The notes beneath the pieces were generated by a model. The model saw nothing but the letters and a program-made list of their open reading frames with translations, was not told the DNA's origin and ran no database searches. The position numbers were made by a program, and so were the translations under genes. From Mycobacteroides abscessus ATCC 19977 (GTDB lineage Bacteria; Actinomycetota; Actinomycetes; Mycobacteriales; Mycobacteriaceae), in contig NC_010397.1 of assembly GCF_000069185.1 (NCBI RefSeq), positions 1,674,001 through 1,738,000 of the forward strand: DNA of 64,000 bases, read 5' to 3'. Positions within the stretch are counted from its first letter, which is position 1, and every line of letters starts with the position of its first letter. This document shows, piece after piece, positions 1-64,000 of this stretch.

Positions 1-360
1 GCGATCGCCGATGAGCTGACCCATGACGGCCTGGTGCTGCGCTATCGGGTGGAGGAAACCGATGACGGGCTCTCGGGTGAGGAGGGCACCTTCACCATTT
101 GCTCGTTCTGGTTGGTCTCGGCCCTGGTCGAGATCGGGGAGGTGCGCCGCGCGCGGCACCTTTGTGAGCGACTGCTTTCCTTCGCAAGTCCACTACAGCT
201 CTACGCCGAGGAGATCGACCCGGCCACCGGGCGTCACCTGGGCAACTTCCCGCAAGCGTTCACCCATCTGGCGTTGATCAATGCAGTCGTCCACGTCATC
301 CGGGCCGAAGAGGAGGCAGACGTGAGCGGAACATTCCAACCCGCCAACGCGCCGACATGA
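1..360 (+). CDS. Glycoside hydrolase family 15 trehalase, C-terminal end only
   Basis: This is the 3' end of a gene that begins before the window; the reading frame is open from base 1 to the TGA at 358-360. The visible 119 residues match the end of the (alpha/alpha)6 barrel of GH15 enzymes: a GTFTICSFWLVSAL segment, then an EEIDPATGRHLGNFPQAFTHLALI block. In mycobacteria the orthologue (Rv2402) hydrolyses trehalose to glucose in the cytosol. The position just before a DUF3298-like lipoprotein and the sulfate importer agrees with the Rv2402-Rv2397c order. The catalytic residues lie upstream and cannot be checked. The stop overlaps the next start by 4 bp. Confidence 0.85.
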   Translation, partial: AIADELTHDGLVLRYRVEETDDGLSGEEGTFTICSFWLVSALVEIGEVRRARHLCERLLSFASPLQLYAEEIDPATGRHLGNFPQAFTHLALINAVVHVIRAEEEADVSGTFQPANAPT

Positions 361-1157
361 CGGTCCGGAGCGGTGCCGCCGCCGTCGCGGTGGTGATGTG
401 TGTGATCGTGGGCGGCTGCGGCCGCACCGACGATCAGGCGCAGCATACGACCGCGGCGTCCGGTTCCTCTTCGGGGGCAACGCCGCCGGGTTCGTCGACA
501 AACTCCGCCCCGGCCGGGCCGGCACCGGGTACCGCGCCGCCTGCCTTCGGGTACACCCCCGAATTGGTGGCGGCGAAGGGGGCGGACGGGACGGTCACCT
601 ATGACGTGCATCTGCCTCAACTGTCCGGCGGCGTGGATGCCGTACGCGATCGGTTCAACGACGGCACCCGCGCCGCGTTGCGGGATCTGATCGAGAACCT
701 GCCCGGACCGAGCAGGGACCTGACGGTGTCCATCAACGACGGGGACGTGGGGCCCGGCCCCGAGACCACGCGCGTCGCCCTCATCGGGCCGCATGTGGTG
801 GCAGGCATCCAGGTATACCTCTGGTACGCGGGCGGTGCCGCTCATCCCAATGTGTCGGTTTCGACGACGGTGGTCAACGGCGATACCGCGCAACCCATCA
901 CCTATGACGATCTGTTCCCCAACCAATACGCGGCGATGGCACGGTTACGGGAGGTGTTGCCCGGTCTGGATCCGACCGGGCGGGTGCGCCCGGACAGCAT
1001 CAATGTGCGACTCGAGCAATGGCTACCCGCACCGACCGGCCTGCGGTTCTATGTTCCGGTCTCACATGCCGCCGGCGATTTTGTTCCGATCACCGTGCCA
1101 TGGGAGAAGATTACTGATCTGGTCGATCCCACGGTCGTGCCGGTGCTGCGTCAGTAA
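357..1157 (+). CDS. Secreted lipoprotein, DUF3298/MPT64-like (first paralogue)
   Basis: A 266-residue protein with a signal peptide ending in a lipobox (IVGGC, Cys about residue 21), so probably exported and anchored to the outer face of the membrane. A Ser/Pro/Ala-rich linker follows to about residue 70. The folded part carries the pattern seen in MPT64-like proteins: a LPQLSGG..AVRDRFN helix and a C-terminal FYVPVSHAAGDFVPITVPW segment typical of DUF3298. The biochemical role is unknown. The ATG overlaps the trehalase stop (ATGA). The next gene is a clear paralogue, so a tandem duplication is likely. It may correspond to the M. tuberculosis LppR position; that is inferred from context only. 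Confidence 0.75.
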   Translation: MTVRSGAAAVAVVMCVIVGGCGRTDDQAQHTTAASGSSSGATPPGSSTNSAPAGPAPGTAPPAFGYTPELVAAKGADGTVTYDVHLPQLSGGVDAVRDRFNDGTRAALRDLIENLPGPSRDLTVSINDGDVGPGPETTRVALIGPHVVAGIQVYLWYAGGAAHPNVSVSTTVVNGDTAQPITYDDLFPNQYAAMARLREVLPGLDPTGRVRPDSINVRLEQWLPAPTGLRFYVPVSHAAGDFVPITVPWEKITDLVDPTVVPVLRQ

Positions 1158-1172
1158 TGGGGGTAATCGCTT

Positions 1173-1961
1173 GTGAAGATCGGTCTCGTCTCGGCGCTTT
1201 TAGTGACGTGTGAGCTTGTCGCCGGGTGTCTGGAGCCGCCGCCGCAACCCGCTCAGCCCTCGGTCACCCCGCCCTCCGCCAGTCCGATGCCATCGAAACC
1301 GGCGGTGGCGCTTACCCCTGCCCAGGCGCCACCCACCGCGACACCGGCATTCGGGTTCAGCCCCATGCTGGATCAGGTGAGCGGCAAGCAGGGGAAGGTC
1401 GAGTACAAGGTCAAACTGCCCCAGGTCACCGGCGATAAGGCCGCGGCCCGCGACCGATTCAACGAGGGCATGCGCACCGCGCTGGACGATACGGTGCGCG
1501 GGTTGGACGATGCCAAGCTCACCAAGCCGGCAACGATTGGGGACGGGCAGCTGCAGGCGCAGGAGTCGAGTCGGGTCTCATTCATCGGCCCCCATGTGTT
1601 GACGGGGGTGGCGGTGTTCCTGACGAATAGTGGTGGCCCGTACCCGAGTCATCGGGTGGCAACCATCACCATCAATACCGATACGGCACAACCGATCATG
1701 TTCGGAGAGGTATTTGCCGATCAGGAGGCCGCCCGGGAACGGCTGCGCGCACTGGCCCTGGAACTCGGCGCCCCGGATCGCATCAAGGCGGCCGGGGACA
1801 TGAAATCGGAGCAGTTCCTGCACTGGGTTCCGGTTCCCAAGGGATTGACGTTCTATATCTCCGTTCCGCACGCCGCCGGAGACTATGTGCCGGTCACGGT
1901 GCCGTGGGCGAAGATTCGTGATCAGGTGGTCCCCGCCATGGTGCCCGTCCTCAGTCAATAG
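1173..1961 (+). CDS. Secreted lipoprotein, DUF3298/MPT64-like (second paralogue)
   Basis: A 262-residue protein starting at GTG, 15 bp after the previous stop. It has a short signal peptide with lipobox LVAGC, a Pro-rich linker, then the same fold as its neighbour: KVKLPQVTG..AARDRFNEGMR, a central ESSRVSFIGPHVLTGV block and a terminal FYISVPHAAGDYVPVTVPW. The two proteins share most landmark motifs but differ in linkers and N-termini, which suggests an old tandem duplication. The function is not known. The last 11 bp overlap the convergent FAD-monooxygenase gene. Confidence 0.75.
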   Translation: MKIGLVSALLVTCELVAGCLEPPPQPAQPSVTPPSASPMPSKPAVALTPAQAPPTATPAFGFSPMLDQVSGKQGKVEYKVKLPQVTGDKAAARDRFNEGMRTALDDTVRGLDDAKLTKPATIGDGQLQAQESSRVSFIGPHVLTGVAVFLTNSGGPYPSHRVATITINTDTAQPIMFGEVFADQEAARERLRALALELGAPDRIKAAGDMKSEQFLHWVPVPKGLTFYISVPHAAGDYVPVTVPWAKIRDQVVPAMVPVLSQ

Positions 1962-3204
1962 GGGAGCGGCGGGCGAAATCGGGTGCGTGCTCGGGCAGTG
2001 GCCCGATCGCCACGCCGTAGGCGGGAACAGCTTGTAGCCATGGATATTTGGTGGCGATGGACAAGACCGACGCGATCTTGGCGTTCGAGGCGGCCGTGGT
2101 GGACGAGTCCACCGCGGAGAACACCCGCCGGTGCACGGCCCGCTGTATGCGCTGGATGAGGGCGGTCGGTACCCACCGGCGCAGCTGAACCTTGCGGAGG
2201 TCGGCTGTTGTCAATGTGCCTGTGCGTAGCGGCTCGGCCAGGATGCGCGCGGTGGCGACCGCGTCGGCGATCGCTAAATTGATGCCGACTCCGCCCACCG
2301 GGGACATCGCGTGCGCGGCATCGCCGATGAACAGCAAGCCGTCGCGGTACCACTTGCGTAGCCTATTAAGTTGTATATCAAGCAGTTTCACGTCGTCCCA
2401 ACTGGCGATGGCGTTCGTGCGGGCGGCCAGCCATGGCGCCATTTCGGCGACCCGGTCGCGCAGCACCTGTACATCGCCGCTGCGCATCTGCGAGTCGGTG
2501 CCCTTGCCGATGAGGTACCCGCATTGGAAGTAGTCTCCGCGGTCCAGTAGCACCATGAACCGGTTGGCACCGACCCGCGCGCGCGGTCCCTGCGGATCAT
2601 CGGGATGCTTGGGGAGGCGGAACCACCAAATGTCGATCGGCACGCCGAACTGCCGTGGACGCATCCCGGCCGCGGCGCGCAGCGCCGAGCCGCGGCCGTC
2701 GCAGGCGACGGTGAGATCGGCCTTGAGCGCGCCGGTTTCGCCTGAGGCGGTGCGGTATTCGATTCCGGTGATGCGGTCGCCCGAGCGCAGTAGGCCGGTG
2801 ACCTCTGTGCTGCGCCGCAGACGGAAAGTGGGCTCGGTTTCCGCGGCAGTGGCCAGCATTTCCAGGAAGTCCCATTGCGGCGCCATCGCGATGTGTTTGT
2901 GCGGTCCGGGCAGCCGGTTCAGATCGCCCAACCGGAATGTCTGTTCGCCCAGGTCCACCGTGACCTGCTCCACCAGATTGTGCGGCATGGCCGCGAACCT
3001 GGGACCCAGCCCCAACTCGTCGATCAGGTTCAGCGTGCTGGCGTGCACCGTGTCACCGCGGAAGTCTCGCAGGAAGTCGGGGTGCTTCTCTAGCACGGTG
3101 ACGTCGATACCGGCACGCGCCAACAGCAACGCCAGCATCATTCCGGCGGGCCCGCCACCGGCGATGGCACATGTGGTGCCCTGTGGCAGTTCAGGTTTGA
3201 TCAT
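1951..3204 (-). CDS. FAD-dependent monooxygenase (PHBH/UbiH-type)
   Basis: A 417-residue flavoprotein of the aromatic-ring hydroxylase superfamily. It shows the N-terminal Rossmann motif (AGGGPAGMMLALLLARAG, about residues 15-32), the central DG region (VACDGRGSALR) and the C-terminal FAD motif GLLFIGDAAHAMSPVGGVGINLAI. The substrate is unknown. The start at ATG 3204 is preferred over a longer frame to 3234 because GGAGGAGGA sits just upstream. It overlaps the end of the preceding membrane-anchored gene by 14 bp and is the last gene of a five-gene minus-strand operon, an odd partner for His/Met-rich envelope proteins. A role in modifying a quinone or small aromatic is only a guess. Confidence 0.85.
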   Translation of the reverse strand: MIKPELPQGTTCAIAGGGPAGMMLALLLARAGIDVTVLEKHPDFLRDFRGDTVHASTLNLIDELGLGPRFAAMPHNLVEQVTVDLGEQTFRLGDLNRLPGPHKHIAMAPQWDFLEMLATAAETEPTFRLRRSTEVTGLLRSGDRITGIEYRTASGETGALKADLTVACDGRGSALRAAAGMRPRQFGVPIDIWWFRLPKHPDDPQGPRARVGANRFMVLLDRGDYFQCGYLIGKGTDSQMRSGDVQVLRDRVAEMAPWLAARTNAIASWDDVKLLDIQLNRLRKWYRDGLLFIGDAAHAMSPVGGVGINLAIADAVATARILAEPLRTGTLTTADLRKVQLRRWVPTALIQRIQRAVHRRVFSAVDSSTTAASNAKIASVLSIATKYPWLQAVPAYGVAIGPLPEHAPDFARRSPID

Positions 3205-3712
3205 GGGTCCTCCTCCACGCCACGATAAGGACACCGATCAGCGCGAACAGCGGAATCAACGAGATCGTCCAACTCAGCGCCAGGGGTGGCCCCGGCTGGG
3301 ACAGCACGTTGAGGTCGAGCGTGCCCTTTCCCGGCCCGCGCGGTCCGTCGATATCGAAGATGAACTGGAAGCGACCCTCCTCCTGCAACGCCCTGATGTC
3401 CAGACCCCAGACCTCGCGTTTGCGTGGATGGCGGGCCAGCGGCTCGGGGAGATGCGTGTGTCCGTCGGGAGAAACGATGGTGAGAGTGCCGGACTTGCCG
3501 GTGATGCCGTCGGCGGGAATGAAGGTGAAGTCCAGGGATTGCATGGCGCGCAGCGGCCACGTCGAGAAGCCGATGGTCAGCGCGTAGGGGCCGGCGGCGA
3601 CATGTTCGGTGTGCACCACGTTGACGGGTGCGTAGGCGTTGGCAGGCGCGCTTACCCCAACGGACAGGGCGAGAACGGTGAGGAGCGCCATCAGGATTCG
3701 GACGTGCCTCAT
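3191..3712 (-). CDS. Exported membrane-anchored protein
   Basis: 173 residues: an N-terminal signal peptide (MRHVRILMALLTVLALSVGV, then APANA), an extracytoplasmic beta-rich domain of about 110 residues, and one C-terminal transmembrane helix (SLIPLFALIGVLIVAW) with a short basic tail. The layout, with phrases such as PYALTIGFSTWPLRA and RFQFIFDIDGP, resembles small periplasmic Ig-like domains found next to copper or cytochrome-oxidase accessory genes, but I cannot assign a family firmly. The start ATG overlaps the upstream TGA (ATGA), so translation is probably coupled. A much longer same-frame ORF running to 4729 is an artefact that reads through the neighbouring gene. Confidence 0.7.
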   Translation of the reverse strand: MRHVRILMALLTVLALSVGVSAPANAYAPVNVVHTEHVAAGPYALTIGFSTWPLRAMQSLDFTFIPADGITGKSGTLTIVSPDGHTHLPEPLARHPRKREVWGLDIRALQEEGRFQFIFDIDGPRGPGKGTLDLNVLSQPGPPLALSWTISLIPLFALIGVLIVAWRRTHDQT

Positions 3713-4866
3713 GCGGTGGTCCCGGCGGGATCGATAGTGTTTCCGGGTACCCGCAACATGAGGCCGATGCGCTGGGCCAGGAACCCCGCGAGCGCGCCCA
3801 GCGCCAGGCCGATGACGCCGACGGTGAGGTAGCTGCTCAGCGTTTCGGTACCTTGCCGGTACACCAGAGCTCCCTGCAGCAGGTACCCCAGACCGGCCAG
3901 GGAGCCGAGGATGGCACCGATGACGGTCATCGATCGACGCTGCCATGCCCGCTCCTTGGCCAGCTGCAGTAGCCCCGCCGCGACGGCCGCGAAGACCACC
4001 AGAAACATCGGCATCATCGCCGGTATCGCAGGAGCCCCACCCCAGAGGTCGTCGCGCAGCGGTAGTCCCACCGCGGCGGCGTATTCGCGTGCGGCCCAGG
4101 GAGAGAACCACCAGAAGACGGCCTGCAGAGCACCCATGATCACCGCGACACCAAACGGCGCGACAGGCGACCGCAGCACCCCGGCCACGATCAGCAGGAC
4201 GAGCGGAACAATGAACGCCGATCCCAGTGAGATCGGGTTGAAGTCGAATTTGAAGAGATACAACGCGCTGAACGGTACCGCCGTCATCGCTGCCACCAAG
4301 GAGGATTGCGCCATCAAACCGGCAGTTCCCCAGCGGAACCGCCGTGCGGCGGCAAAGGTCACGATGCTGCCCAGATCGGTCACGGTGCCGGAGACGAACA
4401 GTGCGAAGTGTGGCGGCGAGGCCAGCACCGCATCGAACCCGTATACGGTGTGCCACCACAGATCTAGGAGCCCGTACAACAGGAACGACGCGGCCCCACA
4501 ACCGGAGAGTAGGAAGCCCAGGGGAGCGGTGAACCTGCCACCGAACACGCGGATCGGTACACCGCCCACCCAGCGCGGTACCTGCTCGCCCGCGCGCTGG
4601 GCGCCGGTGACCATCAAAACCATGGTGAGGCTGACGATTCCGCTGATGGCGCTGCCCGAGTAGAGAAACAGGTGCGGCAGGGTGAAGAATGTGTCGGGAC
4701 CTACGTCGCTGTGCCACTGCACATCCCACGTGGTTCCGGTTGCGCCCACCAGGCTGCCCAACAGCACCCCGTACGCTCCCAACGGGGCGTATCTCTCCAT
4801 GATGGCACTGGTGATTCTGGACGTCTGTTGGGTGCCGCTGCTCGCGGTGCTGGCTCCGGCGCTCAT
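3709..4866 (-). CDS. Multi-pass integral membrane protein, unknown function
   Basis: 385 residues with about ten predicted membrane helices. It begins with a cytoplasmic Ser/Thr-rich segment, then GAYGVLLGSLVGATG and a conserved-looking outside loop WDVQWHSDVGPDTFFTLPHLFLYSG containing His, Asp and Trp residues that could bind a ligand or metal. No ATP-binding or catalytic motif is visible. ATG 4866 was chosen over GTG 4878 because GGAGG sits 5 nt upstream of it. It lies between two small secreted proteins with 4-bp or 1-bp junctions, so it is probably the membrane core of this operon's product. Transporter is the best guess. Confidence 0.7.
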   Translation of the reverse strand: MSAGASTASSGTQQTSRITSAIMERYAPLGAYGVLLGSLVGATGTTWDVQWHSDVGPDTFFTLPHLFLYSGSAISGIVSLTMVLMVTGAQRAGEQVPRWVGGVPIRVFGGRFTAPLGFLLSGCGAASFLLYGLLDLWWHTVYGFDAVLASPPHFALFVSGTVTDLGSIVTFAAARRFRWGTAGLMAQSSLVAAMTAVPFSALYLFKFDFNPISLGSAFIVPLVLLIVAGVLRSPVAPFGVAVIMGALQAVFWWFSPWAAREYAAAVGLPLRDDLWGGAPAIPAMMPMFLVVFAAVAAGLLQLAKERAWQRRSMTVIGAILGSLAGLGYLLQGALVYRQGTETLSSYLTVGVIGLALGALAGFLAQRIGLMLRVPGNTIDPAGTTA

Positions 4867-4867
4867 C

Positions 4868-5281
4868 TCAACCTCCACTCACCCATAGTGGCATCGTCAC
4901 ACGTTCGTCGGGATCACCCGACGGCGGTGTGATGGTCACGACTATGTCCCACGGACCGGCCATCGGCAGCATCACCTGGTCGAATTTCGTACGGCCAGAT
5001 ACCACCTCACGTAGCGGGGGCATGGCGTGGCCCATCAGCGGCATGACCAATTCGACCGTCACCGGTTCGGATCCGGGGAGGTCGTGATCCTCCCTCTCAT
5101 CGATGGCGAGTTCCAGCGCGGTCGTTCCGACCCGCGGGGAATCCACGGTCACCGTCACGGTGTAGTGCTCGGTGCCGCAGTACAGGGTGACGGCCTTGCG
5201 CGGGCTGGGCCAGGCGATCCAGGTCAGTGCCAGCACCGCGGCGACGATAATCGCGAGACCGGCCCATACGCGGCGGGTCAT
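4868..5281 (-). CDS. Small membrane-anchored YtkA/FixH-like protein
   Basis: 137 residues: one N-terminal helix (VWAGLAIIVAAVLALTWIAW) that acts as a signal anchor, followed by an extracytoplasmic beta-sandwich. The segment VELVMPLMGHAMPPLREV has the Met/His spacing of YtkA-like and FixH-like domains, found near copper and cytochrome-oxidase assembly genes. It contains one Cys (YCGTEHYT). The start overlaps the upstream stop (ATGA) and its stop is 1 bp before the next start. Metal binding is inferred from the Met/His pattern and the neighbouring 516-residue protein, not shown. Confidence 0.65.
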   Translation of the reverse strand: MTRRVWAGLAIIVAAVLALTWIAWPSPRKAVTLYCGTEHYTVTVTVDSPRVGTTALELAIDEREDHDLPGSEPVTVELVMPLMGHAMPPLREVVSGRTKFDQVMLPMAGPWDIVVTITPPSGDPDERVTMPLWVSGG

Positions 5282-6828
5282 GAGATGTCCAGCCGCACCG
5301 GGATGGTCAGCACCCGATAGTCGCGCTGGGCCTGAATCCAGGCGAGGTATCGGCCCGGCTTGGGGAAGGTAAAGGTGAAAGGGACGTCGGGGCCGAAGGC
5401 GGCGACCGTCTCATCGGGCGGGCTGTCCCCGTTGAGCGGGGGAACGCCTACCATGGGCGGCATCGGATCATCTTGCGCGGACTGGTGATTGGCGCTGTGC
5501 TCCATGCCCGGCATCCCGGTTGCGCCGTGCCCGCCCATGGAATGTGCGTGCGCCCAGATCGCCGAATCCTGCACCGCCGTGCCGAGGTCGGTGGCGGAAG
5601 CCATACGTGGAATCGGGCCGGCGACCACCAGATGACCGAGCATGCCCAGCCACGGTTGCAGCACCGGCTCGGATCCGATGGTCGCGGACAGCGTCGTCGG
5701 CCGGCCGGCCCGCAGACCGGCCGCGCTGACGTGCACGTGCAGTCCGTTCATCATGCGCATGCCCGGCCCGTCGAAGGGCGCGGGCGTCGCGGGTCTGCCG
5801 CCGCGCACCGTGAGCGCGCCCGGCAGACGCACCGTCTGCACGCCGCCACCACGGCGCACGAATTCGGCCGAGACGGCGTAACGGCCCGCTATCGCCGCCG
5901 ACAGCGGCACCGAATAGCGGCCCGGCGCAACCCGTATCGGATGCAGATGGGACAGCTGCCCGTCGGGGGCCACCACGAGCAGGTGGATCAGCGCGCTGTC
6001 GTGGATCACCAGGTCATCGGCGGGCAGCCCGGTGGCGGTGTCGATGAGCGAGAAGTAGATGTCGGTCGCGTGTCCCGGGTCCAGTTCGGGTTGTTCGGCC
6101 ACGAGCATCGCCGACGGCCGTGAGTAGTCGGTGACTGCGGGACGGTCGAGCCGGTACGGATTGGCGGCATTGTCGACGGTCGGGTCGCGTTGCGGGCCAG
6201 GCTCCGGCGGCGGTGGCGCCGACGTGGACAGCACGGCGCCGGTGATGGCCACCGCGAGAGCCGCCACCGTGGCCGTGACGGGCAGCGCGATCCACACTCC
6301 GCGACGCACCCGGGTGGCCACCACCAGCGAGATCACCAACAGCAGCCCGGTCGTGGCCAGGCCCACATAGGCCACCCGCTCCGGCGGCGACATCGCCTGC
6401 CCCGTGAGAACCAGGGGGATCCTGGAGATGTGCACACCATCGCTGATGGTGAGGTCGGCCGGGCCGGGGCGGTCAACGTCGAGCGTCGTGCTGTACGGCC
6501 CCGGTTTGTCACCGAGGACAACCATTTCTGTCGATGTCGGCACGCCCGGTGCGGGTTCGTGTTCGTCGGTATCGGCACCGGTGGGCACGAGCTGTACGCG
6601 GAGCGGGCCCGCGGGGGCGCCCTGATGGGTGATGACGTCGACATATAGCGGGCCGGGGATGCTGGTGACCCGACGGGCGACGACGGTGAGCTCTCGCTCG
6701 CCGAGACTTTGCGCGACCTGCACGTCGGCGCCGGCGCTCGCGGAGTCGGCCAGCGCGACCGGGGTACCGCTGAACAGTGTGAATAGTGCAAGCACCAGGA
6801 ACAGGCATTTCGTGTGCAACCCGGTCAT
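5278..6828 (-). CDS. Membrane protein with His/Met-rich metal-binding-like domains
   Basis: 516 residues and first gene of the operon. It has a signal peptide ending near ALA, an N-terminal beta domain, two membrane helices (about residues 160-215), then a second extracytoplasmic part with LIHLLVVAPDGQLSHLHPI. That HL..V..D....HLHP pattern is typical of heavy-metal-binding domains found with copper export genes. Near the C-terminus a loop is dense in His and Met (HAHSMGGHGATGMPGMEH), a likely metal-binding segment. The last part (PFTFTFPKPGRYLAWIQAQ) is FixH/YtkA-like. A role in periplasmic copper handling is inferred. No recognisable metal-dependent regulator adjoins the operon. Confidence 0.7.
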   Translation of the reverse strand: MTGLHTKCLFLVLALFTLFSGTPVALADSASAGADVQVAQSLGERELTVVARRVTSIPGPLYVDVITHQGAPAGPLRVQLVPTGADTDEHEPAPGVPTSTEMVVLGDKPGPYSTTLDVDRPGPADLTISDGVHISRIPLVLTGQAMSPPERVAYVGLATTGLLLVISLVVATRVRRGVWIALPVTATVAALAVAITGAVLSTSAPPPPEPGPQRDPTVDNAANPYRLDRPAVTDYSRPSAMLVAEQPELDPGHATDIYFSLIDTATGLPADDLVIHDSALIHLLVVAPDGQLSHLHPIRVAPGRYSVPLSAAIAGRYAVSAEFVRRGGGVQTVRLPGALTVRGGRPATPAPFDGPGMRMMNGLHVHVSAAGLRAGRPTTLSATIGSEPVLQPWLGMLGHLVVAGPIPRMASATDLGTAVQDSAIWAHAHSMGGHGATGMPGMEHSANHQSAQDDPMPPMVGVPPLNGDSPPDETVAAFGPDVPFTFTFPKPGRYLAWIQAQRDYRVLTIPVRLDIS

Positions 6829-6875
6829 CGGAGTCCAGTCTGCCCTGCGCCGACAGGGGCGCGACGCGGTCCGCC

Positions 6876-6881
6876 TAAACT
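6876..6881 (+). promoter_or_regulatory. -10 element for a leaderless transcript
   Basis: TAAACT fits the mycobacterial TANNNT -10 consensus and lies 6 nt before the GTG at 6888, the spacing expected when transcription begins at the start codon itself. No clear -35 was seen. Confidence 0.5.
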
Positions 6882-6887
6882 GGCCGC

Positions 6888-7148
6888 GTGAACAGCGACA
6901 GCGTGATCGGCATCCTGAGTTGGTGGGACGGTGTCGAGCTGTGGCTGAGTGGACGCGGCTTCATCCTGCAAACGATCATCGTGATGCCGGTTGTTCTGGC
7001 GTTGGCATATGTGATGGCCGTGACCGGTGACAAGATCCTATTCTTGCTGCTCAGCATGGTTAATCGGCTGGGCCGGTTCTCCCCGGCGGCCCGCCGTCAT
7101 CCCGTGGAGAATCCGGTAGCCGTCGCCGCCCCGGCGGACCTCTCATGA
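6888..7148 (+). CDS. Small conserved membrane protein (Rv2401A-like by position)
   Basis: 86 residues from a GTG start that appears leaderless. One clear membrane helix (FILQTIIVMPVVLALAYVMAV) follows a Trp-rich N-terminus (SWWDGVELWLSGRG); a second hydrophobic stretch (ILFLLLSMVNRLG) may lie along or in the membrane. It occupies the position of Rv2401A between the trehalase locus and subI. No function is known. Its stop overlaps the start of an even smaller single-helix gene, so the two are probably co-translated. Confidence 0.65.
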   Translation: MNSDSVIGILSWWDGVELWLSGRGFILQTIIVMPVVLALAYVMAVTGDKILFLLLSMVNRLGRFSPAARRHPVENPVAVAAPADLS

Positions 7149-7231
7149 GTGGTATGCCGCAGTCGCGCGTGACGTTGGCGCTGGTTGCGCTGGCGGTGCT
7201 GGTGATAGTCGCCTGGCTGTTGAGCCGGTAG
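7145..7231 (+). CDS. 28-residue single-helix membrane peptide
   Basis: The ORF begins with the ATG that overlaps the previous stop (ATGA) and ends in TAG. Its product is eight polar residues, a hydrophobic run (TLALVALAVLVIVAWLL) and a terminal Ser-Arg: a single membrane helix. The 4-bp overlap and the clean helix argue that it is a real gene coupled to its neighbour rather than chance. It is too short for family assignment. Confidence 0.5.
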   Translation: MSGMPQSRVTLALVALAVLVIVAWLLSR

Positions 7232-7302
7232 CGACCAACCGTTGAGGTAATAGCGTCTCTACCTGGTGCTTCGTCTGTTAAGACGGCATCAAAAAGCTCT
7301 GC

Positions 7303-7308
7303 TAGGCT
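7303..7308 (+). promoter_or_regulatory. -10 element of the sulfate-importer leader transcript
   Basis: TAGGCT matches TANNNT and lies exactly 7 nt before the ATG at 7316, the hallmark of a leaderless mycobacterial mRNA. A weak -35 candidate (TTAAGA, 7278-7283) lies 19 bp upstream. Confidence 0.65.
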
Positions 7309-7315
7309 TCCCGCC

Positions 7316-7396
7316 ATGCTTTCCGGATACCAGCCGCGCCATGAGTTGGCGCTCATTGCTGTGGGTCCGGTTGCCGACGTCGCCTGTTGTCGCTGA
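7316..7396 (+). CDS. Polycysteine leader peptide, cysteine-responsive attenuator of the sulfate operon
   Basis: A leaderless 26-codon ORF starting MLSGYQPRHE and ending DVACCR, with TGT-TGT just before the last sense codon. Leaderless short ORFs with consecutive Cys codons upstream of sulfur genes are established in mycobacteria as sensors: when charged Cys-tRNA is scarce the ribosome stalls, and the downstream RNA refolds to allow operon expression. Here subI starts 137 nt further on. The SD region of subI (AAAGG near 7523-7527) could pair with CCTTT at about 7492-7496, a possible switch that I have not folded. Confidence 0.7.
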   Translation: MLSGYQPRHELALIAVGPVADVACCR

Positions 7397-7533
7397 CGGT
7401 TTTCGCCCGTCCGCGCGTGCCGCCTCGGCCCAGGTCCATCCGACCCTCTCGCTGAGCTGACGTCCGCACTCCGTGGCCGGGCCCGAGATTCCTTTTGGTT
7501 CTCCTTCTCATCCCAGCCACGGAAAGGGTTGTC

Positions 7534-8592
7534 TTGATCCCCAGTAGATCGTCAGCGCGCGGTTCCCATCGCTCGTCGCCCAAGGGACTCATCGCCGGCG
7601 CGCTCGTCGTCGCCGCCGCCTTGACCGCCGCATGCCAGGGCGGGCCGAGCGATGTTCCCGGCGGGGGTCGAGGCGGAGATGCCGACACCACGCTCACCCT
7701 GGTGGCCTATGCGGTTCCCGAGCCGGGCTTCCGCGAGATCATTCCGGCCTTCAACGCCACCGAGGCCGGTAAGGGCATCCAGATCACCCAGTCCTACGGT
7801 GCCTCCGGGGACCAGTCTCGTGGGGTCGAGGGCGGCAAGCCCGCCGACATCGTGAACTTCTCGGTGGAGCCGGACATCACCCGGCTGGTCAAGGCCAAGA
7901 AGGTTTCCGCGGACTGGGATAAGGACGCATTCGGCGGTATCCCGTTTGGGTCGGTGGTGACTTTGGTTGTGCGCAAGGGCAATCCGAAGCACGTCAAGGA
8001 CTGGGACGATCTGCTGCAGCCCGGCCTCGAGGTCATCAGCCCCAGCCCGCTGAGTTCCGGTTCGGCCAAGTGGAACCTGCTGGCTCCGTATGCCGCGAAG
8101 AGCGAAGGCGGCAAGAACCCGCAAGCCGGACTGGATTTCGTCTCCAAGCTGGTGCGTGAGCATGTCAAGATGCGACCGGGTTCGGGACGTGAAGCGACCG
8201 AGGTCTTTGTGCAGGGCAGCGGTGATGTCCTGATCAGCTACGAGAACGAGGCCATCTTCACCGAGAGCCTCGGCAAGCCGATCGAGCATGTCAATGTGCC
8301 GATCACCTTCAAGATCGAGAACCCGGTGGCGGTGGTGTCCGAGAGCTTGCATGTCAAGAAGGCCACCGAGTTCAAGAATTTCCTGTACACCCCCGAGGCG
8401 CAGCGTATCTGGGCCAAGACGGGCTTCCGGCCCGTGGACCCCGGGGTGGCCGCGGAATTCGCATCCTCCTTCCCGGTGCCGTCGAAGTTGTGGACCATCA
8501 AGGATTTGGGCGGATGGAAGAGCGTCGACAAGGAATTGTTCGACAAAAACGACGGATCCATCACCAAGATCTACAAAGAGGCGACCGGATGA
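7534..8592 (+). CDS. subI: Sulfate-binding lipoprotein SubI
   Basis: A 352-residue extracytoplasmic sulfate-binding protein of the CysAWTP importer. It has a basic N-terminus, a hydrophobic core and lipobox LTAAC, so it is a membrane-anchored lipoprotein. Family landmarks follow: TLTLVAYAVPEPGFREIIPAF at the mature start, QSYGASGDQSRGVE for ligand binding, and the PVDPGVA region near the end. TTG 7534 is proposed as the start because GGAAAGG lies 6 nt upstream; an in-frame TTG at 7495 lacks one. The stop overlaps cysT (ATGA). The polycysteine leader upstream is the likely control. Confidence 0.92.
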   Translation: MIPSRSSARGSHRSSPKGLIAGALVVAAALTAACQGGPSDVPGGGRGGDADTTLTLVAYAVPEPGFREIIPAFNATEAGKGIQITQSYGASGDQSRGVEGGKPADIVNFSVEPDITRLVKAKKVSADWDKDAFGGIPFGSVVTLVVRKGNPKHVKDWDDLLQPGLEVISPSPLSSGSAKWNLLAPYAAKSEGGKNPQAGLDFVSKLVREHVKMRPGSGREATEVFVQGSGDVLISYENEAIFTESLGKPIEHVNVPITFKIENPVAVVSESLHVKKATEFKNFLYTPEAQRIWAKTGFRPVDPGVAAEFASSFPVPSKLWTIKDLGGWKSVDKELFDKNDGSITKIYKEATG

Positions 8593-9479
8593 GTACCGTG
8601 ATCGAAAATCCCACCTCACAGGACAATCCGGAGGACAAGGTGCCACCGACGGGAGAGTCCGGCACGGCCGTGGGCCGTTCGCGTAAGCGCTTCAGCGATG
8701 ACCCGTTGCGCATCGGTGTGGCCAGCATCTGGTTGTCGGTGATCGTGCTGCTGCCGTTGGCGGCCATTGTGTGGCAGTCCGCCGAGGGTGGGTGGGGCGC
8801 GTTCGTCAGCGCCGTCACCTCCAACTCGGCACTGGCCTCGTTCAAGGTGACACTGCTGATCTCCATCGCGGTGGCAGTGCTCAATGGTCTGTTCGGGCTG
8901 TTGGTGGCCTGGGTGCTGGTCCGGGACAATTTCCCGGGCAAGCGGATTGTGGACACGTTGATCGATCTGCCGTTCGCCCTGCCCACGATCGTGGCCAGTA
9001 TCGTGCTGCTTGCCCTGTACGGTCCGAGCAGCCCGATCAATGTGCACTTGCAGCACACCAAGTGGGGCGTCGGGATAGCTCTGCTGTTCGTGACGCTGCC
9101 GTTTGTGGTGCGGGCCGTGCAGCCGGTGCTGCTTGAGCTCGAACGAGAGGTGGAAGAGGCCGCGGCCTCGCTGGGTGCCAGCAACCCGGTGATCTTCAGC
9201 AAGGTGATCCTGCCTGCGTTGCTGCCCTCACTGCTGTCCGGTGTCGGGCTCGCATTCTCCAGGGCCATCGGTGAATTCGGTTCCGTGGTGCTGATCGGTG
9301 GCGCGGTGCCGGGGGAGACCGAGGTGTCCTCGCAGTGGATCCGGACCCTCATCGAGAACGACGACCGGACCGGCGCGGCCGCCATCTCCATTGTGTTGCT
9401 CGCCATTTCGTTTGTGGTGTTGTTCATCCTGCGCGGCCTGGGTTCACGCGCGGCCAAGCGAGAGGAACTTGATCGATGA
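8589..9479 (+). CDS. cysT: Sulfate ABC transporter permease CysT
   Basis: 296 residues with a polar N-terminal extension of about 35 residues and six membrane helices. The cytoplasmic EAA loop that docks on the ATPase is visible as EEAAASLGASNPVIFSKVILP. It pairs with CysW to form the channel for sulfate or thiosulfate. ATG 8589 is chosen because it overlaps the subI stop; an upstream in-frame extension to 8490 lies inside subI. Overlap with cysW is also 4 bp. Confidence 0.92.
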   Translation: MSTVIENPTSQDNPEDKVPPTGESGTAVGRSRKRFSDDPLRIGVASIWLSVIVLLPLAAIVWQSAEGGWGAFVSAVTSNSALASFKVTLLISIAVAVLNGLFGLLVAWVLVRDNFPGKRIVDTLIDLPFALPTIVASIVLLALYGPSSPINVHLQHTKWGVGIALLFVTLPFVVRAVQPVLLELEREVEEAAASLGASNPVIFSKVILPALLPSLLSGVGLAFSRAIGEFGSVVLIGGAVPGETEVSSQWIRTLIENDDRTGAAAISIVLLAISFVVLFILRGLGSRAAKREELDR

Positions 9480-10288
9480 CGCTCTCTCCCGCGGTCAAGT
9501 ACGCGCTGCGCATACTGGCGCTGCTCTACGTCGCCGTGCTGCTGATCGTGCCCCTGGGACTCATCCTGTGGCGTGCCTTCGCGCCGGGCCTGGTCCAGTT
9601 CTGGGAGTACATCTCCACCCCGGCTGCGATTTCCGCGTTCAACCTCTCCCTGCTGGTGGTCGCGATTGTGGTGCCGCTCAACGTGATCTTCGGGGTGCCG
9701 ACGGCGTTGGTGCTGGCCCGCAACAAGTTCCGTGGCAAGGGCGTTCTTCAGGCCATCATCGACCTGCCATTCGCGGTGTCGCCGGTCATCGTAGGTGTGG
9801 CCCTGATCGTGCTGTGGGGCTCGGCGGGCCTGCTGGGATTCGTGGAGAACGACTGGAAGTTCAAGATCATCTTCGGACTGCCGGGCATCGTGCTGGCGAG
9901 CATCTTCGTCACGCTGCCGTTCGTGATCCGTGAGGTCGAGCCGGTGTTGCATGAGATCGGCGACGATCAAGAACAGGCAGCCGCGACGCTGGGTGCCAAT
10001 CCGTGGCAGACGTTCTGGCGCATCACCCTGCCGTCCATTCGGTGGGGTCTCACCTACGGCATCGTGCTGACCGTCGCCCGCACCCTGGGTGAGTACGGTG
10101 CGGTGATCATGGTGTCCTCCGGCCTGCCGGGTAAGTCGCAAACGTTGACGCTATTGGTTTCCGATCGTCACCTGCGAGGTGACGAATACGGGGCGTACGC
10201 GCTGTCTGTCGTGCTGATGGCGGTGGCTCTCATCGTCCTCGTCGTGCAGGTGGTTCTCGATCGCAACCGTGCCAAGACCTCGAAATAG
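9476..10288 (+). CDS. cysW: Sulfate ABC transporter permease CysW
   Basis: 270 residues, six membrane helices, with the EAA loop seen as EQAAATLGANPWQTFWRITLP and the usual LGEYGAVIMVSSGLPGKSQT segment after it. It is the second half of the permease pair of the sulfate importer. The start ATG overlaps the cysT stop. A 24-bp gap with AAGGAG precedes cysA. Confidence 0.92.
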   Translation: MTLSPAVKYALRILALLYVAVLLIVPLGLILWRAFAPGLVQFWEYISTPAAISAFNLSLLVVAIVVPLNVIFGVPTALVLARNKFRGKGVLQAIIDLPFAVSPVIVGVALIVLWGSAGLLGFVENDWKFKIIFGLPGIVLASIFVTLPFVIREVEPVLHEIGDDQEQAAATLGANPWQTFWRITLPSIRWGLTYGIVLTVARTLGEYGAVIMVSSGLPGKSQTLTLLVSDRHLRGDEYGAYALSVVLMAVALIVLVVQVVLDRNRAKTSK

Positions 10289-10312
10289 CCTGAGCTACCA
10301 AGGAGCTTCCTC

Positions 10313-11338
10313 ATGACCGCTGAAAACACCATCACCGTTCGCGGTGCCAACAAGCATTACGGCGACTTCGCCGCCCTGGACAATATCGACTTCGATGTGC
10401 CGAGCGGATCGTTGACGGCGCTACTGGGCCCATCGGGATCAGGCAAGTCGACCCTGCTGCGGTCTATCGCCGGGCTCGACAATCCGGACAGCGGCACCAT
10501 CACCATCAACGGCCGGGATGTCACCGGTGTCCCGCCGCAGCGTCGCGACATAGGTTTCGTGTTCCAGCATTACGCCGCGTTCAAGCACCTGACCGTGTGG
10601 GAGAACGTCGCGTTCGGGCTGAAGATTCGTAAGAAGCCCAAGGCGGAGATCAAGAAGAAGGTCGACGATCTGCTGGAGGTGGTGGGGCTCAGCGGTTTCC
10701 ACACCCGCTACCCGGCTCAGCTGTCGGGTGGGCAGCGCCAGCGCATGGCGCTCGCGCGTGCGCTGGCGGTTGATCCGCAGGTGCTGCTGTTGGACGAGCC
10801 GTTCGGTGCGCTGGACGCCAAGGTGCGTGAGGACCTGCGGGCGTGGCTGCGCCGGCTGCATGACGAGGTGCACGTGACCACCGTGCTGGTGACGCACGAC
10901 CAGGCCGAGGCGCTGGATGTCGCCGACCGCATCGCGGTGCTGAACAAGGGGCGGATCGAGCAGGTGGGTTCGCCGGAGGATTTGTACGACCGTCCCGCCA
11001 ATAGCTTCGTGATGTCGTTCCTGGGCCCGGTGGCCAAGCTCAACGGAATCCTGGTTCGCCCACACGATATTCGCGTGGGACGCAACGCGGATCTGGCGCG
11101 GGCGGCGGCCGAGGGCACGGGAGAGACCACCGGAGTCACGAAGGCGACCGTCGACCGGGTGGTGTACCTCGGCTTCGAGGTGCGTGTCGAGCTGACCAGC
11201 GCGGCGACCGGTGAGCAGTTCACGGCGCAGATCACCCGCGGCGACGCCGAAGCGCTGGGGTTGCGCGAGGGCGATCCGGTGTATGTGCGGGTGACGCGGG
11301 TGCCCGATGTCGGTGAGTTGGCCGAGGTCGCGTCTTAG
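10313..11338 (+). CDS. cysA: Sulfate ABC transporter ATP-binding protein CysA
   Basis: 341 residues. Walker A is GPSGSGKST (about residue 40), the signature is [15 protein letters not shown], Walker B is [11 protein letters not shown] and the H-loop is LVTHDQAEA. The C-terminal part is a regulatory TOBE-like domain (from about residue 240). It drives sulfate import through CysT/CysW. An AAGGAG SD precedes the ATG. It is the last gene of the operon. Confidence 0.93.
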
Positions 11339-11425
11339 TCCTCCACGCCCGGGAAGTGCACCGGCACGTGCCCGGCTATGAGCGACACATGTCGACCTGT
11401 CGGTGGTGGATGCCATCGTGCGTAC

Positions 11426-11740
11426 ATGACGGCGAGGGCACGGGTACGCGGTATTGAGCTGCGATATCTGCTGACGTTGTATGTGTACCGGTTCGGCGTA
11501 ACGACGGTGGCCGAGCTGGTGCAGATGTTGGACCGCAAGGGGTTCGACACCGATGGGCGTGCCTCAAAGGCGGTGTCCGATGCGTTGCGCTGGGAGGTTC
11601 GCCGAGGTCGGCTTCATCGTATTGACCGGGGACGTTACGGTCCAGGCGAGCGACTGCCACGCGGCACCGAACACCGGATGCTGCGACGGGAGCAGGCGCT
11701 GTTGTCGCTCGTAGCTGGGCACATCGACCCATGGTCCTGA
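11426..11740 (+). CDS. Conserved mycobacterial hypothetical, winged-helix-like
   Basis: 104 residues from ATG 11426 (a longer in-frame start at 11378 is possible). The sequence RGIELRYLLTLYVYRFGVTTVAELVQMLDRKGF reads as helices, followed by SKAVSDALRWEVRRGRLHRIDRGRYGPG, which resembles the recognition helix and wing of a winged-helix domain. DNA binding is inferred from this pattern only. It ends just before a hairpin shared with the convergent His-rich gene. Confidence 0.55.
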   Translation: MTARARVRGIELRYLLTLYVYRFGVTTVAELVQMLDRKGFDTDGRASKAVSDALRWEVRRGRLHRIDRGRYGPGERLPRGTEHRMLRREQALLSLVAGHIDPWS

Positions 11741-11756
11741 CGCGGGCGGGATAGAG

Positions 11757-11785
11757 AAATGGCCCCCGGATTCCGGAGGCCATTT
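11757..11785. terminator. Bidirectional hairpin terminator between convergent genes
   Basis: An almost perfect palindrome: AAATGGCC on the left pairs with GGCCATTT on the right, with a CCGGA/TCCGG inner stem between. It lies between the stop at 11740 (plus) and the stop at 11798 (minus), with A-rich and T-rich edges suitable for termination in either direction. Confidence 0.7.
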
Positions 11786-11797
11786 GGTTGTCGAGTT

Positions 11798-11950
11798 CTA
11801 GTGCTCGTCGTAGTGATCGCCGTGCGGTGCGTGGCGATGCCCGTCGTGGATGTAATCCACGTGATCCTCGTGAGCAACTGCTTCGTGGCCGCAGTCCGGG
11901 CCGTGGACGTGGTCGGGATGGCTGTGGGTTTCGTGCTCGGTGCTCGTCAT
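11798..11950 (-). CDS. 50-residue His/Asp-rich protein, probable metal binder
   Basis: The product begins MTSTEHETHSHPDHVHGPDC and continues with HEAVAHEDHVDYIHDGHRH; about 14 of 50 residues are His, with one Cys and many Asp/Glu. There is no signal peptide or membrane segment, so it would be cytosolic. Such composition suits binding of zinc, nickel or cobalt. The next minus-strand gene upstream is the sirohydrochlorin chelatase, so metal storage or delivery for that step is conceivable but speculative. ATG 11950 is preferred to a longer in-frame start at 12007. Confidence 0.6.
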   Translation of the reverse strand: MTSTEHETHSHPDHVHGPDCGHEAVAHEDHVDYIHDGHRHAPHGDHYDEH

Positions 11951-12028
11951 GGGTATGACCGTATCGCAAACATGCGCATATAACAATGAATTGACCCGAA
12001 AGGCCACCGTGGCCTGGAGGAGGGTTTA

Positions 12029-12724
12029 TTAGTGAGGCGTCGGAACGGGCGCGGCGATGGCCGACGCGTATCGCTGCACCACGACGTCGGCGACCAGCCG
12101 GTCGGCGCCGAGCGGAGCCGCCACCGGCATGTCCAGTTGTGCGGCCTCGGCGCGCACCCGGTCCAACAGCAGACCGGGGGAGAGGAACCACGGCGCCACC
12201 ACGATGTCCGTGGCGCCGCGGGCCCGTAACGACTCCGCCGCTTCGGCGAGGCTTGTCGGGTCCCCTGTGGCGAACACCGTCGTGGAGATGGGCCACTGGG
12301 CCGCCAGTGCACGGGTGCGTGTGTTGGCGGTGGAATCGGACGATCCGACCGCGCTGAGAATGACGCCGGGGTGGGCGATGCCAAGCTCGGTCACCCGTCG
12401 CCGGGCGAGCGCCAGCAGCCGATTGTCCGCGCCGAGCACGCACGCCTGCATCACCCGTAGCCGGGCGGGTGCCGCGGACAACACCGTCGGCAGATCGATG
12501 CGCGCGTGATAGGCGTCGGACAGCAGCAGTGGTACCACCACCGCGTCACCGCTCAGGTCGCCAAGCACGTCAAGAAGATTCGGTTCGGACAGCTCGAGGA
12601 AAGCCAGCCGGACGTCCAGATCCGGCCGTAGCGAGCGCACCTGTCGGACCACTCGGCGCGCATTCTGCGCGAACCGCGCATCGCGGCTCCCGTGCGCGAC
12701 GGCGACGAGCGTCGGATTACGCAC
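12029..12724 (-). CDS. Sirohydrochlorin chelatase (CbiX/SirB family, Rv2393-like)
   Basis: 231 residues forming two repeated halves of the CbiX fold. The first carries VAVAHGSRDARF, with the metal-site His, and LLLSDAYHARIDLP; the second carries VVAPWFLSPGLLLDRV. The enzyme inserts iron (or cobalt) into sirohydrochlorin to give siroheme, the cofactor of the sulfite reductase encoded at the head of this operon. It is the last gene, overlapping cysN by 8 bp. Confidence 0.85.
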   Translation of the reverse strand: MRNPTLVAVAHGSRDARFAQNARRVVRQVRSLRPDLDVRLAFLELSEPNLLDVLGDLSGDAVVVPLLLSDAYHARIDLPTVLSAAPARLRVMQACVLGADNRLLALARRRVTELGIAHPGVILSAVGSSDSTANTRTRALAAQWPISTTVFATGDPTSLAEAAESLRARGATDIVVAPWFLSPGLLLDRVRAEAAQLDMPVAAPLGADRLVADVVVQRYASAIAAPVPTPH

Positions 12725-14009
12725 GATTCAGTTCGACGGCGCGCAGGGCATTACCGACCAGCCCAGCCGCCAGCGTGTTACCGCTGGACGGATCGATCAG
12801 CAAGAAGCTGCCCGCCGTCCGGTCGTCGACGTACTCATCCACGCTGATGGCCTCGGCCAGTCGAATGCTGATCTGTCCGATGTCGTTGAGTTCCAATGAC
12901 TCCGGTGCAGGATCGGCGGACAAGTTCTGCTCGTCGAAGCGCTCCACCAGCGCACCGATGATCGCGGGAACCGTACGGGTGCCGTGCTTGAGTAGCAGGC
13001 GTGCGCCGGCCTTCAACGGTTTGTCGGCCAGCCAGCACACGGTCCCGTCGAGCTCGGAAACCGGATCCGGCACGTCCAGAGATGCGATCAGGTCTCCCCG
13101 CGAGGCGTCCACGTCATCGGCGAGAATCAGGGTGATGCTGCGGCCGGCCTCGGCCACCTCAAGCGGCCCATCGGCGGTGTCGATGCCCGCGACCGTGGTG
13201 CGCTGCCCGGCGGGGGAGATCACCACCTCATCGCCCACCCGCACGGCACCCGCGGCCACCTGACCGGCATACCCGCGGTAATCGGGGTACTCGGCGGTGC
13301 GCGGGCGGATCACGTATTGGACGGGGAACCGCAGACCGATGGTGCCGGACGCTCCGTCGGATTCACCATGCGCCGGAACCGATTCCAGGTGCTCGATGAG
13401 GGTGGGCCCGTTGTAGAAGCCGGTGCGCTCGCTGCGGGTGGCGATATTGTCGCCGTGCAGTGCCGAGACCGGGATCTCGACCACGTTCTCGGGCTTCCAG
13501 CCCAACGAGCTGGTCAGCTCGTTGAATTCGGCGCTGATGGCCTCGAAGATGCGGGCGCTGTCGGGCACCAGGTCGATCTTGTTGACCGCCAACACCAGCC
13601 GCGGCACACCCAAGAGCGCCAGCACCGCCGCGTGCCGGCGGGTCTGCTCGATGACACCCTTGCGGGCGTCAACCAGCAGGATCACCAGTTGCGCGGTCGA
13701 GGCGCCGGACACCGTGTTCCGGGTGTACTGCACGTGGCCCGGGGTGTCGGCGAGGATGAACGAGCGCTTGGGTGTCGCGAAGTAGCGGTACGCCACGTCG
13801 ATGGTGATGCCCTGCTCGCGTTCGGCGCGCAGCCCGTCGACAAGTAGTGACAGGTCGGGAGTGTCGAGTCCACGCGACTCGGAAGCCTTTGTGACGGCAT
13901 CGAACTGGTCGATGAGCACCGACTTGGTGTCGTACAGCAGCCGGCCCACCAGAGTGGACTTTCCGTCGTCCACACTGCCGGCGGTGGCAATGCGCAGAAG
14001 ATCGCTCAT
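12717..14009 (-). CDS. cysN: Sulfate adenylyltransferase GTPase subunit CysN (no CysC fusion)
   Basis: 430 residues. GTPase motifs are G1 GSVDDGKST, G3 DTPGHVQYTRN and G4 NKIDL, followed by two beta-barrel domains. It couples GTP hydrolysis to APS synthesis with CysD. In M. tuberculosis the protein is a CysNC fusion with an APS kinase domain of about 180 residues; here it stops at the end of the CysN part, so PAPS would have to be made elsewhere. It lies 2 bp after cysD. Confidence 0.93.
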   Translation of the reverse strand: MSDLLRIATAGSVDDGKSTLVGRLLYDTKSVLIDQFDAVTKASESRGLDTPDLSLLVDGLRAEREQGITIDVAYRYFATPKRSFILADTPGHVQYTRNTVSGASTAQLVILLVDARKGVIEQTRRHAAVLALLGVPRLVLAVNKIDLVPDSARIFEAISAEFNELTSSLGWKPENVVEIPVSALHGDNIATRSERTGFYNGPTLIEHLESVPAHGESDGASGTIGLRFPVQYVIRPRTAEYPDYRGYAGQVAAGAVRVGDEVVISPAGQRTTVAGIDTADGPLEVAEAGRSITLILADDVDASRGDLIASLDVPDPVSELDGTVCWLADKPLKAGARLLLKHGTRTVPAIIGALVERFDEQNLSADPAPESLELNDIGQISIRLAEAISVDEYVDDRTAGSFLLIDPSSGNTLAAGLVGNALRAVELNRA

Positions 14010-14011
14010 GA

Positions 14012-14938
14012 TCAGAAATAACCCTCTCGCTTGCGGTCTTCCATCGCCGCCTCGGACACTCGGTCATCGCCACGGGTGGCGCCGCGTTCGGTGATCCGGG
14101 AGGAAGCCACCTCGGCCAGCACCGCATGCACATCGGCGGCGTCGGAGAGCACAGCACCGGTGGTCGAACCGTCGCCGACGGTCCGATAGCGCACCGAAAG
14201 TGTCTGCAGCTCTTCACCGTCCCGTGGTCCGCCCCACGGGCCGGGGGTCAGCAGCATGCCGTCGCGGTTGAACACCTCGCGCTCATGCGCGTAGTAGAGG
14301 CTGGCCAGCTGCACGTTCTCGCGGGCGATGTAACGCCACACGTCCAGCTCGGTCCAGTTACTGATCGGGAACACCCGGACGTGCTCGCCCGGAGCATGCC
14401 GGCCGTTGTACAGGCTCCACAGCTCGGGACGCTGCTTCTTCGGATCCCACTGGCCGAAGGCATTGCGCAGGCTGAAGATTCGCTCCTTGGCGCGCGAACG
14501 CTCCTCGTCGCGGCGCCCGCCACCCAGCACCGCGTCGAACTTGTTGTCGGTGATGGCCTCGAGCAGCGGAATCGTCTGCAGGGGATTGCGGATTCCGTCC
14601 GGGCGCTCGGTCAGACGGCCGTCGGCCAGGTAATCCTCGACGTTCGAGACCACCAGGCGCAGGTTGTGGCGCTCGACGATCTCGTCGCGGAAGGCCAGCA
14701 CCTCGGGGAGGTTGTGCCCGGTGTCGACGTGCAACAGCGAAAAAGGCAGGGGTGCCGGCCAAAAGGCCTTGAGTGCGATATGCAGCAGCACCGTCGAATC
14801 CTTGCCGCCGGAGAACAACAGCACCGGGCGCTCGAACTCGCCGGCCACCTCGCGGATGATGTGGATCGATTCGGATTCCAGGTCGGTGAGTGTCTCTGTC
14901 TGGTTCAACACAGCTTCCGTTCCGATTTCAGTCGTCAT
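14012..14938 (-). CDS. cysD: Sulfate adenylyltransferase catalytic subunit CysD
   Basis: 308 residues of the PP-loop ATP pyrophosphatase family; the signature LLFSGGKDSTVLLHIA is at about residues 40-55, followed by HVDTGHNLPEV and the GGRRDEERSRAKER block. With CysN it converts sulfate and ATP to adenosine 5'-phosphosulfate. ATG 14938 is chosen because it overlaps the cysH stop (ATGA). It lies inside the sirA-cysH-chelatase string, unlike M. tuberculosis where cysD/cysNC are far away. Confidence 0.93.
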   Translation of the reverse strand: MTTEIGTEAVLNQTETLTDLESESIHIIREVAGEFERPVLLFSGGKDSTVLLHIALKAFWPAPLPFSLLHVDTGHNLPEVLAFRDEIVERHNLRLVVSNVEDYLADGRLTERPDGIRNPLQTIPLLEAITDNKFDAVLGGGRRDEERSRAKERIFSLRNAFGQWDPKKQRPELWSLYNGRHAPGEHVRVFPISNWTELDVWRYIARENVQLASLYYAHEREVFNRDGMLLTPGPWGGPRDGEELQTLSVRYRTVGDGSTTGAVLSDAADVHAVLAEVASSRITERGATRGDDRVSEAAMEDRKREGYF

Positions 14939-15648
14939 GAGGCGTGCAACCCGCATTCTGTCTTGGCAAGGCCCTGCCAGCGTCCGCTTCGTGCGTCGCC
15001 GCCGAGTACCGGTTTGGCCGTGCACGGGGCGCAGCCGATCGACGGATACCCCTCGTCCACAAGCGGATTCACCAAGGTTCCGTGTTCATCGATGTACTTC
15101 TGCATGTCCTCGTCGGTCCACGCCGCGATCGCATTGATCTTGACCAGCCCGAATGCCTCGTCGAAGCTGATCAACGGCGCGTTGGCGCGGGTCGGTGCGT
15201 CGACCCGGCGCAGACCGGTTACCCAGGCCGCGTATCCGGCGAGCGACTTGCGCAGTGGCACCACCTTGCGCAACCGGCAGCATTCGCCCGGATCGCTGGC
15301 GAACAGGTCCTTGCCCACCAGCTCGTCCTGCTGCGCGACCGTCTGCTCGGGTGCCACGTTCACCACGTGGATGTCGTACACCGACTCCACCGCGTCGCGG
15401 GTGCCGATGGTCTCGGCGAAGTGATATCCGGTGTCCAGGAACAGCACATCCACCCCGGGGCGCACCTGTGCGGCGAGGTCGACAAGAACGGCGTCCTGCA
15501 TGTTGGAGGCGACGACGTAGTTGCCCCCGAAGTTCTCGTCGGTCCACCGCAGCAGCTCCTCGGCGGAAGCGTCCTGCAATTCGGCGGCGCCGCGTTCGGC
15601 CAGCGCGCGCAGCGAATCGAGATCCTTGGTGGTTGTCTCCCGGCTCAT
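14935..15648 (-). CDS. cysH: Adenylyl-sulfate reductase CysH ([4Fe-4S] type)
   Basis: 237 residues. The paired cysteines ECCRLRKV and the later GCAPC give the CC...CxxC set that binds a [4Fe-4S] cluster in APS reductases, and the catalytic Cys is in the terminal ECGLH motif. It reduces APS to sulfite. The cluster motif shows that APS rather than PAPS is the substrate, which fits an operon with CysDN but no APS kinase. ATG overlaps the sirA stop. Confidence 0.93.
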   Translation of the reverse strand: MSRETTTKDLDSLRALAERGAAELQDASAEELLRWTDENFGGNYVVASNMQDAVLVDLAAQVRPGVDVLFLDTGYHFAETIGTRDAVESVYDIHVVNVAPEQTVAQQDELVGKDLFASDPGECCRLRKVVPLRKSLAGYAAWVTGLRRVDAPTRANAPLISFDEAFGLVKINAIAAWTDEDMQKYIDEHGTLVNPLVDEGYPSIGCAPCTAKPVLGGDARSGRWQGLAKTECGLHAS

Positions 15649-17327
15649 CGCAAGTCCGCCTCCTCAGCGCGAACCGCCCACTGCGCGAAGCGCTCTCCGT
15701 CGGTGCGCTGCGCGACGAAATTGCGCACCACCCGGTCGATGTAATCGCCGAGCTCGGTGCTGGTGACCTTGTGCTGACGCAACTTGCGGCCGAATCCGCT
15801 GTCCAGACCCAGGCTTCCGCCCAGATGCACCTGGAAGCCTTCCACGCTGTTCCCGTTTCCGTCGTCGACCATCTGGCCCTTGAATCCGATGTCGGCGGTC
15901 TGGGACCGTGCGCACGAGTTGGGGCAGCCATTCATGTTGATGGTGACGGGCGTATCGATCTGGGCGTTCAGATCATCGAGCCGCTTCTCCAGCTCGGGAA
16001 CCAAACTCTGGGCCCGCACCCGGGTTTCGGTGAAGGACAACTTGCAGTACTCAATGCCGGTGCAGGCCAACAGGTTCTTGCGCCAATGCGAGGGCCGGGA
16101 CGGCAGCCCCAGCGCGTTGAGTCCGGCCTCGAGCGCAGGCAGCTCGTCATCACTGACGTCCAGAATGATCAGCTTCTGGTGCGGGGTCAGGGCCACCCGG
16201 TTGGAGCCCGCCTTCTCGGCCAGGTCGGCGATCGCCGACAGAATGGTGCCGGAGACCCGCCCGGCGATGGCCGAAATGCCGATGGCGTTGAGCCCGTTCT
16301 TGAGTCGCTGCACACCGACGTGATCGATCGGGTGCGTGGGGGGAACGGGCGCGGGCCCGTCGATCAGCGGCCGCTTTAGGTACTCGGTCTCGAGAATTTC
16401 CCTGAACTTCGCCACGCCCCAGTCCTTGACCAGGAACTTCAGCCGGGCCTTGGAACGCAGGCGGCGGTAGCCGTAGTCGCGGAAGATTCCGACGACGCCC
16501 TCCCATACGTCGGGCACCTCGTCCAGGGGCACCCACGCACCGAGGCGCTGGGCCAGCATCGGGTTGGTCGACAGGCCACCGCCCACCCATATGTCCAGAC
16601 CGGGGCCGTGCTCGGGATGCACCACACCGACGAACGCGACGTCGTTGATCTCGTGCACCACGTCCTGCAGGCCGGAGATCGCCGTCTTGAACTTGCGGGG
16701 GAGGTTCGCGTACTCCTTGTTGCCGATGTAGCGGCGGGTGATCTCGTCGATTGCCCACGTCGGGTCGAGCACCTCGTCCAGGGACTCGCCTGCCAGCGGC
16801 GACCCGAGGATCACGCGGGGGCAGTCACCGCAGGCCTGGGTCGTGTAGAGGCCGACCTCGTCCAGCCGCCGCCAGATCTCGGGCATGTCCTCCACCCGGA
16901 TCCAGTGGTACTGCACGTTCTGGCGGTCCGAGATGTCCGCGGTGTCGCGGGCGTACTGAGTGGACAGCTCGCCGATGGTGCGCAGCGCCTGCGTGGTCAG
17001 CGCGCCGCCGTCGCAACGCACCCGCAGCATGAAGTGGTCGTCCTCGAGCATGTCGGTGTTGTCGTCACCCGTCCAGGTGCCGTCGTAACCCTGCTTGCGC
17101 TGTGTGTACAGACCCCACCACCGGAAGCGGCCACGCAGATCGGCCTTGTCGATGCTGTCGAAACCCTGCTTGGAGTAAATGGTTTCGATGCGCTCGCGCA
17201 CATTGAGCGGATGGTCGTCCTTCTTGACCTGCTCGTTGGAGTTGAGCGGCTCGAGCTCGCCCAGGGCCCACTGGCCCTCACTGCGTTGCTGCTTGGGGCG
17301 AGCGGGCCGGGTCTCGCTGGTTGTCAT
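15645..17327 (-). CDS. sirA: Ferredoxin-dependent sulfite reductase SirA (NirA)
   Basis: 560 residues. The siroheme/[4Fe-4S] ligands are visible as CTGIEYCKL (C-x5-C) and CPNSCARS (C-x3-C). The RFRWWGLYTQRKQG and TQACGDCPRVILG segments belong to the substrate pocket; M. tuberculosis NirA has a Tyr-Cys cross-link in this area. It reduces sulfite to sulfide. ATG 17327 follows AGGAGC at good spacing; an in-frame start at 17366 has no such signal. It is first in the operon, 111 bp after a polycysteine leader ORF. Confidence 0.93.
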   Translation of the reverse strand: MTTSETRPARPKQQRSEGQWALGELEPLNSNEQVKKDDHPLNVRERIETIYSKQGFDSIDKADLRGRFRWWGLYTQRKQGYDGTWTGDDNTDMLEDDHFMLRVRCDGGALTTQALRTIGELSTQYARDTADISDRQNVQYHWIRVEDMPEIWRRLDEVGLYTTQACGDCPRVILGSPLAGESLDEVLDPTWAIDEITRRYIGNKEYANLPRKFKTAISGLQDVVHEINDVAFVGVVHPEHGPGLDIWVGGGLSTNPMLAQRLGAWVPLDEVPDVWEGVVGIFRDYGYRRLRSKARLKFLVKDWGVAKFREILETEYLKRPLIDGPAPVPPTHPIDHVGVQRLKNGLNAIGISAIAGRVSGTILSAIADLAEKAGSNRVALTPHQKLIILDVSDDELPALEAGLNALGLPSRPSHWRKNLLACTGIEYCKLSFTETRVRAQSLVPELEKRLDDLNAQIDTPVTINMNGCPNSCARSQTADIGFKGQMVDDGNGNSVEGFQVHLGGSLGLDSGFGRKLRQHKVTSTELGDYIDRVVRNFVAQRTDGERFAQWAVRAEEADLR

Positions 17328-17438
17328 GGTGCTCCTAACGAAGGCAGGCACAGTCGTGGGCGACACACCGGGGGCTGACCGGAGGCGCAGATCCTCACGA
17401 CCGTTCGGGTGGCTGGTGGTAGGACGGGGCCAAATACG
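17328..17438 (-). promoter_or_regulatory. Putative attenuator region between leader ORF and sirA
   Basis: 111 bp with no ORF of its own separate the polycysteine leader stop from the sirA start. By analogy with the described mycobacterial cysteine attenuators, RNA that refolds when the ribosome stalls at the Cys codons should lie here. I have not folded it, so the structure is inferred. Confidence 0.35.
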
Positions 17439-17522
17439 TCAGTAAGGGAGACAACACGCGCTACAGACACGCTTCAGGTCGATATGCCGCCGCGCGACAA
17501 GAGGAACCTGATGTGTGCTCAC
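17439..17522 (-). CDS. Polycysteine leader peptide upstream of sirA
   Basis: A GTG-started 27-codon ORF. It begins MSTHQVPLVARRHIDLKR and ends VCSACCLPY. The RRHIDLKRVC..CC pattern closely resembles annotated actinobacterial leader peptides of sulfur-assimilation operons, as I recall them. The three Cys codons near the end suit sensing of Cys-tRNA charging. The start codon appears leaderless (see the adjacent -10). Together with the subI leader it would place sulfate uptake and reduction under the same amino-acid signal. Confidence 0.75.
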   Translation of the reverse strand: MSTHQVPLVARRHIDLKRVCSACCLPY

Positions 17523-17529
17523 GGTGCCA

Positions 17530-17535
17530 ATTGTG
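17530..17535 (-). promoter_or_regulatory. -10-like element for the sirA leader
   Basis: Read on the minus strand this is CACAAT, a weak match to TANNNT, placed 7 nt before the leader GTG. The spacing rather than the sequence supports it. Confidence 0.45.
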
Positions 17536-17671
17536 CCATGTAACGGCAGGACCCCACGCCACCGGGGCGTAATTCCGCTCATTGTGAGCAAAACCTCCAT
17601 CCGGTCTGGAGGATTCCCGCCACCAACCACACAGATTTTCACTCCCGCCGTCCCTGGCACACACTTGACGG

Positions 17672-18850
17672 GTGAGGCCCGACGTGACTGCCACTCTGCC
17701 GCCCCTGGTGCCGGCGCCCGGGCGTCCGTTCGGGATCTACGTGCATGTGCCGTTCTGCGCCACACGCTGCGGGTATTGCGATTTCAACACCTACACCGCC
17801 GACGAGCTGGGCGAGGGAACCTCGCCCGCCGGCTGGCTGGAGGCCTTGCGTGCCGAGCTGGAGTTGGCGGCGCGAACCCTGGCGGGGAATCCGCCGGTAG
17901 AGACGGTGTTCGTCGGGGGCGGTACGCCGTCCCTGCTGGGTGGTTCCGGGCTCGCCGAGGTGCTCGATGCGATCGGCGCACATTTCGTGCTGGCACCCGG
18001 GGCCGAGGTCACCACGGAGGCCAATCCCGAGTCCACCTCACCGGCTTTCTTCGACACCATCCGCGCGGCCGGGTACACCCGTGTCTCGTTGGGCATGCAG
18101 TCCGCGGCCCCGCACGTGCTGGCAACCCTGGATCGCGTGCACGCGCCGGGACGGGCGGTGGCGGCGGCGCGGGAGGCTCGCGCGGCCGGACTGGGGCACG
18201 TCAACCTGGACCTCATCTACGGCACCCCCGGTGAGACCGACGACGACCTGCGCCGGTCCATCGCCGCCGTGCTCGAGGCCGGGGTTGATCACGTGTCGGC
18301 ATATGCGCTGGTGGTCGAGGAGGGCACTGCCCTGGCGCGGCGCGTGCGCCGCGGTGAGCTGCCCAATCCCGACGAGGACGCGCTGGCCGACCGTTACCAG
18401 CTGCTGGATGCCGCGCTCACCGAGGCCGGGCTGGACTGGTACGAGGTCTCCAACTGGGCGCGGCCCGGCGGGCAATGCCGTCACAACCTCGGTTACTGGG
18501 CGGGTGGTGACTGGTGGGGCGCCGGTCCGGGGGCCCATGGGCACGTCAACGGGGTGCGGTGGTGGAACGTCAAGCACCCCAACACCTATGCCAGACGGCT
18601 ACTAGGGGAAGGGCAGCTGCCAGTCGGTGGCCACGAGATCCTCAGCCCGGTAGAGCGGCACACCGAGGAGGTGCTGCTGGCGGTCCGGCTCAACACCGGA
18701 ATCGCGTTGACGGACTTGACTATCGAAGAACGGGGCCGCGTTCCGGCGGTGGTGGATCGCGGGCTGGGCCGGCTCGTGGACGAGCGGCTGGTGCTCACCG
18801 ATCAGGGACGACTGCTGGCCGACGGCGTGGTCCGCGCGATCCTGGACTAG
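17672..18850 (+). CDS. hemW: HemN/HemW-type radical SAM protein
   Basis: 392 residues. The radical-SAM cluster motif is CATRCGYCDF (C-x3-C-x2-C, about residues 29-38); EVTTEANPES, RVSLGMQS and the C-terminal HemN domain follow. The motif CxxxCxxC followed by DF, without CxxC extensions, fits HemW (haem chaperone) better than true coproporphyrinogen dehydrogenase, although the M. tuberculosis orthologue Rv2388c is named HemN. The GTG start has only a weak upstream signal and may be leaderless. It is divergent from the sirA operon. Confidence 0.85.
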   Translation: MRPDVTATLPPLVPAPGRPFGIYVHVPFCATRCGYCDFNTYTADELGEGTSPAGWLEALRAELELAARTLAGNPPVETVFVGGGTPSLLGGSGLAEVLDAIGAHFVLAPGAEVTTEANPESTSPAFFDTIRAAGYTRVSLGMQSAAPHVLATLDRVHAPGRAVAAAREARAAGLGHVNLDLIYGTPGETDDDLRRSIAAVLEAGVDHVSAYALVVEEGTALARRVRRGELPNPDEDALADRYQLLDAALTEAGLDWYEVSNWARPGGQCRHNLGYWAGGDWWGAGPGAHGHVNGVRWWNVKHPNTYARRLLGEGQLPVGGHEILSPVERHTEEVLLAVRLNTGIALTDLTIEERGRVPAVVDRGLGRLVDERLVLTDQGRLLADGVVRAILD

Positions 18851-18857
18851 CCGGCGG

Positions 18858-19166
18858 TTAGACCACCCGCAGCTGATCCATGTCGAAGACCCTGGCGTGC
18901 AACACAACTCGATTGCGTAGCGCGGCCCGCACGGCCCGGTGCAGGCCGTCTTCGAGGTAGATGACGCCCTGCCATTTCACGGCATGCGGGAATAGGTCTC
19001 CGTAGAACGTGGAGTCCTCGCTGAGTAGACGGTCCAGGGCGAGCACCGTGGTGGTGGTGACCAGCTCGTCGAGCCGGATCTGCCGGGGCGGGATGCGTGA
19101 CCAATCCCGGGTGGAGAGTCCGTGTTCTGGATACGGCTTCCCCTCGCGTACACCCTTGAAGATCAT
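18858..19166 (-). CDS. Conserved mycobacterial hypothetical (Rv2375-like)
   Basis: 102 residues, soluble, with no signal peptide. Distinctive segments are MIFKGVREGKPYPEHGLS, PPRQIRLDELVTTTTVLAL and HAVKWQGVIYLEDGLHRAVR. It matches Rv2375 in size and in position just upstream of, and divergent from, hrcA. No function is established. In M. tuberculosis the mycobactin genes lie between hemN and this gene; here the two are 8 bp apart and convergent. Confidence 0.7.
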   Translation of the reverse strand: MIFKGVREGKPYPEHGLSTRDWSRIPPRQIRLDELVTTTTVLALDRLLSEDSTFYGDLFPHAVKWQGVIYLEDGLHRAVRAALRNRVVLHARVFDMDQLRVV

Positions 19167-19239
19167 CGGTGACGGGCCTCCATAACACCTGAGATTAGCG
19201 TGGACGGCTATGGCGGCGGGGCGGAGCGGCCTGGCCCCG

Positions 19240-19245
19240 TAAAAT
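19240..19245 (+). promoter_or_regulatory. -10 element upstream of hrcA
   Basis: TAAAAT matches TANNNT and lies 33 nt before the hrcA ATG, leaving a short 5' leader containing GGGAGGTGACC. No CIRCE-type inverted repeat was seen here. Confidence 0.45.
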
Positions 19246-19277
19246 AAAGGGCAAAATCACGCCCGAGGGAGGTGACC

Positions 19278-20303
19278 ATGGCAAGTGCGGATGACCGGCG
19301 TTTCGAGGTGCTGCGCGCCATCGTCGCCGACTACGTCACCACCAAGGAGCCCATCGGCTCCAAGGCCCTGGTCGACAGGCACGGCCTGGGCGTTTCCAGC
19401 GCCACCGTCCGCAACGATATGGCCGTGCTGGAGGCCGAGGGTTACATCGCCCAGCCGCACACCAGCTCGGGGCGCGTTCCCACGGAAAAGGGCTACCGCG
19501 AATTCGTCAACCGGCTCGAGGACGTCAAGCCTCTCTCGGGCGCCGAGCGCAAGGCCATCCTGAACTTCCTGGAGGGTGGCGTCGACCTCGATGACGTGCT
19601 GCGCCGGGCGGTGCGGCTGCTGGCGCAGATGACCCGTCAGGTCGCCGTCGTGCAATATCCGACACTGTCCTCGTCCAGTGTGCGTCATCTGGAAGTGGTG
19701 TCGCTGAGCCCGGCCCGGCTACTTCTGGTGGTCATCACCGACACCGGGCGCGTCGATCAGCGCATCGTCGAGCTGGGCGATGTGATCAACGATGAGCAAC
19801 TTGGCCGCCTACGAGTGTTGCTCGGTGCGGCATTGGACGGCAAGAAGCTGTCCGCGGCCTCGGTGGCCGTGGCCGAGCTCGCCGAGCAGTCCGACGACGA
19901 TCTGCGTGATCCGATCACCCGGGCGGCCACCGTCCTGGTGGAGACGCTCGTCGAACATCATGAGGAACGACTGCTGCTAGGTGGTACGGCCAACCTGACC
20001 CGCAACGCCGCCGACTTCGGTGGGCAGCTGCGCACCGTGCTGGAGGCGCTGGAGGAGCAGGTCGTGGTGCTGCGCTTGCTCGCCGCGCAACAGGAGGCGG
20101 GCCGGGTGACCGTGCACATCGGCCACGAAACCGCGGCCGAACAGATGATTGGCACCTCCGTCGTCTCTACCCCGTATGGTGCGGGCGGAGCGGTTTTCGG
20201 CGGCATGGGTGTGCTGGGGCCCACACGGATGGACTACCCGGGAACCATCGCGAATGTTGCGGCGGTTGCCATGTATATCGGCGAAGTGCTAGCTAATCGC
20301 TAG
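19278..20303 (+). CDS. hrcA: Heat-shock repressor HrcA
   Basis: 341 residues. The N-terminal winged helix is visible ([16 protein letters not shown], then [20 protein letters not shown] with [14 protein letters not shown]). A GAF-like core and the [21 protein letters not shown] end follow. HrcA represses groEL/dnaK-type genes at CIRCE sites. ATG 19278 follows GGAGGTGACC; GTG 19272 lies inside that signal. The downstream dnaJ2 and rsmE follow the M. tuberculosis Rv2374c-Rv2372c order. Confidence 0.92.
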
Positions 20304-20305
20304 CA
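20287..20305. repeat. Inverted repeat at the end of hrcA
   Basis: TGCTAGC, a 5-nt loop, then GCTAGCA: seven perfect base pairs spanning the hrcA stop codon. It could be a weak hairpin, an operator or an mRNA-stability element ahead of dnaJ2. No U-tract follows, so termination is unlikely. Confidence 0.5.
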
Positions 20306-20347
20306 GCATGTGAAGTAGACAGATACCAACGGAGCGAGATCAACACA

Positions 20348-21493
20348 GTGGCGCGTGATTACTACGGCATCCTCGGGGTGAGCAAGGGTGCCAGCGACAG
20401 CGAGCTCAAGCGGGCCTATCGCAAGCTCGCCCGCGAGCTGCACCCCGACATCAACCCCGATGAGCAGGCGCAGGCCCGGTTCAAAGAGGTCAGCATCGCC
20501 TACGAGGTGCTGACCGACCCCGAGAAGCGGCGCGTGGTCGACCTCGGAGGCGACCCGCTGGAGAACGGCGGCGGTGGCAACGGGTTCGGCGGCTTCGGTT
20601 CGGGCTTCGGCGGCCTGGGCGACGTGTTCGAGGCATTCTTCGGCGGATCGGCGGGCGGATCACGCGGTCCGCGTGGCCGGGTGCAGCCCGGGGCCGACTC
20701 CCTGCTACGGATGCGCCTGGACCTGGTGGAATGCGCGACGGGCGTCAGCAAGCAGGTGACCGTCGACACCGCCATCCTGTGCGACGGGTGCGCCGGTAAG
20801 GGCACGCACGGAAACTCGGCACCGAGCGCCTGCGAGACCTGCGGCGGCCGTGGCGAGGTGCAGACCGTCCAGCGTTCACTGCTCGGTCAGGTACTGACAT
20901 CGCGTCCCTGCCCGACCTGCCAGGGTGCCGGTGAGGTCATCACCGACCCCTGCCACAAATGTGGCGGCGACGGCCGCGTGCGGGCGCGCCGGGAGATCAC
21001 CGTCAAGATCCCGGCCGGTGTCGGCGATGGGATGAGGGTGCGGTTGGCGGCCCAGGGCGAGGTCGGTCCCGGGGGCGGCCCGGCTGGCGACCTGTACGTC
21101 GAGGTGCACGAGAAGCCACACGATGTCTTCATTCGCGACGGCGACGACCTGCACTTCACGGTGCGTGTCCCGATGGTCGAGGCGGCGCTGGGCACCAGCG
21201 TCTCCGTGGAGGCCATCCTGGACGGCGACACCGTCATCAAGGTCGAGCCGGGCTCGCAGCCCGGGTCGGTGGTGACACTGCGTGGCAAGGGCATGCCCCA
21301 TTTGCGCACGGGCGTGCGCGGCAACCTGCACGCTCACCTCGACGTCGTGGTGCCGACCCGGCTGGACTCCAAGGAACGCGAGCTGTTGAAGGACTTCAGG
21401 GCTCGCAACAAGGAAGGTGCCGAGGTCGTGTGGGCCGAGTCGGCCTCCGGCGGGGTGTTCTCGCGGCTGCGCGAGGCCTTCACGGGGCGGTAG
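20348..21493 (+). CDS. dnaJ2: Chaperone DnaJ2
   Basis: 381 residues. J-domain with the HPD motif ([12 protein letters not shown]), a Gly/Phe-rich linker ([15 protein letters not shown]), four zinc-finger repeats ([32 protein letters not shown]) and a C-terminal client-binding domain. It stimulates DnaK. GTG start. Co-transcription with hrcA is likely (44-bp gap). Confidence 0.93.
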
Positions 21494-22270
21494 ATGGCGG
21501 CAGCCACGATCTTCTACGTTCCGCGGGTTCCCTCAGCCGGGGAGCAGGTGCTGCTCGACGGGGATGAGGGCCACCACGCGGCGCGGGTGTTGCGCATGCG
21601 AGTCGGCGAGCCTGTGATGGTGTGCGACGGTGCCGGTGAGGTCGGGGACGGCGTCGTTGCGTCCGTTGACCGCACCGGCCTCGCAATCGAGGTGACCGGG
21701 CGCTGGAGTGTTGCCGCCGTTAACCCCAAAGTGACTGTGGTGCAGGCACTTCCTAAATCGGATCGCTCCGATCTGGCGGTCGATCTGGCGGTAGAGGCTG
21801 GTGCCGATGAAGTGATCCCGTGGCAGGCGCAGCGGTGCGTGTCGCGCTGGGATGCGCACAAGGCAGAAAAGGGCCGGCGCCGCTGGGAAGCCGTCGCCCA
21901 GGCAGCATCGCGGCAATCTCGCCGGGCCCACGTGCCATCGGTGCCCGAGCTGCACTCGACGGCGCAGCTGGCTGAGCTGGTGGGTGCCCGCGCGGCGGGC
22001 GGAGCCGTCGTGCTGGTGCTGCACGAATCGGCGGAATCGGGTCTCGGCGCCCTGGGAGCGCGGCTCTCGTCGGCGTCGTCGGTGGTGTTGATCGTGGGCC
22101 CCGAAGGCGGTGTCGCGGACGAGGAGCTGCGGATTTTGGCGGACGCCGGTGCCGCTCCGGTGCGGTTGGGGCCGACGGTGCTGCGTACCTCCAGTGCCGC
22201 CGCCGTCGCACTGGGCGCGCTCGGGGTGCTGACGGATCGCTGGGCCGCCGGCCCGCTGGTGCACCGGTGA
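21494..22270 (+). CDS. rsmE: 16S rRNA m3U1498 methyltransferase RsmE
   Basis: 258 residues with an N-terminal PUA-like domain (EGHHAARVLRMRVGEPV) and a SPOUT methyltransferase domain with the knot signatures LIVGPEGGVADEEL and LGPTVLRTSSAA. It methylates uridine 1498 of 16S rRNA using SAM. The ATG follows the dnaJ2 stop directly. The orthologue is Rv2372c. Confidence 0.9.
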   Translation: MAAATIFYVPRVPSAGEQVLLDGDEGHHAARVLRMRVGEPVMVCDGAGEVGDGVVASVDRTGLAIEVTGRWSVAAVNPKVTVVQALPKSDRSDLAVDLAVEAGADEVIPWQAQRCVSRWDAHKAEKGRRRWEAVAQAASRQSRRAHVPSVPELHSTAQLAELVGARAAGGAVVLVLHESAESGLGALGARLSSASSVVLIVGPEGGVADEELRILADAGAAPVRLGPTVLRTSSAAAVALGALGVLTDRWAAGPLVHR

Positions 22271-22354
22271 GCGCTAATCGCGTGGAGGCCGACGGTTGCC
22301 GGCGGTAAACTCAAAGCAACTTCACAACCCAAGAAAGCAGGCGACCTTAACCAC

Positions 22355-23407
22355 GTGACGAGCCGAGAAGAAGGTGCCGCTGTGCCGTCTGTGTCTACTG
22401 CGGACGTACGCAGCAGCGTCGAGATTCCGAACGATCTCATCATGGGCCTGTTGGGGTCAGCTGATGAAAACCTGCGAGAGCTTGAGGACGTCCTTCCTGC
22501 CGATGTCCACGCCCGCGGTAACACCATCACCTTCACCGGTGTGCCCGCGGAGGTGGCGCTTGCCGAGCGGGTGATTTCGGAGCTGATCGTGATTGCCCGC
22601 CGGGGGCAGCAGCTCACGCCGTCGACCGTCCGGCACACGGTGGCGATGCTGACCGGCGATGGGGACGAGTCGCCTGCCGAGGTGCTGAGCCTGGACATCC
22701 TGTCCCGGCGCGGCAAGACGATCCGCCCAAAGACGTTGAACCAGAAGCGTTATGTGGACGCGATCGATGCCAACACCATCGTGTTCGGGATCGGCCCGGC
22801 CGGCACCGGCAAGACGTACCTGGCAATGGCCAAGGCGGTCAACGCCTTACAGAGCAAGCAGGTCACCCGCATCATCCTCACGCGGCCGGCGGTGGAAGCC
22901 GGGGAGCGGCTGGGATTCCTGCCCGGCACGCTGAGCGAGAAGATCGACCCGTATCTGCGCCCGCTGTACGACGCGCTGCACGACATGATGGATCCGGAAT
23001 TGATTCCCAAGCTGATGGATGCTGGGGTCATTGAGGTCGCCCCGCTGGCCTACATGCGCGGTCGGACCATCAACGACGCGTTCATCATTCTCGACGAGGC
23101 GCAGAACACCACCGCCGAGCAGATGAAGATGTTCCTCACCCGGCTTGGCTTCGGTTCCAAGATCGTGGTGACCGGTGATATCACTCAGGTCGACCTGCCC
23201 GGAAACGCCCGTTCAGGACTGCGCGCGGCCATGGATATTCTCGGCAACATCGAGGGAATTCACTTCTCGGAGTTGACCAGTGCCGATGTGGTGCGCCACC
23301 GGCTGGTATCGGAGATCGTGGATGCCTACGCGCGTTTCGAGGACTCAGATTTGACGGGTAATCGCGCGCAGCGGCGCGCGTCGGGAAATCGGAGCCGGCA
23401 CCGATGA
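22355..23407 (+). CDS. phoH: PhoH-like ATPase
   Basis: 350 residues. Walker [12 protein letters not shown], Walker [10 protein letters not shown] and the PhoH landmarks [19 protein letters not shown] and [17 protein letters not shown] are all present, after an N-terminal KH-like region of about 100 residues. PhoH proteins are linked to RNA metabolism; the following ybeY supports that. The GTG start is the first in frame; GTG at 22382 is an alternative. 4-bp overlap with ybeY. Confidence 0.9.
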
Positions 23408-23916
23408 GCATTGAGGTAGTCAACGAGTCGGGTATCGACGTTGCCGAGGGCGAGTTGGTCAGCGTCGCACGGTTCGCCATCGCGGCCATGGACGTGCATC
23501 CGGCGGCCGAGCTGTCGATGATGCTCGTCGACCTGGCGGCGATGGCCGACCTGCACATGCGGTGGATGGATCTGCCCGGTCCCACCGATGTGATGTCGTT
23601 CCCGATGGACGAGTTGGAGCCCGGCGGGCGTCCCGACGCGCCCGAGCCGGGGCCGTCGATGCTCGGCGACATCGTGCTGTGCCCGCAGTTCGCGGCCGAA
23701 CAGGCCGAGGCGGCCGGGCATTCGCTGGCGCATGAGCTGGCACTGCTGACGGTGCACGGTGTGCTGCATCTACTCGGTTACGACCACGCCGAGCCCGAGG
23801 AAGAGCGCGAGATGTTCGCGCTGCAGAACCAGCTGCTGCAGGACTGGTACGAGCAGCAGGCGCAGCTGTACCGAGATAGCCGTCTGCTCGACAAATCGCG
23901 CAACTTCGACGAGTGA
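23404..23916 (+). CDS. ybeY: Endoribonuclease YbeY
   Basis: 170 residues with the zinc site [19 protein letters not shown] (H-x3-H-x5-H pattern). It acts in 16S rRNA 3'-end maturation and ribosome quality control. ATG overlaps phoH (ATGA). A hydrophilic tail of about 20 residues ends the protein. Confidence 0.92.
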
Positions 23917-23950
23917 TGAGCGTCTTGCGCGAAGAACGTTGGTTTTGAGT

Positions 23951-25258
23951 ATGAGCAGCATCGGGCTGCTGCTGGCGGCGATTGCGCTGGTTGGTCTGGG
24001 GGGTGCCTTCGCGGCCATCGATGCGGCCATCAACACGGTCTCTCGGGCACGCGTCGATGAGCTGGTTCGTGAGGAAAGGCCAGGAGCGGTACGGCTTTCC
24101 GCGGTCATCCGGGAGCGCCCGCGCTATGTGAACCTGGTCGTACTGCTGCGCACCACCTGCGAGATCTTGTCGACGGTGTTTCTCGTCGGGTACCTGACCG
24201 CGCGGATCAGCCTGGGTGCCGCGCTCACGATTTCGGCGATCGTCATGGTGGTGACGAGTTTCGTGGCGATCGGGGTGGGGCCGCGCACACTGGGACGCCA
24301 GCACGCGTATTCGATCGCGCTGGGCGCCGCCGTTCCGCTGCAGGTGATTTCGGTGCTGCTCGGCCCCATCTCGCGGCTGTTGATTCTGCTCGGCAACGCG
24401 GTGACACCCGGACGGGGATTTCGCAACGGTCCATTTGCCTCCGAGATCGAGCTGCGTGAGGTCGTGGACATGGCGCAGCAGCGCGGTGTGGTGGCCGACG
24501 AGGAGCGCCGGATGATCCAGTCGGTGTTCGAGCTCGGCGACACTCCGGCGCGTGAGGTGATGGTGCCGCGCACCGAGATGGTGTGGATCGAAAGTGATAA
24601 AACAGCCGGCCAAGCCACGTCACTCGCGGTGCGCAGCGGGCACTCTCGCATCCCGGTGGTGGGGGAGAACGTCGACGATGTGGTCGGCGTCGTCTTCCTC
24701 AAAGACCTTGTGCAGCAGACGTACTACTCGGTGAACGGTGGACGGGACGTCACCGTGGCGCAGGTGATGCGACCGGCGGTGTTCGTCCCGGACTCCAAGC
24801 CGCTGGACGAACTGCTGCGTGAGATGCAGCAGCATCGCAAGCACATGGCGCTGCTGGTGGACGAGTACGGCGCGATCGCTGGACTGGTGACCATCGAGGA
24901 CGTGCTCGAGGAGATCGTCGGAGAGATCGCCGACGAGTACGACCACGACGAGGTTGCCCCGGTGGAGGAGCTGGGCGACAAGATGTTCCGGGTCTCTGCC
25001 AGGTTGCCGATCGAGGACCTGGGCGAGCTGTACGGCATCGAATTCGACGAGGATCTGGACGTGGAGACCGTCGGTGGCCTGCTGGCGCTGGACCTGGGGC
25101 GAGTGCCGCTGCCGGGAGCCAAGGTCGCCTCGCATGGACTTTTGTTGCAGGCTGAGGGTGGCCCGGACGCGCGTGGCCGGGTGCGCATCGGCACCATCCT
25201 GGTGCAGCCCGACCCCGATGCGGAAAGCGACGAGAAAGCGGAGGAACGAGATGAGTGA
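23951..25258 (+). CDS. CNNM/CorC-type membrane protein with CBS domains
   Basis: 435 residues: DUF21/CNNM membrane domain (about residues 1-190, four helices), a CBS pair ([12 protein letters not shown] and [19 protein letters not shown]) and a CorC_HlyC ligand-binding domain at the C-terminus. CNNM proteins handle Mg2+ or Co2+; older annotations call them haemolysins. The length equals that of Rv2366c. ATG 23951 is chosen at the hydrophobic N-terminus; longer in-frame starts run into ybeY. Confidence 0.88.
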
Positions 25259-25589
25259 GTCAGGCGCGAGTCTGGACGCCGAAGATAACAAGCTCGTCGT
25301 GCTGGCCCGTGGGGCGATGGGGCGCGCCGAGGCGAAGTCGGGCGCGGCAGTGCGCGACGGTGACGGGCGCACGTATGCCGGTGCTCCGGTGTCGCTTTCG
25401 CAGCTGTCCTTGACGGCATTGCAGGCCGCGGTGGCGGCTGCGGTGTCCAGCGGCGCGTCCGTGATCGAGGCGGCCGTGCTGGTCGGTGGTTCACATGAAG
25501 ACCCGGGTATCGCGGCGGTACGGGAACTGTCGCCGTCGGCGACGGTCATCGTGACCGACCGCACCGGTGTGCCCGCGGGGCAATTGTGA
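25251..25589 (+). CDS. Cytidine-deaminase-like conserved protein (Rv2365c-like)
   Basis: 112 residues, overlapping the CNNM gene by 8 bp and era by 4 bp. [29 protein letters not shown] has the outline of the deaminase fold, but the canonical HAE and PCxxC zinc-site motifs are missing. Any deaminase activity is doubtful; it may be a degenerate structural homologue. Its fixed place before era is shared with M. tuberculosis. Confidence 0.7.
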
Positions 25590-26500
25590 GCTCGCCGGAA
25601 TTCCGTTCCGGTTTCGTCTGTTTCGTCGGGAGGCCGAACACCGGCAAGTCGACGCTGACCAACGCGCTGGTCGGGCAGAAGGTGGCCATCACGTCGAACC
25701 GGCCGCAGACGACCCGCCACACCATTCGCGGCATCGTGCACCGCGAGAACTTCCAGATCGTGCTCGTCGACACCCCGGGGCTGCACCGGCCGCGCACGCT
25801 GCTCGGTCAACGGCTCAACGACCTTGTGCGCGATACGTATTCCGAGGTCGACGTGATCGGGTTGTGTATCCCGGCCGACGAGGGTATCGGGCCGGGGGAC
25901 AAGTGGATCTACGAACAGATCAAGCTCGTCGCGCCGCGCACCACGCTGATCGCGATCGTCACCAAGATCGACAAGGTGAGCAAGGAGCGGGTGGCCGAGC
26001 AGCTGCTGTCGGTGTCACAGCTTGTCGGTAAGGAGGTGGACATCGTCCCGGTATCGGCGGTGTCGGGAGCCCAAGTCGAGGTGCTGACAGAGGTTTTGGC
26101 GTCCAAGCTGCAGCCTGGTCCGGCGTTCTATCCCGATGGTGAATTGACCGATGAGCCCGAAGAGGTGCTCATGGCCGAGCTCATTCGTGAGGCCGCGCTC
26201 GAGGGCGTGCGGGACGAGCTGCCGCACTCGCTGGCGGTGGTGATCGACGAGTGCAGCGAGCGCGAGGGGCGTCCCGAGGGCTCGGAGCTGATTGATGTGC
26301 ACGCGATTCTCTACGTCGAGCGGGACAGTCAAAAGGGCATCGTCATCGGCAAGGGCGGCGCCCGGCTACGCGAGGTGGGGACCAACGCGCGTACGCAGAT
26401 CGAAAAGCTGCTCGGCACAAAGGTGTTCCTGGATCTGCGGGTCAAGGTCGCCAAGAATTGGCAGCGCGACCCCAAGCAGCTCGGCAAGCTGGGGTTCTGA
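25586..26500 (+). CDS. era: Ribosome-assembly GTPase Era
   Basis: 304 residues. G1 GRPNTGKSTL, G2 TTRHTIRGI, G3 DTPGLH and G4 TKIDK, followed by a C-terminal KH domain with GIVIGKGGARLREVG. It binds the 3' end of 16S rRNA during 30S assembly, consistent with ybeY nearby. GTG start overlapping the previous stop. Confidence 0.93.
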   Translation: MSSPEFRSGFVCFVGRPNTGKSTLTNALVGQKVAITSNRPQTTRHTIRGIVHRENFQIVLVDTPGLHRPRTLLGQRLNDLVRDTYSEVDVIGLCIPADEGIGPGDKWIYEQIKLVAPRTTLIAIVTKIDKVSKERVAEQLLSVSQLVGKEVDIVPVSAVSGAQVEVLTEVLASKLQPGPAFYPDGELTDEPEEVLMAELIREAALEGVRDELPHSLAVVIDECSEREGRPEGSELIDVHAILYVERDSQKGIVIGKGGARLREVGTNARTQIEKLLGTKVFLDLRVKVAKNWQRDPKQLGKLGF

Positions 26501-26520
26501 GCGACCCGCAGCCCTCCCCG

Positions 26521-26580
26521 CCGACACGCCGTGTTATGCGTTGGCTACTCGCGAAATACATCAGAAACCGTAGTTTCGGT
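26521..26580 (+). repeat. Left 60-bp arm of a large inverted repeat
   Basis: Starts 20 bp after the era stop. It matches the reverse complement of 27464-27523 at 52 of 60 positions, with the inner 20 bp (TCAGAAACCGTAGTTTC region, 26561-26578) identical. It contains a small palindrome GAAAC-CGTA-GTTTC (26564-26577). The two arms enclose one gene. Confidence 0.85.
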
Positions 26581-26612
26581 GACTTGTCGGTACGCCGTGC
26601 AAGGGTCCTGCT

Positions 26613-27461
26613 ATGGGTGGGCTCATTGTGGCGAGCGAGGCGTTGGCCTCGGGCGATGTCACTCGACAAGAATTGCGCAAGTACTATGTGAAGGTCTTCC
26701 ACAACGTGCATCTGCGGCGGGGTGTCGAACTGACGGCTGCGTTGCGCGCCGAGGCTGCGTTTCTGTGGTCCGGGCGTAAGGCTGTTGTATCGGGGGTATC
26801 TGCAGCGGCGTTGCACGGTAATCAGTGGATCTCGGCCGAGCGGCCCGCGGAGCTTGTCCGCGTACGACACGATTCGCCGCCGGGAATCATCAGCCACCAC
26901 GACAGGTTGCTGCCCTGCGAACAGATGACGGTGCGAGGAATCCCGGTGACGACGCCGGCACGTACGGTATTCGACGTCGGCCGACGTGTGCGGTTGAACC
27001 GAGCAGTCGAGCTGACGGATGTTCTGCTCGGGTTGTGTACTGCGGATTCGGTGATGCGCATCGCTGAGCAGCATCGTGGGGCGCGGGGCCTGAGACAGTT
27101 GGACAGGGTGCTGGCGCGTGCGGATGCAGGTGCAGAGTCCGTGCAGGAGACACGCTTGAGGCTGTGCCTGGTGGATGGGGGATTACCCGAACCGGAGACT
27201 CAGATCGAACTGTGTGGGCCTGATGGACGAATGATTCGCCTGGACATGGGCTGGCGGGAGCAGCAGGTTGCCGCGGAGTTCGACGGCGCACAACACTGGG
27301 GAGATTCCATACAGCACCGTCGAGACATCGAGCGCCAGGAAGCAATCGCGTCGCTGGGATGGAGGCTGGTTCGGGTGAGCCGTGATCAGCTGTCCCAGCG
27401 GCCCGCCGCAGTCATCGAACGTGTGCGGGCGGCCTTGGCTGCGGCACGGCGCGCGGTGTAG
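26613..27461 (+). CDS. DUF559/AbiEi-like protein inside an inverted-repeat cassette
   Basis: 282 residues. The N-terminal half is helical with LWSGRKAVVSGVSAAALHG and TTPARTVFDVGRR, the pattern of AbiEi-like antitoxin or transcription-regulator domains. The C-terminal half (IRLDMGWREQQVAAEFDGAQHW, then RDIERQEAIASLGWRLVRVSRDQL) is a DUF559 fold related to very-short-patch-repair nucleases, with the D..E.DG.QH acidic residues present. Many mycobacterial genomes carry several such genes of unknown role. No toxin partner is adjacent. The start ATG lies 33 bp after the left repeat, and the stop is 2 bp before the right repeat. Confidence 0.7.
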   Translation: MGGLIVASEALASGDVTRQELRKYYVKVFHNVHLRRGVELTAALRAEAAFLWSGRKAVVSGVSAAALHGNQWISAERPAELVRVRHDSPPGIISHHDRLLPCEQMTVRGIPVTTPARTVFDVGRRVRLNRAVELTDVLLGLCTADSVMRIAEQHRGARGLRQLDRVLARADAGAESVQETRLRLCLVDGGLPEPETQIELCGPDGRMIRLDMGWREQQVAAEFDGAQHWGDSIQHRRDIERQEAIASLGWRLVRVSRDQLSQRPAAVIERVRAALAAARRAV

Positions 27462-27463
27462 CA

Positions 27464-27523
27464 ATCGAAACTACGGTTTCTGATGCATATCTCGAGTGGC
27501 CGACGCACAATACGGCGTGTCGG
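27464..27523 (-). repeat. Right 60-bp arm of the inverted repeat
   Basis: Begins 2 bp after the stop of the enclosed gene. It differs from the left arm at 8 of 60 sites, mostly transitions. In one reading frame four of those differences would be synonymous, which hints that the arms derive from a once-coding sequence, but this is weak. Confidence 0.85.
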
Positions 27524-27543
27524 CGCAGAGGCGGCGCAGAGGC
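27521..27543 (+). repeat. Short tandem repeat
   Basis: Two exact copies of an 11-bp unit, CGGCGCAGAGG (27521-27531 and 27532-27542), followed by a diverged third start. It abuts the right inverted-repeat arm and precedes the amidase stop. Confidence 0.6.
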
Positions 27544-27564
27544 GGCGCCGTAGGCGCGCGCCTC

Positions 27565-28965
27565 TCACCACCAGGGATCGGGGATCTCCGACGCCCAATT
27601 GTTGATCGACTCCAGCTGCGCGGCAAGGGAAATCAGCAGCGGCTCGCTGTTCGCCGGGCCCATCAACTGCACACCGATCGGCAGCCCGTCGGCCGTGAAG
27701 CCGGCGGGCACATTGATCGACGGCCAGCCCAGCACGTTCCATGGCCACGTCATCGGACACGCGCCGACCTGCCCGCGATCCGTGGCGAGGCTGCCGACAT
27801 CATCGAAATCGTAAATGCCCGTGGGCGGTTGGGCGGTTGTCGGTGCCAACACCACATTGAAGCTGCCGAAGATCTTGCCCACTCGGGCCTGCAGCCGCGG
27901 CTCGGCGGCGCGGGCTCGCCGCAGCGCCCAGCCGGCTAGGCGCCGGCCGGTGCGCATATTCGTCACCGTGCGCGGGTCCCAATGCGCTCCGGCGTCCAGC
28001 CGATCGCGCCACGGCAGCAGCCCGGCCGTCGCTCGCGGCAGAAAGTTCAGGCCGAGCCCCACGCCATAGTCCGGGTCGCCCTCGGACACCATGTGCCCCA
28101 GTGAACGCAGCTGGTGGGCCACATAGCGGGTGGCGGCCTCGATGGTCGGATGCAGTTGCGCCGGGAAACCCGAGAACGGAACCTTGAGCGATAACGCGAC
28201 GCGCAGTTGTCCCGGGTCCTCGTGGACGGCGTCGAGCACCCGGACGTGCGGCGGCTTGTGCAAGTCCCCGGGGACGTTTCCCGATGCCGCGTCCAGCAGC
28301 AGTGCGGCATCGGCGACCGTGCGGGCCAACGGTCCGTGCACCGTTATCCCGTTGAAGGCCTCGGCAAACGGCCAGGTGGAGATGCGGCCGCGTTGCGGCT
28401 TGATACCGATCAGGTGCGTCCAGGCCGCCGGGATCCGGACGCTTCCGGCCCCGTCCGAACCGATGGCGCCGGCGACGAGCCCGGCCGCCACCGCCGCGGC
28501 GCTTCCACCTGAGGATCCGCCCGGGGTGTGGCCGCGGCTCCAGGGGTTGCGGGTGTGCCCGAAGCCGGGCCCGCTGGTGAATCCCCACTGGCCCAGCTCG
28601 CAGGTGTTGGTCTTGCCGACGATCACCGCGCCCGCCGCGCGCAATCGGCGCACCAGCTCGGCGTCCTCGGACTCCGAGCCGACGGCCCCGGCGGTACCGA
28701 ATGCGGTGGGAGTGCCCGCCAAGTCGGTGTCGTCCTTGATGGCGATGGGCACTCCGAGCAACGGCAGGCGCTCACCCCTGGCTAATCGCTTGTCGGCCTC
28801 GGTGGCTTCGGCCAGGGCCGTCTTGGTGCACACCACCCGGAATGCGTTGAGGGTCGACTGGCTCGACTTGATCGCGTTGAGCGCCGTGAGGGTGAGCGAG
28901 ACCGAACTCTCCGAACCGTCAGATAGCGCTGCGGCCTGGGAAGTCAGCGTGGGAAAGCCCGACAT
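27565..28965 (-). CDS. Amidase-signature family hydrolase (AmiA2-like)
   Basis: 466 residues of the amidase-signature family. The Ser-cisSer-Lys triad context is visible: Lys in GVPIAIKDDTDLAGT, and the Gly/Ser-rich GGSSGGSAAAVAAG with the nucleophile in GSDGAGSVRIPA. It would hydrolyse an amide substrate that the sequence does not identify. The position between era and recO fits Rv2363 (amiA2). Divergent from recO with a 73-bp gap. Confidence 0.88.
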   Translation of the reverse strand: MSGFPTLTSQAAALSDGSESSVSLTLTALNAIKSSQSTLNAFRVVCTKTALAEATEADKRLARGERLPLLGVPIAIKDDTDLAGTPTAFGTAGAVGSESEDAELVRRLRAAGAVIVGKTNTCELGQWGFTSGPGFGHTRNPWSRGHTPGGSSGGSAAAVAAGLVAGAIGSDGAGSVRIPAAWTHLIGIKPQRGRISTWPFAEAFNGITVHGPLARTVADAALLLDAASGNVPGDLHKPPHVRVLDAVHEDPGQLRVALSLKVPFSGFPAQLHPTIEAATRYVAHQLRSLGHMVSEGDPDYGVGLGLNFLPRATAGLLPWRDRLDAGAHWDPRTVTNMRTGRRLAGWALRRARAAEPRLQARVGKIFGSFNVVLAPTTAQPPTGIYDFDDVGSLATDRGQVGACPMTWPWNVLGWPSINVPAGFTADGLPIGVQLMGPANSEPLLISLAAQLESINNWASEIPDPWW

Positions 28966-29038
28966 GACCAGAAGGGTAAGCGGTCGAAATAGTGCGTCAA
29001 TGCGGGGATTCGTCGGTACCAGATGGGAAACTATCCGA

Positions 29039-29824
29039 ATGCGGCTTTATCGGGATCGTGCTGTCGTGCTGCGGCAGCACAAGCTCGGCGAGGCCGATCG
29101 CATCGTGACCCTGCTGACCCGTCAACACGGGCTGGTGCGCGCGGTAGCCAAGGGGGTGCGCCGCACGCGCAGTAAGTTCGGCTCGCGGCTGGAACCCTTC
29201 GCGCATATCGACGTGCAACTGCATCCGGGGCGCAATCTGGACATCGTCACCCAGGTGCAGGCCATCGACGCCTTCGCCGCGGACATTGTCAGTGACTACG
29301 GCCGGTACACCACCGCTTGCGCCATCCTGGAAACCGCCGAGCGGATCGCCGGTGAGGAGCGGGCCCCGGCCGTTGCCCTGCACCGCCTCACCGTTGGTGC
29401 GCTGCGGGCCATCGCCGATCAACAGCGCTCCCGCGAGCTTATTCTCGACGCATACCTCTTGCGCGCCATGAGCATTGCCGGATGGGCACCCGCCATCGGC
29501 GAATGTGCGCGGTGCGCCACCCCGGGCCCGCACCGCGCCTTCCATGTGGCCGCGGGCGGCAGCGTGTGTGTGCACTGTCGTCCCGCGGGTGCGGTGACCC
29601 CGCCGCAGGGTGTGCTGGAGTTGATGGCGGCCCTGCATGACGGCGACTGGGCGGCCACCGATGACGTGCCGCAGACCCAGCGCACCCAGGCCAGCGGATT
29701 GATCGCGGCGCATTTGCAGTGGCATCTGGAACGCAAGCTACGGACACTCCCGCTCGTCGAACGTGGCAGCAGGTTAAATATGAGCCATGGTGAAGAGCAG
29801 CCAGCCCGATCCGCAGCAGGATAA
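29039..29824 (+). CDS. recO: DNA repair protein RecO
   Basis: 261 residues: an N-terminal OB fold ([27 protein letters not shown]) and a helical domain with the zinc-type cysteines CARCATPG and CVHCRP. It loads RecA and anneals ssDNA in the RecFOR pathway. ATG 29039 gives the family length; a same-frame extension far upstream is antisense to the amidase. Confidence 0.92.
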
Positions 29825-30695
29825 GTACTACACCGACTGGGCCGACGTCCCGCAGGGCTATAACCCGACGTTCCCGGATAAGACGGTGTTTCCTGCTGTT
29901 TTCCCCAAGCTGCTGCCCGGCGTGGGTCCCGGCGGTACCCGCCCGCACCCCGCGCCGAAGCACCCGTCGGGTGCGGTGCCCCCGGCGATTCCCAAGGAAC
30001 TGATTCCGCGCCACGTCGCGGTGGTGATGGACGGCAACGGGCGCTGGGCGCGGGCCCGTGGGCTGCCGCGTACCGAGGGCCACAAGATGGGCGAGGCCAC
30101 CATGATGGACATGGTCTGCGGAGCCATCGAGATGGGCATCCCGTGGCTCACCACCTACGCGTTCTCCACGGAGAACTGGAGGAGGCCCGCGGACGAGGTC
30201 CGATTTCTCATGGGCTTCAACCGCGACGTGGTCAAGCGGCGCCGCCATGATCTGAACAACATGGGTGTGCGGTTCCGCTGGGCCGGGCAGAAGACGCGGT
30301 TGTGGAGCAGCGTCTACAAAGAGCTCGAGATCACTGAGGAGCTCACCAAGAACAACAGCACCCTGACGCTGACCACGTGTATCAACTACGGCGGCCGGGC
30401 TGAAATCGCCGAGGCGACAAGAAGAATCGCCCGGCTGGTGGAATCCGGGCAGCTCAAGCCGGATCGCATCACCGAGGAGACGATCGCCAAGTACCTCGAC
30501 GAGCCGGACATGCCCGATGTCGATCTGTTCCTGCGGCCTTCCGGCGAGTTCCGGTCCAGCAACTTCATGATGTGGCAGTCGGCGTACGCCGAGTTCGTGT
30601 TCCAGGAGAAGATGTACCCGGACTTCGACCGCCGTGACCTGTGGGCGGCCTGCCTCGAGTATGCCCAGCGTGACCGGCGATTCGGGTCGGCGTGA
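29787..30695 (+). CDS. uppS: Z-decaprenyl diphosphate synthase UppS
   Basis: 302 residues of the cis-prenyltransferase family. Key motifs are [16 protein letters not shown] (diphosphate-binding Asp and Arg), STENWRRP and [25 protein letters not shown] near the C-terminus. The product (Rv2361c in M. tuberculosis) makes decaprenyl phosphate, the lipid carrier for cell-wall arabinogalactan and peptidoglycan. The start lies 38 bp inside recO; the N-terminal 70 residues are a mycobacterial extension. Confidence 0.93.
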
Positions 30696-31105
30696 TGACA
30701 GATCCCGAAGGCGCAGCCGGCAAGATCCTCGATCGGGTGTACCGCGTGCTGCACCCGGTGCTGCCGGTTACCAGGGAAGCCGACGGGGCGCTGACCGCCG
30801 ACTACGAGGGGACCTTGACCTCGATCCGCGCGGTTACCATCGCGACGGGCCTGGATGTGGTGTCGCTGTCACAGGTGTTGGCGTGGGATGTGGCCGTCAA
30901 TGCGAAATCGAGGCATCTGGTCGACGGACTCGCGCAGAAGTCCCTGTTTGGCAACATTCTGTTGATCGCCAAGGGGCGCAAGGCAGATGTGTTACTGCGC
31001 TACAACTTTCCGGCCACCGGGATCGATGACGACGACGCCCTGGTGACACTGCTCATGATGGTGTTCGCCACCGGCGCTGACGCGCGAAAGGCATTGGGCA
31101 ACTAG
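30692..31105 (+). CDS. Conserved mycobacterial hypothetical (Rv2360c-like), YbjN-like fold possible
   Basis: 137 residues from GTG 30692 (ATG 30695 is equally possible). The profile, with [22 protein letters not shown] and [29 protein letters not shown], suggests a small mixed alpha/beta domain. No catalytic motif was seen. Coupled to uppS and convergent with zur (4-bp overlap). Confidence 0.65.
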
Positions 31106-31560
31106 GAGCTTCGGCGCTCGGCGGTGCAGCGGCTGCAGAAACCGAAGACCTCGACGGTGTGGTGTACCTCGGTGAAACCGTGCTCTTCGGCGATGTCGGT
31201 CGCCCACTTCTCGACCGCGCCTGCCTGCACCTCGACCGCGAAACCGCAACTCTGGCAGACCAAGTGATGGTGATGGCCGTCCGAGCAGCGCCGGTACACC
31301 GACTCGCCGGTGTCGTTGCGCAGCACATCCACCTCACCCGATGTCGACATCGACTGCAGGGTGCGGTAGACGGTGGTCAGGCCGATGCCCTCGCCGTCGC
31401 GCTTGAGCTCGTCGTGTAGATCCTGCGCCGACTTGAATTCATCGGTGCGCTTGAGCAGGGCGGTGATGGCCGCGCGCTGACGGGTGGAACGCACCGTTCC
31501 GCGCAATGCCGGCCTGTCCTCGTGCACGCTTGGCGACCCCCCGGCCTGCGCGGGAGTCAT
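31102..31560 (-). CDS. zur: Zinc uptake regulator Zur (FurB)
   Basis: 152 residues of the Fur family. The winged helix has RSTRQRAAITALLKRT and GIGLTTVYRTLQSM; metal ligands include the HHHHLVCQSCGF and GFCSRCTAE cysteine pairs (structural zinc) and surrounding His/Glu. As FurB in M. tuberculosis it is a zinc-dependent repressor. The N-terminal 20 residues are longer than in M. tuberculosis, so a later start is possible. Its start overlaps the smtB stop. Confidence 0.92.
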   Translation of the reverse strand: MTPAQAGGSPSVHEDRPALRGTVRSTRQRAAITALLKRTDEFKSAQDLHDELKRDGEGIGLTTVYRTLQSMSTSGEVDVLRNDTGESVYRRCSDGHHHHLVCQSCGFAVEVQAGAVEKWATDIAEEHGFTEVHHTVEVFGFCSRCTAERRSS

Positions 31561-31916
31561 CTTTGTTCCTCGGTATGGGCAACCGCGTCGACCACGATGT
31601 GGGAGAGGTGGTCGTCGACGAGGCGGTACATCACCTCACGGCCCTGCCGTTCGCCCGAGACCACGCCGGCGGCCTTGAGTACCCGTAGGTGCTGGCTGAT
31701 GAGCGGCTGGGCCACGCCCACCGCGTCGACCAGCTCGTGCACGCAGCGCTGCGACTCGCGCAGCTGCAGCACGATGGCGATGCGTACGGGCGCGGCGAGC
31801 GCGCGGAGCAGCTCGCCGGACTGTTCGAGGATCTCGCGTGGGGGCAGCGGGCCGGGCGGCGTGAGCGGAGCATGTGGTGGCTCGTCATGCGCGGAACTGA
31901 GCACGGTGTTCACCAC
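31557..31916 (-). CDS. smtB: Zinc-sensing ArsR-family repressor SmtB
   Basis: 119 residues. The helix-turn-helix is LVDAVGVAQPLISQHLRVLKAAGVV; the C-terminal helix DDHLSHIVVDAVAHTEE carries the D-x-H...H..E zinc-sensing site of SmtB/CzrA-type repressors. In M. tuberculosis SmtB represses the smtB-zur pair when zinc is low, so the operon responds to zinc. GTG start; a second GTG follows at once. Divergent from the 22-gene operon. Confidence 0.9.
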   Translation of the reverse strand: MVNTVLSSAHDEPPHAPLTPPGPLPPREILEQSGELLRALAAPVRIAIVLQLRESQRCVHELVDAVGVAQPLISQHLRVLKAAGVVSGERQGREVMYRLVDDHLSHIVVDAVAHTEEQR

Positions 31917-32321
31917 GGCGGTCTACCTCAACCTGAATCACGCCCCGGCTTGTCCGGAGACCCAATGTTCGAGTCCGGCGGCAAACCGGGCCCATCTATT
32001 GAGGGTAGTAGCCGATTGCGCATCTGGTGGGAGGGGTGTGGCCGTGGCGGCCACGGCGCGGCCGGAGCCACCCGTCCGGACAGGTCAGCCCATCGATGGC
32101 CGTTGTATTTGCTGTGCTCGCTCCATCCGTCAACAGGGATGTCGTACCGAGGCGCAGAAGCACCTGCAAGTCCCCGGTATACGGGCATTACCTGCCTGTC
32201 CGGCATGGCGTTCACTCCCGGTCCGTAAGCGGCCGCGCATCTACCACTAATCATCAAATTATGCGTTCTAACTGCTTGGTTACGGGTGAGCAGGGTCACA
32301 GCGTGCTCGCAGGCTCCGGCG
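31917..32321. other. Divergent intergenic region between smtB and the 22-gene operon
   Basis: About 400 bp without a convincing gene. It must hold the smtB-zur promoter and operator at its left end, where I could not identify a certain SmtB palindrome. It contains one strong inverted repeat (32041-32057). Short ORFs here lack SD signals and look random. Confidence 0.5.
32041..32057. repeat. 17-bp perfect GC palindrome
   Basis: GCCGTGGC-G-GCCACGGC, in the gap between smtB and the operon. It could be an operator or an RNA hairpin; nothing links it to a particular regulator. Confidence 0.5.
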
Positions 32322-32350
32322 TTGACACCGGGCACCGGGATCTCTACGTT
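32322..32350 (+). promoter_or_regulatory. SigA-type promoter of the 22-gene operon
   Basis: TTGACA (32322-32327), a 17-bp spacer, then TACGTT (32345-32350, fits TANNNT). Expected start of transcription is about 32357, inside the downstream palindrome. This is the best-formed promoter in the window. Confidence 0.75.
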
Positions 32351-32352
32351 AT

Positions 32353-32371
32353 GAAAACGATAATCATTATC
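32353..32371. promoter_or_regulatory. Fur/Zur-family operator over the transcription start
   Basis: The core GATAATCATTATC (32359-32371) is a perfect 13-bp palindrome, and the 19-bp stretch matches the classical Fur box at 17 of 19 positions. Mycobacterial Zur sites are AT-rich palindromes of the same style. It lies right after the -10, so a bound repressor would block transcription. Zur is encoded by the adjacent divergent operon. Zur versus FurA cannot be decided from sequence alone. Confidence 0.7.
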
Positions 32372-32407
32372 AATTAAGACTCTGACGCCTACCCGAGGAT
32401 GATCGTG

Positions 32408-33490
32408 ATGGCCACCTTTGCTACCGACACCAATGAGCTGAAGAACATCGATGGCGAAAGTCGGCCGGGCTGGTTTGTCAGCAGACGCGTCGACATCCTC
32501 TTCGTGTTCGGGTTGGGCGCGCTGCTCTCGGCGGTGCTCTTCGCGGCCGACGGGCATAAGGGCGTGTTCCTGGTGGGGGCGGTGGCCTTCTCGCTGCTGT
32601 CCGACCTGCCGCATGTGCTGACGACCACCGCCCGGGTGTGGATGGATCCCCGCGAGCGATCGCGGTACTGGTCGCATTACGTGATCAGCTTCATCGTGGT
32701 CGGCGCGATCGTCGGCACGCTGTGGTTCGGCGGCTGGTTGGTGCCGCTGCTGGCCATCTGGGCCTACTGGCAGGTCTTCCACGTTCTCAAACAGCACTTC
32801 GGCATCATCAACATCTACGCAGCGAAGAACGGCTACAAGGGTCCGCGAAACCGGATCAAGTACGCCTTGTATGGCGTCTGCCTGGCTCCGGTGCTGTTCC
32901 GGGCCAGCCACGGGCTCAATTTCTCCGAGTACGAGGTCTTCGGTCACCGGCTGCCGTTCTCGAACCTGAGCGTCCCGGTGCCGCCCATTCCCGGCTTCTT
33001 GGTCATCGGTGGGTTCGTTTGTGCCGCAGTCCTGTTGGGTGCCGCGCTGTGGGAGCAGGTGCAACTCAAGCGGGCCGGACAACGGACCCTGCCGGCCATG
33101 GCCGTCGCCACCTTTGTGATCGCGGCACTGTCCTACAACCTGTCCTACCTGCTGGTTTCGGATCTGTTCGCACTGATCCTGATCGCCACGACCACCCATA
33201 GCCTGCAGTACCACCTGATCAATTGGACGCGGAACAACACGCGCTTCGCACGCACCCAGGACCCGGGCGAGAAGAAGCTGCTGTTGGCGCGGCTGTCGAC
33301 GCGTAAGGCACTGCCGCTGTATATCGGCTTCTTTGCGGGATTGGGCATCCTGGCCGGACAGCTCGATACGGTCATCTTCGCGGTACCACTGACGTTCGTG
33401 TTGCACCACTTCTACATGGACGGCGCGCTGTGGAAGAGCAAGGGCAATCCGGAGCTGGCGCATGACTTGGGAATTGTCCGTGCTGGATAG
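32408..33490 (+). CDS. His-rich integral membrane protein, first gene of the operon
   Basis: 360 residues with about eight membrane helices. Histidine clusters sit at helix ends: DLPHVLTTTARVW, YWQVFHVLKQHFGIINIY, TTTHSLQYHLINW and LHHFYMDGALWK. Such spacing recalls membrane di-metal oxygenases and hydroxylases (desaturase-like or Brp/Blh-like), but no family is certain. ATG 32408 is preferred because GAGGA lies 8 nt upstream; ATG 32399 falls on that signal. As first gene behind the Fur/Zur box, it is probably strongly metal-regulated. Confidence 0.65.
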   Translation: MATFATDTNELKNIDGESRPGWFVSRRVDILFVFGLGALLSAVLFAADGHKGVFLVGAVAFSLLSDLPHVLTTTARVWMDPRERSRYWSHYVISFIVVGAIVGTLWFGGWLVPLLAIWAYWQVFHVLKQHFGIINIYAAKNGYKGPRNRIKYALYGVCLAPVLFRASHGLNFSEYEVFGHRLPFSNLSVPVPPIPGFLVIGGFVCAAVLLGAALWEQVQLKRAGQRTLPAMAVATFVIAALSYNLSYLLVSDLFALILIATTTHSLQYHLINWTRNNTRFARTQDPGEKKLLLARLSTRKALPLYIGFFAGLGILAGQLDTVIFAVPLTFVLHHFYMDGALWKSKGNPELAHDLGIVRAG

Positions 33491-34658
33491 GGGATTGATC
33501 GAGTCACCGACCCGGCAGCGACAGAGGCGCTCGCCGGTATCGGTGCGTCGCGTCGAATCTCACCGGGATGCCAAGCAATTCATCGCTATGCCATGGCATA
33601 TCTACGGCGACGACCCCCGGTGGCGCCCTACCCTGCGCCGTGTCATGCAGGCGAAGATGAACTCCAAGCACAACCCCCTGCACGGGGAGGTGCAGGTCGA
33701 AAACTTCGTTGCCTACCGTGGCGGTAGCCCTGTCGGACGTATCTCCGCCGCGATCGACTCGGCCTATGTGCAGCGCTACGGCGAGTGCGCGTTCTTCGGG
33801 TTCTTCGAAAGCGAGGACGACGAGTCGATAGCGGGCGCGCTGCTGGGGGAGGCCGAGCGCTGGGCGGCGCGCCGGGGCGTCACCAAAATGGTCGGTCCGT
33901 TCAGCTACACCTCCCGCGAGGAAGTCGGGCTGCTGGTCTCCGGCTATGACAGGCCGCCGGCACTCATGCAGCCCTACAACCCGCGGTACTACCCGGCGCT
34001 GGTGGAGGCATCCGGATACCGCAAGAAGTTCGACACCGCCTCGTACCGTTGGCATCTGGACGGCAGCCAAGATGTTCGGCAACGCCTGGTGCGACGGGCC
34101 GACGCGGTGATGCGCGACCAGGCAGTGACGGTGCGCTCGGTGCGCATGCGCCACTACACCGAGGAATTAGAGCTGCTGCGCGGTCTTTACAACGACTCGT
34201 TCGCTCACCATCCCGAGAACGTTCCCCTCAGCCGCGAGGTGTTCTCGGGGATGGCCGCCGAGATGCGGCCGTTGATCGATCCGAACATCGTCCGGATAGT
34301 GGAATCCGAGGGCACTCCGGTCGGATTCCTACTGATGCTGCCGGATGTCAACGAGATCGCCGGACGGTCCGGTCGGCTCACCCCGGCCCTGCTGGCCCGG
34401 CTGGCGGCGCGCCGCGACGGGCGCATCCGCGGGATCGATACCGCCGTCGTGGTGCTCATCGGCGCGGTGCAGACCCAGTTCGGGGCGGGCATCGGCAGAG
34501 TTCTGGCGGGCGAGATCGTCCGGACGATCACCGGCAGCGGCTATTCCTCGGTCGCCACCACCTGGGTGCATGAGGACAATGTGTGGTCGAATTCGCTTAC
34601 CGCCCAGATGAAGACGGACCCCGAAAAGATCCATCGGGTCTACCAGAAGGCACTGTGA
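33462..34658 (+). CDS. GNAT-like acyltransferase, large two-part form
   Basis: 398 residues. The N-terminal half has FFGFFESEDDESIAGALLGEAERWAARRG and MVGPFSYTSREEVGLLVSGYDRPP; the C-terminal half has GTPVGFLLMLPDVNEI and YSSVATTWVHEDNVWSNSLTAQMK. This is the layout of a group of double-GNAT proteins often found in lipid or secondary-metabolite clusters. It probably acylates an amine using acyl-ACP or acyl-CoA. The start is uncertain: ATG 33462 overlaps the upstream gene by 29 bp, GTG 33480 by 11 bp. Confidence 0.65.
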   Translation: MTWELSVLDRGLIESPTRQRQRRSPVSVRRVESHRDAKQFIAMPWHIYGDDPRWRPTLRRVMQAKMNSKHNPLHGEVQVENFVAYRGGSPVGRISAAIDSAYVQRYGECAFFGFFESEDDESIAGALLGEAERWAARRGVTKMVGPFSYTSREEVGLLVSGYDRPPALMQPYNPRYYPALVEASGYRKKFDTASYRWHLDGSQDVRQRLVRRADAVMRDQAVTVRSVRMRHYTEELELLRGLYNDSFAHHPENVPLSREVFSGMAAEMRPLIDPNIVRIVESEGTPVGFLLMLPDVNEIAGRSGRLTPALLARLAARRDGRIRGIDTAVVVLIGAVQTQFGAGIGRVLAGEIVRTITGSGYSSVATTWVHEDNVWSNSLTAQMKTDPEKIHRVYQKAL

Positions 34659-35638
34659 TGAGCGGCCGGACATTGGTCACCGGTGCCACGGGGTACCTGG
34701 GGTCAACCCTGGTGGCTTCCCTGGTGCAGGCCGGTGAGCGCGTCACCGTCCTGATGAATCCGCACGAACCCGCCGTGCTGCCCGGCGAACTGCGCCCACA
34801 TGTGGAAACTGCGTACGCCGATATCGCCGACGCGCGCGCCGTTGACGACGTGATGCGCGACGTGTCCCACGTCTATCACCTTGCCGGTATCGCATCGCCG
34901 AATTCGCGTCTCGGGCATAGGATCTGGCAGACAAACGTCCTAGGCAGCTATCACGTGGCCCGCGCCGCGCTGCGGCACGGTGTGCAGCGCGTGGTGCACG
35001 TGTCGTCCACCGCGGCCATCGGGTACCCGCCCAACGGTGTGGTGGCCGACGAAGACTTCGACCCATGCGATTCGGTGCTGGATAACGTGTACTCGGCGAC
35101 CAAGCGTGCGGGTGAGCGGCTGATGCTGGACTTCGTCGAACGAGGTCTGGACGTGGTGGTGGTCAACCCCGCCGCCGTGTTCGCGCCGGGAGCGGGGCCC
35201 GCTCGCTCGTGGCAGGGGCTGCTGGTCGCGGCCCGCAAGGGCCTGTTGCGTGTCGTGCCTCCCGGCGGAACCGCGGTGTGCTCGGCTCGCGACTTCGTCG
35301 CGGGCATCACTACGGCGATGGCCAAGGGGGACAACGGGCGCCGGTACATCCTGAGCACCGCCAACCTCTCTTATCGGCAGATCGGGGAGCTGCTGGTGGC
35401 CGCGGTGGGGCGCCATCACCCGGTGCGGCCGGCGCCGATGGGGCTGTTCCGGACGGCGGGGCGGGGCAACCGGCTGCTGCGGGACCTCTCCGGGCGCTTC
35501 GACCCCGACGATGTGTTGGTTGCCGAGAACCTCGAATTGATGGCCCGCGAGTTGTATTACGCGCCCGACAGGGCAGTGCGAGAACTGGGCATACCCAAGG
35601 TCTCTACTCACGAATTGATAGCGGAGTTTGTGCGATGA
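34658..35638 (+). CDS. NAD(P)-dependent epimerase/dehydratase/reductase (extended SDR)
   Basis: 326 residues with the nucleotide motif GATGYLGSTL (residues 8-17), AGIASP, and the catalytic pair Y-x3-K (VYSATKRAGERLM). The rest is typical of NAD-dependent epimerases and of 3-beta-HSD/dihydroflavonol-reductase-like enzymes. A reduction or oxidation of the acyl chain or head group is likely; the substrate is unknown. Junctions on both sides are 1-4 bp overlaps. Confidence 0.8.
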   Translation: MSGRTLVTGATGYLGSTLVASLVQAGERVTVLMNPHEPAVLPGELRPHVETAYADIADARAVDDVMRDVSHVYHLAGIASPNSRLGHRIWQTNVLGSYHVARAALRHGVQRVVHVSSTAAIGYPPNGVVADEDFDPCDSVLDNVYSATKRAGERLMLDFVERGLDVVVVNPAAVFAPGAGPARSWQGLLVAARKGLLRVVPPGGTAVCSARDFVAGITTAMAKGDNGRRYILSTANLSYRQIGELLVAAVGRHHPVRPAPMGLFRTAGRGNRLLRDLSGRFDPDDVLVAENLELMARELYYAPDRAVRELGIPKVSTHELIAEFVR

Positions 35639-36726
35639 GCAGCATGCGCGAAGATCAGCAGGGCAGGCTGACGGTCCAGCCACGGCAGGTGCAGGGCGGC
35701 TCCAAGGAGGCGCTGGGCATATCGATGGCCGACGCGCGAGCACTGGTGGCAGACCTCGCCGCCCGCCGCCAGTGGATCTATTGGCTTGATCTTGCCGCCT
35801 GTCTGGCGGTTGGATACACGGCCTTCCTGTTGTGCCCGGTCGAGAACCTGCTCTCGTTGCCGGCGGTGGCGTGCATTGTGGTGGCGGCGTTCGCTTTCTA
35901 TCGCGCCGTGTTGTTCGTCCATGAGCTGGTGCACGCCGAGGACGACCTGCGCTGGTTCTCGGTGGTGTGGCACGCGGTGTGCGGAATACCTTTCCTGACA
36001 CCGAAATTCACCTTTGAGTTTCATCATGAACACCATGCGTCGCGCACCTACGGCACGGCGGAGGACGGTGAATACGTCACCTATGCCAGTGAGCCGCGCT
36101 GGCGCATCATCGTGTTGCCGTTCAGCGCGCTGGGCGGGCCGCTGGCCTTCGTTTTCCGATTCTTGGTGCTGGCGCCGCTGAGCTGGCTGATCCCCGCGAT
36201 ACGGCCCATTGTGCTGACCCGGGCATCATCGTTGATGATCGATGCCGATTTTGAGCGGCCATTGCCGCCGTCGGGCACCCCACGCTCCTGGCTGGTGCAG
36301 GAAATTGCTTGTTTCGTGTACACCACAACGCTTTTGGTGCTGCTGCTGCTGGGCGCCTACTCGCCGTATCGGCTGGTGGAGGCGTATGCGGTGATCGCCC
36401 TGGCGCTGTTTGTCAACTGGCTACGGGTACTCGTGGCGCACCGGTACGAAGGTAAGAGCGAGCGCATGACCTTTCCCGAGCAGGTTCTCGATTCCATCGA
36501 TCACCCGTCGGTGCCCGTCCTCGGCTCGCTGTGGGCACCGGTCGGCTTGCGTTTCCATGCGGTGCACCACTTCTTCCCTCAGCTGCCTTACCACCAACTG
36601 GGCGAGGCGCGCCGCCGGCTGATGGCGGCGATCCCGCCCGATGCCGGGTACCGGGCCACCGAAGACCGTTCACTCGCCTCATCGCTGCGGCGGCTGCTCG
36701 CCCACCCGCGAAAGGAGGCGGTATGA
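35635..36726 (+). CDS. Membrane fatty acid desaturase
   Basis: 363 residues. The three histidine boxes of the desaturase/hydroxylase family are present: HELVH (96-100), HHEHH (130-134) and HAVHH (308-312), with four or so membrane helices between them. These bind a di-iron centre. Placed in a cluster with a FAAL ligase and ACP, it probably introduces a double bond or hydroxyl into the acyl chain that is attached to the amine product. ATG overlaps the SDR stop (ATGA). Confidence 0.85.
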   Translation: MSSMREDQQGRLTVQPRQVQGGSKEALGISMADARALVADLAARRQWIYWLDLAACLAVGYTAFLLCPVENLLSLPAVACIVVAAFAFYRAVLFVHELVHAEDDLRWFSVVWHAVCGIPFLTPKFTFEFHHEHHASRTYGTAEDGEYVTYASEPRWRIIVLPFSALGGPLAFVFRFLVLAPLSWLIPAIRPIVLTRASSLMIDADFERPLPPSGTPRSWLVQEIACFVYTTTLLVLLLLGAYSPYRLVEAYAVIALALFVNWLRVLVAHRYEGKSERMTFPEQVLDSIDHPSVPVLGSLWAPVGLRFHAVHHFFPQLPYHQLGEARRRLMAAIPPDAGYRATEDRSLASSLRRLLAHPRKEAV

Positions 36727-38045
36727 CCGTCAGTCAATTCACATCCACCGCAAGAGAGTCCGCGGCCGCGACGTACTCACGACGTTTGCCGATCCGGCCC
36801 GTCGAGGCGCGGGGCGCCCGGGTGCGTGCCGAGGACGGCCGCTGGTACGTCGACTGCCTGGCCGCGGCCGGTGCCATGTCGCTGGGCTGGAATCACCCGG
36901 CCGTCAACGAGGCGGTCATGAAGACGGTTTCGTCCGGTGAGCCGCTGTTGTCACTGGACTTTCACACCCCGTCCCGCGACCGGTTCGTCGAGGAGCTGCT
37001 GTCCATCCTGCCGGTCAGGCTTGCCACGGACGCCAGCATCCATCTGTGCTCGCCCAGCGGAGCCAGTGCGGTGGAGGCAGCGTTGATGCTCGCCGAGATC
37101 GCCACCGGTGGCCGCGAACACATTGGTGTGCAAGGTGGTTTTCATGGATGCACCCGAGCAGCGCGTGCCGCCAGTTCCGGGGGCGGGCTGCGCAGGCAGC
37201 CGGTGGTGCTCTCCCCACAGGCGAGCTTCCTGCCGTACCCACAGGAGTACCGCAGCCCTTTCGGGGTGAGCGGTGAACGCGGCGTCGAGTTGGCGATCGC
37301 AGCGGCCGAGGCGGTTGCCCGCCCACACAGCGGCGTCACCGCACCGGCCTCATTGATCGCCGAGTTCGTTCTGGGCGAGGGCGGCGTGATACCGGCGCCC
37401 GCGCGGTGGGGCCAGGCGCTGCGCCGCACGGCGTCGACGCTGGGAGTGCCTCTCATTGCCGACGAGGTACAGGCGGGCATGTACCGCACCGGCCCGGCAT
37501 GGGCATTCCAGCACAGCGGTATCGAACCCGACATGATGGTGATCTCCAAGGGACTCGGGTCTGGTATCCCCATCGCAGTCCTGGTGGTCCGCAAGGAATT
37601 CGACGTCTGGGAACCCGGTGCGTTCACCGGAACCTTCCGTGGGAACGCCATGGCCTTCGCCGCCGCGAGCGCCGTGATCCGCTTTGCGCGGGAGAACGGG
37701 CTGCGCGGGCAGGTGACCGCCCGCGGCAAGATCTTCCTCGATGGCCTGAACGCGGTCGCATCCGATTCGGCGCTGGTGGGTGACGTGCGCGGAGTCGGGC
37801 TCATGCTGGGTGTGGAGATCGTGGACCCCGACATGCCATGGCCGGATGACGCCGGAGCGCCCGCGCCCGAACTTGCCGCCCGCATTCAGCAGGCTTGCCT
37901 GCAGCACGGACTGATCGTCGAAACCGGCGGCCAGTACGGCAACGTGGTGCGGTTCCTGCCGCCACTGACGATCGACGAGCCGGATATCGCCGCTGCGCTC
38001 AACGCGTTTGACGCCGCACTCAGTGCGGTGGAGCGCACGCGGTGA
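36723..38045 (+). CDS. Class III aminotransferase, diaminobutyrate-2-oxoglutarate type
   Basis: 440 residues of the PLP-dependent class III aminotransferases. PLP residues: Asp247 in ADEVQ, Lys276 in MVISKGLGSG, and GSGxSAVEAA at about 112-120. The C-terminal glycine-rich end (VVRFLPPLTI) is typical of diaminobutyrate aminotransferases, which make L-2,4-diaminobutyrate from aspartate semialdehyde and glutamate. The next gene is a matching decarboxylase, which strengthens this. Substrate is inferred, not proven; ornithine or GABA-type aminotransferases are the alternatives. Confidence 0.78.
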   Translation: MTVSQFTSTARESAAATYSRRLPIRPVEARGARVRAEDGRWYVDCLAAAGAMSLGWNHPAVNEAVMKTVSSGEPLLSLDFHTPSRDRFVEELLSILPVRLATDASIHLCSPSGASAVEAALMLAEIATGGREHIGVQGGFHGCTRAARAASSGGGLRRQPVVLSPQASFLPYPQEYRSPFGVSGERGVELAIAAAEAVARPHSGVTAPASLIAEFVLGEGGVIPAPARWGQALRRTASTLGVPLIADEVQAGMYRTGPAWAFQHSGIEPDMMVISKGLGSGIPIAVLVVRKEFDVWEPGAFTGTFRGNAMAFAAASAVIRFARENGLRGQVTARGKIFLDGLNAVASDSALVGDVRGVGLMLGVEIVDPDMPWPDDAGAPAPELAARIQQACLQHGLIVETGGQYGNVVRFLPPLTIDEPDIAAALNAFDAALSAVERTR

Positions 38046-39562
38046 CGGCCCATCAGAGTCCCTTCGTGCAGAGTCCCTTCGTGAGCGACTTTCTCACGGG
38101 CGACAGCGCGCACACGTACCGCGAGGCCGTCGCGCTGGCGGCCGAACGGGCAAGTGTCACACTGGGCGGGGCCACCGCACCGGGACTGGTGGACGGCTAT
38201 TCCGCGCTCAAACGCGATGCCGAGCGGCTCGATCTCGACGATCCCGATGGGGTGGGGCTGAGCCGGGCACTGGACGAGGCTACGGGGTTGCTCGCCGAGA
38301 AATCAGTGGTGGTAACCCATCCCGCATACCTGGCGCACCTACATTGCCCACCCGCATTGCCGTCGCTCGCCGCCGAGGTGCTGATCAGTGCGTTCAATCA
38401 ATCGATGGACTCGTTTGACCAGGCGCCGGCCGCCACCGCGATCGAACAGCAGGTAGTGGAATACTTGTGCACCAGAATGGGTTACGGCCGCGAGTCGGAC
38501 GGTACCTTCACCAGCGGAGGTACCCAGTCGAATCTGCAGGCGCTGCTGCTGGCGCGGGACCTGTTCGCGCGCAAGGCCGGATGGGATATCGCGGGCCTGG
38601 GGCTGCCGCCCGAGTCCGGTACCTGGCGGGTGCTGTGCACCCGGCAGACACACTTCTCGGTGCAGCAGGCACTCCGGCTACTCGGACTGGGCACCTCCGC
38701 CATCATCGAGGTACCCACCGATGATGCGGGGCGGTTGCGGGCCGAGACGCTCGCCGGAATCTTGCGGGACGCCGATCATGCGGGCACACCGGTGTTCGCG
38801 CTGGTGCTCACTGCCGGGACAACGGATTTCGGAGCGATTGACCCGCTCGAGGAAGCCACCGCGATTGCCCGGTCACACGGCATCTGGGTACACGTGGATG
38901 CCTGCGCGGGTGGCTGCCTGATCTTCAGCGCTCAGCACCGGCAGTTGCTGCGTGGTATCGAACAGGCCGACTCGGTCGCCATCGACTTCCACAAGCTGCT
39001 GTTTCAGGCGATCAGTTGCAGCGCGCTGCTGGTGCGCAATCGGGAGAGCTTCGGCGTGCTTGCCGCGCACGCGGATTACCTGAATCCCGCCAGCGACGCC
39101 GAGCACGATGTGCTGAATCTGGTCGGCAACTCGCTGCAGACCACCCGGCGTTTCGATGCGCTCAAGGTGCTGGTCACGCTGCGGGCCGTGGGGCAGCGTC
39201 AGGTGGCCGCGATGATCGATGCCACTGTCGCTGCGGCGGCGGCCGCGGCCCAGGTGGCTGCCGAGCATCCCGACCTGGAACTGGTGGCGCCGGTATGCAC
39301 CAACACGGTGGTGCTGCGCTGGCGGCGACCGGAGGCCACGCGCGACGCGCGTGACGACGTCAACGACGCGGTCCGCGCCGAGCTTGCCCACAGCGGTAGG
39401 GCGATCGTGGGCCGGTCCGGTGCGGCCGGGGCGCAGGCGATCAAACTGACGTTCGTCAATCCTCTGGTCACGACCTCGATGGCGGGCGCGATGGTCTCCG
39501 ACATTGCCGCCCATGGCAACCGGATCTGGCGTGCGCGCACACCGGAGGTCAGTGCCGTATGA
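38042..39562 (+). CDS. PLP decarboxylase, L-2,4-diaminobutyrate decarboxylase type
   Basis: 506 residues of group II decarboxylases. His204 in QTHFSVQQA stacks on PLP, Asp286 in VHVDACAGG binds the pyridine nitrogen and Lys318 in DFHKLLFQ forms the Schiff base. The DxHK motif plus N-terminal SMDSFDQAPAATAIEQQVV fits diaminobutyrate, siderophore-type and tyrosine/DOPA decarboxylases; next to the aminotransferase, 2,4-diaminobutyrate is the best candidate, giving 1,3-diaminopropane. GTG start overlapping the previous stop. Confidence 0.78.
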   Translation: MTAHQSPFVQSPFVSDFLTGDSAHTYREAVALAAERASVTLGGATAPGLVDGYSALKRDAERLDLDDPDGVGLSRALDEATGLLAEKSVVVTHPAYLAHLHCPPALPSLAAEVLISAFNQSMDSFDQAPAATAIEQQVVEYLCTRMGYGRESDGTFTSGGTQSNLQALLLARDLFARKAGWDIAGLGLPPESGTWRVLCTRQTHFSVQQALRLLGLGTSAIIEVPTDDAGRLRAETLAGILRDADHAGTPVFALVLTAGTTDFGAIDPLEEATAIARSHGIWVHVDACAGGCLIFSAQHRQLLRGIEQADSVAIDFHKLLFQAISCSALLVRNRESFGVLAAHADYLNPASDAEHDVLNLVGNSLQTTRRFDALKVLVTLRAVGQRQVAAMIDATVAAAAAAAQVAAEHPDLELVAPVCTNTVVLRWRRPEATRDARDDVNDAVRAELAHSGRAIVGRSGAAGAQAIKLTFVNPLVTTSMAGAMVSDIAAHGNRIWRARTPEVSAV

Positions 39563-40269
39563 GCAACAACCTGGCGCGCGTCGAGCGCGTTGCGGCATCC
39601 GATGCTCGCTTCGCCTGGGCCAAGAACATCGAGTTCGCGATCTTCGGGTTGGAGAACGACTTTGCCGACGATGTCGATATCGCCGCGGGGGAGATGGTGC
39701 ACTACCGCCCGTGGGAGCGGTCCTCGGAAATCTATGTGGGCTTCTCGGGCGACTCACCCGAGCACCCGGTCGGTGTACTGAGATCGCTTCGGCACGATCC
39801 CGAACTGGGGCTTGCCAGCTTCAGTACCCTGCGCGACGCAAGAAGCTACCGGGATGGAAACAAGACCGCCCGCAATTACCTGTATCCGCACTGGGAGTCG
39901 TTCTTTGGCGGGATTGCTCCGGAGCGTATCGCGGAGCTTGCCACCCAGGGCGTGCGTAAGAAACACCGTCGCGCCGGGATGATCGAGCAGATCTGGCGGG
40001 AGTTCTTCGGTGCTCTGGCCGCAGAGGGAGTTCAGTTTGTGACGGTCGCCCTGGTGGTGCCGCTGTTCGACTGGTATCAGCATCTGCTGCCCGACCGTCT
40101 GCACCAGATCGGCGACATCCTGCCGAACTACATCGGCGCCGACAGTGTGCCGGCCGTCGTCGACATCAGCGGGTCCTTCGTCCCGGACGCCTCCCGCGCC
40201 GTTGATGACGCCTCCCTGCTGGCCGCCACCACCACCCCCTCGTCCCCCAAGAAGGAAAGAGTCCGATGA
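39559..40269 (+). CDS. FeeM/LuxI-like N-acyltransferase (GNAT fold)
   Basis: 236 residues. Segments EIYVGFSGDSPEHPVGVLRSLRHDPELGLASF and KKHRRAGMIEQIWREFFGALAAEG follow the layout of acyl-homoserine-lactone synthase and FeeM-type N-acyl amino acid synthases, which take an acyl chain from acyl-ACP and join it to an amine. With an ACP and a diamine pathway in the operon, it is the natural enzyme for the amide bond. The tail after about residue 205 is Ala/Ser/Thr-rich and likely disordered. Confidence 0.55.
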   Translation: MSNNLARVERVAASDARFAWAKNIEFAIFGLENDFADDVDIAAGEMVHYRPWERSSEIYVGFSGDSPEHPVGVLRSLRHDPELGLASFSTLRDARSYRDGNKTARNYLYPHWESFFGGIAPERIAELATQGVRKKHRRAGMIEQIWREFFGALAAEGVQFVTVALVVPLFDWYQHLLPDRLHQIGDILPNYIGADSVPAVVDISGSFVPDASRAVDDASLLAATTTPSSPKKERVR

Positions 40270-40772
40270 GATCGATTCACACCGAAGAGCATGTGTTCCG
40301 CAAGGTCAGCGAGATCGACTGTCCCGTAGACAAAGTGTGGGAGCGGGTGACCACCCAAGAGGGCATCAATGACGAGATGGGCCCGTACATGAAGATGACC
40401 ATGCCCAAGCAGTTCCGCGGCAAGTCCATCGCCGATGTCACGCCGGGCACCCGCATCGGTAAGAGCTTCCTGCTCCTTTTCGGGGTGCTCCCGTTCGGGT
40501 TCGATGACATCACGGTGGCGCGGCTCGAACCCGGCCGGATGTTCCGGGAGGAGTCACTGATGACAGGGATGCGGATATGGGTACACCACCGCACCCTGGA
40601 GCCCTTGGGGGACAAGACAATCGTCACCGACGAGGTCACCCTGGCCCCGCAGGCTCCCATGGGTCTGATCCCCGGCTGGGGCAGACTGCTGAGCAAGATC
40701 TTGGCGGCCTTCTTCACTCACCGGCACCGTCGCCTGAGCCGCACCCTTTCCGCCACGGGAGTTCCGCGATGA
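40266..40772 (+). CDS. SRPBCC (START-like) domain protein
   Basis: 168 residues: a single helix-grip domain (VSEIDCPVDKVWERVTTQEGINDEMGPY ... GDKTIVTDEVTLAP) with a basic C-terminus containing RHRRLSRTL. SRPBCC proteins bind hydrophobic ligands or act as cyclases. It could carry or modify the lipid intermediate. No catalytic residues can be assigned. Confidence 0.65.
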   Translation: MRSIHTEEHVFRKVSEIDCPVDKVWERVTTQEGINDEMGPYMKMTMPKQFRGKSIADVTPGTRIGKSFLLLFGVLPFGFDDITVARLEPGRMFREESLMTGMRIWVHHRTLEPLGDKTIVTDEVTLAPQAPMGLIPGWGRLLSKILAAFFTHRHRRLSRTLSATGVPR

Positions 40773-41512
40773 GACGCCTGGGTGTGGGCGTTGCCGTGGT
40801 GCTCTCGGTCGCGGCGTGCACCCCGGTGAACGAGGAAGCCGGAAAGCCCGTGGGCCACGCCTTCCAGCTGTTGAAGTACCCGACGGCGCAGTCTGATCCG
40901 GCCCCAGAGCCCCAGGGCAGGTCGCCGTTCGGTGACTATGCGCTGGAGGTATCGGGTTCGGTGACCTACCTCGGCGAGACGAGCGAACTGCCCGGTGCGG
41001 GTGTGATGACCGTCGGGCCGGGGCCGCGGCGCGGAGAGCTGAAGATCGAGCAGTATTACCGGGGCGACCGGTTCCCGTACGAGACCGGGGTCGTCTCCGC
41101 CGGTGAGGGCAAGCCCAGCACCCTGGATGCCATCACCATCGTCAACCCGCTGGACTCGCGGGTGACGCTGCAATGCGCGGTGGACGGCGGAATCGCCCTG
41201 GCGGACATCGAAGGTGAGCGCGAACTCACCGGGACCTGCGGCGGTGGATCGAAGGCACACGGTCATGTCAGGGCCGAGGGCAGCCGCAAGGCGACCTGGC
41301 GCGACAAACCCGTCGAACTGGTCCGAACGGTCGTGGATCTCACCGTTACCGGTGCGAGCAGCGGAGAAATCCATCAGGTCAACGAGGTACCCAAGGACAG
41401 TGCGGTCGCCAGCTTCCCCCTGTACACGTCGATTGACGTGAACATGACGGCGCAGGGCATCAGCCTCACTCAGAAGCTGCAGCGCCATGTCCTCCCGAAG
41501 GTGAAGGACTGA
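40769..41512 (+). CDS. Lipoprotein of unknown fold
   Basis: 247 residues with a signal peptide and lipobox SVAAC (Cys about residue 17), hence outside and membrane-anchored. The rest is beta-rich with an internal Cys pair (TLQCAVDGG, TGTCGGGSK) that may form a disulfide. It lies just before the ABC exporter genes and may help pass the product through the periplasm, as LppX or LprG do for other mycobacterial lipids; this is inference. Confidence 0.65.
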   Translation: MRRLGVGVAVVLSVAACTPVNEEAGKPVGHAFQLLKYPTAQSDPAPEPQGRSPFGDYALEVSGSVTYLGETSELPGAGVMTVGPGPRRGELKIEQYYRGDRFPYETGVVSAGEGKPSTLDAITIVNPLDSRVTLQCAVDGGIALADIEGERELTGTCGGGSKAHGHVRAEGSRKATWRDKPVELVRTVVDLTVTGASSGEIHQVNEVPKDSAVASFPLYTSIDVNMTAQGISLTQKLQRHVLPKVKD

Positions 41513-41515
41513 TTC

Positions 41516-42454
41516 ATGACAACGGACACACAGATTCCCGCGTTGCGCGCTGCCGAGTTGGTCAAGGCCTATCCCGGTTCGGACGCCCGGGCGGTCGACG
41601 GCCTGGATCTGACGATTCCGCAAGGGATCGTCTATTGCCTGCTCGGCCGCAACGGCGCGGGCAAGACCACCACCATCCGCATGGCGACCACGCTGCTGGC
41701 CCCCACCCGCGGGGAGCTCGAGGTGCTCGGCGTTCCGGTTGACAACACCAAGGAGCTGCGCCCCCTGATCGGTGTGGCACTGCAGGAGGTCGCGCTGGAC
41801 CTGTGGATGTCACCGGTCGAGCAGATCCGGATGAGTCTGGCCATCGCGGGCTGGCCCAAGGCGCGCCGGAAGGCGCGTGAGGACGAGCTCGTCGAGCAGT
41901 TCGGCCTGAGCACCTACGTCAACCGCAAGGTGGGTGCGCTGTCCGGCGGTATGCGGCGCCGCGTCGATGTCGCGCTGGCCGTTGCCCACAACCCGCAGAT
42001 GTTGTTCCTCGACGAGCCCTCCAGTGGGCTGGATATCGAAGGTAAACAGGAGGTTTGGAATGCCATCCGGCTGCTGCGCTCCGAAGGACGCACCGTCGTG
42101 CTGACCACTCACGATATGGACGAGGCGGTGTCGCTGGCCGACGAGGTGGGCATCGTGAAGAGCGGCCGGTTGGTGGCCTCCGGTTCCACCCAGGAGTTCA
42201 CCCGGAGCCACGGGTATGCCGTGGAGGTCTCGGCAGACAGTGTGATACCCGAGGAAGCCGCCGGACGGCTCGCGGAGGCGGGATACGCGCTGCGGCGCAC
42301 CGACTCCGGAACCCTTTCGGGGACCTTGGATTCCGCCTCTGCCGCGGACCTGGGCGCGTTGAGCGCCGAGCTCGACCGCGTGGGCCTGGGGGCGGCCAGC
42401 ATCGAGGTGCGTTCCACCTCGCTGCGCGACGCATTCCTGGAGGTGACCCAGTGA
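41516..42454 (+). CDS. ABC exporter ATP-binding protein, DrrA-type
   Basis: 312 residues: Walker A GRNGAGKTT, signature LSGGMRRRVDVAL, Walker B MLFLDEPSSGLD, H-loop LTTHDMDEA, and a C-terminal domain common in drug- and lipid-export DrrA proteins. It energises the ABC-2 permease encoded next. The gap to the upstream lipoprotein is 3 bp. Confidence 0.88.
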   Translation: MTTDTQIPALRAAELVKAYPGSDARAVDGLDLTIPQGIVYCLLGRNGAGKTTTIRMATTLLAPTRGELEVLGVPVDNTKELRPLIGVALQEVALDLWMSPVEQIRMSLAIAGWPKARRKAREDELVEQFGLSTYVNRKVGALSGGMRRRVDVALAVAHNPQMLFLDEPSSGLDIEGKQEVWNAIRLLRSEGRTVVLTTHDMDEAVSLADEVGIVKSGRLVASGSTQEFTRSHGYAVEVSADSVIPEEAAGRLAEAGYALRRTDSGTLSGTLDSASAADLGALSAELDRVGLGAASIEVRSTSLRDAFLEVTQ

Positions 42455-43221
42455 CCGCACTGTCGAACACCGCGCGGCTGTTCCGCCGGTACGTCGTGGT
42501 CGGATTGCGGCAACCGGTATTCGGATTTATCTTCCCGATCGTCTTTCCGGTGGTCCTGGTGATCTTCGTGCGGTCCATGTTCCAACGGGTCGCCGACCTG
42601 CCCGGATTCCCGCTGTCTTCCTATACGGCATACATCGCACCCGGGCTCATCATGCTCATCCCGATGCTCGGTGCCGGGTATGGCGCCGGGACACTCATCG
42701 ACGAGATCCGGTCGGGGTTCACCGATCGGCTGCGGCTCTACGGGGTATCCACCGGACAGATCATGGCGGCCAAGATCGGCTTCGAGATGTTCCGCATCTT
42801 GCCGGCCGCGGTGATCGTCATCGGGCTGCTGGCCTTCCTGGACGCACCGCTGCGGTCGGGTCTGCTCACCGGGGTCTTTCTGGTGCTGGTCATGTTCCTG
42901 TGGTCGGCGGCCTACAGCTCACTGTTCTACCTGGTGGCGTTGCGCACCCTCAATCCGCAAGCGCCGGTGGCGATGCTGCCGCTGGCCCTTCCGGTGCTCT
43001 TCGTCAGTCAGGCGCTGATGCCGTCGGTCTTCCTGTCCGACTGGCTCCGGATCAGCATCAACGCGAATCCCTTCTCTCACATCGTGTCCGCGGCCTCCAC
43101 GATCATGTATGGCGACTTCGACGCGATGCTGGTAGTCAAGGGCGTCCTGGTGGCCATCGGGATGTTCGCGCTGCTGCAAATTCCCATCCATCTGGTGATC
43201 CGCCGGAAAATTGGCAAGTAG
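42451..43221 (+). CDS. ABC-2 type exporter permease
   Basis: 256 residues and six membrane helices with ABC-2 landmarks (LRQPVFGFIFPIVFPVVLVIF; IDEIRSGFTDRLRLYGVS; ANPFSHIVSAASTIMYG). With the DrrA-like ATPase it would export a lipid or a small hydrophobic metabolite. GTG start overlapping the ATPase stop; a longer in-frame start lies inside the ATPase gene. Confidence 0.87.
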   Translation: MTALSNTARLFRRYVVVGLRQPVFGFIFPIVFPVVLVIFVRSMFQRVADLPGFPLSSYTAYIAPGLIMLIPMLGAGYGAGTLIDEIRSGFTDRLRLYGVSTGQIMAAKIGFEMFRILPAAVIVIGLLAFLDAPLRSGLLTGVFLVLVMFLWSAAYSSLFYLVALRTLNPQAPVAMLPLALPVLFVSQALMPSVFLSDWLRISINANPFSHIVSAASTIMYGDFDAMLVVKGVLVAIGMFALLQIPIHLVIRRKIGK

Positions 43222-43238
43222 AAGGCATAGAGAAAAAT

Positions 43239-43514
43239 ATGGAAACCCCATCACAACCTGATGTTCTTCACGCAAGCGGCTCATCACACGTCCGCGAGTT
43301 TCTCATCGAATTCATCGCCGAGGAGCTCGAGCTGCCCACCGCGGATGTCAACGACTTCTCCGAGCTGGTCGGCGATCTCGGATTCGATTCGTTGTCGTTC
43401 GCCCTCGGAGTCTCGGAGATCAAGGGCCGCTTCGGCATTCAGTTGACCAAGGATGATGTCTTCGAATGCAAGACCTTGGGTGCGCTGATCGAGCTGGTGG
43501 AGAGTCGGCTGTGA
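43239..43514 (+). CDS. Acyl carrier protein
   Basis: 91 residues with the 4'-phosphopantetheine site GDLGFDSLSF (Ser about residue 54) and the usual acidic helices. It presumably receives an acyl chain from the FAAL ligase encoded next, to which it is coupled by ATGA. An N-terminal extension of about 15 residues precedes the ACP core. Confidence 0.88.
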   Translation: METPSQPDVLHASGSSHVREFLIEFIAEELELPTADVNDFSELVGDLGFDSLSFALGVSEIKGRFGIQLTKDDVFECKTLGALIELVESRL

Positions 43515-45196
43515 TGAGCCGCTTGCGCGAAGACCGTCCTGGGTCGAACCCCGTCATCGACCGCCTGCTGGCCGGGGCCGGTATCACCGGCCGCGGCCTC
43601 ACCTCGGCGCCGATAGGCCCCGACGGCGCATCGCAGCTGGATGAGTTGAGCACCACGGCGTGGGCGGACGTGCACCGGACGGGGCTGCGTATCGCAGGTG
43701 CCCTGCAGGCAGCAGGTGTGCGGCCCGGTGATGCCGTCGCGGTATTGGCCGGTGCCCCTGGGGAAATCGCGCCACTGGTACAGGGCATCTGGTTCTCCGG
43801 TGCCTCGGTCACCATGTTGCATCAGCCGACCCATCGCTCCGATATGCGGCTCTGGGTGGAGGACACCGGCCGGGCACTGGCCGCAGTCGGCTCTTCGACG
43901 GTCGTGGTGGGTGATCCCTTCATGGCCGCGGCGAGCCAGTTCGGCGCTGTCGCCGCACAGGTTCTGGAGATGTCCGCGCTGCTGGATGGTCCGCCCGGCG
44001 AGATTGTGCAGAGTGATCAGGACGCTATCGCGTTCTTACAGTTGACCTCTGGATCCACCGGCACACCGAAGGCCGTCAGCATCAGCTATCGCAATATCGA
44101 GGCCAATCTGCGGGCCATGGTGAGCGCGTCCGGCGCGGATCCCGAAACAGATGTGGTGGTGAGTTGGCTGCCGCTGTTCCACGACATGGGCATGATGGGA
44201 TTTCTCATCGTGCCCATGTGCCGGGCCATGAGCACCGTCAGCGTGACCCCCATGGACTTCCTCGGTGATCCGCTGTTGTGGGCCAAGCTCATCAGCACCT
44301 ACCGGGGCAGCATGACGGCGGGTCCCAACTTCGCCTACTCGCTGCTGGCCCGCCGCCTGCGCAAGGCGCCCGACGGCGCATACGACCTGTCCTCGCTGCA
44401 ATTCGCGCTCAGCGGTGCCGAGGCCATCGATGTCGCGACCCTGGAACGGTTCGTCGCCGAGGGCGCCCGCTTCGGCATGCGTGCGGACGCCGTCGTCCCC
44501 GCCTACGGGATGGCGGAAGCCACCCTGGCGGTCTCGTTTGTGCGGCGCGGCGAGGGCTATCGGGTGTGCCCGCCGCATCCCGATCTCGTTGCGGCGCAGG
44601 GTACGCAGGCCAGCGCCCGTGTCCCACTGGGGCTACCGCTGCCCGGGTGCGAGGTACGGGTGGTCACCGAGGACCGCCAGGTGTTGGCTCCGGAATCGAT
44701 CGGCGAGCTCGAGATCCGCGGTGACAACGTCACCGCGGGATACCGCACGGCATCCGGATTCGAGTCGATGCTCGATGCGCAAGGCTGGCTCTCCACCGGC
44801 GATATCGGCTATCTCACCGCGGACGGCCAGCCCGTGATCTGTGGCCGCAAGAAAGACATCCTGATCATCTCCGGGCGTAACGTGCATCCGGAGGACATCG
44901 AACGCTCGGTGGCCGGAATATCCGGGGTGCGTTCCGGTGGCGTGGCTGCCGTGCGCCTGCACACCGCTTCCGCCGGCGAGGGATTCGCGATGGTGGCGGA
45001 ATCGGCCCTGCATGCCGATATCGCCGAGAGCGAGCGCATCCGCGCGGAAGTGGCCGACCGCGTCTACCGCACCCTGGGGGTGAGCCCACGCGATGTCCAT
45101 GTGGTTCCCGCCGGATGGATTCCCAAGACGTCCTCGGGGAAGCTGCGCCGGAGGGCCACCTCTGAACGGCTGAAGAGGTGTGAACCGGCCCGATGA
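43514..45196 (+). CDS. Fatty acyl-AMP ligase (FAAL, FadD-type)
   Basis: 560 residues. Adenylation motifs: LTSGSTGTPKAVSISYRN, SWLPLFHDMGMMG, YGMAEATLAVSF, WLSTGDIGYL and the terminal KTSSGKLRRR with the catalytic Lys. LFHDMGM and AEATL are typical of FAALs, which make acyl-AMP and load acyl chains on ACP rather than CoA. It activates the fatty acid for this pathway. Its stop overlaps the yrbE start (ATGA), so biosynthesis and Mce genes are joined. Confidence 0.88.
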   Translation: MSRLREDRPGSNPVIDRLLAGAGITGRGLTSAPIGPDGASQLDELSTTAWADVHRTGLRIAGALQAAGVRPGDAVAVLAGAPGEIAPLVQGIWFSGASVTMLHQPTHRSDMRLWVEDTGRALAAVGSSTVVVGDPFMAAASQFGAVAAQVLEMSALLDGPPGEIVQSDQDAIAFLQLTSGSTGTPKAVSISYRNIEANLRAMVSASGADPETDVVVSWLPLFHDMGMMGFLIVPMCRAMSTVSVTPMDFLGDPLLWAKLISTYRGSMTAGPNFAYSLLARRLRKAPDGAYDLSSLQFALSGAEAIDVATLERFVAEGARFGMRADAVVPAYGMAEATLAVSFVRRGEGYRVCPPHPDLVAAQGTQASARVPLGLPLPGCEVRVVTEDRQVLAPESIGELEIRGDNVTAGYRTASGFESMLDAQGWLSTGDIGYLTADGQPVICGRKKDILIISGRNVHPEDIERSVAGISGVRSGGVAAVRLHTASAGEGFAMVAESALHADIAESERIRAEVADRVYRTLGVSPRDVHVVPAGWIPKTSSGKLRRRATSERLKRCEPAR

Positions 45197-46062
45197 CGAC
45201 ACGGGATCAACTAGTCCGTGTCGGCGGCCAGATGCCCAAGAGGATTCGCACACTTGGTGCCTGCGGCGCGGGATATGTGCGGCACCACCCGATCGCGGCG
45301 CTCACCACCGTCGGCGAACAGTTCGTTCTCGGTGTGCACACCCTGCGGTACTTCGTGGCCGACCTGGTGATGGGCCGCTTCCAGTGGGCGGAGTTCGTGC
45401 GGCAGGCAGCGTTCATGGCGGGCACGGCCGTGATGCCGACGGTGTTGGTGGCGCTGCCCATCGGGGTGACACTGTCCATCCAATTCGCCCTGTTGGCAGG
45501 CCAAGTCGGCGCCACCTCACTGGCGGGTGCCGCTAGCGGCCTGGCGGTGGTGCGGCAGGCCGCCTCGCTGGTCGCGGCCATGCTGCTGGCCTCGGCGGTG
45601 GGCTCGGCGATGACCGCGGACCTCGGCTGCCGGACCATGCGGGAGGAGACCGCTGCCATGGAGGTCATGGGGGTGTCGGTGGTGCGGCGCCTGGTCGTAC
45701 CGCGCTTCGCCGCGGCGATCGTCATCGGCATCGCGTTGACCGGTGTGGTCTGCTTTGTCGGATTCCTGGCCAGCTATTTGTTCAATGTGTTTGTGCAGGG
45801 CGGTGCCCCAGGAAGTTTCGTGTCGACGTTCGCATCCTTTGCGACCCCTGCGGATCTGCTGCTGGCGCTGTTCAAGGCCGCCGCGTACGGCGCCATCGTC
45901 GCGGTAATCGCCTGTCAGAAGGGGCTGGCGGCCCATGGTGGGCCGACCGGCGTGGCCAACTCGGTCAACGCGGCTGTGGTCGAGTCGGTACTGCTGCTGA
46001 TGATCGTCAACGTCGTGGTCAGCCAGGTCTATACCATGCTGTTTCCCAGGGCGGTGCTGTGA
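45193..46062 (+). CDS. yrbEA: Mce-associated permease YrbEA
   Basis: 289 residues, MlaE-family permease with five or so helices (MAGTAVMPTVLVALPIGVTLS; FNVFVQGG). YrbE proteins form the membrane core of Mce transporters and are energised by the MceG ATPase, which is not in this window. The ATG is coupled to the FAAL stop. Mce systems generally import lipids. Confidence 0.88.
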   Translation: MTTRDQLVRVGGQMPKRIRTLGACGAGYVRHHPIAALTTVGEQFVLGVHTLRYFVADLVMGRFQWAEFVRQAAFMAGTAVMPTVLVALPIGVTLSIQFALLAGQVGATSLAGAASGLAVVRQAASLVAAMLLASAVGSAMTADLGCRTMREETAAMEVMGVSVVRRLVVPRFAAAIVIGIALTGVVCFVGFLASYLFNVFVQGGAPGSFVSTFASFATPADLLLALFKAAAYGAIVAVIACQKGLAAHGGPTGVANSVNAAVVESVLLLMIVNVVVSQVYTMLFPRAVL

Positions 46063-46919
46063 CCGCGACACTGCGAACTCGCCCGGACCCGGTGCGCCCC
46101 ATGGCTTACACGGTGGACACCGCGGCCAGACCGTTGGCGCGTTTCGGCCATATGGTCACCTTCTTTGTGCACGCCTTCCTCGCGATTCCCATCGCGTTGC
46201 GCCGGTACCGTCGCGAGTTCCTGCGGCTGCTGTCCGATATCACCTGGGGCAACGGCTCGATCGTGGTCGGCGGCGGCACCGCCGGAGTGGTACTGGTGCT
46301 CGGTGTCACCGCCGGAGCGCTGGTGGCCATCGAGGGTTACAACTTCCTGGAGCTCATGGGGCTGGGGCCGGCCACCGGTGTCATCTCCTCGCTGGTCACC
46401 ACCCGCGAGCTGGCCCCGATCATGGCCGCGCTGGCCTTCGCCGTGCAGGCGGGGTGCCGCTTCACCACACAGCTCGGGTCGATGCGCATCGCCGAGGAAG
46501 TCGATGCGATGGATTCTCTTGCCATCCGGCCTATTCCATACCTGGTGACCACACGCCTGCTGGCGTCCGTGGTCGCGATCATTCCCCTGTACGTGGCCTG
46601 CCTGACCATCAGTTACCTGTCCTGCCAGATCATGGTCGGCATCGTCAGCGGTGGCTCGATGGGGCCGTATCTGCACTACTTCACCCTGCTGGCCAGCGGC
46701 ACCGATATCGCCTATTCCGTGGGCAAAGCCATCATTTTCGTCTGGATAGCCTCGGCGGTGCAGTGCTACTACGGCTTCTGCGCCGACGGCGGTCCGGAGG
46801 GGGTAGGGATCGCGGCGGGGCACGCCATGCGCGCCAGCATCACCGCGGTGATCATCGTCAACATGCTGCTGACCATGGCGCTGTGGAGCGTCGACTCCGG
46901 TGCCAGGTTCGGGGGATGA
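46059..46919 (+). CDS. yrbEB: Mce-associated permease YrbEB
   Basis: 286 residues, the second MlaE-type permease, with VVGGGTAGVVLVLGVTAGALV and TTRELAPIMAALAFAVQAGCRFTTQLGSMRIAEEVDAM, which is the MlaE landmark. GTG start overlapping yrbEA by 4 bp. Confidence 0.88.
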   Translation: MTATLRTRPDPVRPMAYTVDTAARPLARFGHMVTFFVHAFLAIPIALRRYRREFLRLLSDITWGNGSIVVGGGTAGVVLVLGVTAGALVAIEGYNFLELMGLGPATGVISSLVTTRELAPIMAALAFAVQAGCRFTTQLGSMRIAEEVDAMDSLAIRPIPYLVTTRLLASVVAIIPLYVACLTISYLSCQIMVGIVSGGSMGPYLHYFTLLASGTDIAYSVGKAIIFVWIASAVQCYYGFCADGGPEGVGIAAGHAMRASITAVIIVNMLLTMALWSVDSGARFGG

Positions 46920-46920
46920 G

Positions 46921-48429
46921 GTGCTGAATCGCCGTGATAGCCACCACGATCTAGATGGTGCCGTGTTCTCGCGCCGTCAACTGCTGGTGCGCGGGGGCGC
47001 CGCGCTGGCTCTCGTCGCCGTCCTGACGGCGGGACTGCTGATCAAGTCGACCGGGGTGCTGGACCGATACGTGAATGTCATCGCGGACCTGCACAACGTC
47101 GGCGATGGGCTGCCGCCGCGCTCGGACGTCAAATACCGGGGAGTGCTCGTCGGCGCCGTGGACGGGGTCACGCCGTCGGCGGGCACGCAGCCCAATCGGG
47201 TTCGGGTGCGGCTAAAACCCATGTACGCCCGATCGATTCCCGCCACCGTCACCGCGCGAGTGGTACCCAGCAATGTGTTCGCCGTCTCGGCCTTACAACT
47301 CGTCGACCATGGGCCCGGAGCGCCCATTCGCGAGGGCGGGCATATCGCCGAGGACACCCGACTGCCTACCGTGTTGTTCCAGACGACCGTCAACAAGCTG
47401 CGCCAGATCTTGACCGCGGCCGGCCGCGGCCGCGAGGACAACACCGTGGGGATTCTGGCGGCGGTCGGGGCCGCCACCAATCATCGGCGCGCCGAACTGC
47501 TCACCAGCGCCGCGCAACTGGACCGCATGCTGGATCAGCTCAACGCCATCGTCGCGACCGACCAGGGCCCCTCGACGGTCTCGGCGTTGGTGCAGGCCGC
47601 ACACGGACTCTCGCAGACCGCACCGGATCTCGTCGATGCCCTGCATCAGGCGGTGCGCCCCATGCAAACCCTGGCCGAGAAGCGCGAGCAGCTGCGCACA
47701 TTCATCGGCGCCGGGGTACAGACCACCGGCACCACGGTCCGGTCCCTGCACAATCACACCGACCAGCTCATTCAGATCACCACCGATCTGACCCCGGTAC
47801 TCGGTGTGCTGGCCGACAACGCGCAGCACTTCGTGCCGATCACCCGGCGTATCACCAGGTTTTCTGACACCTTTTTCCGGGAGGTGTGGGATCCGGAATT
47901 GGCCACTGCCAAGGGACGGGTGAACCTGTCCTTCACCCCGTCGTATACCTACACCCGGGCCGACTGCCCACGGTACGGGGAACTCAAGGGGCCCAGCTGT
48001 TTTACCGCCCCGCAGATCGCGGTGCGCCCGGACCTTCCGGAAGTACTGCTGCCACAGAACTATCAACCACCGGCCAATCTGGCGCCGCCGCCGGGAACCG
48101 TGCTCGGCGACAACGGCAATCTCATCGCGGTGGGTCCACCGTTGGTCAACCCGAACCCTGACCTGCGTGACCCGAACCCGCCGGTGCCGCCGTGGCTCAC
48201 TCCCGCACCGCCGGTGCCGGGCAGCGCCGACCCCGGCCAGATCCTCACCGCACCGGCATCGTTCGGCGGCAACGTCGGCCCGGTCGGCAGCACCCAGGAA
48301 CGCGGTCAATTGGGGCAAATCCTGGGGCAGCCGGCCACATCGGCAGACCAACTGGTGCTGGGCCCCCTCGCCCGGGGCACCGTCGTGACACGCGCCGCAG
48401 ACCCACATGAGGAAGGAGGAGCCCGATGA
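46921..48429 (+). CDS. mceA: Mce family protein, MceA position
   Basis: 502 residues: a membrane anchor (about residues 30-50), an MlaD/Mce domain (LHNVGDGLPPRSDVKYRGVLVGAV), a long helical region that builds the lipid tunnel, and a Pro-rich C-terminal extension of about 120 residues (APPPGTVLGDNG; DPNPPVPPWLTP). The internal Cys pair (DCPRYGELKGPSCF) is typical. GTG 46921 is chosen, 1 bp after the yrbEB stop. Confidence 0.85.
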   Translation: MLNRRDSHHDLDGAVFSRRQLLVRGGAALALVAVLTAGLLIKSTGVLDRYVNVIADLHNVGDGLPPRSDVKYRGVLVGAVDGVTPSAGTQPNRVRVRLKPMYARSIPATVTARVVPSNVFAVSALQLVDHGPGAPIREGGHIAEDTRLPTVLFQTTVNKLRQILTAAGRGREDNTVGILAAVGAATNHRRAELLTSAAQLDRMLDQLNAIVATDQGPSTVSALVQAAHGLSQTAPDLVDALHQAVRPMQTLAEKREQLRTFIGAGVQTTGTTVRSLHNHTDQLIQITTDLTPVLGVLADNAQHFVPITRRITRFSDTFFREVWDPELATAKGRVNLSFTPSYTYTRADCPRYGELKGPSCFTAPQIAVRPDLPEVLLPQNYQPPANLAPPPGTVLGDNGNLIAVGPPLVNPNPDLRDPNPPVPPWLTPAPPVPGSADPGQILTAPASFGGNVGPVGSTQERGQLGQILGQPATSADQLVLGPLARGTVVTRAADPHEEGGAR

Positions 48430-49493
48430 GAGGCACGGCGGCACGCGGCCCGCTGATCGGGCTGGCCGTCTTCCTGGTCATCGCCACGGCGCTGACCTGG
48501 CTGGTGTATGTGACCCTGCGCCGGGATGTCAAGGGTGCCACGGTGTCCTACGGAGCGATGTTCACCGATGTCTTCGGGCTGCGTGAAGGCGACGATGTGC
48601 GGATCGCAGGTGTGCGCGTCGGGAGGGTCCAGCACATCGAACTCGTCGGAACCACCGCGAAGGTGAGCTTCGCGGTCCAGGACGGTCAGCGCCTCCCCGC
48701 CAGCATCAACGCGTCGGTGACCTACCAAAACATTGTGGGCCAGCGTTATCTCGCGTTGACGCAGACGCACCCGGACCAGGGTGGTCTGCTCGCGCCAGGT
48801 GCGGTCATCCCCGTCGAGCGCACCGAGCCTTCCTTCGATATCGGCACCCTGCTCAACGGCTACGAACCACTTTTCGCGGTGCTGGATCCCGCACAGGTGA
48901 ACAACCTCACCCAGGCCGTCATCGGGTCGCTGCAGGGCGACACCGCGGCCTTCGCCACCCTAGTCGACCAGACCTCAACACTGACAAAGACATTCACCGG
49001 GCGTGATGATGCCCTGGATCATGTCATCGCGAGCCTGGACACGGTGGTGGGCACTCTCGCCGCGCAGAACCGCGATTTCGAGGACGCCATCGGCGCGACC
49101 CGCCAGGTGGTCGATCACTTCGACAGTCGCCGTCCCGAGTTGGTGTCCTCGGTGGGAAAGATGACCGAAGTGGTCAGGAATCTGTCCCGGATCGCCCGGG
49201 ACGTGGACCCCTCCGTGCACGAATTACTCACGCGCGAACCCGGATACACCCGTCACATGCTGGATATCGAACCGCAGATCGCCTACACGGGCCTCAATAC
49301 ACCGCTGTTCCTCAAGGGCCTGGCACGCATGTTCGGGGAGGGCGCCTACATGAATGCCTACGCCTGCGATGTGAACCCCTACGGATTCTTCCCGGGGCTC
49401 AATGAGGTCGTCCCGATCATCGTCGACGCGGCCACTCCGGGAAACAAGGCGAAGCACACCGCACGGTGCAGAAACGCGGGAGACGGTGGCTGA
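48426..49493 (+). CDS. mceB: Mce family protein, MceB position
   Basis: 355 residues with an N-terminal anchor (LIGLAVFLVIATALTWLVYV), the Mce domain (VFGLREGDDVRIAGVRVG) and a helical tail. ATG overlaps the mceA stop, preceded by AGGAAGGAGG, a very strong SD. Confidence 0.87.
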   Translation: MRGTAARGPLIGLAVFLVIATALTWLVYVTLRRDVKGATVSYGAMFTDVFGLREGDDVRIAGVRVGRVQHIELVGTTAKVSFAVQDGQRLPASINASVTYQNIVGQRYLALTQTHPDQGGLLAPGAVIPVERTEPSFDIGTLLNGYEPLFAVLDPAQVNNLTQAVIGSLQGDTAAFATLVDQTSTLTKTFTGRDDALDHVIASLDTVVGTLAAQNRDFEDAIGATRQVVDHFDSRRPELVSSVGKMTEVVRNLSRIARDVDPSVHELLTREPGYTRHMLDIEPQIAYTGLNTPLFLKGLARMFGEGAYMNAYACDVNPYGFFPGLNEVVPIIVDAATPGNKAKHTARCRNAGDGG

Positions 49494-49494
49494 G

Positions 49495-50511
49495 ATGATC
49501 AGGCCGCTGGACTCATACAACAAGACTTGGCTCGGTGTCGCGGCCGTGGCCGTTGTCGCCGCGCTCATCGGTGGCCTGCTGCTGGTGAAGCAACTGGGCA
49601 TCGGATACCGGCAATTCACCGCGGAATTTCTGCAGGCGGCCGCGTTGCGCCCGGGAAACATCGTCACCGTCGCAGGGGTACAGGTCGGTTCGGTGACCGG
49701 CGTGCGGTTGGCGGGTGATCGTGTTGAGGCGACCTTCCGGGTGCGTGACAACATGGCGGTCGGCACCGATTCGCGCGCCGCCATCAAGATCACCACCCTG
49801 TTCGGCTCGCGATACGTCGACCTGAGGCCCGCAGGCGCCGGGACGCCGGCAGGCCGGCGGATCAGCCTGCAGCACACCGAAGTTCCTTACGACTTGCAGG
49901 CCGCGCTGGCCGACTCTACCCGCACCTTCGAGCAGGTCGACGCCGACCGCATCGCCTCCTCGCTCAACGTGCTGGGCACTCAGCTGGATGGGTTGCCCGG
50001 TGTGGTGCCCCAGGCCATGGAGAACGTGCGTGCCCTGTCCGCGGTCATCGCGCAACGGCGCGAACAATTGGGCACGTTGCTGACGAGCACCGAGAACGTC
50101 ACCAGCATGCTGCGTCGCCAGCAGTCCGACATCGGCACCTTTATCCGGCAAGGACAAGAACTGGTGGGTGAGTTCGTGGCGCGCTCGGCGGCCTTCCACG
50201 CGATGATGCGCTCGCTACAGAGCATCGTGGCGTCACTGCGCACCATCGTGGTCGGTGATCACCGTGCGCTCGACGGCGTCATCCACACCCTGGAGGAGCT
50301 CAGTGGCAAGCTCGCCGACCAGGATGCCTTGCTGCGCAACCTGCTCCAGATCGCGCCGGTGCCCATTCGCGAGATCGCCAATGCCACCGGATTCGGCAAC
50401 TCGATCGAGGGTAACCCCGGCGGCGGCGCGCTCATCGACTCGTGGATGTGTGCGATCAGTGGCCGGGCCAAGCAATTTGGGATGATCGAGTACTTCAAGG
50501 ACTGCCAGTGA
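49495..50511 (+). CDS. mceC: Mce family protein, MceC position
   Basis: 338 residues: anchor WLGVAAVAVVAALIGGLLLV, Mce domain (ALRPGNIVTVAGVQVGSV), then the helical region. ATG 49495 lies 1 bp after the mceB stop; an in-frame extension to 49402 lies inside mceB. Confidence 0.87.
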   Translation: MIRPLDSYNKTWLGVAAVAVVAALIGGLLLVKQLGIGYRQFTAEFLQAAALRPGNIVTVAGVQVGSVTGVRLAGDRVEATFRVRDNMAVGTDSRAAIKITTLFGSRYVDLRPAGAGTPAGRRISLQHTEVPYDLQAALADSTRTFEQVDADRIASSLNVLGTQLDGLPGVVPQAMENVRALSAVIAQRREQLGTLLTSTENVTSMLRRQQSDIGTFIRQGQELVGEFVARSAAFHAMMRSLQSIVASLRTIVVGDHRALDGVIHTLEELSGKLADQDALLRNLLQIAPVPIREIANATGFGNSIEGNPGGGALIDSWMCAISGRAKQFGMIEYFKDCQ

Positions 50512-51617
50512 CCACGATTCGTAAGATGCTCCTGATATGTCTGGGGCTGGCCCTGGCCGCGACGACGGCGGGCGCGGCATGGTCCGTCACCCGGGACCGT
50601 GGAACCATCACCGTCACGGCCCAATTCGACAGCGCCGCGGGCCTGTATCCGGGAAATGTGGTGGCAGTCCTCGGCATGCCGGTGGGGCAGGTCTCTAAGA
50701 TCACCGCCCGGGGCGGCTACGCCGAGGTGGAGTTCACGGTGGACAGCCAGGTGAAGGTGCCCGCCGACGCCCAGGCCGTCACGCTCTCGACGTCGATCCT
50801 GACCGACCGCCAGATCGAGCTGTCCCCGCCGTATCGCGGCGGACCTGAACTGCGTGACGGCGACACCATCGGCCTGAGCCGCACACGGACGCCCGTCGAA
50901 TTCGACCGGGTGCTGGGCATGCTCGACAAACTCTCCGGGTCCCTGCGCGGTGACGGTGCCGGTGGTGGGCCCATTGCCGCGGTGCTCAACGCGGGCGACG
51001 GTGTGGCCGCGGGCAATGGTGATCGCATCAAGACGGCGCTGGACGAGTTGTCGCGGGCCTTGCGGCTGGGCGCCGACGGTGGGGCGCACACCCGCGAACA
51101 GATGACGGCCATCGTCAAGAACGTCAGTGGCCTACTGGACGCGGCGGCCCGCAATGACGCGAGCCTGCGTCAGTTCGGTTCGACGGTACGACAGCTCAGC
51201 GATGTGCTGGCCGATGAGAATTTCGGGTCGGGCAACACCGGGCGGCAGTTCAACGAGGTGATCGAGCAGACGGGGAATATCTTGCAGGCCAACCGGGATG
51301 CGATCCGGCGTGGTATTGCCAACGGCAACAAGAGCATCCAGACGGTGTATGACCGCCAGCGGGAGGTCGCCGAGTTCTTCGATGTGTTGCCGCTGATGGC
51401 CGACAACCTGTACAACGCCATCGACCAGCGCAACGGCGCCATCCGGGCGCACTTCCTGGCCGACCGCATGGTGTTCGACGGCCAGATGGCCAAGGAGATC
51501 TGCAATCTGATGGGCTTGCGACAACTCGGCTGTAGCACCGGGACACTGCAGGATTACGGCCCCGATTTCGGGCTGACCTACATGCTCGACGGTCTTGCGG
51601 CGATGGGGCAGAAGTGA
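50508..51617 (+). CDS. mceD: Mce family protein, MceD position
   Basis: 369 residues: anchor MLLICLGLALAATTAGAAW, Mce domain (AGLYPGNVVAVLGMPVGQV) and helical region, with CNLMGLRQLGC near the end. GTG start overlaps the mceC stop (GTGA). Confidence 0.87.
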   Translation: MTTIRKMLLICLGLALAATTAGAAWSVTRDRGTITVTAQFDSAAGLYPGNVVAVLGMPVGQVSKITARGGYAEVEFTVDSQVKVPADAQAVTLSTSILTDRQIELSPPYRGGPELRDGDTIGLSRTRTPVEFDRVLGMLDKLSGSLRGDGAGGGPIAAVLNAGDGVAAGNGDRIKTALDELSRALRLGADGGAHTREQMTAIVKNVSGLLDAAARNDASLRQFGSTVRQLSDVLADENFGSGNTGRQFNEVIEQTGNILQANRDAIRRGIANGNKSIQTVYDRQREVAEFFDVLPLMADNLYNAIDQRNGAIRAHFLADRMVFDGQMAKEICNLMGLRQLGCSTGTLQDYGPDFGLTYMLDGLAAMGQK

Positions 51618-52747
51618 TGGGCCGCGGATTGCCGGTGTTTCTCGCCGTCGTGCTGCTGAGCGCCGGATGTTCCACCGGCGGGCTGGCCGACCTGCCGCTG
51701 CCAGCCCCGGGTCTGGGCGCCGGGGGATACCGGCTCACAGCGGTTTTCGCCAATGCGCTCAACCTCCCCGAGCGCGCCAAGGTGAAGCTCGCCGGAGCCG
51801 ACATCGGCGAGGTGGAGTCCATGGCCGCCGTCGACTTTCGTGCGGTGACCACTCTGCGTATTCGGCATGACGTCACTCTGACGGCGGGCAGCACCGCGCA
51901 GTTGCGCACGGCCACACCGCTTGGCGATGTTTTCGTGGCCATTACGCCGCCGGACCAACCCGGCACCGGCATGCTCGCCGACGGCGACACCATTCCCATA
52001 GACCAGACCGGTGCGGCGGCGACCGTCGAGTCGGTGCTCAGCTCGGCGGCGATCCTGGTGAACGGGGGCGCGGTGCACAACCTGACCAACGTCGTGAACG
52101 GCACGGGCAGGGCAGCGGGCCAGGACGGTCAGGCCTTCGGGCGCATGATCGGAAAGTCCAACGAGCTGCTGGGCAAGCTGAACGCGCGGTCGGGGCAGCT
52201 GGATGCCGCGATGACCGAGACGGCTCAGCTGGCCCGGGCGCTGGATGGCAAGAGCGCCCAGCTCGGGCAGGTGCTACACGCGGCGGCCCCGGCAACGGCG
52301 ACATTGCAGGAGAACGCCGGTCAGATCTCCGATCTGGTGCTGCTGTTGGGTGACACCGCACGCGAGTTGGGTAAGTTCCCTTCCATCGCGGGCACCGACA
52401 CCAGCGGGCGCAGCGTGGTCGCCGACGCCAACGCGATTTCCCGGTCCTGGAACGACGTGGTGCTGGACCCGGAGACCAGCCTGCTCTCACTGAATCGGCT
52501 GTACGCGCCGTTCATCAAAATTACTGCGGGATCGGCTATTTCCGGGCGGGCGGGTATCGATCGCCTGGTCCTGGGCGCGATCCCGGACGCCGGATTCGGG
52601 GGAGATCCGGGCTTCCACGGCCCCAAGCGGTACGACTGGGCGAAGTTCGTCGGGACCATCAAGTACTCGTTGTGGCGGCTACAAGAACGCGTCGTCGGGC
52701 AGGGGCCCGCAGCGCAGGGCTTCGGTGTGCAAGGCCCCACCCGATGA
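51617..52747 (+). CDS. mceE: Mce family lipoprotein, MceE position
   Basis: 376 residues. Signal peptide with lipobox LSAGC (Cys about residue 17), the lipoprotein feature of MceE. Mce domain ALNLPERAKVKLAGADIGEV follows. GTG 51614 is an alternative start that overlaps mceD by 4 bp. Confidence 0.87.
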   Translation: MGRGLPVFLAVVLLSAGCSTGGLADLPLPAPGLGAGGYRLTAVFANALNLPERAKVKLAGADIGEVESMAAVDFRAVTTLRIRHDVTLTAGSTAQLRTATPLGDVFVAITPPDQPGTGMLADGDTIPIDQTGAAATVESVLSSAAILVNGGAVHNLTNVVNGTGRAAGQDGQAFGRMIGKSNELLGKLNARSGQLDAAMTETAQLARALDGKSAQLGQVLHAAAPATATLQENAGQISDLVLLLGDTARELGKFPSIAGTDTSGRSVVADANAISRSWNDVVLDPETSLLSLNRLYAPFIKITAGSAISGRAGIDRLVLGAIPDAGFGGDPGFHGPKRYDWAKFVGTIKYSLWRLQERVVGQGPAAQGFGVQGPTR

Positions 52748-53943
52748 GCCGCGCCTGGGCCAGCGGCCTGTCTCTCGTTTTCCTGCTGGTGGTTTCAGTC
52801 ACCTACCTGTTGGTGGGCGTGCTGCACGTGCGGCCATTGGCGTCGAGCTATCCGCTGACCATCCAACTTGCCGAATCCGGCGGACTGCTGCCCAACCAGG
52901 ACGTGACGCTGCACGGGGTACGGATCGGCTCGGTCGACTCATTGACCTTCACCGGAACCGGTGTCAACGCGGTCGTGAACGTCGACGGCGGTGTGCGGGT
53001 GCCCGCGTCCGCGGTGGTGCGGGTTTCGGGGCTGTCGCCGGCCGGCGAGCAGTACCTCGACTTCTCGGCGGGATCGGACACCGGTCCGTTCCTGACCGCG
53101 GGTGACGTGATCACCCGGGATCGCACCGACATCCCGGTGACCCCGGCGCAGCTGCTGTCCCACGCCGATGGTGTGCTGGCACAAGTAGATCCGTCGAAGA
53201 TCGAGCGCATCAAGAAGGAACTGAGCCTGAGCGCCGCGGGGCCGCGCAAGCTCACCGACATCGTCGACGGCGGGGTGTTCTTGTTGGCCACCCTGGATTC
53301 GGTTCTGCCCGAGACGGTTAGCGCCATCAAGGACAGCCGCACGGTGTTGTCGGCGGCGGTCGATGTCAACGGGGGCATCGCGGCCACCGCACGCAATCTG
53401 CGCGGCACTCTCACGGGTATCAATGCCATGGACGGGGGCTACCGCACACTCATCGGCCAGGCTCCGCAGGTTCTGCACGCCGCCGACAAGCTTTTCGACG
53501 ACAACTCCGACACCATGGTGCAGCTGCTGGCCAACCTGGCCGTGAACGCGCGGCTGTCCTATGTGCGGGTGCCGGCGCTGAACGCCTTGTTCCCCAACTA
53601 CCGCGGTTCGGCGCTGGAGGCGTTCATCAGCACCATGCATGACTACGGGCTATGGGTGACCGCCGACCTGTATCCGCGGTATGCCTGCGATTACGGCACC
53701 CCGCGGCACCCACCCTCGGCGGCCGACTACCCGGAGCCGTTCCTGTATACGTACTGCCGCGACGACGATCCCGCCATCCTGGTGCGCGGCGCCAAGAACG
53801 CCCCGCGCCCGGCGGGGGACGACACCGCCGGGCCGCCGCCCGGCGCCGACCTGGGCGCCAGGTCCGACCCGACGCCGCCGGGCCGCTACACCATCCCGAC
53901 GCCCTACGGTGGGCCGGCGCTGCCCATCGAGCCACCGAGGTAG
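52744..53943 (+). CDS. mceF: Mce family protein, MceF position
   Basis: 399 residues: anchor (LSLVFLLVVSVTYLLVGVL), Mce domain (GGLLPNQDVTLHGVRIGSV), helical region and a Pro-rich end (GPPPGADLGARSDPTPPG). ATG overlaps mceE (ATGA). It completes a six-member Mce set. Confidence 0.87.
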   Translation: MSRAWASGLSLVFLLVVSVTYLLVGVLHVRPLASSYPLTIQLAESGGLLPNQDVTLHGVRIGSVDSLTFTGTGVNAVVNVDGGVRVPASAVVRVSGLSPAGEQYLDFSAGSDTGPFLTAGDVITRDRTDIPVTPAQLLSHADGVLAQVDPSKIERIKKELSLSAAGPRKLTDIVDGGVFLLATLDSVLPETVSAIKDSRTVLSAAVDVNGGIAATARNLRGTLTGINAMDGGYRTLIGQAPQVLHAADKLFDDNSDTMVQLLANLAVNARLSYVRVPALNALFPNYRGSALEAFISTMHDYGLWVTADLYPRYACDYGTPRHPPSAADYPEPFLYTYCRDDDPAILVRGAKNAPRPAGDDTAGPPPGADLGARSDPTPPGRYTIPTPYGGPALPIEPPR

Positions 53944-54843
53944 ATGATGCCGGCCAACAATTCGCAACCGCGCCCGTTGTCGGCCGCCAGCCGCGCCGTG
54001 CACACCCGCCGCATCGCGTTCACCTTCGATCGGTCCGCGCCCTCGCGGCGGCACTTCATGGCCGGCGATATCGCCATGAGTCATCTGGTGGCGCTGTTGT
54101 CGGGGTTCTTCCCGTCCGGGGAAGAGTTCTTCATCCAGTCGGTGCGGCGCTACGACCGGCAGATCCTCGACCCGGTGCTCAAAAAGCAGGTCGCGGGCTT
54201 CATCGGGCAGGAGATGACGCACGGAATGCAGCACCGCGAACTGAACACCCAGCTGGTGCGTCGTGGCTACTGGGCGACCGGGCTCATGGATCGCGTGGGC
54301 ACCCGACTGGTCAAGCGCATGAAACAGCACCGGGAGCGGATGCCGGATACCGTCGCCCGGGCGGCGCTTGCCGTCACCGCGGGGGTGGAGCACCTCACCG
54401 CGATTCTCGGGGAACAAGTGCTCAGCGTGCCCTGGATACAGCAGCAGCTGACCGACCCCGAGGTGCGCGCGATGCTGAACTGGCATGCCATCGAGGAGAT
54501 GGAACACAAGTCGGTGGCCTTCGACGTGTACCGGTACGTCGGCGGGACCGAGCGGATGCGTATCGCGGCGATGGTTCTCACGCTGGGGCTCTTCCTGACC
54601 CGGACGGTGATCCTGCTGGCCTCGATCGTCACCGATCCGTGGGCCTGGCGCCGCCCCGCGCGGACCCTGCGCAGCCTGGCAACCCTGCCGCGCACCCCGC
54701 TGTTCGCGGGGCTGGGAGCTAAGATTCGCTGCTACCTGCGGCCCGGCTTCCATCCCGACGACATCGACCATGGCCCTTTGCTCGAGAAGTGGCGCGAGGA
54801 GTACTTCGGTCCCGAGGGCACCCTGCTGGACCATCTGAAGTAG
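53944..54843 (+). CDS. Ferritin-like predicted metal-dependent hydrolase, last gene of the operon
   Basis: 299 residues. Metal-ligand pattern of the PF10118-type family: FIGQEMTHGMQHREL, GVEHLTAIL and WHAIEEMEHKSVAFD, arranged as a ferritin-like helical bundle with Glu and His. A hydrophobic helix (MVLTLGLFLTRTVILLASIV) follows. Members are often named metal-dependent hydrolases without proof; a di-iron oxidase is equally likely. ATG directly follows the mceF stop, so it belongs to the operon and could modify the imported or exported lipid. Confidence 0.75.
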   Translation: MMPANNSQPRPLSAASRAVHTRRIAFTFDRSAPSRRHFMAGDIAMSHLVALLSGFFPSGEEFFIQSVRRYDRQILDPVLKKQVAGFIGQEMTHGMQHRELNTQLVRRGYWATGLMDRVGTRLVKRMKQHRERMPDTVARAALAVTAGVEHLTAILGEQVLSVPWIQQQLTDPEVRAMLNWHAIEEMEHKSVAFDVYRYVGGTERMRIAAMVLTLGLFLTRTVILLASIVTDPWAWRRPARTLRSLATLPRTPLFAGLGAKIRCYLRPGFHPDDIDHGPLLEKWREEYFGPEGTLLDHLK

Positions 54844-54886
54844 TTGCCGCAAGGCGACCGAGGTAGAAAGCGTTTTGTCCGGCCCT

Positions 54887-54892
54887 TAGGCT
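54887..54892 (+). promoter_or_regulatory. Possible -10 for glyS
   Basis: TAGGCT fits TANNNT, 53 nt before the glyS GTG. No good -35 was found. The 102-bp gap after the long operon is otherwise empty. Confidence 0.3.
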
Positions 54893-54945
54893 GTCCAGGT
54901 CAATTACTGCTGTCTTGTGGACCTCAAGAGGAGCCTGAGCGAATC

Positions 54946-56364
54946 GTGGCCGCCAAGCCGAACGCCGCTGGTAAGAAGATCGAGGCCGTCGTCAACCTCG
55001 CCAAACGCCGGGGACTTGTGTACCCCTGCGGCGAGATCTACGGCGGAACCAAGTCGGCGTGGGATTACGGGCCGCTCGGCGTGGAACTCAAGGAGAACAT
55101 CAAGAAGCAGTGGTGGCGCTCGGTCGTCACCAGCCGCGACGACGTCGTCGGCCTGGACTCCTCGGTGATCCTGCCGCGCCAGGTGTGGGTGGCCTCCGGC
55201 CACGTCGAGGTGTTCAACGATCCGCTGGTGGAGTGCCTGAACTGTCATAAGCGCCACCGCCAGGACCACCTGCAAGAAGCCTATAGCGAAAAAGAGGCGA
55301 AAAAGGGCCTCACAATCGCGCCCGAGTCGGTTCCCATGACCGAGATCGTGTGCCCGGACTGTGGCAACAAGGGCCAGTGGACCGAGCCGCGCGACTTCAA
55401 CATGATGCTCAAGACCTACCTGGGTCCCATCGAGACCGAAGAGGGTCTGCACTACCTGCGCCCCGAGACGGCACAGGGCATCTTCATCAACTTCAAGAAT
55501 GTCGTGACCACCTCGCGGCAGAAGCCGCCCTTCGGCATCGGCCAGATCGGCAAGAGCTTCCGCAACGAGATCACCCCCGGCAACTTCATCTTCCGCACGC
55601 GCGAATTCGAGCAGATGGAGATGGAGTTCTTCGTCGAGCCGTCCACGGCGCCCGAGTGGCACAAGTACTGGATCGACACCCGGCTGCAGTGGTACGTCGA
55701 CCTGGGTATCGACCCGGAGAATCTGCGGCTGTACGACCACCCCAAGGAGAAGTTGTCGCATTACTCCGACGGCACCGTCGATATCGAGTACAAGTTCGGT
55801 TTCAGCGGCAACCCGTGGGGCGAGCTGGAAGGCATCGCCAACCGCACCGACTTCGATTTATCCACGCACGCAAAGCATTCCGGTGAGGATCTGTCGTACT
55901 ACGATCAGGCCGAGGACCGCCGGTACACCCCGTACGTGATTGAGCCGGCGGCCGGTCTGACCCGGTCCTTCATGGCCTTCCTGGTTGATGCGTACCACGA
56001 GGACGAGGCGCCGAACGCCAAGGGCGGCGTGGACACCCGTACGGTGCTGCGGCTGGATCCGCGGCTGGCCCCGGTCAAGGTCGCGGTACTGCCGCTGTCG
56101 CGCAATGCCGACCTGAGCCCGCGGGCCAAGGCGCTGGCCGCCGAGCTGCGCCAGAGCTGGAATGTCGACTTCGATGACGCCGGGGCAATCGGCCGGAGGT
56201 ATCGTCGACAGGACGAGATCGGTACCCCGTTCTGCGTCACAGTCGATTTCGACTCGCTCGAAGACGACTCCGTCACCGTTCGCGACCGCGACGAGATGAC
56301 CCAGCAGCGTATTCCGATCGGCGGCGTGGCCGATCATCTCGCCAAAACCCTCAAGGGCTGCTAG
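54946..56364 (+). CDS. glyS: Glycyl-tRNA synthetase (alpha2, class II)
   Basis: 472 residues. Class II motifs: [20 protein letters not shown] (motif 2) and [17 protein letters not shown] (motif 3), with an inserted zinc-type CLNCHKRH ... CPDCGNKG. The GTG start gives [26 protein letters not shown], near the usual length (463 in M. tuberculosis). A longer in-frame start at 54844 lacks support. Confidence 0.93.
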
Positions 56365-56377
56365 CCGAGGAGCAGAA

Positions 56378-57772
56378 ATGACTGACGTTCAGAATCACAT
56401 CGGAATCGATCCCGCCAGCGCGCCGATCGAGGCTCCCGCGGCCGAGGCGCAGGTCCGCGCCGACGACCGTGGGCACGTTTTCCACTCATGGTCCGCGCAG
56501 GCGATGATCGACCCGCTGCCGATCGCCGGTGGTTCGGGCGCGACATTCTGGGACTACACCGGCAAGGAGTACCTGGACTTCGCCTCGCAGCTGGTCAATC
56601 TCAACCTGGGGCACCAGCATCCGCGTCTGGTCGAATCGATCCAGCGTCAGGCCGGTCGGCTGGCCACCATTGCCCCCGCCTTCGCCAACGACGTGCGCGG
56701 CGAGCTTGCCCGCCTGGTCGCCGAGCGCGCGCCCGGAACCCTGAACAAGGTGTTCTTCACCAACGGTGGCACCGAGGCCGTCGAGCATGCGGTGCGCATG
56801 GCGCGCCACCACACCGGGCGCCGCAAAGTGCTTGCCGCATACCGCAGCTACCACGGCGGCACCACCACCTCGATGTCGCTGACGGGTGAGCCGCGCCGCT
56901 GGGCCAACGACCCGGGTGACAACTCCGTGGTGCACTTCTTCGGTCCGTATGCCTACCGTTCGGTGTTCCACTCCACCACGCCCGAGGAGGAAACCCAGAG
57001 GGCGCTGGAGCATCTGGAGCAGGTCATCAACCTGGAGGGCCCGCCCACCATCGCCGCGATCATCCTGGAATCGGTGGTCGGCACCAACGGTGTGCTGGTG
57101 CCCCCGCCGGGCTACCTGGCCGGCGTTCGGGAGATCTGCGACCGGTACGGCCTGGTGTTCATCGCCGACGAGGTAATGGTCGGCTTCGGCCGATTCGGGG
57201 AATGGTTCGCCATCAACGCCTTTGATGTCACCCCGGATCTCATCACCTTTGCCAAGGGCATCAACTCCGGTTACGTCCCGCTGGGTGGTGTGGTGATCTC
57301 CGATGCCATCGCCACCAGCTTCGACCACCGCCCGTACCCGGGTGGGCTGACCTACTCCGGCCATCCATTGGCCTGCGCGGTGGGCGTCGAGACCATCAAG
57401 GTCTTCGAGGATGACCAGATCCTGAAGCGGGTGCGCGATCTCGGTGAGCGCGTGGTGCGTCCGGAGCTGGAACGCTGGGTGCAGGCGCACCCGAGCGTCG
57501 GTGAGATCCGCGGCCGTGGCCTGTTCTGGGCCGTGGAACTGGTGCGCAACAAGGAAACTCGTGAACCCCTGGTGCCGTTCAACGCCAGTGGTGAGGCGGC
57601 GGCGCCGATGAACGCGTTCGCGGCGGCGTGCAAGAAGGCAGGCCTGTGGCCGTTCACGCACTTCAACCGCACGCATGTGGCGCCTCCGCTGATTATCAGC
57701 GAGGAAGATCTGCGGCGCGGGCTCTCGATCATCGACGCGGCGCTGAATGTCGCCGACGGGTACGTGGATTAA
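56378..57772 (+). CDS. Class III aminotransferase (omega-aminotransferase type)
   Basis: 464 residues: [35 protein letters not shown] and the PLP Lys in [17 protein letters not shown]. It groups with beta-alanine, taurine or putrescine:pyruvate aminotransferases, but the amine donor cannot be read from sequence. It follows glyS by 13 bp and converges on the ACC deaminase gene with a 4-bp overlap. It is distinct from the diaminobutyrate-type enzyme at 36723. Confidence 0.85.
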
Positions 57773-58791
57773 CCGGTAAAGGCGCCGCTGTAGGCGTTGA
57801 GGGCAGGCTGGCCGCCCAGATGGGCATACAGCACGGTTGAGCCGGGCTCGATCGTCCCGTTCGTGACCAGGTCGATCAGGCCTGCCATCGACTTGCCCTC
57901 GTACACCGGATCGGTGATCATCGCCTCCAGCCGTCCGCACAGCTGGATCGCTTCGATTGTGGAATCGACAGGTACGCCGTACTTTTCGCCTGCCCAACCC
58001 TCGAGCACGGTGATTTCTTCGGGGCGCAGCTCGCGTTCGAGTCCGATCTGGTCCGCGGTATGGCGTGCGATGCGGGTGACCTGGTCGGTGGTCTGCGTGA
58101 GGGTGGCGGACGCGTCGATACCGAGCACCCGCCGCGGCGGGCCTCCGGCGTCGGCGAGTGCGGCGAATCCCGCGATCATCCCGGCGTGCGTGGAACCGGT
58201 GACGGTGCACACGACGATGGTGTCGAAGAAGACGCCCAGCTGTTCTTCTTGCGCGGCGACCTCATAGGCCCAATTGGCGAAGCCCAGTCCGCCGTACTTG
58301 TGTTCGGACGCCCCCGCCGGGATGGGATAGGGCTTGCCGCCGGCATTTTCGACGGCGGTGAGTGCCTCTTCCCACGATTGACGGATGCCGATATCGAAAC
58401 CCGCTGGATCCAGCTGGGTGTGGGCGCCCATGATTCGTGACAGCAGGATGTTGCCCACCTTGTCGTTGCCGGGGTCGTCCCAATCCACCCAGCGTTCCTG
58501 CACCAGGTGGCACCGCATACCCAGCACCGCCGCCACCGCGGCCACCTGCCGGGTGTGGTTGGACTGGTAGCCGCCGATGGATACCAAGGTGTCGGCGCCG
58601 CTGGCCAGGATGTCCGGGACGATGTACTCCAGCTTGCGTACCTTGTTGCCGCCGAAGGCAAGTCCGGAGTTGCAGTCCTCCCGTTTGGCCCAGATCTGCG
58701 CGCCGCCGAGGTGGCTGCTCAGCCGCTGCAGGGGATGGACGGGGCTGGGGCCGAAGGTCAGTGGGTAGCGGGCAAAATCGTGGATCGACAC
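57769..58791 (-). CDS. acdS: 1-aminocyclopropane-1-carboxylate deaminase
   Basis: 340 residues, fold II PLP enzyme. PLP Lys in [11 protein letters not shown]. The residues that separate true ACC deaminases from D-cysteine desulfhydrases, Glu in DPVYEGKSM and Leu in [13 protein letters not shown], match the ACC deaminase pattern. It would cleave ACC to 2-oxobutyrate and ammonia. Length fits the family (about 338). A GntR-family regulator lies 47 bp upstream on the same strand and is the likely controller. Confidence 0.87.
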
Positions 58792-58838
58792 GGGCTCTCC
58801 TGGCGTTGTGTGGTGATATCGATGCGGAACAACGTTTT

Positions 58839-59519
58839 TCAGCCGGCTCCGCGTTCTTCGTGTGCGGCGCCCTCGGGCGCCGCAATGAGGGTGTGCCAGT
58901 TGTCGCGCGCGGCGCGGCCCGCGCCCTCGCTGTCACCGGCTTCGCACCGGGCGATGATCTGCTCGTGCAGGGCCACCGAATGGCGTCCGTCGCGGCTGGC
59001 GAAGCGGATTCGTTCCAGGCGGCGCAGCACGGGGGTGACCTGTTCGAGTACGGCGGCGATGTAGGGGTTGGCGCTGGCTTCGACGGCGACGGCGTGGAAT
59101 TCGTCGTCCGCGGCCAGAGCGGCGTCGGGATCGTGGGCGTCCAGGGCGGCGGCGAAGCGGGTGTTGGCGTGCCGCATCGCCGCGAGGTCGCCGGGGGAGA
59201 TGTTGGTGATCGCCTCCCGGACGGCGAGCTCGTGCATCGCGGCGGCGACGGACTGCGCGGCACGTGCCTCGCGGACGTCGATGGGACTGACGATGGTGTG
59301 CCTACCCGGTTGGGTCTGCACCAGGCCGGCTTGCTCCAGGCGGGCCAGGGCCTCGCGGATCGGGGTCCGGCTCACTCCCAGCCATCGGCTCAACTCGTCG
59401 TCACGCAGGCGTTCACCGGGGGCGAGTGTGCCGTCGACGATGGCCGTACGCAGGGCCTTGTAGGCGTTATCGCGGAGCAGGGATCGCGCTGCGATGCCCT
59501 CCGAGGGCGGTACCGGCAT
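58839..59519 (-). CDS. GntR-family regulator (FCD type)
   Basis: 226 residues from ATG 59519. Winged helix [31 protein letters not shown] and a C-terminal helical FCD ligand domain with the metal-type residues [13 protein letters not shown] and [14 protein letters not shown]. It probably regulates acdS and itself. A longer in-frame start at 59555 is possible but would read through the palindrome. No ligand can be named. Confidence 0.8.
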
Positions 59520-59532
59520 GCAATATATTGCA
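59519..59532. promoter_or_regulatory. Perfect 14-bp palindrome, likely GntR operator
   Basis: TGCAATATATTGCA, AT-rich in a GC-rich genome, lies at the start codon of the GntR gene. FCD-type GntR regulators bind palindromes of this kind. Read on the minus strand it contains TATATT, a possible -10, so binding would block the promoter: autoregulation is likely. Confidence 0.7.
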
Positions 59533-59587
59533 CATCGGTAGGCGGCGCAGGTCAAGTACCAGGGCCGCGCCGGATGGATGCGGCCAG

Positions 59588-61603
59588 TTAGAAGCGGCCC
59601 CCGCCGCCGCGGAAGCTCGATCCGGAGGATCGGGAGGATCCGCCGTAGGACGACGACCCGGAACCTGACCAGGAGCTGTGGTGGCCCGCTCCACCGCTGA
59701 GCATGCCGCGCAGGATTCCGCCGATCACCGCGCCGGCGACATTGCCGGCCACGTCGCCGGCCACGCTGTACCCGCCGTATCCGTTGCCGTAATACCGCTG
59801 AGCGCTCTGCACCTCCTGCTGTGCCGAGTATTGGGCCTGGGTCGCCAGTTCGGCGGCGCCGTTGGCGAAGAGGATCGCATCGGACGGATTGGAGGCCCGG
59901 CTCTGCTCGGCAGCGGCCAGCCGGCGCTGTGCCTCATCCAGATTCCAGCGCGTCCTGGCGCCCACGGCGCCGCGGTGCAGGCCGATGTACTGGTTGACCG
60001 CGTCCAGTCGCTGGCGCGCGGCCACGAGCGCTTGATCGAGCACGCGGGCACGCCGTTCCGCGGCCGCCCTTTCTTCCTGTGCCGCCGCCAAGAGTTTGTC
60101 CAGCTGTGCGTCGGCGGCAGCGAGGTGAGTGAACGCGGTCAGCGGGTCGGTCGCGCCGATGCGCTCGGCGTCGGCGACGGCCGCCACGGCGGCGTCGTGC
60201 GCCTTGGTCAACTCCTCCGAGGACGGCAGCCTGCCTTGTTTCTGGAATTCTTCGGCCTGCGCGATATCGGATTTCGTGTCGGCGATGGACGCGGCCAGCG
60301 AGTCGATGGCGTGGCGGATGTTGTTGGCGGCGTTGTCGATCGCGTCCAGCAGGGCGTTGGCCTGCGTCAGCGCCGATTCGGCACCACGGATGGCATCCAC
60401 GAGGCTCATCTGCTGGCCCTCCAGGGCGCGGGCCGCCAGTTCGCGCCCGTGCGTGATGCGGGAATCGGCAAAGCGGACACGCTCGGTGGCCTCGGCGACG
60501 TTGTCACCGATGGATGCCAATGCCGCGGCATCGAATTCGGTGCGCAGCTGGCCGAGAATCCGTTCGGACTCCGGTAGCCGGGCGGTGACGGCCACCACCT
60601 GTTGCGTGAGGGTATCCAGCTTGGCGGGCGCGTTGATCACCAAGTTCCGTAACGCGTCGAAGGCGCTGGACTGGTCCTCCAGGGTGCGATCGGCGCGGGC
60701 GGCCGTGGTGATGACGTCGATCAGCAGCCGCCGCTGTTCCAGCGGTGTTTCCGGGATCGCGTCATCGAGCTGCTTGCGCACCGAGAATGCTTGGGCCAGT
60801 GCCTTTTTTGCCGAATCGACGGCCTGCTGAAAGGGCGCGGTGGATTCGGTGCCAAATTCCTCGACGGCCAGCGCGAGTTCGGCCTCGCTGGTACGCACCG
60901 CGTTGTCGACGTTCACCACAATGGATTTGGACAAGCCGTCCAGCGCGGTGACCGGCTGCTTCGCCAGCGCCTCGGCGTCCGAGGGGTCGATGCCCTTGGC
61001 CGCTTCGATTTCCGCCCGCCGGCGCGAGCGGGTGCGGAACCAGGAGAACAGCATGAACGCGCCGACCAACACGGCGCCAAAGGCCAGTGCACCCAGGACC
61101 GGCTTCCAGGGAATGGAGGCCGATGAGGAGGCGGCTGATTCCAGCCCGGTGGCGGTCTTGATGGCGGCGCCGTCCCAGTCCGACGTGCGTAGCGCGGGTT
61201 CGATCGTGTTGGTCCGCAGATTCTCGATCTCCGAGTCGCTGACGTTCTTGATACCCGAGGCCACCTGGAACGCGTAGCTGCGCTCCTCGGTCGCCACCGC
61301 CAGCAGGGCGTCACGGTCTCCCAGGTTGCTGGCCTTGATGGTCTTGTCCGCCCACGCCGTTGGGTCGGTGCCCTCGAAGTCCTTGACGTATACCACCCAG
61401 AGCCGGACGTGCTGCTGGTCGTAGAGCTGGTCGACGGCGGCGCGCACCTTCGCCGGGTTTTTCAGCGCCCCGGCCCGGTCGGTGACATAGCCCGGTATCC
61501 GGAACGGCGGATCGGCGCTCGCCACCGGTGCCAGCAGCAGCGTCGGGGCACAGACCGCGATGAGGACTCCGAGCAGGCCCGCGAGGGCACGCAGCAGACG
61601 CAT
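59588..61603 (-). CDS. TPM-domain membrane protein (Rv2345-like)
   Basis: 671 residues: signal peptide (LLRALAGLLGVLIAVCAPTLLL), an extracytoplasmic TPM domain (FRIPGYVTDRAGALK ... DRDALLAVATEERSYAFQV), one membrane helix (PVLGALAFGAVLVGAFMLFSW), then a long coiled-coil cytoplasmic part of about 350 residues and a Gly/Ser-rich end (SYGGSSRSSGSSFRGGGGRF). TPM domains have been described as phosphatases or assembly factors; here the role is unknown. ATG 61603 begins the signal peptide. Confidence 0.8.
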   Translation of the reverse strand: MRLLRALAGLLGVLIAVCAPTLLLAPVASADPPFRIPGYVTDRAGALKNPAKVRAAVDQLYDQQHVRLWVVYVKDFEGTDPTAWADKTIKASNLGDRDALLAVATEERSYAFQVASGIKNVSDSEIENLRTNTIEPALRTSDWDGAAIKTATGLESAASSSASIPWKPVLGALAFGAVLVGAFMLFSWFRTRSRRRAEIEAAKGIDPSDAEALAKQPVTALDGLSKSIVVNVDNAVRTSEAELALAVEEFGTESTAPFQQAVDSAKKALAQAFSVRKQLDDAIPETPLEQRRLLIDVITTAARADRTLEDQSSAFDALRNLVINAPAKLDTLTQQVVAVTARLPESERILGQLRTEFDAAALASIGDNVAEATERVRFADSRITHGRELAARALEGQQMSLVDAIRGAESALTQANALLDAIDNAANNIRHAIDSLAASIADTKSDIAQAEEFQKQGRLPSSEELTKAHDAAVAAVADAERIGATDPLTAFTHLAAADAQLDKLLAAAQEERAAAERRARVLDQALVAARQRLDAVNQYIGLHRGAVGARTRWNLDEAQRRLAAAEQSRASNPSDAILFANGAAELATQAQYSAQQEVQSAQRYYGNGYGGYSVAGDVAGNVAGAVIGGILRGMLSGGAGHHSSWSGSGSSSYGGSSRSSGSSFRGGGGRF

Positions 61604-61662
61604 GGTCGTCAATCTAGTGCCTCGCAAGACGCTTCGACCCGCCCTGGCAGACTGTGCCTACG

Positions 61663-62949
61663 ATGCGTAAAAAGGATGCCTACACCGATTCCGACCGTGA
61701 ACGCGTCGTCACCGAGTCACCCAAGACGGCGGCCGTCGTTGATATCCCGGCTGCTTCTTTGACGGAGTACCGGACCGATTTCGCGCGGGATCGGGCGCGT
61801 GTTCTGCACAGCGCCGCGTTCCGGCGGCTGGCCGACAAGACGCAGGTGGTGGGCCCGCGTGAGGGTGACACCCCGCGCACGCGGCTGACGCACTCGGTGG
61901 AGGTCGCGCAGATCGGCCGCGGTATCGCCACGGGGCTGGGCGCCGACCCGGATCTGGTCGATCTGGCCGGGCTGGCCCATGACATCGGCCATCCGCCGTA
62001 CGGACACAACGGCGAGCGTGCCCTCGATGAAGTGGCGGTGGATTGCGGCGGGTTCGAGGGCAACGCCCAGAACCTGCGCATCCTGACCCGGCTGGAGCCC
62101 AAAGTCGTTGATGCCGCAGGCAACAGCGCGGGCCTGAACCTCACGCGGGCCGCCCTGGACGCGGCCACCAAGTATCCGTGGCTGCGCCCACCGGGCGGCG
62201 GCAAGTTCGGCGCCTATGACGATGAAGTGGAGGCGCTGACCTGGGTGCGCGCCGGGGCGCCGCCGCGGCGGCGCTGCCTGGAAGCGCAGATCATGGACTG
62301 GTCGGACGACGTCGCCTACTCGGTGCACGATGTCGAGGACGGCGTCATCTCGGGTCGTATCGACCTGCGGGTGCTGGCGTCGCGGGGGGAGGCTCAGGTG
62401 CTCGCCGAGCTGGGGGTGCGGTCGTTCGGCGGCTTGCAGCAGGGCGCGCTGGAGGAGGCCGCCGCGCGGCTGGCCATGCTGCCGGTGGTCGCCGCCGTCG
62501 GCCCGTACGACGGAACGCTGAGCGCGTCGACGGACCTCAAGCGATTGACCAGCGAATTGGTGGGCCGGTTTGCCTCGGCGGCGATCGGTGCCACCCGCGA
62601 TGTGGCCGGCGCCGGGCCGCTGATCCGGTTCGAGGCCGAGCTGACCGTGCCCGAGGTGGTGGCCGCCGAGGTGGCGGTGCTGAAAATGCTTGCGCTGCAA
62701 TTCATCATGTCTGATCCGAAGCACATCGCGGTGCAGGCGCGTCAGCGTGAACGCATTCACCGGGTGGCGCGCTGGCTGGCCGAGGGGGCGCCGGCCACCC
62801 TGGACCCGGTGTTCTTGCCCGCCTTCGAGTCCGCGGCCGATGACGCGGCGCGCACCCGGGTGGTCGTCGACCAGATCGCGTCCTACACCGAGAGTCGTCT
62901 GGAGCGTGTCGACCGCGATAGCCTGGGTGTTCAGGCCAGCTGGGGGTAG
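61663..62949 (+). CDS. dgt: dGTP triphosphohydrolase Dgt
   Basis: 428 residues with HD-domain motifs [14 protein letters not shown] and [20 protein letters not shown]. It hydrolyses dNTPs to nucleoside and triphosphate. GTG 61654 is an alternative start 9 bp upstream; ATG 61663 gives [14 protein letters not shown]. Followed by dnaG as in M. tuberculosis Rv2344c-Rv2343c. Confidence 0.9.
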
Positions 62950-62969
62950 GGCGGCATAGACTGACCCAA

Positions 62970-64000
62970 ATGGCCGGACGTATTCCTGATCGCGACATCG
63001 CGGCGATCCGTGAGCGCACCCGGATCGAGGACATCGTCGGTGACTACGTCCAGCTGAAACGCGCGGGTGCGGACTCGCTCAAGGGGCTGTGCCCGTTCCA
63101 CGACGAGAAGTCCCCGTCGTTTCACGTACGGCCCAATCACGGGCACTTCCACTGCTTCGGCTGCGGCGAGGGCGGCGACGCCTACACCTTCATCCAGAAG
63201 ATCGAGCACATCACCTTTGTGGAGGCCGTCGAACGGCTGGCCGATCGCATCGGCTACACCATCAACTACGAGGGTGGCGGCACCGCGGCACAACGTGACC
63301 GCGGCACCCGGGCCCGGCTCGTCGCCGCCAATGCCGCCGCGCAGGAGTTCTACGCCGCCGCACTGGATTCCCCCGAGGCGGCCCCGGCGCGTCAATATCT
63401 GACCGAGCGCAACTTCGATGGTGCCGCCGCCAAACAATATGGTTGCGGCTTCGCGCCGTCCGGCTGGGACACCCTGACAAAGCATTTGATGCGCAAGGGC
63501 TTCGAATTCAAGGAGCTGGAGGCCGCGGGGCTGTCGCGGGAGGGGCGCCGCGGGCCGATGGACCGCTTCCACCGGCGGCTGCTGTGGCCGATCCGTGCCA
63601 GCAGCGGCGAGGTGATCGGCTTCGGCGCGCGCAAGATCTTCGACGACGACACCATGCCCGGCAAGTACGTCAACACCCCGGAAACCATGTTGTACAAGAA
63701 GTCGTCGGTGTTGTTCGGTCTGGATCTGGCCAAACGCGATATCGCCAAGGGCCATCAGGCCGTGGTTGTGGAGGGCTACACCGATGTGATGGCCATGCAC
63801 CTGGCCGGGGTGACCACGGCCGTGGCGTCCTGTGGCACCGCCTTCGGCGACGAGCATCTGTCGATGCTGCGGCGCCTGATGATGGACGACTCGTATTTCC
63901 GTGGCGAGCTCATCTACGTGTTCGACGGCGATGCCGCCGGTCAGGCCGCGGCGCTGAAAGCCTTTGAAGGCGAGCAGAACCTGGCAGGGCAGTCATTCGT
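62970..64000 (+). CDS. dnaG: DNA primase DnaG, N-terminal part (gene runs off the window)
   Basis: 343 residues are visible from ATG 62970 with no stop. Zinc-binding domain: LCPFHDEK and HFHCFGCGEGG. The RNA-polymerase/TOPRIM core follows: VVVEGYTDVMAMHLAG and YVFDGDAAGQAA with the metal-binding acidic residues. It makes primers for DNA replication. The DnaB-binding C-terminal domain lies beyond the window. Confidence 0.92.
   Translation, partial: MAGRIPDRDIAAIRERTRIEDIVGDYVQLKRAGADSLKGLCPFHDEKSPSFHVRPNHGHFHCFGCGEGGDAYTFIQKIEHITFVEAVERLADRIGYTINYEGGGTAAQRDRGTRARLVAANAAAQEFYAAALDSPEAAPARQYLTERNFDGAAAKQYGCGFAPSGWDTLTKHLMRKGFEFKELEAAGLSREGRRGPMDRFHRRLLWPIRASSGEVIGFGARKIFDDDTMPGKYVNTPETMLYKKSSVLFGLDLAKRDIAKGHQAVVVEGYTDVMAMHLAGVTTAVASCGTAFGDEHLSMLRRLMMDDSYFRGELIYVFDGDAAGQAAALKAFEGEQNLAGQSF

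Follow-up and report, generated by a model that had tools for sequence, protein, structure and literature searches.

A 22-gene operon of Mycobacterium abscessus that may make, export and re-import an acyl-diamine zinc metallophore

Mce1 and Mce4 are lipid importers made up of YrbEA/B and six Mce proteins, and rhizobactin-type siderophore pathways combine a DABA aminotransferase, a decarboxylase and an N-acyltransferase. The kupyaphore/diisonitrile pathway was proposed for zinc, and knockouts are reported to need it under copper, not zinc, starvation (PMC9600254); with these knockout results, mycobacteria have no settled zinc metallophore. The ppe1 gene is part of the corresponding nrp operon, and cells that lose it become sensitised to copper starvation (PMC9600254, PMC12213770). 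In 2022, MAB_1680-MAB_1701 was labelled ‘putative Zn-siderophore biosynthesis and transport’ in a paper that also reports a zur-box before MAB_1680 and RNA-seq in which a zinc-carrying compound lowered all 22 genes by 3.6-10.3 log2 (PMC8951752). The metallophore idea is already in print, as annotation, and the statement in an earlier note on this DNA that it knew of no described system with this exact combination is not supported as worded. In the literature we found neither a product nor a targeted knockout for the operon.

The window, that is, the whole stretch of 64,000 nucleotides that was analysed, contains MAB_1680-MAB_1701 of Mycobacterium abscessus as 22 head-to-tail genes on the plus strand at 32399-54843. 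With the start codons chosen in the analysis, on which these lengths depend, the 21 junctions are in order -29, -4 (seven times), +3, -4, +17, -4, -4, -4, -20, -4, +1, -4, -4, -4 and 0, so the unbroken same-strand run described before is borne out, with 4-bp overlaps at 15 of 21 junctions and a largest gap of 17 bp. The start given for it, 32322, falls on the first T of a TTGACA box, ahead of the first gene, which runs from 32399. The features upstream are as follows.

31102-31560, minus strand: zur, Fur-family regulator and divergent neighbour of the operon (PF01475 FUR, E 5e-32)
31557-31916, minus strand: smtB, ArsR-family zinc sensor (PF01022 HTH_5, E 6e-15)
32322-32350, plus strand: promoter-like TTGACA-17-TACGTT, hexamers and 17-nt spacing identical in 13 of 19 loci
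32349-32371, plus strand: Zur box match, one mismatch to the Mycobacteriaceae Zur consensus

The presence of zur and smtB upstream, together with a Zur-box match over a promoter-like site, is the main clue at this locus and was absent from the earlier note. MAB_1678c is zur (PMC6734328), and its product is likely the regulator of the 22-gene run. Six of 15 related loci (L019-L024) carry a zur orthologue (87-95%) at the equivalent position; counting against a zinc metallophore, zur adjoins the 13-gene synthesis and export core in only 7 of 19 loci, the upstream DNA covered elsewhere being about 1.4-3 kb. The promoter-like site fell below threshold in a consensus scan. The Zur-box match overlaps it and includes the core palindrome GATAATCATTATC at 32359-32371, and the 13-base palindrome GATAATNATTATC has its single exact copy in the 5.09-Mb genome at this match. 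All 19 loci have, ahead of their first gene, a match with at most one mismatch to the 21-base consensus, against a baseline of 0.3-5.3% of random same-length windows per locus; that of L110 is weak and lies 297 nt upstream. In Segniliparus and Nocardia the shorter palindrome has been lost, with 3-4 mismatches, which up to 12.7% of random windows equal, and this counts against a zinc metallophore. By its box at the promoter, the operon would belong to the Zur regulon. The adjoining zur and smtB genes count for a metallophore, and the box at the operon start strengthens the metallophore logic that had been put forward from gene content. The run is also induced by hypoxia, in a DosRS-dependent manner, and in biofilm; both inductions count against that reading. 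The genes of the run are listed below.

32399-33490, plus strand: MAB_1680, polytopic membrane protein of an unnamed family, His 72, 128, 267, 272 and 337 invariant in an alignment of 24
33462-34658, plus strand: MAB_1681, 398-aa GNAT-family protein, second putative acyltransferase (PF00583, 24.2 bits, cut-off 20.7; 46-93% orthologues)
34655-35638, plus strand: MAB_1682, extended SDR or epimerase-type reductase (PF01370, E 2e-30)
35635-36726, plus strand: MAB_1683, membrane fatty-acid desaturase type (PF00487, E 6e-22; His of three boxes invariant in 10 aligned sequences)
36723-38045, plus strand: MAB_1684, L-2,4-diaminobutyrate aminotransferase-like, class III (NF005393, 470 bits, cut-off 671; TIGR00709, 375 bits, cut-off 402; best PDB 6rl5)
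38042-39562, plus strand: MAB_1685, PLP decarboxylase, L-2,4-diaminobutyrate decarboxylase-like (NF052646, 390 bits, cut-off 900; PDB 2qma, E 6e-100)
39559-40269, plus strand: MAB_1686, N-acyltransferase of predicted LuxI/FeeM fold
40266-40772, plus strand: MAB_1687, SRPBCC-like, possible lipid binding (PF10604 in orthologues)
40769-41512, plus strand: MAB_1688, lipoprotein with VAAC lipobox, its Cys conserved across 10 aligned sequences (four start at it)
41516-42454, plus strand: MAB_1689, DrrA-like ABC ATPase, presumed exporter (PF00005; TIGR01188, 228 bits, cut-off 312)
42451-43221, plus strand: MAB_1690, ABC-2 permease, presumed exporter (PF01061, E 2e-11)
43239-43514, plus strand: MAB_1691, acyl carrier protein (PF00550, E 2e-13; DSL motif)
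43511-45196, plus strand: MAB_1692, FAAL-like (fatty acyl-AMP ligase-like) protein (PDB rows, NCBIfam)
45193-46919, plus strand: yrbEA and yrbEB (MAB_1693, MAB_1694), Mce permeases (PF02405, E 2e-55 and 4e-55)
46900-53943, plus strand: mceA-mceF (MAB_1695-MAB_1700), six MlaD matches over cut-off
53944-54843, plus strand: MAB_1701, PF10118 protein (E 4e-68)

A Pfam scan covered 18 of the 22 proteins, all but MceB-E. Most of the contents named in the earlier note are present as named: GNAT, SDR, desaturase, diaminobutyrate-type aminotransferase and decarboxylase, ABC ATPase with ABC-2 permease, ACP, FAAL-like ligase, YrbEA/B and MceA-F. For its other GNAT (at 39559) and its SRPBCC protein (at 40266), the window proteins gave no significant Pfam match, and these names stand on a predicted fold and relatives in the first case and on orthologues in the second (PF10604, Polyketide_cyc2: E 0.055 for MAB_1687, and 11 of 12 aligned orthologues at E up to 1, the best 4.8e-4). 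‘Ferritin-like’ for the last gene (at 53944) has as its sole basis here PF10118, ‘predicted metal-dependent hydrolase’.

The ligase gene adjoins the ACP gene, and the best PDB rows for MAB_1692 include FadD23 at 198 bits, and the highest-placed row that bears an ordinary CoA ligase name has 85 bits; its best NCBIfam family, NF005850 ‘long-chain-fatty-acid--CoA ligase’ (756 bits, over cut-off), counts against a FAAL. MAB_1685 has a DFHK motif aligned with 2qma, and both it and MAB_1684 score under the curated cut-offs of the named families, which counts against the proposed route. The decarboxylase gene is absent from the Nocardia operon G792, a 43%-identical homologue lying elsewhere in the same genome, and the proposed 1,3-diaminopropane head group is therefore not fixed. 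For MAB_1686 the predicted fold resembles those of FeeM and the acyl-homoserine-lactone synthases, which fill the ten best rows of a structure comparison (VIA-align) with a modest lead over ordinary GNATs. Against this, an ordinary GNAT is the top Foldseek row, and in the structure comparison an ordinary GNAT outscores the AHL synthase EsaI. The window protein matches neither the autoinducer-synthase Pfam model nor any other Pfam model; with E values up to 1 admitted, PF13444 is hit by 6 of 22 relatives and PF00583 by 8. Matches to MAB_1686 are uncommon, with 17 strong ones in 346 Mycobacterium genomes and 4 in 150 Nocardia. The operon also points to a membrane protein family, that of MAB_1680, which gave no significant Pfam or NCBIfam match and whose predicted model (pLDDT 85) found no credible fold match in PDB; it is a putative membrane metal-dependent oxidase.

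When the same gene set was sought in other genomes, as the earlier note had advised, the 13-gene synthesis and export core recurred in 19 genomes of Mycobacterium-type, Segniliparus and Nocardia, in the same order and with a few gene gaps. Downstream of it stands one Mce lineage in 14 genomes, another Mce lineage in 3 Nocardia, and in Segniliparus a PE-PPE pair with 4-bp overlaps and no adjacent Mce. A single clade for the core-linked Mce was rejected (p 8.6e-9 for YrbEA, 2.4e-40 for YrbEB). The repeated pairing of the core with Mce of two lineages, and with PE-PPE in Segniliparus, argues that Mce handles the product of the operon; ppe1 in the nrp operon is a precedent for a PPE protein with a lipid metallophore. 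Two MlaE/YrbE permeases are followed by six MlaD/Mce proteins in order, as in an Mce transporter, and since YrbEA has three paralogues (70-76%) in the same genome, the Mce subfamily is not pathway-specific. No PF10118 gene was found after mceF in any of the 7 further genomes inspected downstream of mceF, and MAB_1701 is thus likely accessory.

Gene content, the box match, core recurrence, predicted folds, and a shared position taken by two Mce lineages and by one PE-PPE pair are directly established; the earlier grouping of ligase, ACP, LuxI/FeeM-like transferase, diaminobutyrate enzymes, exporter and Mce as one unit stands. By gene content and box, synthesis, exporter and importer genes lie together under apparent metal control, the arrangement of a metallophore system, and we consider the chances about even that the operon makes, exports and re-imports an NRPS-free acyl-diamine zinc metallophore, whose product, zinc binding and transport directions we infer. 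At ample zinc the run would be repressed by Zur at its promoter, and zinc shortage would derepress it, in agreement with the RNA-seq reported in PMC8951752. The amines 2,4-diaminobutyrate and 1,3-diaminopropane would come from MAB_1684 and MAB_1685, and a fatty acid would be activated by MAB_1692 and loaded onto MAB_1691. MAB_1686 would then join the acyl chain to an amine, probably from the diaminobutyrate enzymes, and may form one or two amides, perhaps with MAB_1681; the roles left for MAB_1683, MAB_1682 and MAB_1680 would be chain modification or synthesis of the metal ligand. The product would travel outward by way of the DrrAB-like pump and the lipoprotein, and YrbE/Mce would return the metal-loaded molecule. 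Zinc binding by a plain N-acyl diamine would be poor, and a zinc ligand cannot be read from the operon genes, which counts against this scheme. So do the Nocardia operon lacking a decarboxylase gene, the missing solved-fold match of MAB_1680, the YrbEA paralogues and the rarity of MAB_1686 matches. Only tentatively do we entertain a fuller version, in which a diaminobutyrate/diaminopropane scaffold is acylated on one or both nitrogens by the LuxI-fold transferase and the second GNAT, and the His-rich membrane oxidase family of MAB_1680 makes the metal ligand. The product would be an NRPS-free counterpart of diisonitrile lipopeptides and the first metallophore carried home by Mce, two Mce lineages having been recruited and PE-PPE having taken over in Segniliparus.

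The strongest rival, though somewhat unlikely, is a zinc-sparing acyl-amine lipid that replaces or re-tunes another in the outer envelope, is recycled by Mce and carries no metal. Zinc-free replacement proteins are also found in Zur regulons (PMC8951752, PMC6103462), the ligase, ACP and desaturase would suit a structural lipid, and the induction in biofilm and hypoxia fits it; however, a structural lipid does not need a dedicated importer beside an exporter, and the importer slot is held in Segniliparus by PE-PPE, a PPE protein being encoded also in the nrp metallophore operon (PMC9600254). It is unlikely that two modules merely share one switch, the core making a metallophore and Mce importing unrelated lipids as fuel or building blocks in zinc stress. 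Paralogues of the Mce subfamily do occur without the core nearby and Segniliparus has the core without adjacent Mce, but two Mce lineages occupy the same position behind the ligase gene, and a chance union would hardly be expected twice. Diisonitrile lipopeptides, elsewhere reported as zinc kupyaphores, act as copper chalkophores in knockouts (PMC9600254), yet a metallophore for copper or several metals is quite improbable here, because the box of a zinc regulator precedes the core in every lineage seen and the RNA-seq response was driven by zinc (PMC8951752). An acyl-amide signal sensed at low zinc is hardly credible: MAB_1686 has the predicted fold of AHL synthases, but FeeM shares that fold and makes N-acyl amino acids, the Pfam scan of 18 of 22 proteins showed no LuxR-type receptor, and a signal would seem to need far less than 13 core genes, a pump and an importer.

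If the zinc metallophore reading is true, an orphan Mce system gains a defined, self-made cargo. Because zinc box, synthesis, export and import are in one unit, the run can be tested by single gene removals, and zinc acquisition in these bacteria and the cargo of one Mce importer become testable. The operon resembles Mce1 and Mce4 in YrbEA/B and six Mce proteins and differs in that its cargo would be its own product and its YrbEA subfamily has the close paralogues noted above. MAB_1686 resembles FeeM and acyl-homoserine-lactone synthases in predicted fold, at about 10% sequence identity. With rhizobactin-type pathways the operon has in common a DABA aminotransferase, a decarboxylase and an N-acyltransferase, whereas no IucA/IucC synthetase or N-hydroxylase (SidA/IucD) was matched in the 18 of 22 scanned proteins. 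For coelibactin, EDDS and pseudopaline we know of no ligase/LuxI-like acyl-amide logic or Mce importer. The biosynthetic genes of these zinc metallophores are, like those proposed here, under Zur (PMC6103462). In the nrp operon of M. tuberculosis and M. marinum, an adenylate-forming ligase (FadD10) likewise feeds acyl chains to a lipid metallophore, and a PPE gene is present, as in the Segniliparus version of the core (PMC9600254); MAB_1692 and MAB_1691 provide the ligase and ACP here. In contrast, nrp uses an NRPS, has no Mce genes named in the parts of that paper drawn on here, and is induced by copper and not zinc starvation, low zinc adding only if copper is also low (PMC9600254). No NRPS condensation domain was found in the 18 of 22 proteins scanned from the present operon. 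The operon of PMC8951752 is the same one in the same species, with zur-box and zinc-responsive expression, given in the sections of that paper used here as a label without product, route, comparative genomics or transport argument. New here are the recurrence of the core in 19 genomes, each with a Zur-box match (a weak one in L110), the fold predicted for MAB_1686, and the two Mce lineages or PE-PPE behind the core.

The 22-gene run occupies 32399-54843 on the plus strand, with 4-bp overlaps at 15 of its 21 junctions and, as claimed in an earlier note that described a gap-poor run on one strand, no gap larger than 17 bp. The functions which that note listed are backed by domain scans, in which Pfam was applied to 18 of the 22 proteins and MceB-E were examined through an MlaD search only. 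Gene order agrees with MAB_1680-MAB_1701 in Table 2 of PMC8951752 (excerpt), and the genome comprises 5,090,491 bases on two contigs (main contig, 5,067,172 bases). The features at the 3′ end and beyond are as follows.

53944-54843, plus strand, PF10118 gene, last gene of the run
54844-56364, glyS frame, downstream of the run and open from 54844
56378-57772, second class III aminotransferase gene, after glyS and outside the run

Because the glycine-tRNA ligase model begins at residue 47, the real start of glyS is probably downstream of 54844, leaving a gap after MAB_1701. The PF10118 gene was absent 3′ of mceF in all seven other genomes read over that stretch. Its 69% relative in Mycolicibacterium peregrinum (L029:729-1583) lies upstream of the operon, and locus L027 has a short 65% match.

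Upstream of the run, domain scans found a divergent Fur-family gene (zur, MAB_1678c in excerpts of PMC6734328) and an ArsR-family gene (smtB), which among the loci compared were seen next to the operon only in the window and L019-L024. Between these and the first gene lie TTGACA-17-TACGTT (32322-32350), which was not called by a promoter consensus scan and has the same hexamers and spacing in 13 of 19 loci, and the palindrome GATAATCATTATC (32359-32371), whose exact copy is single genome-wide and which with up to two mismatches occurs at 29 genomic places versus 8 for the reversed control. The sole other genomic site within one mismatch of GATAATNATTATC, GATAACCATTATC at G000:C2:1055662 (L010), is possibly another Zur target. 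In 16 of 16 loci the DNA 5′ of the first gene matches the 21-base Mycobacteriaceae Zur consensus, as quoted in PMC8951752 (excerpt), with at most one mismatch (equalled by 0.3-3.3% of random 250-nt same-locus windows), and so does that of 3 of 3 further loci (2.3-5.3% of 300-nt windows), the match at L110 being weak and far upstream. Against this result counts the shorter palindrome, which is not conserved in Segniliparus and Nocardia (3-4 mismatches, equalled by 3.7-12.7% of random windows).

Excerpts of PMC8951752 report a zur-box before MAB_1680, a decrease of all 22 genes by 3.6 to 10.3 log2 with a zinc-carrying compound, and the label putative Zn-siderophore biosynthesis and transport. 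Our best reading, held at about even confidence, is an acyl-diamine zinc metallophore system that is under Zur control, uses no NRPS and takes its product back through Mce, and the zinc ligand is the main gap in this reading; the main rival, that the product is a zinc-sparing envelope lipid, seems rather unlikely. Other excerpts report that MAB_1693-1699 rise by 6.2-7.2 log2 in biofilm (PMC8586431), that hypoxia-induced, putatively DosR-dependent genes include MAB_1681-1698 (PMC10034137), and that transposon insertions in MAB_1686 and MAB_1690 are on record (PMC10465359). A literature search found no study of the operon's product. The metallophore label for this operon is already in print; the present analysis adds the proposed route, the finding of the core in several genera and the swap of transport genes.

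The core is present in 19 genomes including the window, namely 15 named contigs (3 Mycobacteroides, 5 Mycobacterium sp., 4 Mycolicibacterium, Segniliparus rugosus and 2 Nocardia) plus G779, G792 and G1021, and its order is constant in all 19, with some gene gaps. MAB_1688 has no match at the L032 or G792 locus, the MAB_1681 match of Segniliparus is split into two pieces, and at L033 (N. pseudobrasiliensis) the ligase gene falls past the contig end. G792 (Nocardia, L112/L113) has the operon without the decarboxylase gene, and a homologue with 43% identity is located elsewhere, at G792:C1:618400, with no aminotransferase match in the surrounding 19 kb. MAB_1686 matches are uncommon, strong ones (E <1e-80) occurring in 17 of 346 Mycobacterium genomes, the window's own counted, besides a lone relative in G279 and a further seven weak rows; Nocardia gave 4 strong and 1 weak among 150 genomes, and the family sample matches in 4 of 301, G279 included. 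The lone relative (46-48%; G279:C10:131012-133336, L060/L061, Mycobacterium) adjoins an acyl ligase, and the rest of the core has no matches beside it. For MAB_1680, scans of 396 phylum and 397 order genomes gave matches that, outside the window's genus, were weak. Genomic context was examined for part of the MAB_1686 and MAB_1680 matches.

Behind the ligase gene, yrbE/mce genes of the window's lineage follow in 14 genomes and those of a different lineage in three Nocardia; L033 is uninformative here, its sequence being cut off. Segniliparus has no yrbE/mce of either lineage within 5 kb past the ligase gene, and PE (PF00934) and PPE (PF00823, PPE-PPW) genes, each overlapping the preceding gene by 4 bp, take that position (L031:15689-17550). 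When YrbEA and YrbEB were each placed in a tree (17 operon rows and 15 others), the Nocardia operon rows grouped with other paralogues, and a single clade of operon rows was rejected (p 8.6e-9 and 2.4e-40, respectively, with long branches in play), so that a Mce importer was joined to the operon, or exchanged in it, more than once. Replacement by another lineage is indistinguishable from a second recruitment, and either speaks for coupling. The window's genome holds 43 MlaD matches on G000:C2, roughly seven mce sets, and three YrbEA paralogues 70-76% identical to the operon YrbEA.

The nrp operon includes ppe1, and strains that have lost this gene are more sensitive to starvation for copper but not for zinc (excerpts of PMC9600254 and PMC12213770). 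With this precedent, the occurrence of Mce genes of two lineages or PE-PPE genes in the same slot is read as evidence that the slot behind the ligase gene serves transport of the core's product. Like the nrp operon with its ppe1, the Segniliparus version of the present operon also has a PPE gene.
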